Notes under the pieces: generated by a model
Databases searched by the model: none
What the model was told of the DNA's origin: nothing
Seen by the model: the letters and a program-made list of their open reading frames with translations, nothing else
Assembly: GCA_019115305.1 (NCBI GenBank)
Contig: DXDW01000102.1
Coordinates: 1-32,255 of the forward strand
Reading direction: 5' to 3'
Origin: Candidatus Anaerofilum excrementigallinarum
GTDB lineage: Bacteria; Bacillota; Clostridia; Oscillospirales; Ruminococcaceae
Length of the DNA: 32,255 nt
In this document: piece by piece, positions 1 through 32,255 of the stretch
Numbering within the stretch: the stretch's first letter is position 1
Layout: each line of letters starts with the position of its first letter
Translations under genes and position numbers: made by a program

Positions 1-40
1 AGCCTTTTTGGGGCCGGTCGAAACCGGCGCAGAAATAAAC

Positions 41-79
41 AATCCCCCCTGCCGCAGCGTTGCTGCGGCAGGGGGGATT
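41..79 (-). terminator. Perfect 18-bp stem-loop terminator
   Basis: Arms at 41-58 and 62-79 are perfectly complementary around a GTT loop. It lies 50 bases past the stop of the leftward serine hydrolase gene. The U-tract on the minus strand (GTTTATTTC) is poor but present. It probably ends the leftward transcript; it could also serve a rightward gene outside the window. Confidence 0.65.
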
Positions 80-128
80 GCTGTTATATCTCTAGGGGGC
101 TTTGAAGCCAGCTGCAGAAAGCTGCGGC

Positions 129-1961
129 TTATTCCACAGGGGCCAGGGCTTCGGGGGGCGTCTCGGTGAGATGCAGCTCGGGGCTGCAGAACCGGTTGAG
201 CCGGTAGCGGGCATAGCCGGCGTCCTTGAACAGATCCAGGAACAGGTCCACCTGGGCGTTTCCGCTCATTTGCTGCATGGAGTCCAGCAGGGAAGGGGTT
301 TCCTCCAGACGCAGCAGGGGCTGCTGGTCATACAGAAACAGCTTGATGCGCCGGGAACTGGAATGTTCGGGGAAACAGAGGGTGATCTTCAACACCGGCA
401 CGTCGTCCTCGTTGGCGGTCAGGACCGGCATGGCGGCGGCCATCCACTGCTCCTGGCCCAGCAGCAAAGTGCAGCTTTGGGGAGCGGCGAAGTTGAGGGG
501 GATGGAGAAGGTATCCTCCCCTTCCTGCCACAGCATCCGCAGAATGCCTTCCCGCCCTTCAAAGGCCAGCGAGCGCAGCCCTTGGCCGTAGTTGCCCTGC
601 ATACACTGGGCCATGAGGGGCAGCAGGCCCACGTGGTTGTCGGGAGCATAAAAGGTCTTGCCGGCCAGCAGCTCCTGGGCCCGGGCGGGCAGAGGCTGGG
701 GACCGGGGGCAGGCAGCTCCTTGGGCCCGAACAGGCGCCGCCACAGGGCCTTGTACCAGGGCAGGGCCGGGGGCGGAGATTCCGGCTGGGGGGCCGGGCG
801 CTGGTATTGCAGCCGCTGGGTCAGCCAGTTCAGCTTTTCCAGGGCCGAGGGGTCGGCGGGCAGGGAATCGGGAAGCGGCTTGTCCGCGAAGGTCCCCTGC
901 AGCAAAGAAAAGACCCGGCTGTCGGAAAACAGGTTGGGACTGCTCTCACACAACACCACCGCCAGCTCCTGCTGGGGCAGACAGTAGACATACTGGCCGA
1001 ACATACCGTTCATGGTAAAGCCGCCCTGGGGCAGAGTCCAGATGTGCAGGCCGTAGTCGGCCACGCCCTGGGTCTCCACCTGGCGGGTGGTCATCTGCTC
1101 TACCCAGCCGGGGCTGAGAATCTGGCTGGTGGAACCGTCGGCGTTTTTCCAGGCTCCCTTCTGCAGCAGAAGCAGACCCAGCTTGGCCATGTCCTCGGGC
1201 ATCAGGTACATACCCCAGCCGCCCTTTTCCACACCCATGGGGCATTTTTCCCAGGCCACCGGGCCAAAGCCCAGGGGATTGAAAAGGCGGGCGGTGAGAA
1301 ATTCCATCAAACTCTGGCCGGTGAGCCGCTGTACGGCGCAGGCCAGCACATAGCTGTTCATGCTGTTGTAGTCGAACCGGGTGCCGGGGTCGAAGGCGTG
1401 GTCCGACTCAAAATAGGCCCGCAGCCAGTTTTTTTCCAGCAGGGCGCCCACTTCCCGGAAATTCACCCCGCTGGTCATGGTGAGCAGATGCCGAAAGGTC
1501 AAAGACCGGGTGCGCCGGGAGGTGAACAGATTGAAAAATTCCGGAAATACATCGGAAAGGGGCTGGTCCAGCTCCAGTTTGCCCTCGTCGGCCAGCAGGC
1601 CGATGGCCATGCCGGTGACGGTTTTGCACAGGCTGTGGGTGACGTGCCACACCTGGGGCGAGCAGGGGGCGAAACCGGCCTCCAGCACGATCTGGCCCCG
1701 GCGCAGCACCAGCACCGACTGGGGGCAGGCTTCGGGCAGAGCCGCCAGCCGGCGCAGAAATTCCTCCAGCTGGCCGCTGGAGAGCCCTTGAGCTTCGGGG
1801 GTGCTGCGGGGCAGGGGGACAAGGGTGCGGCTTTGAGGGTCAAAGGCGGGCTTTTGGGGGTAATAGGGCCAGGGGAGGATGGAGTCGGTCTCCCCCAGCA
1901 GCAGTTTTTTGGTATAGTTCAGGGCTTTCACCTGGGTTTTCAGTTCCATAAACAGATCCAC
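129..1961 (-). CDS. Beta-lactamase-fold serine hydrolase (class C / EstB-NylB type)
   Basis: A 610-residue protein of the beta-lactamase/transpeptidase-like superfamily. The nucleophile motif S-x-x-K is visible as SLCK at about residues 110-113. It is followed by a conserved L-L-T-M-T-S-G segment near 159-165 and a tyrosine motif (YNS, about 198-200) preceded by the usual P-G-T-R-F. The catalytic domain occupies roughly residues 45-350. The remaining 250 residues form an extra C-terminal region that I cannot assign. No signal peptide is visible, so a cytoplasmic esterase/amidase is more likely than a secreted peptidase. Two starts are possible: GTG at 1961 and ATG at 1949. Neither has a strong ribosome site. 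It is the last gene of a leftward cluster and ends before a strong hairpin. The substrate cannot be told from sequence. Confidence 0.85.
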   Translation of the reverse strand: MDLFMELKTQVKALNYTKKLLLGETDSILPWPYYPQKPAFDPQSRTLVPLPRSTPEAQGLSSGQLEEFLRRLAALPEACPQSVLVLRRGQIVLEAGFAPCSPQVWHVTHSLCKTVTGMAIGLLADEGKLELDQPLSDVFPEFFNLFTSRRTRSLTFRHLLTMTSGVNFREVGALLEKNWLRAYFESDHAFDPGTRFDYNSMNSYVLACAVQRLTGQSLMEFLTARLFNPLGFGPVAWEKCPMGVEKGGWGMYLMPEDMAKLGLLLLQKGAWKNADGSTSQILSPGWVEQMTTRQVETQGVADYGLHIWTLPQGGFTMNGMFGQYVYCLPQQELAVVLCESSPNLFSDSRVFSLLQGTFADKPLPDSLPADPSALEKLNWLTQRLQYQRPAPQPESPPPALPWYKALWRRLFGPKELPAPGPQPLPARAQELLAGKTFYAPDNHVGLLPLMAQCMQGNYGQGLRSLAFEGREGILRMLWQEGEDTFSIPLNFAAPQSCTLLLGQEQWMAAAMPVLTANEDDVPVLKITLCFPEHSSSRRIKLFLYDQQPLLRLEETPSLLDSMQQMSGNAQVDLFLDLFKDAGYARYRLNRFCSPELHLTETPPEALAPVE

Positions 1962-2076
1962 CGGCTTTCTGCGCGGAAAATCCGCGGCTGATAGTTAGAA
2001 AAGGGACAGAGGTAAAAAGACCCGCCTCTTCTTTGACCAAAACCGGCAAAGAAAAAAAGCGGGGCAGAAGGGCCGG

Positions 2077-2622
2077 TCAGCGGCGTCCCGGCGGAAACAG
2101 ACGGGGCCGGATGCGGCAGAGATAGATGCGGAACAGATTGACCAGCGCCGCGTCGTAGACCAAGAAGGTGATGTTGGCCAGCACCAGCATACCGCCGGCG
2201 GCCAGCAGACCCATCTCGCCCATCTCTGCCTGCAAAGCGGGCAAAGGGAATACGAACAGCAGCAGGCCGTAGCAGGCCAGAACCGACAGATTGCAGATCG
2301 CCAGCTTGGCCAGCACCCGCACCACCGGCCGGGCAGCGCGGTCCAGCCAGGGTTTGAGCAGGGGATAGTACCCCAGCAGGAACAAAAAGATGCAGACGGC
2401 TTCCAGGTCTGGACAGAAGAACAGGGCCAGAACGCCGGTTATGATATAGACGGCCAGCCCGGCCTTGAGGCCGAACTCCACCGCCACCGGAACCGCGCAG
2501 AGACCCGCCAGGGCAGGGGCGCAGAAGGTGGCCAAGGGAAAAATACTGCCTGCGGCAAGCAGGACCACTGCCAGAGCGGCAAACATGCCGCATACCGCGG
2601 TGCGGCGGGTATTGGAACGCAC
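2077..2622 (-). CDS. Small polytopic membrane protein (possible ECF S-component-like)
   Basis: A 181-residue hydrophobic protein with five or six predicted transmembrane segments. The N-terminal pattern of basic residues followed by an Ala/Leu-rich helix and a G-S-I-F-P motif resembles substrate-binding S components of ECF vitamin transporters and related small Firmicutes membrane proteins. I see no substrate-specific motif. It starts with GTG only three bases after the stop of the J-domain gene, so the two are translationally linked in one operon. The C-terminus is basic (RIRPRLFPPGRR) and probably cytoplasmic. Family assignment is tentative; membrane location is well supported. Confidence 0.7.
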   Translation of the reverse strand: MRSNTRRTAVCGMFAALAVVLLAAGSIFPLATFCAPALAGLCAVPVAVEFGLKAGLAVYIITGVLALFFCPDLEAVCIFLFLLGYYPLLKPWLDRAARPVVRVLAKLAICNLSVLACYGLLLFVFPLPALQAEMGEMGLLAAGGMLVLANITFLVYDAALVNLFRIYLCRIRPRLFPPGRR

Positions 2623-2625
2623 TTC

Positions 2626-3291
2626 TCAGCACCCCCGCATACAGGTGCAGCAGGCGTCCATGCAGTACATGGCGGCGCAGATGTCGCAGCAGCTGCAGGT
2701 CATGGCCTGGCCGCCGGGAGCGCCGTAGCTGCCGTAGGGGTTGCCGGGCATCTGGCCGTTCTGGCCTGCCTGCAGGTTGCGCAGAGCGGCCTCGTATTCC
2801 CGGTTGCCGGGAGCCAGACGGCAGGCGGTGGAGAAGTACTGGTAGGCCTCGTTGAGCCAGCCTTTATAGTAGAAGGCGCTGCCCATGAGGAAGTTCCACT
2901 CGGCCTGGGAAGCGCCGCCGGGGATGGCGTTGAGCTCGGCCAGGGCTTCGTCCACCCGGCCGGCGTTGATCAACTGCCGGATGGCCGCCCATTTGCCCCC
3001 TGCCCCGTTCTGGGGGCCGGTGGTATAGCGGGGCGGGGTCTGGCCTTGGCCGGGTTGACCGGCGCCAGGGTTCTGCTGGCCGGCCTGGGAGCTGCTTTCG
3101 CCCACCCGCAGCCGGCTCATGGCCTCGTCAAAGGCGGCGTTGATCTCGTTCATTTTGGCTTCGGCCTCTTCCTTCATGGGGCTTTGGGCGTATTCCTCGC
3201 CGCTGTATTTGGCGGCCAGGGCCCGGTAGGCGGCCTTGATCTGTTCTTCGGTGGCGTCGGGGGCGACGCCCAGGATCTCGTATGCGTTCAT
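2626..3291 (-). CDS. J-domain-like protein without HPD motif, with TPR and Cys-rich tail
   Basis: A 221-residue protein. Residues 1-65 match a J domain in layout: Y-E-I-L-G-V at the start, a helix II ending A-A-K-Y, and a helix III with K-M-N-E-I-N-A-A-F. The HPD tripeptide that stimulates Hsp70 ATPase is replaced by S-G-E. A Gly/Pro/Gln-rich linker (about 70-100) leads to a TPR-like helical repeat region (about 102-175). The last 25 residues hold about nine cysteines (CSCC, C, CMDACC, C, C), which may bind metal or be lipid-linked. The ribosome site AAAGGAG precedes the ATG. It sits between a DUF5685 gene and a membrane protein gene. A classical DnaK co-chaperone role is doubtful without HPD. 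Confidence 0.85.
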   Translation of the reverse strand: MNAYEILGVAPDATEEQIKAAYRALAAKYSGEEYAQSPMKEEAEAKMNEINAAFDEAMSRLRVGESSSQAGQQNPGAGQPGQGQTPPRYTTGPQNGAGGKWAAIRQLINAGRVDEALAELNAIPGGASQAEWNFLMGSAFYYKGWLNEAYQYFSTACRLAPGNREYEAALRNLQAGQNGQMPGNPYGSYGAPGGQAMTCSCCDICAAMYCMDACCTCMRGC

Positions 3292-3340
3292 GTCGGTTTT
3301 TCTCCTTTTATATCGTTAGCACTGTGTGCGGAAATACTTG

Positions 3341-4201
3341 TCAGGCCGGGTGGCGGTCCTGCCGGCGACGGGGCTGCCCTGCCATCTGGATGCTCTGGGG
3401 CAGGCCCAGATAAAGGATGTTGTCCCAGATGGGTTTATTCAGCCGCAAAGGCAGCTGCTGGTAGCAGCGGGCGGCTTCGGCGGCGGCCATACGGCACTGA
3501 CGCCGGGCCTCCTCGTCGGCCTGGGCCTTGGTGAGCCCGTTGCGGACAAACACATTGTAGCGGCCCCGGCGGACGTCCTCCTCGAAGTCCTCGGCGGCGT
3601 CGAGAAAATAGATGATGCGCCCCAAAAAGCTGCCCAGGCGCTCCAGAGTGGGCTTTTGGTCCTCACTGGCGGCGCAGGCGGCAAAAATGCTGGCGGTCAT
3701 CCGGGCGGTGGCGTCGGCGGCGCGATCATAGCTGGCGGTGGCGTCGGCCTCGGCCTGCTGCTGGCTGCGGGTGGCCTCGGCCAGTGCCCGGTCAATTTCC
3801 GGGCGGCGGGCCGCCGCCTTTTTGTGCATCCGCCGGCAGGCGAAGCGCAGCAGCCGGGAGGCCATGCGCCGGGCGAAAGGCTCGTCGGCGGCATCGTCGG
3901 CCAGCTTGTACCACACCGTGAGCACCAGGCCGTCGGCGGCCAGACGCAGACCGTCGGTCTGGGTCAGCATGCACCGGCGCACCGGGTTGACCATGCAGCG
4001 CTGCATACAGGGTTTGCCCGTCTGGCCCGAAAGGCCGTCGGCCAAAAGGCTCACCAGCACCAGGTCGTAGTTGAGGAACATGCGGGCCAAAAAGCCGTAG
4101 TCGGCCGCAAGCTGTTTGCACAGCCCGCAGTAGACCCCCCGGTAGCATTCAAATTCCAGTATTTTCATCTCGGGCTTGTAAGGTGTGAGATATCCGAACA
4201 C
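3341..4201 (-). CDS. DUF5685 family protein
   Basis: A 286-residue protein recognised as DUF5685 from its opening V-F-G-Y-L-T-P-Y-K-P-E, the C-Y-R-G-V-Y-C-G-L-C-K cysteine cluster, a following L-N-Y-D segment, and a later Y-K-L-A-D-D motif. I chose the GTG at 4201, not the ATG at 4258. It has an AGGAGGGG ribosome site about 13 bases upstream, and family members start at this F-G-Y motif. The protein is mostly alpha-helical; no signal peptide or membrane segment is evident. The acidic and cysteine motifs suggest metal binding, but no activity is established for the family. It is the first gene of the leftward cluster and has a clear sigma-A promoter upstream. Confidence 0.85.
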   Translation of the reverse strand: MFGYLTPYKPEMKILEFECYRGVYCGLCKQLAADYGFLARMFLNYDLVLVSLLADGLSGQTGKPCMQRCMVNPVRRCMLTQTDGLRLAADGLVLTVWYKLADDAADEPFARRMASRLLRFACRRMHKKAAARRPEIDRALAEATRSQQQAEADATASYDRAADATARMTASIFAACAASEDQKPTLERLGSFLGRIIYFLDAAEDFEEDVRRGRYNVFVRNGLTKAQADEEARRQCRMAAAEAARCYQQLPLRLNKPIWDNILYLGLPQSIQMAGQPRRRQDRHPA

Positions 4202-4260
4202 CGGCCGCCCCCCTCCCCTCCTGGTGCGCCTTTTTCCCCAAGGCGCAGGGCGATACATCT

Positions 4261-4289
4261 ATCATATCCCATTTGCGGCGGATTGGCAA
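4261..4289 (-). promoter_or_regulatory. Sigma-A promoter for the DUF5685 operon
   Basis: On the minus strand, TTGCCA (4284-4289), a 17-base spacer and TATGAT (4261-4266). The hexamers differ from consensus at one or two positions each. The expected start is about 50 bases upstream of the GTG at 4201. Confidence 0.7.
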
Positions 4290-4360
4290 TTCATTTGACG
4301 AAAGAAACAAAGGAAACGAAGCAAAATTCACACTTTATCCAAAAATAGCCGCCTCTTCGA

Positions 4361-4397
4361 CACAAAAAAGACCGGCTTTGGGCCGGTCAAAATTTTT
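4361..4397 (-). terminator. Rho-independent terminator after the deacetylase gene
   Basis: A perfect 7-bp stem (4370-4376 with 4382-4388), loop TTTGG, followed on the minus strand by a T6 run. A-rich and T-rich flanks on both sides make it potentially bidirectional. Confidence 0.85.
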
Positions 4398-5201
4398 TCA
4401 GGGGGCTTCCTCGCTGAGGGTGCAGAAGCGGTATCCTTCTGCGGCGTACCAGTCGATGATGTCGGGCAGGGCCTTGGCGGTGTTGGGGGTGGCGTTGGTG
4501 TCGTGCATCAGCACCACGCAGGTGGTCTTACCTCGGCTGTCCGACTGGATGTTTTCCAGAATCCGGCTGGCGCTGGGGTGGCTGCCCACGGCGTCCTCGG
4601 CGCTGACGTTCCAGTCCAGCACCTGATAGCCCTTTTCGGCGGCCCGGGCCACCAGTTTTTCCATCAGGCCGCTGCCGCCGTATTTGCGGCTGACCGTGTT
4701 GGTGCTGCCCCCGGGGAACCGCAGCCAGCTGGGCTGGGCGGTGAGGTAGGGGGAGAGCTTTTCCAGCAGCAGGTCGATGTCCTGCCAGTAGGCGGCGGTG
4801 CTGGAGTAGATGTCGCTGTAATCGTGGCTGGCGCTGTGCAGGGCGATGGTGTGGCCCTCCTCCTGGATGCGCTGGACCAGGGGCAGGTATTTTTCGTTGT
4901 TTTCGGCGGCGATGACAAAAAAGCTGGCCTTGACCTGCTTTTCGGCCAAAGTGTCCAGGATGGTCTCGGTGGTGGCGCTGGGGCCGTCGTCAAAGGTGAG
5001 GAACACCCGCTTTTCTGTGGGCGGAGACGAGGCGCCGGCGTCGGCTTCGGCGTTCAGGGCGGCGGGCCAGTGGGAGAGATCCTCCTGGCGGCAGCCCGCC
5101 GTGCCAGGGGACAAGGCGCGGCAGGCCAGGGCGCCCAGGCAGAAAATCACCGCCAGAACGCCGGTCACACGCAGACAGCGGGGGGAGAACAAGGGCTTCA
5201 A
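4398..5201 (-). CDS. Membrane-anchored or secreted polysaccharide deacetylase (NodB domain)
   Basis: A 267-residue carbohydrate esterase family 4 protein. An N-terminal hydrophobic segment (about residues 11-28) acts as signal peptide or anchor. The NodB domain covers about 65-260. Motif 1 is T-F-D-D-G-P-S (catalytic base and metal Asp). Motif 2 is H-S-A-S-H (the two metal His). Motif 3 is R-F-P-G-G. D-W-N-V and the late L-M-H-D are also present. These residues are intact, so an active metal-dependent N-deacetylase on peptidoglycan or another N-acetylated glycan is expected. The start is a TTG, chosen because a good AAAGGAG site lies 11 bases upstream and the signal segment begins there. It is divergent from rmuC and ends at a strong terminator. 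Confidence 0.9.
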   Translation of the reverse strand: MKPLFSPRCLRVTGVLAVIFCLGALACRALSPGTAGCRQEDLSHWPAALNAEADAGASSPPTEKRVFLTFDDGPSATTETILDTLAEKQVKASFFVIAAENNEKYLPLVQRIQEEGHTIALHSASHDYSDIYSSTAAYWQDIDLLLEKLSPYLTAQPSWLRFPGGSTNTVSRKYGGSGLMEKLVARAAEKGYQVLDWNVSAEDAVGSHPSASRILENIQSDSRGKTTCVVLMHDTNATPNTAKALPDIIDWYAAEGYRFCTLSEEAP

Positions 5202-5227
5202 GCCAGATCAGCTCCTTTGCAAAAGCA

Positions 5228-5256
5228 TTGATTTGCGGCGCTTGGCACCGTATACT
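5228..5256 (+). promoter_or_regulatory. Sigma-A promoter for rmuC
   Basis: TTGATT (5228-5233), a 17-base spacer and TATACT (5251-5256), followed by GATA. It lies about 60 bases upstream of the rmuC start codon. Confidence 0.75.
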
Positions 5257-5317
5257 GATACTATCTATATGCGGCGGGTGCGCCAAACAGTCCGCCGGGC
5301 AAAGGAGAAGAAACAAG

Positions 5318-6577
5318 ATGGAATGGATACAGATACTGGCTCTGGTCTTTTCGGCCGCTGCGGCTCTGCTGGCCGCCGCTGCCCTGGGGGCAGTTAAAAA
5401 ACAGCGCCCCGGCCTGACGGGGGAAGATCTGGAAAAGGTGCGCCAGGACCTGCTGGCCGAGCTGCGGGCCGCCCGGCAGGAGCTGGCCGCCGGCACCGAC
5501 CGGGCCATGCAGAAGGCCCAGCAGAACCAGGCTATGGCCACCCGCCAGGCCGCCGAGATGCAGGATATCACTCTGCGGCAGATGGCCCGGCAGCTGGAGA
5601 GCAGCGCCGTGCAGAGCGAGCAGAAGCTGGAAAATATCCGCCTGACTTTGGAAAAGCGGGTTTCGGCCATGCAGGCCGACAACGACCGGCGGCTGGAGGA
5701 GATCCGCCGCACGGTGGACGACAAACTGCAGCAGACTTTGGAGGAAAAGCTGCACAACAGCTTTGCTTTGGTGAGCCGCCAGCTGGAGCAGGTGAGCCGG
5801 GGACTGGGAGAGATGCAGACGCTGGCCAACGGGGTGGGGGACCTGAAAAAGGTGCTGAGCAACGTCAAGACCCGGGGCATCCTGGGTGAGATCCAGCTGG
5901 GGGCCATTCTGGAGGAGATTCTGGCCCCGGGGCAGTACGCCGAGAATATCGCCACCATTCCCGGCAGCAGCGAGCGGGTGGAGTACGCCGTCAAGCTGCC
6001 CGGGGATAACAAGGGCCCGGTGTGGCTGCCCATCGACGCCAAATTTCCCGCCGACGCCTACGGGGCGTTGCAGGACGCCTACGACAGCGCCGACCCGGCG
6101 GCGGTGCAGCAGGCGGCGGGGGTGCTGGAAAAGCGGATCAAGAGCTTTGCCAAGGATATCCGGGACAAATACGTCCGGCTGCCCTACACCACCGATTTCG
6201 GCGTGATGTTTTTGCCGGTGGAGGGACTGTATGCCGAGGTGGTGCGCCGGGGCATCAGCGAGATCCTCCAGCGGGATTACCGCATTGTGGTGGCCGGGCC
6301 CACCACCATGGCGGCTTTGCTCAACAGCCTGCAGATGGGCTTCCGCACCTTGGCCATCCAGAAGCGGTCGGGGGAGGTATGGCAGGTGCTGGCCGGGGTA
6401 AAGGCCGAGTTCGACACCTTTGCCACGGTGCTGACCCAGACTCAGAACCGGCTGCGTCAGGCCGGGGATGAGCTGGAAAAACTGGTGGGAGTCCGCACCC
6501 GGCAGATCCAGCGACGGCTGCAGGCAGTGGAGCAGACCGAGCAGCTGGAGAGCGGCCAGCCGGTGGATACAGAATAA
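5318..6577 (+). CDS. rmuC: RmuC family DNA recombination protein
   Basis: A 419-residue protein. One N-terminal transmembrane helix (about 5-25) is followed by a long charged coiled coil (about 35-185) and the RmuC nuclease-like domain (about 190-390). Recognisable segments include R-G-I-L-G-E-I-Q-L-G, W-L-P-I-D-A-K-F-P and Y-T-T-D-F-G-V-M-F-L-P-V-E-G-L-Y. The family resembles restriction-type endonucleases and limits inversions at short inverted repeats in E. coli. I chose the ATG at 5318 (AAAGGAG nearby), not the in-frame ATG at 5228, because 5228 falls on the promoter -35 element and the TM helix begins just after 5318. Monocistronic with its own promoter. Confidence 0.93.
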   Translation: MEWIQILALVFSAAAALLAAAALGAVKKQRPGLTGEDLEKVRQDLLAELRAARQELAAGTDRAMQKAQQNQAMATRQAAEMQDITLRQMARQLESSAVQSEQKLENIRLTLEKRVSAMQADNDRRLEEIRRTVDDKLQQTLEEKLHNSFALVSRQLEQVSRGLGEMQTLANGVGDLKKVLSNVKTRGILGEIQLGAILEEILAPGQYAENIATIPGSSERVEYAVKLPGDNKGPVWLPIDAKFPADAYGALQDAYDSADPAAVQQAAGVLEKRIKSFAKDIRDKYVRLPYTTDFGVMFLPVEGLYAEVVRRGISEILQRDYRIVVAGPTTMAALLNSLQMGFRTLAIQKRSGEVWQVLAGVKAEFDTFATVLTQTQNRLRQAGDELEKLVGVRTRQIQRRLQAVEQTEQLESGQPVDTE

Positions 6578-6597
6578 ATACAAACTGCCCCTTTTCG

Positions 6598-6626
6598 TGG
6601 ACAGAGAGGACCCGGGCTGGTATACT
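6598..6626 (+). promoter_or_regulatory. Sigma-A promoter for the 6683 gene
   Basis: TGGACA (6598-6603), a 17-base spacer and TATACT (6621-6626). It begins only 20 bases after the rmuC stop, so the next gene can be expressed independently. Confidence 0.7.
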
Positions 6627-6682
6627 GAAAGCAGAAAGAAACCCTTGTGCGATACAGCAAAAGCCGAAGGGAGGCTGGAGCG

Positions 6683-7546
6683 ATGAAAGGCAGAGGATGG
6701 ATGCGGGCAGCGGCGCTTTTGGCGCTGGTACTGGTGCTGCTGGCGGTGCCGGTGATGGCGGATATGGGCCCCAAGGATCAGCTGACCATCACGGTGGTGA
6801 ACCCGCCCGACGAACTCTATTATCTGGACCTGCTCACCCCGGAATGCAGCTCCTACGACAACCTGTACCAGGAGGAAGAGCTGGATGAGCAGATGGTGCA
6901 GGCCCTTTTCGATGCGGCCCCCGAAGGCTGGGGCCCGGCCCTGGCGGGAGGCACCGGTGTGCCCATGTGGGGAGATCTGGTGGGAACTCCCGACCAGGAT
7001 GGCAACATGGTGCACAGTTTTGGCTATGTGGGAGTCCCCACGGTCTACCGGATCGTGGTAGTGACCCAGAGCGGCCAGGTGCAGCTGGGTCCCGAGACCC
7101 GGCGTCTGGTGATGCAGAGCAGCGCGGTATACGACTACGCCGCCAACACGTTGCGCACCCCGCCGGTCTGGCTGGCCTATCTGATGCAGTATCTGGCCAC
7201 CTGCCTGCCCACGGTGCTGTTGGAACTGGCTGTGCTGGTGCTGTTCCGGTTTTCGCTGCGGCAGAATCTGGCTTTGGTGATAGGGGTGAATGCCGCCACC
7301 CAGCTGGCCCTCACCGCCATTGTGGGCACAGCCCTGCTGCAGTCCGGAACCCTTTCGGCCTGGATGCTCCAGTTCCCGGTGGAATTGGGGATTCTGTTGG
7401 CGGAGATGGCGGTGTATTACCGCTGGCTGAAAGGACACAGCCCACGCCGGCGGTGCGCTTACGCCGCCGCAGCCAATTTGCTGAGCTGGGCGGTGGGATT
7501 TTTCACCATACCCCAGCAGTTTTCCTGGGTAGTGCGCTGGCTGTGA
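6683..7546 (+). CDS. Membrane protein with signal peptide and extracytoplasmic domain
   Basis: A 287-residue protein of unknown function. Residues 1-25 form a signal peptide ending near V-M-A-D. An extracytoplasmic domain of about 135 residues begins with A-D-M-G-P-K and contains an N-P-P-D-E-L-Y-Y segment. Four hydrophobic helices then fill residues 155-287. This layout (A-D-x-G-P-K start, external domain, C-terminal membrane block) is seen in uncharacterised clostridial membrane proteins. The ATG at 6683 is preceded by AAGGGAGG. It has its own promoter and is followed by a terminator hairpin. I cannot suggest a ligand or enzyme activity. Confidence 0.8.
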   Translation: MKGRGWMRAAALLALVLVLLAVPVMADMGPKDQLTITVVNPPDELYYLDLLTPECSSYDNLYQEEELDEQMVQALFDAAPEGWGPALAGGTGVPMWGDLVGTPDQDGNMVHSFGYVGVPTVYRIVVVTQSGQVQLGPETRRLVMQSSAVYDYAANTLRTPPVWLAYLMQYLATCLPTVLLELAVLVLFRFSLRQNLALVIGVNAATQLALTAIVGTALLQSGTLSAWMLQFPVELGILLAEMAVYYRWLKGHSPRRRCAYAAAANLLSWAVGFFTIPQQFSWVVRWL

Positions 7547-7608
7547 CGGCCCGGCTCTGCCGGATGGCGGGAAGTATATAAACACGGTTTGTCCGCATAA
7601 AAAGCAGA

Positions 7609-7652
7609 CGCCCCGGCCCTTTGGAATTTTCCAGGGGCCGGGGGCGTTTTTG
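7609..7652 (+). terminator. Rho-independent terminator
   Basis: A GC-rich stem (CGCCCCGGCCC pairing with GGGGCCGGGGGCG, with one bulge) closing an A/T-rich loop, followed by TTTTTGT. It lies 60 bases after the stop of the 6683 gene. Confidence 0.8.
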
Positions 7653-7694
7653 TATCGGTCAACGTTTTTCAGGATTTTGCTGTGGTCTGAAAGA

Positions 7695-7732
7695 AAAAAG
7701 AGCCTTAAATCTTACGATTTAAGGCTCTTTTT
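7695..7732 (-). terminator. Terminator of tRNA-Thr (bidirectional)
   Basis: A perfect 13-bp stem (7699-7711 with 7716-7728), loop TTAC, extended by A/T pairs. On the minus strand it is followed by TTTTTTCTTT, directly past the tRNA 3' end. The T-run on the plus strand makes it usable from both sides. Confidence 0.85.
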
Positions 7733-7807
7733 GGAGCTGGTGGCAGGAATCGAACCCGTAACCTGCTGATTACAAATCAGCTGCTCTGCCAGTTGAGCTA
7801 CACCAGC
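7732..7807 (-). tRNA. tRNA-Thr (anticodon UGU)
   Basis: A 76-nt cloverleaf read on the minus strand: acceptor stem GCTGGTG/CACCAGC, D-arm region TAGCTCAACTGGCAGAGCA, anticodon stem GCTGA/TCAGC with loop TTTGTAA (anticodon TGT), T-arm with GGTTCGATTCC, discriminator T and an encoded CCA end. It has its own promoter and terminator. Its 5' end, not its 3' end, faces the phage-like element. Confidence 0.96.
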
Positions 7808-7831
7808 GCATCCGAAAAAGAATGCACAAGC

Positions 7832-7860
7832 ATTGTAGCACAGCCGGCGGGATTTGTCAA
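7832..7860 (-). promoter_or_regulatory. Strong promoter of tRNA-Thr
   Basis: On the minus strand, consensus TTGACA (7855-7860), a 17-base spacer and TACAAT (7832-7837), about 25 bases upstream of the tRNA. Confidence 0.85.
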
Positions 7861-7891
7861 TCCGGCAGCTGCCGGCTCCGGGGGTATAGGG

Positions 7892-8152
7892 TCACCGCAG
7901 CACGGAAATGAGGGCCGCAGCGGCAACAAGTATGGCCACAGCCAGGGCGGCGATCTGGAGCTTTTTCATGGCCTCTCTGCCCGCTTCGCCCCGCTGTTCA
8001 CAGAGGTGATAGCCCAGGGCCAGGCAGCCGAACAGCACCCCGGCCACGGCCGGCAGTGCCACCGCAGGCCAGGCGCGGCCCTGCATGGCACTGAGGGCCG
8101 CCGCGGCAAACCACAGCAAGGTCAGTACAAGATTCAGCCATTTTCTTTTCAT
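7892..8152 (-). CDS. Small two- to three-helix membrane protein downstream of the repressor
   Basis: An 86-residue hydrophobic protein. Basic start (MKRKW), a helix at about 6-22, a second at about 28-47, a short charged stretch (Glu, Arg, Lys) and a C-terminal helix at about 65-85. It lies 44 bases after the repressor stop on the same strand with no terminator between, so it is probably co-transcribed with the repressor. In temperate phages, small membrane proteins in this position can act in superinfection exclusion, but nothing in the sequence proves that; it could be a host gene. No clear ribosome site precedes the ATG. Confidence 0.6.
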   Translation of the reverse strand: MKRKWLNLVLTLLWFAAAALSAMQGRAWPAVALPAVAGVLFGCLALGYHLCEQRGEAGREAMKKLQIAALAVAILVAAAALISVLR

Positions 8153-8196
8153 ATAAATTTCAATTTTTAAGAAAAAAGTATCGGAAAACAGGGGCT

Positions 8197-8826
8197 TTAC
8201 AGCACCGTGCTGCTGAAGCCCACGGCTTTGCCCAGAATGCGGATCTCGTCCAGTTCGCTGCCTGCATACTCAAACACCGGGTAGGAGGGGTTTTCCGGAC
8301 GCAGTTGCAGACGGCCGGGGATTTTGTACACCCGTTTGAGGGTGGCTTCCTCGCCGATCAGCACTGCGGCTATTTCGCCGTCTTCCACATCGGGCTGGCT
8401 GCGGATATACACCACGTCCCCATCCCGGATGCGGGCGCCGATCATGCTGTCCCCCTTGCAGCGCAGGGCAAAATCCGCGTGGATGAATTCGGGCACCGGG
8501 ATCTGATCCTCGATGTTTTCCTGGGCCAGAATGGGCTCGCCGCAGGCAATGGTGCCCAGCAGGGGAATGGGATAGGTGCTGGGCAGGGGCATGCAGCCCG
8601 CCGGCAAAGCACTGGGGGCCGATTGCCAGCCCAGCAAATACTCGGGCGAGCAGTCGAACAGCTCCGCCAGGGCCGCGATGGTCTCTTTTTTGATGTTTTT
8701 GATGGCTCCGCTCTCGTACCGCTGGACGGTGGCCTCCCGCACCCCCAGCTGCCGGGCTACGTCCAGCAAGGTGAGTCCCTTCTGCTGGCGAAGCTGGCGA
8801 ATCCGTGCACCGGTGGAGTTTTCCAT
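8197..8826 (-). CDS. Phage repressor: XRE helix-turn-helix plus S24 autocleaving domain
   Basis: A 209-residue LexA/CI-type repressor. Residues 5-60 form an XRE helix-turn-helix (L-L-D-V-A-R-Q-L-G-V-R-E-A-T-V-Q-R-Y-E). A linker leads to an S24 peptidase domain. The likely self-cleavage site is Cys95-Gly96 in I-A-C-G-E. The catalytic Ser is S127 in G-D-S-M and the Lys is K164 in A-T-L-K-R. All are intact, so RecA-stimulated autocleavage after DNA damage is expected to relieve repression of the rightward genes. A good ribosome site (GGGAGGACAC) precedes the ATG. Transcription starts from a leftward promoter facing the rightward promoter, as in a lysis-lysogeny switch. Confidence 0.92.
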   Translation of the reverse strand: MENSTGARIRQLRQQKGLTLLDVARQLGVREATVQRYESGAIKNIKKETIAALAELFDCSPEYLLGWQSAPSALPAGCMPLPSTYPIPLLGTIACGEPILAQENIEDQIPVPEFIHADFALRCKGDSMIGARIRDGDVVYIRSQPDVEDGEIAAVLIGEEATLKRVYKIPGRLQLRPENPSYPVFEYAGSELDEIRILGKAVGFSSTVL

Positions 8827-8869
8827 GGCTGTGTCCTCCCTGTATCCAATACATTTTGTCTGTGTTTTC

Positions 8870-8898
8870 AGTATACCAGAAAATTACGTAAAATGCAA
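8870..8898 (-). promoter_or_regulatory. Leftward promoter of the repressor gene
   Basis: On the minus strand, TTGCAT (8893-8898), a 17-base spacer and TATACT (8870-8875), 44 bases upstream of the ATG. The -35 hexamer lies about 30 bases from the -35 of the rightward promoter. Confidence 0.7.
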
Positions 8899-8928
8899 GA
8901 ATGGAAAGGATATTTTTCATTTTAGGTA

Positions 8929-8967
8929 TTTACATTGTGCGAAAGCAATGGTATAATGATTTTCGCA
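8929..8967 (+). promoter_or_regulatory. Rightward phage promoter with overlapping operator candidates
   Basis: TTTACA (8929-8934), a 17-base spacer and perfect TATAAT (8952-8957). Two inverted repeats overlap it: TGCGAAA (8938-8944) with TTTCGCA (8961-8967), bracketing the -10; and CATTG (8933-8937) with CAATG (8946-8950) inside the spacer. Either could be the operator of the adjacent repressor. Confidence 0.75.
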
Positions 8968-9038
8968 AAAGGTAAGAAGTTTCGGAAAATTCTCTTGAAA
9001 CATACGTTTTAAGAAAACTGAGAAAGGAGAAGAGGACT

Positions 9039-9257
9039 GTGAAACTTACGCACCAGCAGGCCCGGCAGGCTTTGGAAATGCGGCAGCGGCGGTGGACTCT
9101 GGCACAGATCGCCAAAGTGCTGGGCACGACCGAAAAGGAAGTGGCCGCTGCGATAAACCGGCAGCGCCGACGGCAGGAAAAGCTGTGCTGCCATTGTCCA
9201 TGGCGCAAGGATGGGCTGGAAATTTGCTGTCTGCCCCGGTGTTACCGGGTGAGATGA
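9039..9257 (+). CDS. Small HTH protein with cysteine cluster (early phage gene)
   Basis: A 72-residue basic protein. A helix-turn-helix-like stretch (about residues 20-42, W-T-L-A-Q-I-A-K-V-L-G-T-T-E-K-E-V) is followed by a Cys/His cluster (C-C-H-C, then C-C and C, about 50-68) that could bind zinc. It starts with GTG, nine bases after AAAGGAG. It is the first gene transcribed from the repressor-controlled promoter, in the position where Cro-like or early activators lie. I do not recognise a named family. It is followed 19 bases later by the sigma-like gene. Confidence 0.75.
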   Translation: MKLTHQQARQALEMRQRRWTLAQIAKVLGTTEKEVAAAINRQRRRQEKLCCHCPWRKDGLEICCLPRCYRVR

Positions 9258-9276
9258 CCATGAAAGGAGCGGGTAT

Positions 9277-9693
9277 ATGACAAAACAGGAAAAGGTGGAA
9301 TGGCTGCAGCGGTACCGGCTGAGCCTTATGCGGGAAAAACAGCTGCTGGAGGAGTGCGCCATGATGCGCAGCCGGATGACGGCCCTGTCACAGAGCCTGG
9401 GGCAGCCCCGGGTGCAGGGGGGAAAACGGGAGGACCGGACAGCCCGAGTGCTGGAACGGCTGGAGCAGCTGGAGGCAAAGCTGACGGCTGAGGCGGAAAG
9501 GGAACTGGAGCTTCGGGGGCAGATCGAACAGGCCATTGCTTCCGTGGAGGATGAACGGCTGCAGCTGCTGCTGCGGATGCACTATTTCAGCGGAAAAAGC
9601 TGGGACGCCATCGCTGACGTGATGCAGCTGGACGAGCGGTGGCTGCGCCGTCTGCACACCCGGGCGCTGGAGCAGCTGCGGCCGGGCAGCTGA
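9277..9693 (+). CDS. Phage sigma-like late transcription regulator (DUF1492/ArpU-type)
   Basis: A 138-residue protein. The first two thirds are a charged, Glu/Arg/Leu-rich coiled coil (about 1-90). The C-terminus (about 92-135) resembles sigma factor region 4: R-M-H-Y-F-S-G-K-S-W-D-A-I-A, a turn, then D-E-R-W-L-R-R-L-H-T-R-A-L-E. Proteins of this layout at the end of early regions in Firmicutes phages control late or packaging genes. The gene directly precedes the terminase leader, which has a good -10 without a -35. That suggests, but does not prove, that this protein activates the structural operon. Its start is close behind AAAGGAG. Confidence 0.75.
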   Translation: MTKQEKVEWLQRYRLSLMREKQLLEECAMMRSRMTALSQSLGQPRVQGGKREDRTARVLERLEQLEAKLTAEAERELELRGQIEQAIASVEDERLQLLLRMHYFSGKSWDAIADVMQLDERWLRRLHTRALEQLRPGS

Positions 9694-9736
9694 AAAAATC
9701 TGCGGCCAGACCCTAAAAAGCCCGCTTGAAAGCTGC

Positions 9737-9742
9737 TATACT
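9737..9742 (+). promoter_or_regulatory. Candidate activator-dependent late promoter (-10 only)
   Basis: TATACT followed by GATA, identical in that 10-base block to the rmuC promoter. The position 17 bases upstream (TAAAAA) is not a -35 match. It lies between the sigma-like gene and the terminase small subunit, where a late promoter needing an activator would be expected. Confidence 0.45.
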
Positions 9743-9825
9743 GATACCGTGGAAAGCTGGACGCCGGGCCCCGGGCAAAGGCGGAAAGCGGACCATCGCA
9801 AAAAAATAACCACGCCGAGGTGTGA

Positions 9826-9867
9826 CAACGGGCTCTTTACCAGAGCGCGTTGCCGCGCCTTTTTTTG
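9826..9867 (+). promoter_or_regulatory. Leader with mutually exclusive hairpins before the terminase gene
   Basis: A terminator-like hairpin has arms GCGCG (9845-9849) and CGCGC (9854-9858), loop TTGC, then an eight-T run (9860-9867). An upstream alternative stem pairs 9826-9836 with 9842-9852 (10 of 11 pairs) around the loop TTACC. It shares bases 9845-9849 with the terminator arm, so the two cannot form together. This looks like an attenuation or antitermination leader 20 bases before terS. It could also be a packaging recognition site. Confidence 0.5.
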
Positions 9868-9887
9868 TGGAAAAAAGGAGGGAGAGA

Positions 9888-10349
9888 ATGAAACCCAAGC
9901 GCCAAGACTGGCAGACCCCCCAAGGGCTGGCGCTGCTGCGGGGCTGGGCCCGGGAGGATCTGCCCATGGAGGAGATTGCCCGGCGGTGCGGCGTCAGCCG
10001 GCGGGTGCTGGATGGCTGGCGGCGGCAGTCGGAGGAGATCGACCAAGCTCTGGACCAGAGCCGGGAACTGGCCGACCGGGTGATGGAGGATGCCCTCTAC
10101 CAGCGGGCCACCGGCTACACCACCACGGTGGAAAAGCAGGTGAAATGCAAGCAGGTGGACTATGACCCCGACACCGGCAAAAAGCTGCGGGAATGGGAGG
10201 AAATGCGGCCGGTGCAGGAGCAGGTGCATGTGCCGGGCAACATGACCGCCCTGCAGTTCTGGCTGAAAAACCGCAAGCCAGACTGCTGGCAGCAGAGCCC
10301 CGCCGCCGAGCCTGCCGGCGAGGAAGTGGAGATTCTGGACGATGTCTGA
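9888..10349 (+). CDS. terS: Terminase small subunit
   Basis: A 153-residue DNA-binding packaging protein. Residues 5-50 hold a helix-turn-helix (M-E-E-I-A-R-R-C-G-V-S-R-R-V-L-D-G-W), then a helical oligomerisation segment (about 50-75). The A-L-Y-Q-R-A-T-G-Y-T segment and the late M-T-A-L-Q-F-W-L-K-N-R motif are typical of Firmicutes phage small terminases. The ATG at 9888 was chosen because AAAAGGAGGGAG lies just upstream. Its last eight bases overlap the large terminase start, so the subunits are translationally coupled. It recognises the DNA to be packaged; whether this one is phage-specific cannot be seen. Confidence 0.88.
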   Translation: MKPKRQDWQTPQGLALLRGWAREDLPMEEIARRCGVSRRVLDGWRRQSEEIDQALDQSRELADRVMEDALYQRATGYTTTVEKQVKCKQVDYDPDTGKKLREWEEMRPVQEQVHVPGNMTALQFWLKNRKPDCWQQSPAAEPAGEEVEILDDV

Positions 10350-11601
10350 CAAGCGGCAGATCCGCCTGGCCGGGCTTATGGCCCCGGCCTTCTGGCCGGT
10401 GCACCGGCAGGTGAAAGAGGGCGCAGTGCGGGAACTGGTACTCCAGGGAGGCCGGGGCAGCTGCAAAAGCAGCTACGCCAGCCTGGAACTGGTGCTCTGG
10501 CTGCTGGCCCATCCCCGGTGCCACGGGGCGGCTCTGCGCAAGGTGGGACGCACCTTGCGGGGCAGCGTCTACACCCAGCTGTGCTGGGCGGTGGATATGC
10601 TGGGGCTGGCCGGGCGGTTTTCCCGCACCACCAGCCCTATGGAGCTCACCTACCTGCCCACGGGGCAAAAGATCCTCTGTCTGGGCATGGACGACGCCGG
10701 CAAGCTGAAAAGCCTGAAACCTCCCTTCGGCTATATCGGGGCGGTGTGGTTTGAGGAACTGGACCAGTTCGACGGCCCCGGCCAGGTGCGCAGCGCGGAA
10801 CAGTCGCTGCTGCGGGGCGGCGAGGAATTTCTCACCATCAAAAGTTTCAATCCCCCGGCTTCGGCCCGCAGCTGGGCCAACCGGTATGCCCTGGAGAGCC
10901 GGGAGGGCAAGCTGGTGCATCACTCGGACTACCGCTCGGTGCCCCCGGAATGGCTGGGACCCCGGTTTTTGGCCGACGCCGAGCATCTGCGGGCTGTGGA
11001 CCCCACTGCTTATCGCCACGAATATCTGGGCGAAGCGGTGGGCAGCGGCACACAGGTGTTCACCAATCTGCGGCTGGAGCCCATCCCGGCTGATGTGCGG
11101 GCAGGTTTTGAACGGCTGCTCCACGGGGTGGACTGGGGCTGGTATCCCGATCCCTGGGCCTACAACGGATGCAGCTACGACGCCGCCCGGCGCATCCTCT
11201 ATATCTACGACGAGGCCACCCGGCATCGGGCCTCCAACGCCGAGACGGCGGCGCTGCTGCTGGAAAAAGGGGTCTGTGCCGACCCGGAACGGGAGGAATG
11301 GCTCACCGCCGACTCCGCCGAGGAAAAAAGCTGCGGCGACTACCGGGCGGCGGGACTGCCCTGCCGCCGGGCGGAAAAGGGCCCCGGCAGCGTGCGGGCA
11401 GGCATGAAATGGCTGCAAAGCCTGGCCTGTATCTGGATCGACCCCGCCGCCTGCCCCGACACCGCCCGGGAATTTGGAGAATACGAGTACCAGCGGGACA
11501 AATCCGGCCAGATTCTGGAAGGATACCCGGATGAAAACAACCATCACATCGACGCGGTGCGGTATGCCACCAACCGCATCTGGAAACGGAGGGGAAGCTG
11601 A
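10342..11601 (+). CDS. terL: Terminase large subunit (packaging ATPase and nuclease, PBSX/T4-type)
   Basis: A 419-residue motor protein that drives DNA into proheads. Walker A is G-G-R-G-S-C-K-S-S (about 36-44). Walker B with catalytic Glu is I-G-A-V-W-F-E-E (about 132-139), and I-K-S-F-N-P-P follows as the coupling region. The C-terminal RNase H-like nuclease keeps its acidic residues: D264 in G-V-D-W-G, D325 in T-A-D-S-A-E-E and D404 in H-I-D-A-V-R-Y. Nothing is truncated, so the enzyme should be active. The length is usual for the PBSX-type large terminases of Firmicutes. It overlaps terS by eight bases and is followed immediately by a small coiled-coil gene. Confidence 0.95.
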   Translation: MSDKRQIRLAGLMAPAFWPVHRQVKEGAVRELVLQGGRGSCKSSYASLELVLWLLAHPRCHGAALRKVGRTLRGSVYTQLCWAVDMLGLAGRFSRTTSPMELTYLPTGQKILCLGMDDAGKLKSLKPPFGYIGAVWFEELDQFDGPGQVRSAEQSLLRGGEEFLTIKSFNPPASARSWANRYALESREGKLVHHSDYRSVPPEWLGPRFLADAEHLRAVDPTAYRHEYLGEAVGSGTQVFTNLRLEPIPADVRAGFERLLHGVDWGWYPDPWAYNGCSYDAARRILYIYDEATRHRASNAETAALLLEKGVCADPEREEWLTADSAEEKSCGDYRAAGLPCRRAEKGPGSVRAGMKWLQSLACIWIDPAACPDTAREFGEYEYQRDKSGQILEGYPDENNHHIDAVRYATNRIWKRRGS

Positions 11602-11802
11602 ATGGAGCATCTTGCGCGCTGGCTGCGCGGCTGGGTCCCGGAATGGGCCCGGCGGCAGCTGGAGGAAGAAAACCGGCGCCTGCGGCAGAAGATCGATCGG
11701 CTGCAGCGGGAAAACGACCGGCTCAACACCTATCTGGACGGCCTGGAGGCCGGTCTGCGGGCGGCCCGGAGCCTGGGGCGAAAGGCGGGTGAGGAGGAAT
11801 GA
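11602..11802 (+). CDS. Small coiled-coil protein between terminase and portal
   Basis: A 66-residue protein that starts directly after the terL stop and overlaps the portal start (ATGA). An amphipathic Trp/Arg-rich N-terminus (residues 1-16) precedes a strong coiled coil (about 18-55) with Leu/Ile spacing near seven and many Glu/Arg pairs. I do not recognise a family. Its position and tight coupling suggest a structural or packaging accessory, perhaps bridging motor and portal, but that is inference. Confidence 0.7.
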   Translation: MEHLARWLRGWVPEWARRQLEEENRRLRQKIDRLQRENDRLNTYLDGLEAGLRAARSLGRKAGEEE

Positions 11803-13124
11803 GCGGATACGGCGTGTGGGGGCTGGAACAGGCCTTCCCCGGCCGGCGGGACTGCACCACCCCCGCCATGCAGCGGGCGGTGGCCGACTGGTTCGGGCTG
11901 TATTTTGACGACCAGATCACCCTCGAGGAGGACCCCTGCCAGCGGCTGCCGGTGGTGGTGGTCTCCAAATTGCAGCGAGCCTGTTTTGCCGAGTACCGGG
12001 CCATCTGCGGCGAGGAACTCGGCCGCGGGGTGCTGCGGGGGCTGGAAGAGGTGCGCAGCAAGGCCATGCAGCTGGCCCTCATCGGCGGGGAATGCTGGCT
12101 GCGGCCGGCGCTGACGCCGGGAGAAATCAGTTTTACGGTGCTGCGGCGGGACGCCGTGGCGGTGCTGGCCCGGGACAGCCGGGGCCGGGCTGTGGAGCTG
12201 GTCAGCGGCGAGGAATTCCGCCGGGGCAAAGAGAAATACACGTTGCTGGAGCGCCGCTGCCAGACCGGCCAGGGCACTTTGGTGGAAAACCGCCTGTTCT
12301 GCAGCCGGGGCGGGGGACTGGGCATGCCGGTTCCTCTGGACCGTCTGCCCCAGTACGCGGCTCTGCAGCCCCGGCTTTTGCTGGAAGGGGTGGAGCAGCT
12401 GGGACTGGTAAACCTGCGGCTGCCTTTGGAAAACTGCGTGGACGGCAGTCCCGACCCGGTGAGCGTCTACGCCGCCGCGGCGGGGCTGATCCACAACATC
12501 AACCGCAACGAGCGGCAGCTTTGCCGGGAATTTGAAAACGGCCAGAGCCGTGTGTTTGCGGCGGCGGATCTGCTCTATCGCCGCCCCGGCGGGCGGCAGG
12601 TACTGCCGGCGGGGCTGTTTGTGGGGCTGGACGACGACCCCTCCGCCACCGGCATCACCATCTTTTCCCCGGCTCTGCGTCAGCAGAGCTTTCTGGAGCG
12701 AAAGCGGGAATACCTGCGGAATCTGGAAAGCCTCATCGGCCTCAAGCGGGGGCTGCTGGGGGAGGTGGAGGCCGCCCAGCGCACCGCCACCGAGGTCACC
12801 AGCAGCCAGGGGGATTACGCTCTCACCATCCGGGACCTGCAGCTGGTGTGGCAGCAGGCCGCCGGGCAGGCCCTGGCCCTTTGCCGGAAGCTGGCGGGGC
12901 TGTACGGTCTGCCCACCGGGGCGGGGGAGCTGGTCATCGACTGGGGCAACGGGGTGCTGTTCGACCGGGAAAAGGCCTTTGCCGAGACCCTCACATTGGT
13001 GGAGAACGGCATGCTGCGGCCCGAGATCGCCCTGGCCTGGCGGTACGGCCTGCCCTGGGAGACAGAGCAGGATCTGGCGGCAGTGCGACAAAAATATATG
13101 CCGGTTTCGGCCGGCGGCCAGTGA
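11799..13124 (+). CDS. Portal protein (SPP1 gp6-like)
   Basis: A 441-residue head vertex protein. Clues are its place straight after terL, the typical length, and a C-terminal E-V-T-S-S-Q-G-D-Y segment after a long helix (S-L-I-G-L-K-R-G-L-L-G-E-V-E, about 309-322), as in portals of SPP1/PBSX-type phages. The central region contains L-I-H-N-I-N-R-N and F-V-G-L-D-D-D-P. The dodecamer would form the DNA channel and the docking site for terminase and connector. It is translationally coupled to the coiled-coil gene. No separate MuF-type minor head gene follows, although SPP1-type phages usually have one. Confidence 0.9.
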   Translation: MSGYGVWGLEQAFPGRRDCTTPAMQRAVADWFGLYFDDQITLEEDPCQRLPVVVVSKLQRACFAEYRAICGEELGRGVLRGLEEVRSKAMQLALIGGECWLRPALTPGEISFTVLRRDAVAVLARDSRGRAVELVSGEEFRRGKEKYTLLERRCQTGQGTLVENRLFCSRGGGLGMPVPLDRLPQYAALQPRLLLEGVEQLGLVNLRLPLENCVDGSPDPVSVYAAAAGLIHNINRNERQLCREFENGQSRVFAAADLLYRRPGGRQVLPAGLFVGLDDDPSATGITIFSPALRQQSFLERKREYLRNLESLIGLKRGLLGEVEAAQRTATEVTSSQGDYALTIRDLQLVWQQAAGQALALCRKLAGLYGLPTGAGELVIDWGNGVLFDREKAFAETLTLVENGMLRPEIALAWRYGLPWETEQDLAAVRQKYMPVSAGGQ

Positions 13125-13127
13125 CGC

Positions 13128-13160
13128 AAAGGCTCCTTCCCGCCGGGAAGCGGGCCTTTT
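13128..13160 (+). terminator. Hairpin between portal and scaffold genes (possible attenuator)
   Basis: Outer stem AAAGGC (13128-13133) with GCCTTT (13154-13159) and inner stem TTCCC (13137-13141) with GGGAA (13145-13149), ending in only four T. A weak terminator or RNA processing site within the late operon is plausible. Confidence 0.4.
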
Positions 13161-13257
13161 GTGATACAAAAATACCCCTGGCCCGGGGGACTACAAGCGG
13201 GGCGCCGCAAAAGCGGGGACTGGCCCGACAAAAAGGACAGCGGAGAAAGGAGTAGGT

Positions 13258-13758
13258 ATGTTGGATTGGCTTAAGGAGATTCTGGGGGAGGGATATACCC
13301 CGGAAATCGACCAGAAGATCAGCGCCGCCATCGGCCGCAGCTTTGTGGCCAAGGCCGATTTCGACGCGAAAAACAACGAGGCAAAGCAGCTGAAAGGCCG
13401 TCTGGAACAGGCGGACCAGACCATCGCCCGGTGGGAGCAGGTGGACGTGGACGGACTGCGCCGCCAGGTGGAGGAATACCGCCGCCAGGCCGAAAACGCC
13501 CGGTTCGACGCCCGGCTGGATCTGGCCATCGTCCGGGCGGGAGGACGCAGCGAAAAGGCGGTGCGGGCTCTGCTGGACCTGGACGCCTTGCAGGCCAGCC
13601 AGGACCCCGACCGGGAGATTGGCCGGGCACTGGAACAGCTGCGGGCCGAAAGCGGCTATCTCTTTGCACCGGCTCTGCCGGCTTTTGCCGCCGGGGCGGG
13701 GACCATGGCTCCGGCGGGTTGTGCCGATCCCCTGCGGGCGGCCTTCGGGCTGGAATGA
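13258..13758 (+). CDS. Capsid scaffolding protein (GP20-like)
   Basis: A 166-residue helical, highly charged protein between portal and major capsid genes. The N-terminus L-D-W-L-K-E-I-L-G, the long coiled coil (about 40-85) and a following A-R-F-D-A-R-L-D-L-A-I segment with G-G-R-S-E-K-A-V-R-A-L-L match the GP20/minor structural scaffold family of Firmicutes siphophages. The Ala/Pro-rich C-terminus would contact the capsid protein. AAAGGAG precedes the ATG. No protease gene is visible, so scaffold exit without cleavage is likely. Confidence 0.88.
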   Translation: MLDWLKEILGEGYTPEIDQKISAAIGRSFVAKADFDAKNNEAKQLKGRLEQADQTIARWEQVDVDGLRRQVEEYRRQAENARFDARLDLAIVRAGGRSEKAVRALLDLDALQASQDPDREIGRALEQLRAESGYLFAPALPAFAAGAGTMAPAGCADPLRAAFGLE

Positions 13759-13808
13759 GCCGCGGAAACGACATTGCTTTTTGACGAACAAGAAAAGGAG
13801 AGAAGATT

Positions 13809-14678
13809 ATGGCAAATACCATTGCTTTGGCACAGAAATTCATCCCCATGCTGGACGAGGTCTACCAGGCCGCCTGTCTCACCGCCGTGCTGGACGGCGC
13901 CGAGGAACTGGTGCAGCAGGGCGCCAACGCCAACGAGCTCATCGTGCCCATGCTGCAGCTCCAGGGCCTGGGTGACTACGACCGTAACACCGGCTATGCC
14001 GCCGGCGACGTGACTTTGACCAACGAGACGGTCAAGTGCAACTTTGACCGGGGCCGGATGTTCAGCGTGGACAACATGGACAACGAGGAGACCGCCGGGG
14101 TGGCCTTTGGCCATCTGGCCGGAGAGTTTATCCGCACCAAGGTGGCCCCCGAGCTGGACGCCTTCCGCTTTGCCAGCTATTGCAGCAAAGAGGGTGTCAC
14201 CCCCGTGGAGGAGACCCTGGACGACGGCGCCAAGGTCATCGCGGCTCTGCGCAAGGCGGTGATCGCCATGGACGAGGCCGAGGTGCCCGCCGAGGAGCGG
14301 TATCTCTTTATCACCCCCACCCTCTACGGCATGGTGGAGGACATGGAAACCACCTCCAGCCGCCAGGTGCTGGGCCGGTTTGCCGGTGTGATGCAGGTGC
14401 CCCACACCCGTTTTTACACCGCCATCCAGCAGAAGACCGGCCGGGATGGAGAGACCGACGGCGGCTTTGCCAAGGCGGCAGAGGGCAAGCAGCTGAACTT
14501 TATGGTGATCCACAAGGCCGCGGTGATGCAGTTTGAAAAGCATGTGGCACCCAAGATCATCGCCCCCGACCAGAACCCCGACGCCGACGCCTGGAAATTC
14601 GGCTACCGCAACGTGGGTATTGCCGACGTCTACCAGAACAAGCTGGCCGGCGTTTACGCCAGCTGCCAGACCGCCTGA
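13809..14678 (+). CDS. Major capsid protein (HK97-fold type)
   Basis: A 289-residue coat protein. It follows the scaffold gene with a strong GGAGAGA site and has an N-terminal A-L-A-Q-K-F-I-P-M-L-D-E segment, an F-D-R-G-R-M-F-S-V-D-N-M-D-N-E-E central motif and a terminal R-N-V-G-I-A-D-V-Y stretch. These occur in capsid proteins of Firmicutes prophages that pair with GP20 scaffolds. There is no N-terminal delta domain long enough to suggest protease processing. Frame and composition are regular with no sign of decay. Confidence 0.9.
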   Translation: MANTIALAQKFIPMLDEVYQAACLTAVLDGAEELVQQGANANELIVPMLQLQGLGDYDRNTGYAAGDVTLTNETVKCNFDRGRMFSVDNMDNEETAGVAFGHLAGEFIRTKVAPELDAFRFASYCSKEGVTPVEETLDDGAKVIAALRKAVIAMDEAEVPAEERYLFITPTLYGMVEDMETTSSRQVLGRFAGVMQVPHTRFYTAIQQKTGRDGETDGGFAKAAEGKQLNFMVIHKAAVMQFEKHVAPKIIAPDQNPDADAWKFGYRNVGIADVYQNKLAGVYASCQTA

Positions 14679-14698
14679 TCCGGAAGGGAGCGGGAGCA

Positions 14699-15070
14699 AT
14701 GGACCTAAATTATCAGTTTTACCAGGCAGAGTACCAGGGGGACGAGATCTCCCAGGAGGATTTCGCCCCTCTGGCCGCCCGGGCCGGCCATTGGCTGGAC
14801 TGGCTGGGCCGTCAGTGCCGGGTGAGCGCTCCTGCGGGGGCTGACCCGGAGCGCAGCCGGGCCCTGGCTGTCTGCGCCGTGGCCGAGCAGCTGAACCGCC
14901 GGCGGCAGGCCGAGAGTGGCGAGCTGTGGGAGACCGTGAGCGTGGGCAGCGTCAGCACCAGCCGCAGCGCCCAGCTGCCCGCCGCCACCGCCGGCCAGTG
15001 GAACACCGCCCTGGCCCGGACGGCGGGGCAGTATCTGGACATCTGCCGGGCAGCGGAGGTGATGGTATGA
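14699..15070 (+). CDS. Head-tail connector protein (gp6-like)
   Basis: A 123-residue mostly helical protein just after the capsid gene, the usual place of the connector that docks under the portal. It opens with an acidic, aromatic segment (Y-Q-F-Y-Q-A-E-Y-Q-G-D-E-I) and D-F-A-P-L-A-A-R-A. A helix with A-V-C-A-V-A-E-Q-L-N-R-R and a loop V-S-V-G-S-V-S-T-S-R-S follow, a pattern shared by gp6-type connectors. The stop overlaps the next start (ATGA at 15067). Assignment rests on order and pattern. Confidence 0.75.
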   Translation: MDLNYQFYQAEYQGDEISQEDFAPLAARAGHWLDWLGRQCRVSAPAGADPERSRALAVCAVAEQLNRRRQAESGELWETVSVGSVSTSRSAQLPAATAGQWNTALARTAGQYLDICRAAEVMV

Positions 15071-15525
15071 GAGGGCCGGACTATCGCCTGTGCGACCAGA
15101 CGGTGACGGTGTACCACGGCATCTTCGGCGCCGACGGCAGCTTTTGCTGCGAGCGCCGGGTGCTGCAAGGGGTACATTTTGACTATACACGGGACCGGGC
15201 GGTGGATGTGAGCGGCAGCAGTCCCGAAACCGGTTTTCTGCTGGTGGCCCCCTGCCGCAGCCCTCTGCCGGCCTGGTGCGAACCCCTGGCCTTCGACGGC
15301 CTGGAAAACCGAACCGGCCGGTATACCTTGGCCCCGGGGGACAAGATTTTGCCGGGGGTGGGGCCGGAGATATCCACCCGGGCCCAGTGGGCCGCCCTGA
15401 CCAACCGCACAGCGGACGGGCTGGCGGTGGTGAAGTATGTGGACGCCAAATGGTGGCAGGGGCATTTGTGTCATGTGGAGGCGGGCGGATACCGCAGCGA
15501 CGCCCCCCGCCGCCGCCGAGATTGA
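15067..15525 (+). CDS. Head-completion / minor capsid protein (DUF6751-like)
   Basis: A 152-residue beta-rich protein. The start was set at the ATG overlapping the connector stop, although the frame is open further upstream. It begins D-Y-R-L-C-D-Q-T-V-T-V-Y, with a later L-L-V-A-P and L-A-P-G-D-K-I-L-P-G segment, as in small head-tail interface proteins of Firmicutes prophages. Probably the stopper or head-closure ring between connector and tail tube. The C-terminus is strongly basic (R-R-R-R). No separate tail-terminator gene is seen, so this gene may cover more than one joining role. Confidence 0.7.
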   Translation: MRGPDYRLCDQTVTVYHGIFGADGSFCCERRVLQGVHFDYTRDRAVDVSGSSPETGFLLVAPCRSPLPAWCEPLAFDGLENRTGRYTLAPGDKILPGVGPEISTRAQWAALTNRTADGLAVVKYVDAKWWQGHLCHVEAGGYRSDAPRRRRD

Positions 15526-15542
15526 AAAGGAGTGTGTGACAG

Positions 15543-15992
15543 ATGGCCAATTCTTCCAGCGGGGTATTCCCCGTATTTGAAAACAAATTCCGCATCAACC
15601 CCGAGGGCCGCACCGGCGAGGAGGGCCAGCTGGTGACCATCGCCGAGATGGAGACCTTCAGCGTGGAGATGGACGGCCAGGTCCAGGAGTGGACCCCCAT
15701 GGAGGCCGAGGGCTGGGTCAAGCGGATGATGACCGGCAAGGGCTTTTCCCTCAAGCTGCAGGGCAAGCGGTGCATCGGCGATGCCGGCAACGATTATCTG
15801 GCCCAGTGCGCCTGGATGACCGGCAGCAGCTGCGACAGCGAGTTTGAGTGGGAGTTCCCCAACGGGGACAAGCTCAAATTCGACTGCGTGGTCAACGTCT
15901 CCAACCCCGGCACCGGCGACGCGGTGGACGTGGGAGCCCTGGAGGCCGATATCATGAGCCACGGCAAGCCGGAGTACACCGAGGCTGTGTAA
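15543..15992 (+). CDS. Major tail tube protein
   Basis: A 149-residue protein starting M-A-N-S-S-S-G-V-F-P-V-F-E-N-K-F. Its beta-rich body includes E-M-E-T-F-S-V-E-M-D-G and W-T-P-M-E-A-E-G-W. These are hallmarks of the tail tube proteins found in Firmicutes siphophages beside gp15-type chaperones. It would polymerise into the hollow tail tube. The gene is followed by a strong hairpin, which fits high expression compared with the chaperones downstream. No sheath gene exists, so the tail is non-contractile. Confidence 0.85.
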   Translation: MANSSSGVFPVFENKFRINPEGRTGEEGQLVTIAEMETFSVEMDGQVQEWTPMEAEGWVKRMMTGKGFSLKLQGKRCIGDAGNDYLAQCAWMTGSSCDSEFEWEFPNGDKLKFDCVVNVSNPGTGDAVDVGALEADIMSHGKPEYTEAV

Positions 15993-16003
15993 ACAGCCAT
16001 TTC

Positions 16004-16045
16004 GCCGGGGCGGACGCTGCAAAAGGGCCGCCCCGGCCATTTTTC
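16004..16045 (+). terminator. Partial terminator/attenuator after the tail tube gene
   Basis: A perfect 10-bp stem (16004-16013 with 16028-16037), a 14-base loop, then CATTTTT. It probably lowers transcription past the highly needed tube protein, or protects its mRNA 3' end. Confidence 0.65.
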
Positions 16046-16061
16046 ATAAGGAGGATATGAG

Positions 16062-16364
16062 ATGAAGGAACTGTATACCCTTTCCCCCGAACTGCTCACC
16101 CAGCGCCCCCGGGTGCAGGTGGGCGGTCAGATTTTCGAGGTGGACGACCGCACCGCCACTGTGCGGCAGATGATGGAGATCACCCGCCAGCAGCTGCCCA
16201 GCGACCAGCAGATGGACCAGGTGCTGCGCCTTGCTCTGGGGGAAGAAAATTTTGCAAAGCTGGAGGCCATGGAGCTGCCCTTTGCGGCCTATCTGCGGCT
16301 GTTTGAGCTGGTGATCCAGGCCATGACCGGCGAGGAGGAACAGCCCGGCCGATTTCCCGGCTGA
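16062..16364 (+). CDS. Tail assembly chaperone, short (G-like) product
   Basis: A 100-residue protein starting M-K-E-L-Y-T-L-S-P-E-L, with V-D-D-R-T-A-T-V-R-Q-M-M-E and a helical C-terminus ending in a Gly/Glu-rich tail. It has the size and position of the short tail chaperone that coats the tape measure during tail assembly. The ribosome site GGAGG is close upstream. Another frame opens before its stop and continues to the tape measure gene without a credible start of its own. The longer chaperone is therefore probably made by frameshifting near the end of this gene. Confidence 0.85.
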   Translation: MKELYTLSPELLTQRPRVQVGGQIFEVDDRTATVRQMMEITRQQLPSDQQMDQVLRLALGEENFAKLEAMELPFAAYLRLFELVIQAMTGEEEQPGRFPG

Positions 16365-16740
16365 ACCGGAAGAAAGCTGGTATGACCCGCTGCTGGACGA
16401 GGAACTCATTGCCCAGAGCCTGGCGGGACAATACGGCCTGCCTCCCACTTTGCAGCAGCGGCTGCGCTACCGGGATTGGTCGGCTCTGGTGGCGGGGCTG
16501 CGGCCGGACAGCCCTTTGGGGCTGGCGGTGGCGGCCCGGATGGAACGGGACAGCCGGGCGGTGGCCCGGATGAGCCCCTGGCAGCGCCGCCAGCGCAGCC
16601 GCTGGGCCAGCCGCAAAGCAGCGGTGAAAGACCCGGACAGCGCCCGGCAGCAGCTGGAGACTTTGCAGGGGGCGCTGCGCCGGATGTACGGCCAAAAGAA
16701 AAGCGAGGGACGGAGGAATAAAAATGGCACAGACCAGTGA
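16357..16740 (+). CDS. Frameshift extension of the tail chaperone (GT-like, gp15-type)
   Basis: An open frame with a stop behind it at 16324 and no ATG/GTG with a ribosome site. It encodes E-E-S-W-Y-D-P-L-L-D-E-E, then L-R-Y-R-D-W-S-A-L-V-A-G-L, then a basic R-R-Q-R-S-R-W-A-S-R-K tail. The W-x-x-L-x-x-G-L pattern resembles gp15-type chaperone partners. Joining needs a +1 (or -2) shift between 16327 and 16361. A TTT-C at 16353 (Phe tRNA moving to TTC) and CCC-G at 16356 are candidate sites. With the first, the fusion is about 225 residues. The end overlaps the tape measure start by 17 bases, as is usual. The coordinates give the extension only. Confidence 0.75.
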   Translation, partial: PAEPEESWYDPLLDEELIAQSLAGQYGLPPTLQQRLRYRDWSALVAGLRPDSPLGLAVAARMERDSRAVARMSPWQRRQRSRWASRKAAVKDPDSARQQLETLQGALRRMYGQKKSEGRRNKNGTDQ

Positions 16741-18115
16741 ACAGCGCGCTGTGCGCCGGGCCATGGAAGGGGCCTGGAAGCAGGCGGGCCAGGCGGCGGC
16801 CGGCATGGAACAGGCCATCGCCGCGGCCCTGACCCGGGTGAGCAGCGCCGCCGGTCAGGCGGCGGCAGCGGCCCAGAGTCTGCCCGCAGCGGCGGATAAA
16901 TCGTTGGGCACAGCCAAATTCGACGAACTCAACATCCTAAACACAAAAACCAGTACTTCCAGCAAGAGCAGCTCTTCCAGCAAAAAAAGCAGTTCTTCCA
17001 GCAGCAAAGGCTCTTCCAAGGGGGACTACTGGCAGAATATCCAGCAGACCACCGTGGTGGAGGAGCAGCTGGCCGCTCAGCAGAGCCAGTGGTGGCAGCA
17101 GACAGTGCAGCGGGTGGCCGATGCCATGAATCGCATCTGCTCGCTGGTCATGACCGGCTGGCAGCAGCTGGGCGGCTGGCTGAGCCAGGTGTGGCAGGGG
17201 GTGAGCGCCCAGCTGGGGGGCATCTGGACCCAGCTTTACCAGACGTTGCTCAAGCCGGTATGGGACAACCTCTGTGCCATGGTGGACTGGCTGTGGGAAG
17301 GTCATCTGCTGCCCCTCTGGGAGCGGCTGGGCCAGCTGGCGGGGGCGGTGGGAGAGCTGCTGAACACCCTGTGGCAGAATATCCTCGCCCCCTTTGTGGA
17401 GACGATGGTAGGCCTGTTCGGACAGCCCATCGCCAATCTGCTGCAGTTCATCACCGACCGGTTCGGCAGTCTGGCGGCCTTTGCCGCCGACGTTCTGTCG
17501 GCTCTGGCCCAGTCTTTGCAGGGCATCTGCGAATTTCTCACCGGCGTGTTCACCGGCAACTGGGAAAAGGCCTGGCAGGGAATACTGAACGTCTTTAACG
17601 GCGTCTGGAGCGGCATGACCGCCACGGTGCGTCTGGTGGTCAACGGGGTCATCGACCTGGTCAACGCCATGGTCCGCGGTGTGGCCGGAGGCATCAATGC
17701 AGTGGTGGGGGCGGTGAACAGCATCCATCTGGATATTCCCGAATGGGTGCCGGGCATCGGCGGCAACAGCATCGGGTTTTCCATTCCCACCATACCGGTG
17801 CCTCAGATTCCCCGTCTGGCCCAGGGCGGCTATGTGGGGCCGGGAAATCCGCGGCTGGCGGTGATCGGCGACAACCCCACCGAGGGCGAGATCGTGGCCC
17901 CCGAAAGCAAGCTGGCTGCCGCGGTGGCCCGGGGCATGGAGGGGCTGCGAACTCAGGAAATTCTGGCGATGCTGGGCCAGACGGTGCAGCTTCTCCAGGC
18001 TCTTCTGGAAAAGGACGAGAGCATCTACATCGGGGACGAGGAGATCTACCGGGCAGCGGGGCGGGGCAGCCGCAAAGCGGGGTATCCCGTGGGGCTGAAT
18101 CCGGCCTTCCGGTAA
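16724..18115 (+). CDS. Tail tape measure protein (short)
   Basis: A 463-residue protein. Residues 1-60 are Ala/Gln-rich helix. Residues 75-100 are a Ser/Lys low-complexity linker. Residues 105-310 are Trp-rich amphipathic helices with several hydrophobic stretches that may pass the target membrane. The C-terminus has the familiar tape measure ending P-R-L-A-Q-G-G-Y-V-G-P-G-N-P-R-L-A-V-I-G-D-N and G-E-I-V-A-P-E. By the usual 0.15 nm per residue, the tail would be about 70 nm at most. No lytic domain is seen. The N-terminus overlaps the chaperone extension. Confidence 0.88.
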   Translation: MAQTSEQRAVRRAMEGAWKQAGQAAAGMEQAIAAALTRVSSAAGQAAAAAQSLPAAADKSLGTAKFDELNILNTKTSTSSKSSSSSKKSSSSSSKGSSKGDYWQNIQQTTVVEEQLAAQQSQWWQQTVQRVADAMNRICSLVMTGWQQLGGWLSQVWQGVSAQLGGIWTQLYQTLLKPVWDNLCAMVDWLWEGHLLPLWERLGQLAGAVGELLNTLWQNILAPFVETMVGLFGQPIANLLQFITDRFGSLAAFAADVLSALAQSLQGICEFLTGVFTGNWEKAWQGILNVFNGVWSGMTATVRLVVNGVIDLVNAMVRGVAGGINAVVGAVNSIHLDIPEWVPGIGGNSIGFSIPTIPVPQIPRLAQGGYVGPGNPRLAVIGDNPTEGEIVAPESKLAAAVARGMEGLRTQEILAMLGQTVQLLQALLEKDESIYIGDEEIYRAAGRGSRKAGYPVGLNPAFR

Positions 18116-18133
18116 AGAGAGGAGGAAAAAGAC

Positions 18134-18517
18134 ATGGCATGGATCGAAACCGCCGGCGGCATCGCCCTGCCGGCGCCCCAGATGGGCAGCGGAGGCTTTA
18201 CCATCTCCACGCTGGTGGACGGCGGGCGCAACGCCGCCGGCAACTTCATCGGCAGCGTGGTAGGGGAGGACAAGCTGAAGATCGAGATGGACTTCGGCGT
18301 GCTGGAGCCCGACCAGCTGGCCCGGCTGCTGGCCGTCTTTGACCGCAGCCAGGGCGGGCAGTTCGTCAACCGGTTCCGGGTATACGACCCCCGGCGGCAG
18401 GATTTTGTCTGGATGGATATGTATGTGGGGGACCGCACCGGGCGGCCGCTGCGGGTGGGGGCAAATTTTGTGCCCCTGGCCTGGGCCGACGTGAAGGCCA
18501 ACCTCATCCAGGTATAA
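18134..18517 (+). CDS. Small tail-tip protein (DUF6711/distal tail-like)
   Basis: A 127-residue beta-rich protein with G-S-G-G-F-T-I-S-T-L-V-D-G-G-R-N and F-R-V-Y-D-P-R motifs. It lies between tape measure and the large tail-tip gene. Small proteins of this type take the place of the distal tail hub in many Firmicutes prophages. A clear AGAGGAGG site precedes the ATG. The exact family (DUF6711 or a reduced Dit) is uncertain. Confidence 0.75.
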   Translation: MAWIETAGGIALPAPQMGSGGFTISTLVDGGRNAAGNFIGSVVGEDKLKIEMDFGVLEPDQLARLLAVFDRSQGGQFVNRFRVYDPRRQDFVWMDMYVGDRTGRPLRVGANFVPLAWADVKANLIQV

Positions 18518-18530
18518 GGGGGCGAAGCCT

Positions 18531-20744
18531 GTGTATCTGGTATCAGACAGCTACAGCGAAGCCATGCGCCAGCCCATTCGGCAATGTGAAACGGGGGCGC
18601 GGGTGTATATCGGCGTCTTTGACACCACCGCCCTGGACGACGGATATCTTCTGCCCGCGTCCGGGGTTTTTTATTCCAGCCTGGAGCCGGTGCTGCAGGG
18701 GGGCGCCAAAGGGGAATATGCCACCTTTGAGCCGGGCTTTTTCCGGCTGGACGGTTCCCAGATCCTGCTGCCCGGGGAGACGGCGGCGCTGCAGACCCAG
18801 GGCTGGATCAGCGAGAGCGTATCCGGGGCGGATGGCGCGTTCCCGGCGGGCACCGGACTCACGGTCATGTTCGGCTCTGCCCACGATCTGCCGGGCCTCA
18901 CGGTGACCTTCGGGCAGCTGGAAGAGGATATCCCCGGCCGGCTGCGGGTGTCGGGCTGGCGGGATGGGCAGCGGATCGCGCAGCAGGAATACACCGCCGC
19001 CGACCTGCAGCCCACCAGCCGCCTGGAACTGGCCATGGAGCAGGTCAACGAGGTGCGGCTGGAGGCGCTGGCCAGCCAGAATCCCGCCGGCCGGGCGCGG
19101 GTGGCCCGGGTGGAGTTTGGCCTGGGCTATTCCTTTTCTCATAAGGAGATCCTGCGCATCACCGAAAAACACGAGGAAAGCCCGGTCTCTCTCAGCCTTC
19201 CCACCGGCAGCCTGTCCTTTGTGCTGGACAACAGCGACGGACGTTTTGATGTAGACCGAAAGGATTCCCTGGTGAATTTCCTGCGCCAGGGCAACCAGGT
19301 GGAGGTGGAATACCTGGTAACGGCGGCAGGCAGCCAGCAGCGCATCCCCTCCCGGGGCTGGAAGCTGTCCAGCTGGAACGCCAAAGGGGTGGAAGCCACC
19401 TTCGAAGCCAAGGATGCCCTGGCGGCCCTGGGAGATACCCAATATGAAAAGGGGCAGTTTCACCCCGAACAGTACGGGATCGGGCAGACGGCCCGGGAAG
19501 TTCTGGAGGACGCGGGAGCGCAGGCATACCAGGTGGACAGCCTGCTGGGCGATATGCAGCTGCCGGTGCCGGTGGTATCCCACGCCCAGGCGCTGCAGCT
19601 GCTGGCCAACCTGGCCAGGGCGCGGCTGTATGTGAACCGGGAAGGGAGCATTGTGCTGGCCCGGACCAATCCCGGCTCTGACTTTCAGGCCGGGGCGGAT
19701 ACAGGGCAGCTCACCGCCTATTCCGATCCGAACTATCTGGACCTGGACTGTGTGGAGGCTGCCACCTTTGAACCGGGATTTTTCCGGCTGGACCGCCGGC
19801 AGCATCTGCTGCCTAAAACGGAGTATACCGGCCGCAACGGCATCGCTACCGCGGCTCAGGCTGGAGAAGACGGATGGTTTGCCAGTCCGCCCGAAGTGTA
19901 TTTCACCGCCAGGGAACACAGCAATGTCTGGGCCCTGACACTGGATTTCGGCAGCCAGCCGGCTGCCCGCATCGGGATCAGCACCCAGGAAAACCAGCAG
20001 TGGAGCGAGGAGCGGGTCTTTGCCATCCAGTCCGGCCGCATGACCCTTCGGCTGCAGGCCCAGCACGTTTCCGGTATCCGGCTGCGCTTTCTGCAGGCCC
20101 GGCAGCAGGGACAGCGGGGACACCTGATAGGCTTTTCGGTGGACACCGATATGGCTTTCTCTTTGGACCAGGACCAGATCTACCAGGACAGCACCGCGTC
20201 GCTGGAGCCCCGGCTGCAGTGTGTTACGGCCCTGTGCACCGATCCGGTGGTGACGGCCGAGACCGAGCAGCTGGCCAGCCTGGACTTCAACACAGCGTCG
20301 GGCACGGTCAGCGTGAGCCACCGGCTGGGCTACCAGGTGGAAGCGGTGGTGGAGCCTTCTGTCTACCAGGTGCAGCTGACAAGCTGGGCTTACCGCTCCA
20401 AAATCACCGGCCGCACCGGCACCAGCCACCAGCTGAAGGTGACTCTGCAGGGCAAAAAGGTGAACCTGAACCAGATCTCCCTGACCAGTCCCGCTGCAAA
20501 AGACGGCGAGGTGCTGGAACTGGACAACCCCCTGCTGGATATTGGCTCCGGCCAGCAAGTGCTGAACTGGGTCCAGGACTATTACAGCCGCCGGGCGGTG
20601 CGCCGGCTGCATATCCGTGGTTTCCCCGAGATCGACTGCGGGGATACGGTGGAATATCTGAACGGCAAGCGGGGGCTGGTGACTGCCACCCAGCTGACCT
20701 ACAACGGCGCCTTTGACCAGGTGCTTACGGTGAGAGGAGAGTGA
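18531..20744 (+). CDS. Large tail-tip / baseplate protein (Tal-like) with repeated modules
   Basis: A 737-residue protein starting at GTG behind AAGGGGG. Two related stretches, each opening T-F-E-P-G-F-F-R-L-D (about residues 65 and 412), each introduce a beta-sandwich-like region of about 130 residues resembling carbohydrate-binding folds. The regions between and after (S-L-P-T-G-S-L-S-F-V-L-D-N near 220 and the C-terminal G-D-T-V-E-Y-L-N-G-K-R-G) resemble hub domains of siphophage tail-tip proteins. It probably forms the tip and touches the cell-surface glycan. No peptidase motif is seen. Intact, no decay. Confidence 0.8.
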   Translation: MYLVSDSYSEAMRQPIRQCETGARVYIGVFDTTALDDGYLLPASGVFYSSLEPVLQGGAKGEYATFEPGFFRLDGSQILLPGETAALQTQGWISESVSGADGAFPAGTGLTVMFGSAHDLPGLTVTFGQLEEDIPGRLRVSGWRDGQRIAQQEYTAADLQPTSRLELAMEQVNEVRLEALASQNPAGRARVARVEFGLGYSFSHKEILRITEKHEESPVSLSLPTGSLSFVLDNSDGRFDVDRKDSLVNFLRQGNQVEVEYLVTAAGSQQRIPSRGWKLSSWNAKGVEATFEAKDALAALGDTQYEKGQFHPEQYGIGQTAREVLEDAGAQAYQVDSLLGDMQLPVPVVSHAQALQLLANLARARLYVNREGSIVLARTNPGSDFQAGADTGQLTAYSDPNYLDLDCVEAATFEPGFFRLDRRQHLLPKTEYTGRNGIATAAQAGEDGWFASPPEVYFTAREHSNVWALTLDFGSQPAARIGISTQENQQWSEERVFAIQSGRMTLRLQAQHVSGIRLRFLQARQQGQRGHLIGFSVDTDMAFSLDQDQIYQDSTASLEPRLQCVTALCTDPVVTAETEQLASLDFNTASGTVSVSHRLGYQVEAVVEPSVYQVQLTSWAYRSKITGRTGTSHQLKVTLQGKKVNLNQISLTSPAAKDGEVLELDNPLLDIGSGQQVLNWVQDYYSRRAVRRLHIRGFPEIDCGDTVEYLNGKRGLVTATQLTYNGAFDQVLTVRGE

Positions 20745-20747
20745 AGC

Positions 20748-21173
20748 ATGAAATGGCAGACACCCAAGACCGACTGGCAGATCCGGTATGACGAAAACGG
20801 CCGCTATGCAGGGGACTATTTCGAGGCGGAAGACTACCAGCGTATTGCCGGCAACATCGAATATCTGCGGCAAATGGCGCGGGAGCTGTATACCCTTGTT
20901 CCGCTGCCGGCGCTGCCGCAGATCACAACGGCCAGTTTTGCCTATGCAGAGGACATGAACGCCCTGGAAAAGGGACTGGAGGATCTGCTGCAGGCCAGCT
21001 TTCTGCCTCCCGGCACACCGCCTTTTTCGGTTTGGCAGGGCAACGCGCCGGGCCCGGGGCCGGAGGATCTGAACCGATTGGAGAATATATGCGCTGTGAC
21101 CCGGGAAAATCTCGCAGCGCAGGCGCAGGCCCGCCAAAGGCTGGCAATCACATTGGGAGGTGTACAGTTTTGA
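20748..21173 (+). CDS. Baseplate-associated protein, unknown family
   Basis: A 141-residue protein starting M-K-W-Q-T-P-K-T-D-W. The first 45 residues are acidic and aromatic (R-Y-D-E-N-G-R-Y-A-G-D-Y-F) and lead into helices with Asn-Leu and Glu-rich repeats. Proteins that begin this way occur directly after tail-tip genes in Firmicutes prophages, but I know of no assigned function. It starts three bases after the tail-tip stop and overlaps the following TTG start, so it is coupled to both neighbours. Probably a tail-tip adaptor for the fibres. Confidence 0.7.
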   Translation: MKWQTPKTDWQIRYDENGRYAGDYFEAEDYQRIAGNIEYLRQMARELYTLVPLPALPQITTASFAYAEDMNALEKGLEDLLQASFLPPGTPPFSVWQGNAPGPGPEDLNRLENICAVTRENLAAQAQARQRLAITLGGVQF

Positions 21174-21787
21174 ACAGAGAATTTAAAGACCAGATCCCGC
21201 CGGAGGGCGGGCGAAAATATCGGATCACCGAAAACCCCGACGGCACATCCGGCATCAGCGACGTGACCGAATACCAGCAGGAGGGAACTCCCTTCGGCGC
21301 CAAAGAGGCCATGGAGCTGTACGACGGTATCGTCCCGCCCGGCGCGGTAATCCCCTACGCCGGCAGCAGCGCCCCGGATGGCTGGCTGCTCTGCGACGGG
21401 CGCACCGTGTCCCGCACCACCTATGCCGCCCTGTTCGCGGTGATCGGCACCACCTACGGCGCCGGGGACGGCAAAAACACCTTTGCGCTGCCGAATCTGC
21501 AGGGGCGGGTAGCAGCGGGCACAAGCAGCAGCCATCCGCTGGCCAGCAAAGCCGGCGCCGACAGCAAACAGATCACCCGCGCCAACCTGCCCGCCGAAAA
21601 GCTGAATCTGGAGGACAACGGCACCTGGATCGTGGACAGCGTCCAAACCGGCAGCGAATCCGGCAGGACGCTGCAGATGGGCACGCGGTCGGGCGCAGCG
21701 CGGCTGGAGACCAACACACTGGGCAGCGGCACCGCCTTCGATGTGCGCCAGGCCACCCTGTACCTGAACTACATCATCAAATACTGA
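21170..21787 (+). CDS. Tail fibre protein with phage collar domain (first copy)
   Basis: A 205-residue protein. I set the start at TTG 21170, with GGGAGG ten bases upstream and overlapping the previous stop. The frame is open further upstream, but that part lies inside the preceding gene. Residues 1-50 attach to the tail. The phage collar domain begins at P-P-G-A-V-I-P-Y-A-G-S (about residue 54) and includes D-G-W-L-L-C-D-G-R and I-G-T-T-Y-G. The C-terminus ends T-L-Y-L-N-Y-I-I-K-Y. It is closely related to the collar gene at 22970, up to near identity in DNA around D-G-W-L-L-C-D-G-R. Confidence 0.87.
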   Translation: MNREFKDQIPPEGGRKYRITENPDGTSGISDVTEYQQEGTPFGAKEAMELYDGIVPPGAVIPYAGSSAPDGWLLCDGRTVSRTTYAALFAVIGTTYGAGDGKNTFALPNLQGRVAAGTSSSHPLASKAGADSKQITRANLPAEKLNLEDNGTWIVDSVQTGSESGRTLQMGTRSGAARLETNTLGSGTAFDVRQATLYLNYIIKY

Positions 21788-21800
21788 CCGGGAGGAAACC

Positions 21801-22115
21801 ATGGATATACTCCAGATCTACCGCGGGGACACCCTGCGGCTCACCGTCACCCTCACCGACAGCGGGGGCGAACCCTTTGTGCCCGCCCAGGGCCAGCAGG
21901 TGGTGTTTTCGGTGGGCTGGCCGGGAGAGGTGCTGGTGGCGGTGCCGGTGATCGAGGGAGCCGCCAACCTCACCCACCAGGACACCGCCCGGCTGCTGCC
22001 GGCGGAATACTGCTTTGATGTGCGGGTCTACAACGCCGACAAAACTTTGGTGGCCACCCCCATCTTCGGCAAATTTGTGGTAAAGGAGGCGGTGAACGAT
22101 GCACTGCAATTGTGA
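21801..22115 (+). CDS. BppU-like baseplate/fibre protein
   Basis: A 104-residue beta-rich domain starting M-D-I-L-Q-I-Y-R-G-D-T-L-R-L-T-V-T-L-T-D. The R-G-D-T motif with alternating hydrophobics is typical of the N-terminal domain of upper baseplate proteins of lactococcal-type phages. It probably anchors fibres to the tip. The next gene starts within its last 17 bases, so they are coupled. Confidence 0.7.
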   Translation: MDILQIYRGDTLRLTVTLTDSGGEPFVPAQGQQVVFSVGWPGEVLVAVPVIEGAANLTHQDTARLLPAEYCFDVRVYNADKTLVATPIFGKFVVKEAVNDALQL

Positions 22116-22380
22116 AGTGCGGGGCAGCCTGGCCCTTGTGCCGGAGATCTCCGGCAGCCTGTCGTCTGACGCGGGGCTGTCCGGCACAGTGAACATCGCC
22201 CAGAGTGAGCCCTGGCCCGTTTATGAAGGCAGCTACACCGCCACCCCCAGCCCCGAGGCCCAGTCTTTGCCCACCGCCGGCCGGCGGATGGAGCAGGACG
22301 TCACGGTGGAGAAAATCCCCGTCTACATCACCGAAAATACCGCCCACGGCAACACTGTATACATCGGAGGGAATCTGTAA
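22099..22380 (+). CDS. Small fibre-associated protein of unknown function
   Basis: A 93-residue protein with AAAGGAGG upstream. It includes Y-E-G-S-Y-T-A-T-P-S-P-E-A-Q-S-L-P-T and K-I-P-V-Y, a segment shared by small Firmicutes prophage tail proteins near collar fibres. Three cysteines near the N-terminus (C-N-C) may bind metal or form disulfides. It ends immediately before the start of the next fibre gene. No function is known to me. Confidence 0.65.
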   Translation: MHCNCEVRGSLALVPEISGSLSSDAGLSGTVNIAQSEPWPVYEGSYTATPSPEAQSLPTAGRRMEQDVTVEKIPVYITENTAHGNTVYIGGNL

Positions 22381-22965
22381 ATGGCAACGAACAACAACAA
22401 GATCATCTATGGCGGCCAGGTGCTCATCGACCTCACCAGCGACACCGTCACCGCCGCCGGACTGGCCAAGGGGCTCACCGCCCACGACAAGAGCGGCGCC
22501 ACCATCACCGGCACCAACACCTTTGACGCCGACACCCAGGACGCCACCGCCGCGGCCGCCGAGCTGCTTACGGGCAAGACCGCCTATGTCCGGGGCAAAA
22601 AGGTCACCGGCACCATGCCGGATAACGACGCCGTGGCCGGGGAGATCTCCAGCAAAGACACCCCCTACACCGTGCCCCTGGGCTACCACGACGGCAGCGG
22701 CACCGTGACCATCGCCGCCGCCGAAAAGGCCAAGCTGGTGCCCGACAACATCCGCCAGGGCATCACCATCCTGGGGGTGGAGGGCGCCATGTCGGGCACC
22801 GAGGACGTGAAGGCCCAGGCCAAGACCGTCACCCCCAAAACCACCCAGCAGGTGATCACCCCCGATTCCGGCTACAATTACCTGTCCCAGGTGACGGTGG
22901 CCAAGATCCCGTACAGCACCAGCGAAAACTCCGCCGGCGGCCTCACCGTGACCATCGGAGGGTAA
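22381..22965 (+). CDS. Tail fibre protein with repeated small beta modules
   Basis: A 194-residue protein directly abutting the previous stop. Residues 6-45 (Y-G-G-Q-V-L-I-D-L-T and G-A-T-I-T-G-T) recur in altered form further on (L-L-T-G-K-T-A-Y-V-R-G-K-K-V-T-G-T) and at the start of the 22970 gene. The C-terminus (K-T-V-T-P-K-T-T-Q-Q-V-I-T-P-D-S-G-Y-N) is a common fibre repeat of Firmicutes prophages. The protein probably forms a slender fibre. Confidence 0.75.
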   Translation: MATNNNKIIYGGQVLIDLTSDTVTAAGLAKGLTAHDKSGATITGTNTFDADTQDATAAAAELLTGKTAYVRGKKVTGTMPDNDAVAGEISSKDTPYTVPLGYHDGSGTVTIAAAEKAKLVPDNIRQGITILGVEGAMSGTEDVKAQAKTVTPKTTQQVITPDSGYNYLSQVTVAKIPYSTSENSAGGLTVTIGG

Positions 22966-22969
22966 GGCC

Positions 22970-23560
22970 ATGGGCGTGAACAAAGTGCAGTATGGCAGCC
23001 AGGTGCTGCTGGATATCTCCGACGCCACCGTCACGCCCACCCAGCTGCTGAAGGGCGCCGTTGCCTATAACGCTGCCGGAGAAAGGATCGTGGGGACTTT
23101 GGATATGAACCTTTATGTGCCGCCCGGTATGGTGGTACCCTATGCGGGCAGCACGGCCCCGGATGGCTGGCTGCTCTGTGACGGGCGCACCCTGCAGAGC
23201 GACCGATACCCCGAACTGTATGCCGCCATCGGCACCACCTATGGCCAGAACAAGCCCGGCAGCTTCAAGCTGCCGGATCTGCGGGGCAATGTACCGGCAG
23301 GCGCCAGCACCGGCCATGACCTGGCCAGCAAGACCGGAGCCGAAAAAGTTACCATCGGAAAACAAAATCTGCCGTCTAACGGCGTGACCATTGCAATCCA
23401 ATCCACAAAAACGCAATCCGACAACCGCAATGCGGTTCCGGTGTCATGGACGAACCGCTATGAATTTAATGCCAATTCGCTGGCTGTTGGCGATGGAACC
23501 TATACCCCGCTGAACGTGATGCAGCCCACCCTGTATCTCAATTACATCATCAAATACTGA
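22970..23560 (+). CDS. Tail fibre with collar domain (second, chimeric copy)
   Basis: A 196-residue protein. Residues 1-45 (Y-G-S-Q-V-L-L-D-I-S, then G-E-R-I-V-G-T) match the start of the 22381 protein. The rest matches the 21170 collar protein (P-Y-A-G-S-T-A-P-D-G-W-L-L-C-D-G-R and final T-L-Y-L-N-Y-I-I-K-Y). The gene looks like a fusion of the two neighbours. Bases 23341-23520 are only about 49 percent GC by hand count, well below the rest, and encode the variable tip, which suggests recent exchange. The GGAGGG ribosome site is in the previous stop region. Confidence 0.85.
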   Translation: MGVNKVQYGSQVLLDISDATVTPTQLLKGAVAYNAAGERIVGTLDMNLYVPPGMVVPYAGSTAPDGWLLCDGRTLQSDRYPELYAAIGTTYGQNKPGSFKLPDLRGNVPAGASTGHDLASKTGAEKVTIGKQNLPSNGVTIAIQSTKTQSDNRNAVPVSWTNRYEFNANSLAVGDGTYTPLNVMQPTLYLNYIIKY

Positions 23561-23576
23561 AAAAGGAGCAAATCGT

Positions 23577-24455
23577 ATGAAGATCCTGGACGTATCGGAA
23601 CACCAGCCCAACATCGACTACGCCGCCGCAGCCAAAGAGGTGGACGGCGTGATCCTGCGCTGCGGCGTCACCCACTGGGGCACCGCCAACGAGTGTGTGG
23701 CCGACGAATGCTTTGAGCGGCACTACGCCGGTTTTGCGGCCCAGAAGGTGCCCATGGGCGCCTACTACTATTCTGCCGCCGACTGCGAGGCGAAAGTGGA
23801 CGAGGAAATCCAGCGCTGCCAGCAGCTGCTGGCGGGCAAAACCTTTGCCCTGCCCATCTACATCGATATTGAGAACCCCCAGCGCATGGAACCTTTGAGT
23901 GCGGACAAGCTCACCGCTCAGGTGGAGCGCTGGTGCAGCGCCATGGAGGCCGCGGGCTATTTTGTAGGCGTCTACGCCAACACCGACTATTTCACCCGCA
24001 AGCTGCACCATGCCCAGCTGGCGGATAAATACACCATCTGGCTGGCGGATTACCGGGCCCAGCCCAACACCAGCCTGCGCCGGGACCTGCACCAGTACAC
24101 CAGCACCGCCCAGATGGCGGGCATCGCCGGCGGCGTGGATATGAGCAACCTGGTGCGGGCGGACCTTATGGAGGCCGTCACCGGCAGCGGCCGCAACGGC
24201 ACCACCGGCCCCAGCGCTCCCAATCCTCCCGCCGACCACAACCTGTATACCGTGGTCTTCGGCCCCGCCACCGCCGGCGACCGGGACGCCGCCGTGGCCC
24301 TGGGCAATGGCCTGCTGCTGGAGCCCCAGGTCCGGGAGGTGGGCTATGCAGCGGGAGGCCAGCAGCTGTATATGGTGTCCTTCAAGCCCATGACCGGCGG
24401 GGATAAGGCGGCCATCTGCCAGCTTGGTCAGCGGCTTTCGGTGCAGACGGTGTAA
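23577..24455 (+). CDS. Endolysin, GH25 muramidase
   Basis: A 292-residue cell-wall hydrolase. The GH25 domain (about residues 1-200) shows the first Asp in I-L-D-V-S-E-H-Q, the catalytic pair in Y-I-D-I-E, V-G-V-Y-A-N and I-W-L-A-D-Y, all intact. After a Pro/Gly linker (about 202-220), a C-terminal SPOR-like or small wall-binding region ends the protein. There is no signal peptide, so release depends on the holin downstream. A strong AAAAAGGAG site precedes the ATG. It cuts the MurNAc-GlcNAc bond of peptidoglycan. Confidence 0.92.
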   Translation: MKILDVSEHQPNIDYAAAAKEVDGVILRCGVTHWGTANECVADECFERHYAGFAAQKVPMGAYYYSAADCEAKVDEEIQRCQQLLAGKTFALPIYIDIENPQRMEPLSADKLTAQVERWCSAMEAAGYFVGVYANTDYFTRKLHHAQLADKYTIWLADYRAQPNTSLRRDLHQYTSTAQMAGIAGGVDMSNLVRADLMEAVTGSGRNGTTGPSAPNPPADHNLYTVVFGPATAGDRDAAVALGNGLLLEPQVREVGYAAGGQQLYMVSFKPMTGGDKAAICQLGQRLSVQTV

Positions 24456-24469
24456 GAAGGGGGCAGAGA

Positions 24470-24778
24470 ATGGAGCTTTTGTTTACAGCCCTGCCCTCGC
24501 TGTTTTCCGCGGCTGTCATGGGGGCTCTGGGCTTTCTGGCAGGGCAGCTGCGCCGGGCCAAAAAAGAGGATGCGGCGGTGAAAAACGGGGTCAAGTGCCT
24601 GCTGCGGCTGAAAATCATCGATCTGTGCAGCCACTATGCCGGGCAGGACACCATTCCGCCCTACGGCCTGGAAAATATCCTCACCGTGTACATGGCTTAT
24701 ACCGATTGCGGTGATGGCGACCCCTCGGTGGGGCATATGGTGGAACAGCTGAAGAAAAAATGCGTCTGCAGCCGGTAA
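24470..24778 (+). CDS. Small membrane-anchored phage protein near the lysis genes
   Basis: A 102-residue protein with one N-terminal transmembrane helix (about 4-25), a basic stretch (Arg/Lys) and a helical cytoplasmic part (K-N-G-V-K-C-L-L-R-L-K-I-I-D) with a Y-G-L-E-N segment and cysteines at the end. Proteins of this pattern recur next to holins in Firmicutes prophages. A role as holin partner or antiholin is possible but unproven. Confidence 0.7.
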   Translation: MELLFTALPSLFSAAVMGALGFLAGQLRRAKKEDAAVKNGVKCLLRLKIIDLCSHYAGQDTIPPYGLENILTVYMAYTDCGDGDPSVGHMVEQLKKKCVCSR

Positions 24779-24808
24779 AAGGGGCAGACCTTTCAGAAGG
24801 AGGAAACT

Positions 24809-25126
24809 ATGGATCAGATTCTGGAACAATACCTGGTGGAATACCTGCAGCCCGAAATGGCCCTGCTGGTGCCGGTGCTGCTGGCTCTGGGCTGGGTGAT
24901 CAAGCACAAAACCCAGTGGCCCAACACCGACATTCCCTGGCTGCTCAGTCTGGGCGGCATTTTGCTGGCCAGCCTGCATCTGCTGGGCACTACCACCATT
25001 GTGGACTGGCAAAGCCTGCTGCGGCTGCTGTTTGCCGGCATCACCCAGGGGGTGCTGGCGGCGGCCATCGCCACTTTGGCCTATCAGATCTACCGGCAGA
25101 ACCAGAAAAAGAATACCGTATCCTGA
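24809..25126 (+). CDS. Holin (Phage_holin_5-like)
   Basis: A 105-residue protein with AGAAGGAGG upstream. The start (L-E-Q-Y-L-V-E-Y-L-Q-P-E-M) and three hydrophobic segments (about 16-34, 44-62 and 70-92), followed by a basic tail (Y-R-Q-N-Q-K-K-N), match small Firmicutes phage holins. It would pore the membrane at the end of the cycle and free the GH25 lysin. It is the last gene of the phage block and runs into a strong terminator. Confidence 0.85.
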   Translation: MDQILEQYLVEYLQPEMALLVPVLLALGWVIKHKTQWPNTDIPWLLSLGGILLASLHLLGTTTIVDWQSLLRLLFAGITQGVLAAAIATLAYQIYRQNQKKNTVS

Positions 25127-25133
25127 ATCACAC

Positions 25134-25181
25134 AAAAGGCGGCGCGCCCCGGGAATTTCCCGCAGGCGCGCCGCCTTTTTT
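25134..25181 (+). terminator. Bidirectional terminator closing the phage block and the metal operon
   Basis: A perfect 15-bp stem (25134-25148 with 25165-25179) with a smaller GGGAATTTCCC palindrome in the loop, flanked by AAAA and TTTTTT. It serves both the rightward holin transcript and the leftward P-type ATPase transcript. Confidence 0.9.
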
Positions 25182-25189
25182 ATGTTGGC

Positions 25190-27061
25190 TTATTTTGTGT
25201 TCTTTTTGGGCTGGAATTCCGAGATATTCAGCGCCCGGGTAGCGTTGAGAATGGCGATCACCGCCACGCCCACATCGGCAAAGACCGCTTCCCACATATT
25301 GGCCGCGCCGAAAGCGCCCATGAGCAAAAACAATCCCTTCACGCCCAGAGCAAAGACGATGTTCTGGTGCACAATGCGCATGGTCTTGCGGGCAATGGAC
25401 AGAGCAGTGCCGATTTTGGCGGGGGAATCGTCCATGAGCACGATGTCCGCCGCCTCGATGGCTGCGTCGGAGCCCATGGCGCCCATGGCGATGCCGATAT
25501 CCGCCCGGGAGAGCACCGGCGCGTCGTTGACGCCGTCACCCACAAATACAAGATGCCGTCCTGCCTTGCACTGGCCCAGCAGCTGCTCCACCCGCTCTAC
25601 CTTGTCGGCGGGCAGCAGCTGAGTATGTACCTCGTCCAGTCCCAGCTGGGCGGCCACCGCCTCTCCGGTGGCCTGGTTGTCGCCGGTGAGCATCACGGTT
25701 TTGCGCACGCCCTGCTGTTTCAGGGCCGCGATGGCGTCGGCGGCGTCGGGCTTGACCTGGTCGGAGATGAGGATATAGCCCATGTACTGGCCTTCCAGGG
25801 CCAGATGCACCACCGTGCCGGGCTGGTCACAGGCGGCGGGGGAGAGCCCCATGCCCTCCATCAGCCTGGCGTTGCCGGCGGCCACCCGGCCGCCGTCCAC
25901 CGTGGCCAGCAGGCCCTGGCCCGCGATCTCCTGCACCTGGCCCACCCGGGCGGTGTCGATCTGGCCCTGCCAGGCTGCGCGCAGGGACTGGCTGATGGGA
26001 TGGTTGGAATAGCTTTCGGCTAAAGCGGCGGTCTCCAGCAGCTGGTCTTTGGAAAAACCGGGTTGGGGCCGGATATCGGACACCGCAAACACACCTTTGG
26101 TGAGGGTGCCGGTCTTGTCAAACACCACAATGTCGGAGCGGGTGAGGGCTTCCAGATAGTTGCCGCCCTTTACCAGAATGCCGCAGCGGGAGGCGCCGCC
26201 GATACCGCCGAAAAAGCTCAGGGGCACCGAGATCACCAGCGCACAGGGGCAGGAGATGACCAGGAAGATCAGCGCCCGCTCCAGCCAGATCTGCCAGCCG
26301 CCCACCACCAGAGAGGGGATGAGGGCCAGGGCTGCCGCAGCGATGACCACCGCCGGGGTGTACCACCGGGCAAACCGGGTGATGAAGTTTTCGGCTTTGG
26401 CCTTTTTAGCGGTGGCGTTTTCCACCAGATCCAGAATCTTGGAAACGGTGGACTGACCGAATTCCTTGGTCACCTGCACCTCCAGCAGACCCGACAGGTT
26501 GACGCAGCCGCTGATCACCTCGCTGCCCGGCAAAGCCTGCCGGGGCATGGATTCGCCGGTGAGGGCGGCGGTGTCCAAAGTGGATTCGCCGGAAAGCACC
26601 ACGCCGTCCAGGGGGATCTTTTCACCCGGCTGCACCACGATGGTGTCGCCCACGGCCACCTCTTCGGGGTCCACCTGTACCAGCTGGCCGTCCCGGCGGA
26701 TGTTGGCATAGTCGGGGCGGATGTCCATGAGGGCGGCGATGGAACGCCGGGACCGGCCCACAGCGTAGCTCTGGAACAGCTCGCCTACCTGGTAGAACAG
26801 CATGACCCCTGTGGCTTCGGGGTAATCTCCCAGCACCAGGGCGCCCACCGTGGCCAGAGCCATGAGGAAGTTTTCGTCAAAAACCTGGCCGTGGAGAATG
26901 TTGCGGATGGCCTTCCACAGCACGTCCCAGCCGATGATGAGATAGGGCACCAGAAAGGCGGCCAGCCGCCAGATGCCTTCCAGAGGGCTGGCCCAGGCGG
27001 CGGCCAGCAGCACCGCGCTGACCAGAATGCGGGCCAGCGTCTTTTTTTGCTTGCGGGTCAT
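25190..27061 (-). CDS. cadA: Heavy-metal P1B-type ATPase (Zn/Cd/Pb type)
   Basis: A 623-residue metal exporter. It lacks the N-terminal metal-binding domain and starts straight with membrane helices. Seen motifs are T-G-E-S (actuator), C-P-C in S-C-P-C-A-L-V-I-S (about 271-273), the phosphorylation site D315 in D-K-T-G-T-L-T-K-G, the S-N-H-P histidine motif and G-D-G-V-N-D-A-P (about 505). The C-P-C-A-L-V-I-S-x-P sequence favours Zn/Cd/Pb over copper. It is third in the arsR-HMA-ATPase operon, whose repressor has Cd/Zn-type ligands. The symbol is by type only; zinc-specific zntA is as likely. Confidence 0.93.
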   Translation of the reverse strand: MTRKQKKTLARILVSAVLLAAAWASPLEGIWRLAAFLVPYLIIGWDVLWKAIRNILHGQVFDENFLMALATVGALVLGDYPEATGVMLFYQVGELFQSYAVGRSRRSIAALMDIRPDYANIRRDGQLVQVDPEEVAVGDTIVVQPGEKIPLDGVVLSGESTLDTAALTGESMPRQALPGSEVISGCVNLSGLLEVQVTKEFGQSTVSKILDLVENATAKKAKAENFITRFARWYTPAVVIAAAALALIPSLVVGGWQIWLERALIFLVISCPCALVISVPLSFFGGIGGASRCGILVKGGNYLEALTRSDIVVFDKTGTLTKGVFAVSDIRPQPGFSKDQLLETAALAESYSNHPISQSLRAAWQGQIDTARVGQVQEIAGQGLLATVDGGRVAAGNARLMEGMGLSPAACDQPGTVVHLALEGQYMGYILISDQVKPDAADAIAALKQQGVRKTVMLTGDNQATGEAVAAQLGLDEVHTQLLPADKVERVEQLLGQCKAGRHLVFVGDGVNDAPVLSRADIGIAMGAMGSDAAIEAADIVLMDDSPAKIGTALSIARKTMRIVHQNIVFALGVKGLFLLMGAFGAANMWEAVFADVGVAVIAILNATRALNISEFQPKKNTK

Positions 27062-27133
27062 GGAAAATGTTCCTCCTTTTCCGGCTGCAGCCGGGCAAAA
27101 TCATGGCCCGCCCCTGGGGGAGCGGGCGGCGGC

Positions 27134-27352
27134 TTACAGCACCAGCTGGCAGTCGGGCTCGATCTTTTTGCACAGCTTGGCGGCCTGGGCGGCGATCTCG
27201 TCAAAGCGGTCGTCGTCCGCTTCCAACGTCAGCTTCTGGGAAAGAAAGTTTACGGTCACCTTCTGCACGCCGTCCAGCTTGCGGATGCCGTCCTCCATCT
27301 TCTGGGCGCAGTGGGCGCAGTCCAGGTCCAGCAGCTTAAAGGTCTTTTTCAT
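27134..27352 (-). CDS. Stand-alone heavy-metal-associated (HMA) domain protein
   Basis: A 72-residue ferredoxin-like domain with the ligand motif C-x-x-C (C12 and C15 in L-D-C-A-H-C). Its full length is one HMA domain. It is encoded 72 bases before the ATPase, which lacks such a domain. It probably delivers metal to the pump or acts as its regulatory domain in trans. A ribosome site (AAAAGGAGAA) precedes the ATG. The D-x-C-A-H-C form is typical of Zn/Cd proteins more than of copper chaperones. Confidence 0.9.
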   Translation of the reverse strand: MKKTFKLLDLDCAHCAQKMEDGIRKLDGVQKVTVNFLSQKLTLEADDDRFDEIAAQAAKLCKKIEPDCQLVL

Positions 27353-27389
27353 ATTTCATTCTCCTTTTCTATATGGGGCCTAAAGGCCG

Positions 27390-27752
27390 TTATTCCAGAA
27401 TGTGCTCCATGCCCTGGTCGATGATGCGGCGGACATGGTCGTCGGCCAGGGAATAAAAGACGGTTTTGCCTTCCCGGCGGAATTTTACCAGCTTGGCGTT
27501 TTTCAAAATGCGCAGCTGATGGGAAATGGCGGTCTGGCTTACCCCCACCAGCTGGGAGATGTCGCAGACGCACAGCTCCGCTTCAAACAGGGCGTACAGA
27601 ATCTTGATGCGGGTGGAGTCGCCGAATATCTTGAACAGCTCGGCCAGGTCGTACAGCGTCTCGTCGGCGGGCATTTCGCCCAGCACCTTGTCCACAGCCT
27701 CCTGGTGCAGATGCAGAAATTCGCAGCGCTCCACATCCTCTGTCTGTGCCAT
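27390..27752 (-). CDS. ArsR/SmtB family metal sensor (CadC/CzrA type)
   Basis: A 120-residue winged-helix repressor. The ATG at 27752 is used because AAAGGAGG lies just upstream. Metal ligands are visible for two sites: C61 and C63 in E-L-C-V-C-D with C10 near the N-terminus (alpha3N site, as in CadC), and D104/H106 with H117/E120 at the C-terminal helix (alpha5 site, as in CzrA). The recognition helix is V-S-Q-T-A-I-S-H-Q-L. Binding of Cd/Zn/Pb should release it from the operator upstream, inducing itself, the HMA protein and the ATPase. Confidence 0.92.
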   Translation of the reverse strand: MAQTEDVERCEFLHLHQEAVDKVLGEMPADETLYDLAELFKIFGDSTRIKILYALFEAELCVCDISQLVGVSQTAISHQLRILKNAKLVKFRREGKTVFYSLADDHVRRIIDQGMEHILE

Positions 27753-27794
27753 ATACGCTCCCTCCTTTGGATGAAAAATCGGATGTTTAAAACA

Positions 27795-27844
27795 AACATA
27801 TGAACATCTGCTCATATGTTATACCCTGCAATCCCGTTTGTCAA
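27795..27844 (-). promoter_or_regulatory. Promoter and operator of the metal operon
   Basis: On the minus strand, TTGACA (27839-27844), a 15-base spacer and TATAAC (27818-27823). A perfect 9-bp inverted repeat AACATATGA (27795-27803) / TCATATGTT (27812-27820) with an 8-base centre overlaps the -10. This is the usual type of ArsR/SmtB operator. A TAACAT -10 at 17 bases is an alternative. Confidence 0.75.
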
Positions 27845-27848
27845 TAGG

Positions 27849-27892
27849 AAAAACAAAAAAGAAAGGCGCGGAAGGCAAAAAACTTCCGCGCC
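27849..27892 (-). terminator. Terminator after the amidohydrolase gene
   Basis: A perfect 10-bp stem (27865-27874 with 27883-27892), loop GCAAAAAA, followed on the minus strand by TTTCTTTTTTGTTT. Confidence 0.85.
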
Positions 27893-27913
27893 GGATGTAC
27901 AGAGGGAAAACAA

Positions 27914-29065
27914 TCAGGCGGTGTAGACCAGCTGGCCGTTGCACAGCACATACCGCACCACGGTCTCCACCGAGAAGGGGCAGCCGTCGGTGATGACGAT
28001 GTCGGCGTCCTTGCCGGGCTCCAGGCTGCCCACCCGGTCCTGGATGCCGATGTGGCGGGCGGGATGGATGGTGATGGCCTGCAAAGCGGCGAAGGGGTCC
28101 ATGCCGGCCTTGACGGCCAGCCCGGCACACAGGGGCAGGTGGTGCTGGGGAATCACCGGGGAATCGGTGATGATGGACACCTGGCAGCCGGCCTTGGCCA
28201 GCACGCCGGGGGTGGTCCAGCTCTTGTTCTGCAGCTCAAATTTGCTGGCCTGGCCCAGGGTGGGGCCAACGGCCAGAGGAACATTTTCCGCCGCCAGCAG
28301 GTCGGGCACCAGATGGCCCTCGGTGACGTGCTCCAACGTGATGCGCAGGCCGAATTCCTTGGCGATGCGCAGGGCGGTGAAGAAGTCGTTGGCCTGGTGG
28401 GCGTGGGCCTTCAGGGGCAGGCTGCCCTCCAGTACCGGCAGCAGGGCTTCGGACTTGGCGTCGTAGGCGGGCATTTTCAGCACGTCGTCTCCGGCGGCCT
28501 TCTTTTTCTGGCCGTACAGCCGAGCCTTGGCCAGGGCCTCCCGGATGAGGGCGGCGTTGGTCATGCGGCTGCTGATGCCCTTGTCCTTGTACACCCGCTT
28601 GGGATTTTCGCCGAAGGCGCACTTCATGGCCACGTCGGCCTTAACGATCATATCGTCCACCCGCACGCCCCAGGTCTTGATGGCGGCAAACACGCCGCCC
28701 AGAGCGTTGGAGCTGCCCGGGCCGGTGCAGACGCAGGTCACGCCCGCTTCCAGAGCCTGGCGCAGGGCCGGGTCCATGGGGTTGATGCCGTCGATGGCCC
28801 GCAGCTGGGGGGTGACGGGGTCGTTGTATTCGTTGTAGTCCTTGCCCTCGTAGCCGATGGCGGTGCCGTCCAGACCGATGTGGCCGTGGGCCTCTACAAA
28901 GCCGGGGTAGACCGACAGACCCTCGGCGTCGATGACCTTGCAGCCCTCGGGCACCGGCAGGTCGGCGCCGATGTGGGCGATGCGGCCGTCCTCCACCAGA
29001 ATATCCCCCACAAAGGGTTCCGGCGTCAGGGCGGTGTGGATCAGACCATTTTTGATGCAGTACAT
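27914..29065 (-). CDS. Amidohydrolase family protein (imidazolonepropionase-like)
   Basis: A 383-residue metal-dependent hydrolase. Residues 1-55 and the C-terminal 50 residues form the composite beta-domain typical of the superfamily. The H-x-H motif is A-H-G-H (H60, H62). Later come K-A-H-A-H, L-E-H-V-T-E-G-H and I-I-T-D-S-P (the Asp ligand), so the metal site looks intact. The A-I-T-I-H-P-A and G-S-L-E-P-G-K-D-A-D-I-V-I segments are also typical. The substrate (a cyclic amide, imidazolone or dipeptide) is not evident. An AGAGGGAG site precedes the ATG. It lies 31 bases after the LURP-like gene, probably in one operon. Confidence 0.88.
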   Translation of the reverse strand: MYCIKNGLIHTALTPEPFVGDILVEDGRIAHIGADLPVPEGCKVIDAEGLSVYPGFVEAHGHIGLDGTAIGYEGKDYNEYNDPVTPQLRAIDGINPMDPALRQALEAGVTCVCTGPGSSNALGGVFAAIKTWGVRVDDMIVKADVAMKCAFGENPKRVYKDKGISSRMTNAALIREALAKARLYGQKKKAAGDDVLKMPAYDAKSEALLPVLEGSLPLKAHAHQANDFFTALRIAKEFGLRITLEHVTEGHLVPDLLAAENVPLAVGPTLGQASKFELQNKSWTTPGVLAKAGCQVSIITDSPVIPQHHLPLCAGLAVKAGMDPFAALQAITIHPARHIGIQDRVGSLEPGKDADIVITDGCPFSVETVVRYVLCNGQLVYTA

Positions 29066-29096
29066 GAAAACTCCCTCTTTCTGAAAAAATGTTCTG

Positions 29097-29573
29097 TCAG
29101 TTGTCGGAGCAGTTGGCGGCGTCGATGGAAAGGACGATCATCAGGCAGAGCAGGGCGTCCTCCTCCCGCTGGATGTCCAGCACATAAGTATCGGAAAAGT
29201 GCAGCAGTTCCTTGGACAGCTGCATCACCAACCGGCCGCTGCCGTCGGTGACCTCGTAGTCCCAGCCCAGCCAGTCGCCTTGGATCTGCCAGCCGCAGCA
29301 GTCCAGGGTATAGACCGGCTTGAAAAAGCTGAACTCCTTGCGCACCTGGCCCATGGGGGCCTCCTGCCCGGCCAGATACAGGCTGAACCGGGGCAGAAAA
29401 GTGAGAATCTCCTCCTGGACCCGGCCCAGTTCGTTGCCGGCGGCGTCGGTGATCTCCAGCCGGTGTCCCCAGGACAGCTTGCCCTGGACGGTGAATACGG
29501 GCTCGTCGTTTTCGTCGTAGATGTCGTAGCTGTCAAACCAGGAAAAAATGCGCTGGCGCAGCAGCAGCTTCAT
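29097..29573 (-). CDS. LURP-one-related / scramblase-like protein
   Basis: A 158-residue protein of the LURP-one-like (Tubby/scramblase C-terminal) fold. It begins M-K-L-L-L-R-Q-R-I-F-S-W-F-D-S-Y-D-I-Y-D, with the repeating beta pattern V-F-T-V-Q-G-K and I-Q-G-D-W-L-G-W-D-Y, as in short bacterial family members such as YxjI. The last 25 residues contain a short hydrophobic segment. Function unknown in bacteria; lipid binding or a stress role has been proposed for the fold. GGAGGGGG precedes the ATG. First gene of a two-gene leftward operon. Confidence 0.85.
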   Translation of the reverse strand: MKLLLRQRIFSWFDSYDIYDENDEPVFTVQGKLSWGHRLEITDAAGNELGRVQEEILTFLPRFSLYLAGQEAPMGQVRKEFSFFKPVYTLDCCGWQIQGDWLGWDYEVTDGSGRLVMQLSKELLHFSDTYVLDIQREEDALLCLMIVLSIDAANCSDN

Positions 29574-29631
29574 AAAAAATCCCCCTCCGGGGATCCCGCG
29601 GTTGCCAAGATCCCCAAAATACTATAAAATC

Positions 29632-29660
29632 ATTGTACACTCTGCGCGAAATTTTTTCAA
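29632..29660 (-). promoter_or_regulatory. Sigma-A promoter of the LURP-amidohydrolase operon
   Basis: On the minus strand, TTGAAA (29655-29660), a 17-base spacer and TACAAT (29632-29637), about 55 bases upstream of the ATG. Confidence 0.75.
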
Positions 29661-29736
29661 CACCGGCGGGGATTTGGTGGGGGATGAGGAGAAGGGCTCC
29701 GGCGAGAGCCGACCTGGAAAAATTTTTTAAAAAAGG

Positions 29737-29764
29737 GGAACCGGACCTGTCCCTGCTTCGTATG
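29737..29764 (+). promoter_or_regulatory. Candidate ECF-type autoregulated promoter
   Basis: GGAACC (29737-29742), a 16-base spacer and CGTATG (29759-29764), close to the GGAAC-N16-CGT pattern of ECF promoters, 24 bases before the start codon of the ECF sigma gene itself. Confidence 0.65.
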
Positions 29765-29787
29765 TAAGGGTGAAAGGAGGGGAGGCC

Positions 29788-30270
29788 GTGTTTGAGAAGC
29801 TCATCGACCGGTACGGCCCCCGGCTGTACGGCCTGTGCCGCAAGCTGTGCGCCGGCGAGTGGGAAGCCCAGGACCTCTACCAGGAAACCTGGCTGCGGGC
29901 CTGGAAGGCCCGGGACCGGCTGCCGGAAGATCCCGGCCCCTGGCTGACCCGCATCTGCGTCAATCTCTACCGGGACAGTCTGCGGCGGAAAAAGCGGCTG
30001 CGGTTTCTGCCCTTTGCCCTGGGGGAGGAAACGCCGGGCCCCCTGGATCTGCTGGCGGAGGAGCCGGAGGACCGGGACGGCATGGCGGATCTGCACCGGG
30101 CGGTGGAGGAACTGCCTGCCGACCAGCGGCTGGCGCTGATCCTCTACTATTTCTGCGGCAAAAGCGTCCAGGACACCGCCCAGGCTCTGGGTATGCCGGA
30201 GGGGACCGTGAAAAGCAGGCTGGCCCGGGCCAGAAGCAAGCTGAAAGGGAGGCTGGAAGATGGAGGATAA
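29788..30270 (+). CDS. ECF-type RNA polymerase sigma factor
   Basis: A 160-residue sigma-70 family factor of the small ECF class. Region 2 (about 3-65) shows A-Q-D-L-Y-Q-E-T-W-L-R-A-W. Region 4 (about 105-155) ends S-V-Q-D-T-A-Q-A-L-G-M-P-E-G-T-V-K-S-R-L-A-R-A. I chose the GTG at 29788, not 29770, because AAAGGAGGGG lies at ideal spacing upstream of 29788 and would be internal otherwise. It is followed by two membrane protein genes with short overlaps. An ECF-type promoter directly upstream suggests autoregulation. Confidence 0.9.
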   Translation: MFEKLIDRYGPRLYGLCRKLCAGEWEAQDLYQETWLRAWKARDRLPEDPGPWLTRICVNLYRDSLRRKKRLRFLPFALGEETPGPLDLLAEEPEDRDGMADLHRAVEELPADQRLALILYYFCGKSVQDTAQALGMPEGTVKSRLARARSKLKGRLEDGG

Positions 30271-30568
30271 GCTGGAGCGATACATGGATTTTGCGGGGGC
30301 TGTGCCCCCCTGTGTGACCCCCGCCCGCTTGGAACAGCTGGCCGCCCGGCGCCGCCAGCGGCTGCAGCTGCGGCTGGGAATGGCCGCGGCGGTGCTGTGG
30401 GTGCTGGCTTTGGCGGCAGGGATGGTGCTGCTGGCCTGCTGGCTGCCCGACGCCCGGCTGCTGCTGGCCGAAGGGATAGCGGTGCTGGGTATGGGCATCG
30501 CGGCGGCTGCGGCGGTTTTGCTGCTGCTGCCCAATCACAAAAGGAGGTATGAAGTATGGCAATCATGA
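30260..30568 (+). CDS. Membrane protein overlapping the sigma gene (possible anti-sigma factor)
   Basis: A 102-residue protein whose start overlaps the end of the sigma gene by 11 bases. A 40-residue cytoplasmic part (M-E-D-K-L-E-R-Y-M-D, then a basic R-R-R-Q-R) is followed by two transmembrane helices (about 41-61 and 68-90) and a basic end. The position and topology are those of an anti-sigma factor, but the ZAS zinc motif (H-x3-C-x2-C) is missing. It ends inside the start of the zinc-ribbon gene. Function is inferred from context. Confidence 0.7.
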   Translation: MEDKLERYMDFAGAVPPCVTPARLEQLAARRRQRLQLRLGMAAAVLWVLALAAGMVLLACWLPDARLLLAEGIAVLGMGIAAAAAVLLLLPNHKRRYEVWQS

Positions 30569-31056
30569 CATTGGCTCTGCTGCCAGTTCTGCTGGTGATG
30601 CTTCTTATGCTGGCGCTGGCGATCTGTGTTGCGGTATTTGTGTATAAGGACGCCGTCAGCCGGGGGATGCCCGGTATCCTGTGGGCGGCGGTGGCCCTGC
30701 TGGTGCCGGGGCTGGTGGGCCTGCTGATCTATCTGGTGGTGCGGGGCAACTATTCCGCCCTGCGCTGCGCCGCCTGCGGCGGTCCGGTGAAGGAGCAGTA
30801 TATGGTCTGTCCCCACTGCGGGGCCAAACTGCGCCAGACCTGTCCCCACTGTGGACGGCCGCTGGAAGCGGGCTGGCAGTGCTGTGCAGGCTGCGGCCAG
30901 CCGGTGCCCGCCGACAGCACCCAGGAGCCGGCGGTGGTGCCGGCGTCCGCCCCCAGCAGCCGCTGGCTGTGGGTAGTGCTGGGCATTGCAGCCGCTGTGC
31001 TGGTGCTGTTTGTACTGGCGCTGGCCCTGCTGCTTTTCATCAATACTGCAGTCTGA
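30556..31056 (+). CDS. Zinc-ribbon membrane protein in the sigma operon
   Basis: A 166-residue protein. Two N-terminal transmembrane helices (about 4-30 and 40-62) are followed by a double zinc ribbon with four CxxC knuckles (C-A-A-C, C-P-H-C, C-P-H-C, C-A-G-C, about 70-116). A Pro/Ala/Ser linker and a C-terminal transmembrane helix (about 138-162) complete it. The ribbon faces the cytoplasm if both N-terminal helices span. It overlaps the preceding gene by 13 bases, so the three genes are co-expressed. It may sense or transmit the signal that frees the sigma factor. Confidence 0.85.
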   Translation: MAIMTLALLPVLLVMLLMLALAICVAVFVYKDAVSRGMPGILWAAVALLVPGLVGLLIYLVVRGNYSALRCAACGGPVKEQYMVCPHCGAKLRQTCPHCGRPLEAGWQCCAGCGQPVPADSTQEPAVVPASAPSSRWLWVVLGIAAAVLVLFVLALALLLFINTAV

Positions 31057-31078
31057 ACTGTGGAATAGACCGCCGAGA

Positions 31079-31116
31079 GCCGCCGGGGAATAAGAGCCCC
31101 CGGCGGCTTTTTCTTT
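31079..31116 (+). terminator. Terminator of the ECF sigma operon
   Basis: A 10-bp stem GCCGCCGGGG (31079-31088) with CCCCGGCGGC (31098-31107), followed by TTTTTCTTT. Confidence 0.88.
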
Positions 31117-31240
31117 GTGTGTCGGCGGAAAGAGCACATCCTGTCTTGACCATAAGCTGAAAATTGGATACTCTGAATATAAGCTATAAAAACGGGCGGC
31201 TGGGAAAAATCAGTCGGTCCACGGAAAGGGAGAATTTTGC

Positions 31241-32083
31241 ATGGAACTTCGCACCCGTTTTCTGCCCCGTATGCTCAACAGCGAGGTAGAAGAATATTTG
31301 CGGCACAACGACATCATCATCGTGCCGGTGGGCACCGTGGAGATGCACGGCGGCTTTCCCCTGGACAGCGAAACGGTGATCAGCGAGGCCTTTGCACTGC
31401 GCATGGCCGAGGCCTGCGACGGCCTGGTGCTCACCGGGCTGCCCTATTTTTACGCCGGGGCCACGGCGTCGGGCCGGGGTACGGTACAGGTGAGCATACG
31501 CCAGGGCATCGACTATCTCAGCGCCATTGCCCACAGCCTGCTGCGCCAAGGTTTTAAACGCCAGATCTATATCAGCTTTCACGGGCCGGCCCACATGACC
31601 TGCAGTCCCATGGTACGGGATTTCTTTGACGAGACCGGCGTGCCCATCCTGTATATGGACCTGAGTATGCAGATGGGCCGCAGCGCCAAGGACCTGTTCC
31701 GTTCCTTTGACGATTTCCACGCCATCACCGTGGGGGCCTACCAGATCATGGGCCGGCTGGAGGATGTGCCCCTCACCGCCGAGTACAGCGCCCCTCACAC
31801 CCAGAGCTGCGCAGGCTTTGCCGATCTCTTCGGCCTGGCCTACCAGAGCGCGGCGGTGGGCTACTGCTTTGCCGAACCCCAGGACCACATGCCCACCACC
31901 GCTGTGCCCGACGAGGCGGCCCGGCAGGCTCTGGCCGACCAGGGCGCCGAGCTGATCGGCAAGCTGGTGGAGCGGATGGACATGCCCCGGGTGGTGAGCC
32001 AGCTGCGGGAACTCAAGGCATACAACGACGGGGCAGGGGAGAAATACCCCTGGATGCCCAGCGCCTGGAACACCCGCGTATAA
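31241..32083 (+). CDS. Creatininase family protein (divergent metal site)
   Basis: A 280-residue protein of the creatinine amidohydrolase fold. It has V-P-V-G-T-V-E-M-H-G-G-F-P-L, matching the family's V-P-x-G-S-x-E-Q-H-G-x-H-L-P, and a central Y-I-S-F-H-G-P-A-H-M in place of N-G-H-G-G-N. The Asp ligand of the L-G-T-D segment appears as Glu (D-S-E-T), and the Glu after the second His is not obvious. A changed metal site or substrate is therefore likely. Relatives act in creatinine, riboflavin and F420-pathway hydrolyses. Ribosome site: AAAGGGAG. It stands alone and ends in a clear terminator. Confidence 0.82.
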   Translation: MELRTRFLPRMLNSEVEEYLRHNDIIIVPVGTVEMHGGFPLDSETVISEAFALRMAEACDGLVLTGLPYFYAGATASGRGTVQVSIRQGIDYLSAIAHSLLRQGFKRQIYISFHGPAHMTCSPMVRDFFDETGVPILYMDLSMQMGRSAKDLFRSFDDFHAITVGAYQIMGRLEDVPLTAEYSAPHTQSCAGFADLFGLAYQSAAVGYCFAEPQDHMPTTAVPDEAARQALADQGAELIGKLVERMDMPRVVSQLRELKAYNDGAGEKYPWMPSAWNTRV

Positions 32084-32090
32084 ATTTTTC

Positions 32091-32116
32091 CCTCCGGCAT
32101 TGCCGGAGGTTTTTTA
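32091..32116 (+). terminator. Terminator after the creatininase-like gene
   Basis: A perfect 8-bp stem (32091-32098 with 32102-32109), loop ATT, followed by TTTTTTA. Confidence 0.9.
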
Positions 32117-32157
32117 TTTTGGCAATATTCCCACTGTTCGCCGAGGGGAAAAGGCGG

Positions 32158-32163
32158 TATACT
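32158..32163 (+). promoter_or_regulatory. -10 element of the last gene
   Basis: TATACT followed by GATA, 38 bases before the final start codon. No convincing -35 lies 16-18 bases upstream. Confidence 0.5.
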
Positions 32164-32201
32164 GATAATAGTGCAATATCCACAGGCCCCAACGGGGAGA
32201 A

Positions 32202-32255
32202 ATGAAGAGAGATATACAGTTTTTGTCCATGCTGTGGCTCTGCCTTGGCCGGATA
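32202..32255 (+). CDS. Partial gene at the window edge
   Basis: An ATG with GGGGAGA six bases upstream opens a frame of 18 codons (M-K-R-D-I-Q-F-L-S-M-L-W) that leaves the window. A hydrophobic N-terminus could be the start of a membrane or exported protein. Too short to identify. Confidence 0.5.
   Translation, partial: MKRDIQFLSMLWLCLGRI

What the first reader, a model, noticed from the sequence alone, without database searches (positions are those of the whole stretch)
8197..25126. Compact phage-like particle locus without integrase or replication genes (PBSX/GTA-like candidate)
Seen: one rightward block with complete packaging, head, tail, fibre and lysis genes behind an S24 repressor, with intact terminase active sites. 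No integrase, excisionase, replication or recognisable antirepressor gene, no att repeats, GC like the host. Known: PBSX in Bacillus and RcGTA-type elements are compact, immobile, chromosomally controlled and package host DNA. Inference: this locus may be a damage-inducible particle producer retained by the host, not a mobile phage. A decayed prophage is the main alternative.
Basis: partly seen in the sequence, partly recalled or inferred. Interest (0 to 1): 0.7.

Follow-up and report, generated by a model that had tools for sequence, protein, structure and literature searches.

The report
Domesticated phage-particle locus in Anaerofilum
A bacterium grouped with the genus Anaerofilum carries a compact block of phage genes for packaging DNA, building heads and tails and bursting the cell, with no recognisable gene for integrating or copying itself, and its relatives in two sister species suggest that the host lineage has likely kept it as a damage-triggered particle maker, not as a mobile virus.

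Summary
In detail: an S24 repressor, then terminase, head, tail, fibre and lysis genes in one intact block (8197-25126), with no recombinase on the contig and no att repeat between the junctions. Three of the four genomes of this genus that I saw carry the compact form. The three are one clade for portal and capsid (TerL weaker) and match each host's GC3 (element/host 0.81/0.83, 0.54/0.54, 0.43/0.43). In G002 the locus lacks the repressor but keeps two operator-like sites whose only other exact copy in that genome lies before an orphan chromosomal S24 repressor: predicted control in trans. The fourth genome keeps only the regulator cassette. Against domestication in place: surroundings differ between species; the window's tRNA-Thr/metal-operon setting is not conserved; between G000 and its sisters the element diverges more than host genes. 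A related locus in another genus (capsid named Allofournierella) sits at one place in three of four species, under purifying selection. Best reading: a PBSX/GTA-like siphovirus particle locus of a new lineage; packaging of host DNA is untested. Nearest published case: FpGTA of Faecalibacterium, podovirus-like. New variant of a known kind.

The parts
8197..8826 (-). S24 (LexA/CI-type) repressor with HTH; Ser127, Lys164 and a Cys-Gly cleavage-like site (IACGEP)
   Evidence: Pfam HTH_3 + Peptidase_S24, phrog_4, LexA/UmuD chains, 71% to the G003 copy with these residues conserved; their catalytic roles recalled
8827..9038 (.). divergent control region; GGTATTTACATTGTRCGAAAG shared with the G001 regulator cassette; sigma-70-like TTTACA-17-TATAAT read by eye
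   Evidence: sequences printed
9039..9257 (+). small HTH protein
   Evidence: weak phrog_664; 36% homologue in the G001 cassette
9277..9693 (+). sigma-region-4-like regulator (phrog_36, DUF1492-like)
   Evidence: 40% homologue in the G001 cassette
9885..10349 (+). TerS (start at 9885 chosen; frame open from 9822), HTH-like N terminus
   Evidence: phrog_309; HTH hits below Pfam cut-offs
10342..11601 (+). TerL, ATPase and nuclease domains
11602..11802 (+). small protein between TerL and portal
   Evidence: phrog_3671; kept in relatives
11799..13124 (+). portal
   Evidence: phrog_533
13258..13758 (+). scaffold
   Evidence: phrog_194, PF06810
13809..14678 (+). major capsid protein
   Evidence: phrog_422
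14699..15070 (+). head-tail adaptor
   Evidence: phrog_541
15067..15525 (+). second neck protein (name by position)
   Evidence: phrog_3366, weak, unknown function
15543..15992 (+). major tail protein
   Evidence: phrog_820; 85% and 81% in G003 and G002
16062..16364 (+). tail assembly protein 1 (name by position)
   Evidence: phrog_8300, unknown function
16450..16740 (+). tail assembly protein 2 (name by position)
   Evidence: phrog_8355, unknown function
16724..18115 (+). short tape measure (463 aa)
   Evidence: phrog_1535 and others
18134..18517 (+). distal-tail-like protein (name by position)
   Evidence: phrog_1194, unknown function; 74% in G002 and G003
18531..20744 (+). baseplate/tip protein (name by position)
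   Evidence: phrog_13879, unknown function
20748..21173 (+). tail-end protein, unknown
   Evidence: phrog_18725
21164..21787 (+). tail collar/fibre protein
   Evidence: phrog_9116
21801..22965 (+). three proteins of the fibre region (21801-22115, 22099-22380, 22381-22965); the last is 84% to a G001 prophage
22970..23560 (+). second collar/fibre protein
   Evidence: phrog_9116
23577..24455 (+). GH25 endolysin
   Evidence: PF01183, phrog_291
24470..24778 (+). protein between lysin and holin, unknown
   Evidence: phrog_4105
24809..25126 (+). holin
   Evidence: PF16079, phrog_1129
7732..7807 (-). tRNA-Thr(tgt), 5' end towards the locus (neighbour, not part)

Best explanation
This is likely a domesticated siphovirus locus, PBSX/GTA-like in the way it works, which the Anaerofilum lineage keeps as a damage-triggered maker of DNA-filled particles. 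Shown: an intact block for packaging, head, tail and lysis, with no integrase, replication gene or att repeat found, in three species, as one clade for portal and capsid, with host-like GC3. Inferred: DNA damage makes the S24 repressor cut itself (in species G002 a chromosomal S24 repressor would do this in trans); the divergent promoter then fires; TerS/TerL fill heads; since the locus seems unable to excise or copy itself, most packaged DNA would be host DNA; holin and GH25 lysin free the particles. Whether the DNA is delivered to other cells (GTA) or the particle only kills (as PBSX) is left open.
For: No recombinase on the window's contig; none in the reading frames of the two sister loci (by eye; ten of their proteins by Pfam; no tblastn hit of the G001 and G013 integrases to the three contigs). 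No att repeat at the three compact loci: 10, 11 and 12 bases at the ends, each at its shuffled 95% level, against 51 in the control. Same compact layout in G003:C24 and G002:C148, 17 homologues each; both records are titled Anaerofilum. One clade: portal 95/91, capsid 100/99; TerL only 79/97. GC3 medians element/host 0.81/0.83, 0.54/0.54, 0.43/0.43. Control: the prophage across the tRNA-Leu in G003 has GC 0.583, the compact locus 0.442, five host loci 0.417-0.453. G001 keeps the repressor (71%), HTH (36%) and regulator (40%) before a GMP-synthase gene, without the structural genes in the 18 kb looked at. G002: TTGCRTTTAYGCAA occurs exactly 3 times in the genome, 2 before the element's TerS, 1 at 37 bases before the likely start of an orphan S24 repressor; G003's single exact copy lies before that repressor's orthologue. 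Related locus in genus g25: same place beside pflB-pflA in G027, G185 and G352; dN/dS of structural genes 0.02-0.36 for G027-G352 and G027-G185.
Against: The surroundings of the three compact loci differ; G002 and G003 share only the tRNA-Leu side. Between G000 and the other two, element proteins are more divergent than host proteins (medians 56 against 71% and 54 against 69%, p about 0.03 each; equal between G002 and G003), so strict co-descent is not shown. Window TerL is closer to fragments of G001 prophages (80-86% over 209-243 residues) than to its compact sisters (66-67%), and these fragments were too short for the TerL tree; one fibre gene is 84% to a G001 prophage: exchange with other phages. 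The scaffold tree held only the window of the three and put it with G027:C4. TerS keeps an HTH-like end, unlike FpGTA's. Short tape measures and loss of the minor head gene also occur in other loci. dN/dS in the g25 locus is mostly higher than in its flanking genes, and 0.18-0.76 for G027-G427. No particle, DNA or expression data.
Confidence: 0.55

Rival explanations
1. A still mobile, Anaerofilum-restricted phage lineage that lost its own integrase and moves with a recombinase supplied by another element or by homologous recombination.
For: Different chromosomal surroundings in G000 and in G002/G003; mosaic with prophages of G001 and G013, the latter with an integrase; two of the three abut tRNA-Leu(gag), beside which G013 has an integrase, the third lies near tRNA-Thr(tgt), an att site in G001.
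Against: No att repeat, recombinase or replication gene found in any of the three; the tRNA 5' end, not the 3' end, faces the element; GC3 equal to host down to 0.43; neighbours of host genes are poorly conserved in this genus too, so place alone says little.
Confidence: 0.2
2. Three prophages decaying independently after deletion of their early regions.
For: Different pieces are missing: G002 lacks the repressor, G003 lacks HTH and regulator, G001 lacks the structural genes.
Against: One clade for portal and capsid; 26 open frames in the window and no broken gene seen among 17 homologues in each sister; third codon positions carry most changes, as in host genes; operator-like sites kept in G002 without a repressor.
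Confidence: 0.1
3. A helper-dependent element: early functions come from another resident prophage, such as the one on contig C183 of the same genome.
For: The own genome has a second prophage with a 71% identical TerL and early-type genes (by eye).
Against: Its portal is distant (26%); the compact locus encodes its own TerL, capsid and tail, unlike most satellites (recalled).
Confidence: 0.1

Closest known systems
FpGTA of Faecalibacterium (PMC12946183, Nat Commun 2026)
   Same: Neighbouring Clostridia; [quoted passage not shown] TerS, TerL, portal, scaffold, capsid; holin and endolysin (abstract, passages, sections 9 and 26 seen)
   Different: FpGTA is most likely podovirus-like, split over two operons (10.5 and 5.5 kb), TerS without obvious DNA-binding domain, and its particles hold about 9 kb DNA. 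Here one siphovirus-type block, own S24 repressor, HTH-like TerS, no experiment. Sequence homology between the two was not tested.
PBSX of Bacillus subtilis
   Same: Mitomycin-induced defective prophage that packages 13-kb pieces of host DNA (PMC7667829, passages)
   Different: PBSX has a contractile tail and is larger (recalled); here a non-contractile tail set
RcGTA of Rhodobacter
   Same: Compact block of about 15 kb without integrase or replication (recalled)
   Different: Different tail and host control (CtrA/GafA, recalled) against an S24 repressor here; no comparison was run
Larger siphoviruses of the same group (G001:C37, a contig fragment; G013:C31)
   Same: Homologous TerL, portal, scaffold, capsid, neck
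   Different: G001:C37 has a minor head gene, tail-completion gene and long tape measure; G013 has an integrase beside tRNA-Leu(gag)

Membership tests
Gene transfer agent | Packages random host DNA, little or no own DNA | not testable with these tools
   needs particle sequencing
Gene transfer agent | No integration or replication genes | tested here: met
Gene transfer agent | Long-term vertical inheritance at a conserved place | tested here: inconclusive
   clade and GC3 fit; place not conserved in Anaerofilum; conserved for the related g25 locus in three of four species
Gene transfer agent | Chromosomal control in trans | tested here: inconclusive
   operator-like sites in G002 only, no binding data; the window locus has its own repressor
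Gene transfer agent | TerS without DNA-binding domain | tested here: inconclusive
   HTH-like hits, below Pfam cut-offs
PBSX-like defective prophage | Repressor, particle and lysis genes without recombinase or att repeat | tested here: met
PBSX-like defective prophage | Contractile tail | tested here: not met
   tape measure, tube and distal tail of siphovirus type, no sheath family among the hits
Autonomous temperate phage | Integrase and att sites | tested here: not met
Tailocin | Tail without head and terminase | tested here: not met
   head, portal and terminase present

The most novel reading that the evidence does not exclude
A new, siphovirus-type gene transfer agent lineage of Clostridia, arisen at least twice from one phage group (Anaerofilum and the genus named Allofournierella), in which control passed in one species from the locus's own repressor to a chromosomal damage-sensing repressor in trans.
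Probability: 0.35. Interest if true: 0.82.

Novelty: new variant of a known kind. Interest (0 to 1): 0.62.

Why it matters
A 2026 study reports GTA-like packaging of host DNA as common in gut Ruminococcaceae and Oscillospiraceae, but names a responsible locus only in Faecalibacterium. This locus and its relative beside pflB-pflA are concrete candidates in other genera, with an orphan-repressor control that can be tested directly. They show how a temperate siphovirus may be stripped down and taken over by its host.

Tried and rejected
Simple empty site at the window's place: the two flanking blocks are each collinear in G002 and G003, but in G003 they lie about 125 kb apart on one contig, so none can be shown. 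Integration at tRNA-Thr(tgt): a G001 prophage does use it (51-base repeat between two contigs), but there the 3' end faces the prophage; in the window the 5' end does. Loss of the minor head gene and a short tape measure as unique marks of the compact form: rejected; they recur in L117, L143 and L130 (tape measures 489-604 aa) and in g25 loci. Viral contigs: 50 TerL loci, none with the compact combination, but many are partial; 8 tube loci, the four opened have other heads. Genome contigs: 4 tube loci, two of them G002 and G003. Tube profile in the family: 25 of 396 genomes; only the three Anaerofilum loci score above 320 bits (next 228); of the other 22 genomes I opened eight new loci plus G027 and G352; 12 were not opened. 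Trees used hits covering at least 70% of the query at 40% identity or more (63 TerL, 29 portal, 16 capsid, 11 scaffold rows), so fragments were dropped; hits under 55% coverage were dropped, the tip protein among them. The capsid has no PDB relative by sequence. Recombinase lists were cut: G002's one PF00589 match, one of G003's three PF00239 matches and some of G027's are not placed, hence. The right ends of the g25 loci are unseen because contigs end there.
Full report
What is there. The window is one whole contig (C8, 32,255 bases) of a draft genome of 2.47 Mb, 83.7% complete. Its genus (g1) has three other genomes here, G001-G003; two of them, G002 and G003, match in contig length records titled uncultured Anaerofilum sp., hence the genus name. 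The block 8197-25126 holds a leftward S24 repressor and a rightward run from an HTH protein and a sigma-like regulator through TerS, TerL, portal, scaffold, capsid, neck, tail, fibre, GH25 lysin and holin. All 26 assigned frames are open. No tyrosine or serine recombinase lies on the contig, and the junctions share no repeat beyond chance.

The compact form recurs. A TerL search hit 36 of 120 genomes, own genome included. Most hits are other phage loci, but G003:C24 and G002:C148 have the same compact set, 17 homologues each: repressor (G003) or none (G002), then TerS to lysis, without early region. Sizes are 16.9 kb (window), 14.1 kb (G003) and 13.7 kb (G002). A tube-profile search of 396 family genomes gives these three above 320 bits and nothing else above 228. 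Trees join the three for portal (95/91) and capsid (100/99), and for TerL with weaker support (79/97); the TerL tree lacks the two G001 fragments, which are the window's nearest by identity; the scaffold tree held only the window and put it with G027:C4. For portal the sister is a fragment of a larger phage of G001, same genus. That fragment has a minor head protein (phrog_581), a second one (phrog_556), a tail-completion protein (phrog_3266) and a tape measure of at least 736 aa, all absent or shortened in the window (463 aa), G003 (419 aa) and G002 (450 aa). These reductions are not unique: L117, L143, L130 and the g25 loci share some.

Residence. GC3 medians of element and host agree in each species: 0.81 and 0.83, 0.54 and 0.54, 0.43 and 0.43 (from; 18, 14 and 16 element genes, 13, 14 and 14 host genes). 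In G003 the prophage across the tRNA-Leu has GC 0.583, the compact locus 0.442, five host loci 0.417-0.453. In G000 and G001 other prophages match the host too, so this control speaks only in G003. Protein identity between G002 and G003 is the same for element and host (medians 73 and 73.5%), but between G000 and these two the element is more divergent (56 and 54% against 71 and 69%). So GC points to long residence, while co-descent fits G002/G003 at most. Third codon positions differ far more than second ones in element genes as in host genes: selection on protein, which a live phage would also show.

Regulation. G001 has no compact block, but at C34 keeps a 71% identical repressor, divergent from homologues of the HTH (36%) and regulator (40%), directly before a GMP-synthase gene, and shares the promoter stretch GGTATTTACATTGTRCGAAAG with the window. 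G002 lacks the repressor, on a contig that runs on through tRNA-Leu, but keeps TTGCGTTTACGCAA and TTGCGTTTATGCAA before TerS. I took the motif from these two sites, then scanned other places. In the whole G002 genome (80% complete) the exact pattern TTGCRTTTAYGCAA has one more copy, 37 bases before the likely start of an orphan S24 repressor on C43 (start taken from its G003 orthologue; the mechanical frame runs 81 bases further); its neighbours are fatty-acid genes (by eye) and an AIM24 gene. In G003 the one exact copy lies before that repressor's orthologue. With up to one mismatch, sites against the reversed-pattern control are 9 and 3 in G002, 7 and 1 in G003, 7 and 3 in G001, 1 and 0 in G000. 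I read this as predicted control in trans; no binding was tested. The window's repressor scans as LexA/UmuD-like, with GDSM, the Lys of ATLKR and a Cys-Gly cleavage-like site (roles recalled), so damage-induced cleavage is inferred.

Place. The left flank (rmuC, deacetylase, DUF5685, DnaJ-like, membrane and beta-lactamase-fold genes) and the right flank (zntA, HMA, ArsR, one more gene) are each collinear in G002 and G003, so both are chromosomal. But they are not joined there, zntA is followed by other genes in G001, G002 and G003, and tRNA-Thr(tgt) lies next to a KsgA-like gene in G002 and G003 (named by eye). G002's locus lies between a YitT gene (with one small gene between) and tRNA-Leu(gag); the YitT place is free of the element in G003 and G000. 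G002 and G003 both abut tRNA-Leu(gag) on its 5' side. In G011, G015, G022 and G027 tRNA-Leu(gag) follows rmuC directly, and rmuC is the window's near neighbour; this may point to one ancestral rmuC/tRNA-Leu site, an inference only.

A related locus passes that test. In genus g25, whose capsid protein is named Allofournierella, Fournierella or Gemmiger sp. An87 by its sources, a locus with 66-68% TerL, 64% portal and 72-73% capsid begins 77 bases after pflB-pflA in G027, in the same order in G185 and G352, with repressor, regulator, terminase and head, no early region and no recombinase seen on that side (by eye). G427 of that genus has the locus at another place. dN/dS (NG86) of its genes is 0.02-0.39 for G027-G352 and G027-G185, against 0.04-0.26 for the flanking genes, and 0.18-0.76 for G027-G427; dS is 0.05-0.39 in the first two pairs, against 0.14-0.44 for the flanking genes. 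Its portal groups with integrase-bearing G013, not with the window, so a second, separate origin is likely. It holds two tail modules. The right ends are not assembled.

Known systems. Searches for gene transfer agent with Firmicutes/PBSX, Clostridia, Oscillospiraceae and Faecalibacterium (one search listed 15 of 95) and for Anaerofilum with prophage returned no report of this locus among their listings. The closest is FpGTA (PMC12946183; abstract, passages, sections 9 and 26 seen). PBSX facts come from passages of PMC7667829; passages of PMC10538166 were seen and not used; RcGTA facts are recalled.

Verdict. Works like a PBSX/GTA-type particle locus, with likely domestication; membership in the GTA class is not established because packaging was not tested.

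Noticed in passing
L045 10155 to L046 13113 (G027:C4), also L233, L235, L241: One head module followed by two tail modules (two tape-measure hits), with tandem reverse-strand SHOCT/bPH-type genes between them, at a conserved place beside pflB-pflA in three species.
   Followed up: partly
L046 1148-1866; L241 5778-6496: The tail-tube gene is split in two pieces about 280 bases apart in G027 and G352 but whole in G185 and G427.
   Followed up: no
L081 7645-7695 and L096 5812-5862 (G001): A tRNA-Thr(tgt) prophage of the congener, on two contigs, has a 51-base att repeat with a tyrosine recombinase beside one copy.
   Followed up: partly
window 7732-7807; L106 10473-10556: In the own genome the end of a KsgA-like gene (by eye) is followed by tRNA-Leu(gag), and tRNA-Thr(tgt) lies by the phage locus; in G002 and G003 the KsgA-like gene is followed by tRNA-Thr: the two tRNA genes seem to have exchanged neighbours.
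   Followed up: no
L032 (G000:C183): Second prophage in the own genome with a 71% identical TerL and a distant portal (26%).
   Followed up: partly
window 7892-8152 and 6647-7546: Two predicted membrane proteins beside the tRNA with no Pfam hit and no homologue in the flanks searched.
   Followed up: partly
L039 16100-20464 (G003): Another prophage with a reverse-transcriptase-like gene (by eye) sits on the 3' side of tRNA-Leu(gag), GC 0.58 in a host of 0.42-0.45.
   Followed up: no
L041 11938-13881 (G002); L039 2856-5114 (G003): The fibre genes of the two sister loci carry long collagen-like repeats, which the window's fibre genes lack by eye.
   Followed up: no
window 129-1961: A 610-aa protein with the beta-lactamase/serine-hydrolase fold (PF00144) in the left flank.
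   Followed up: no
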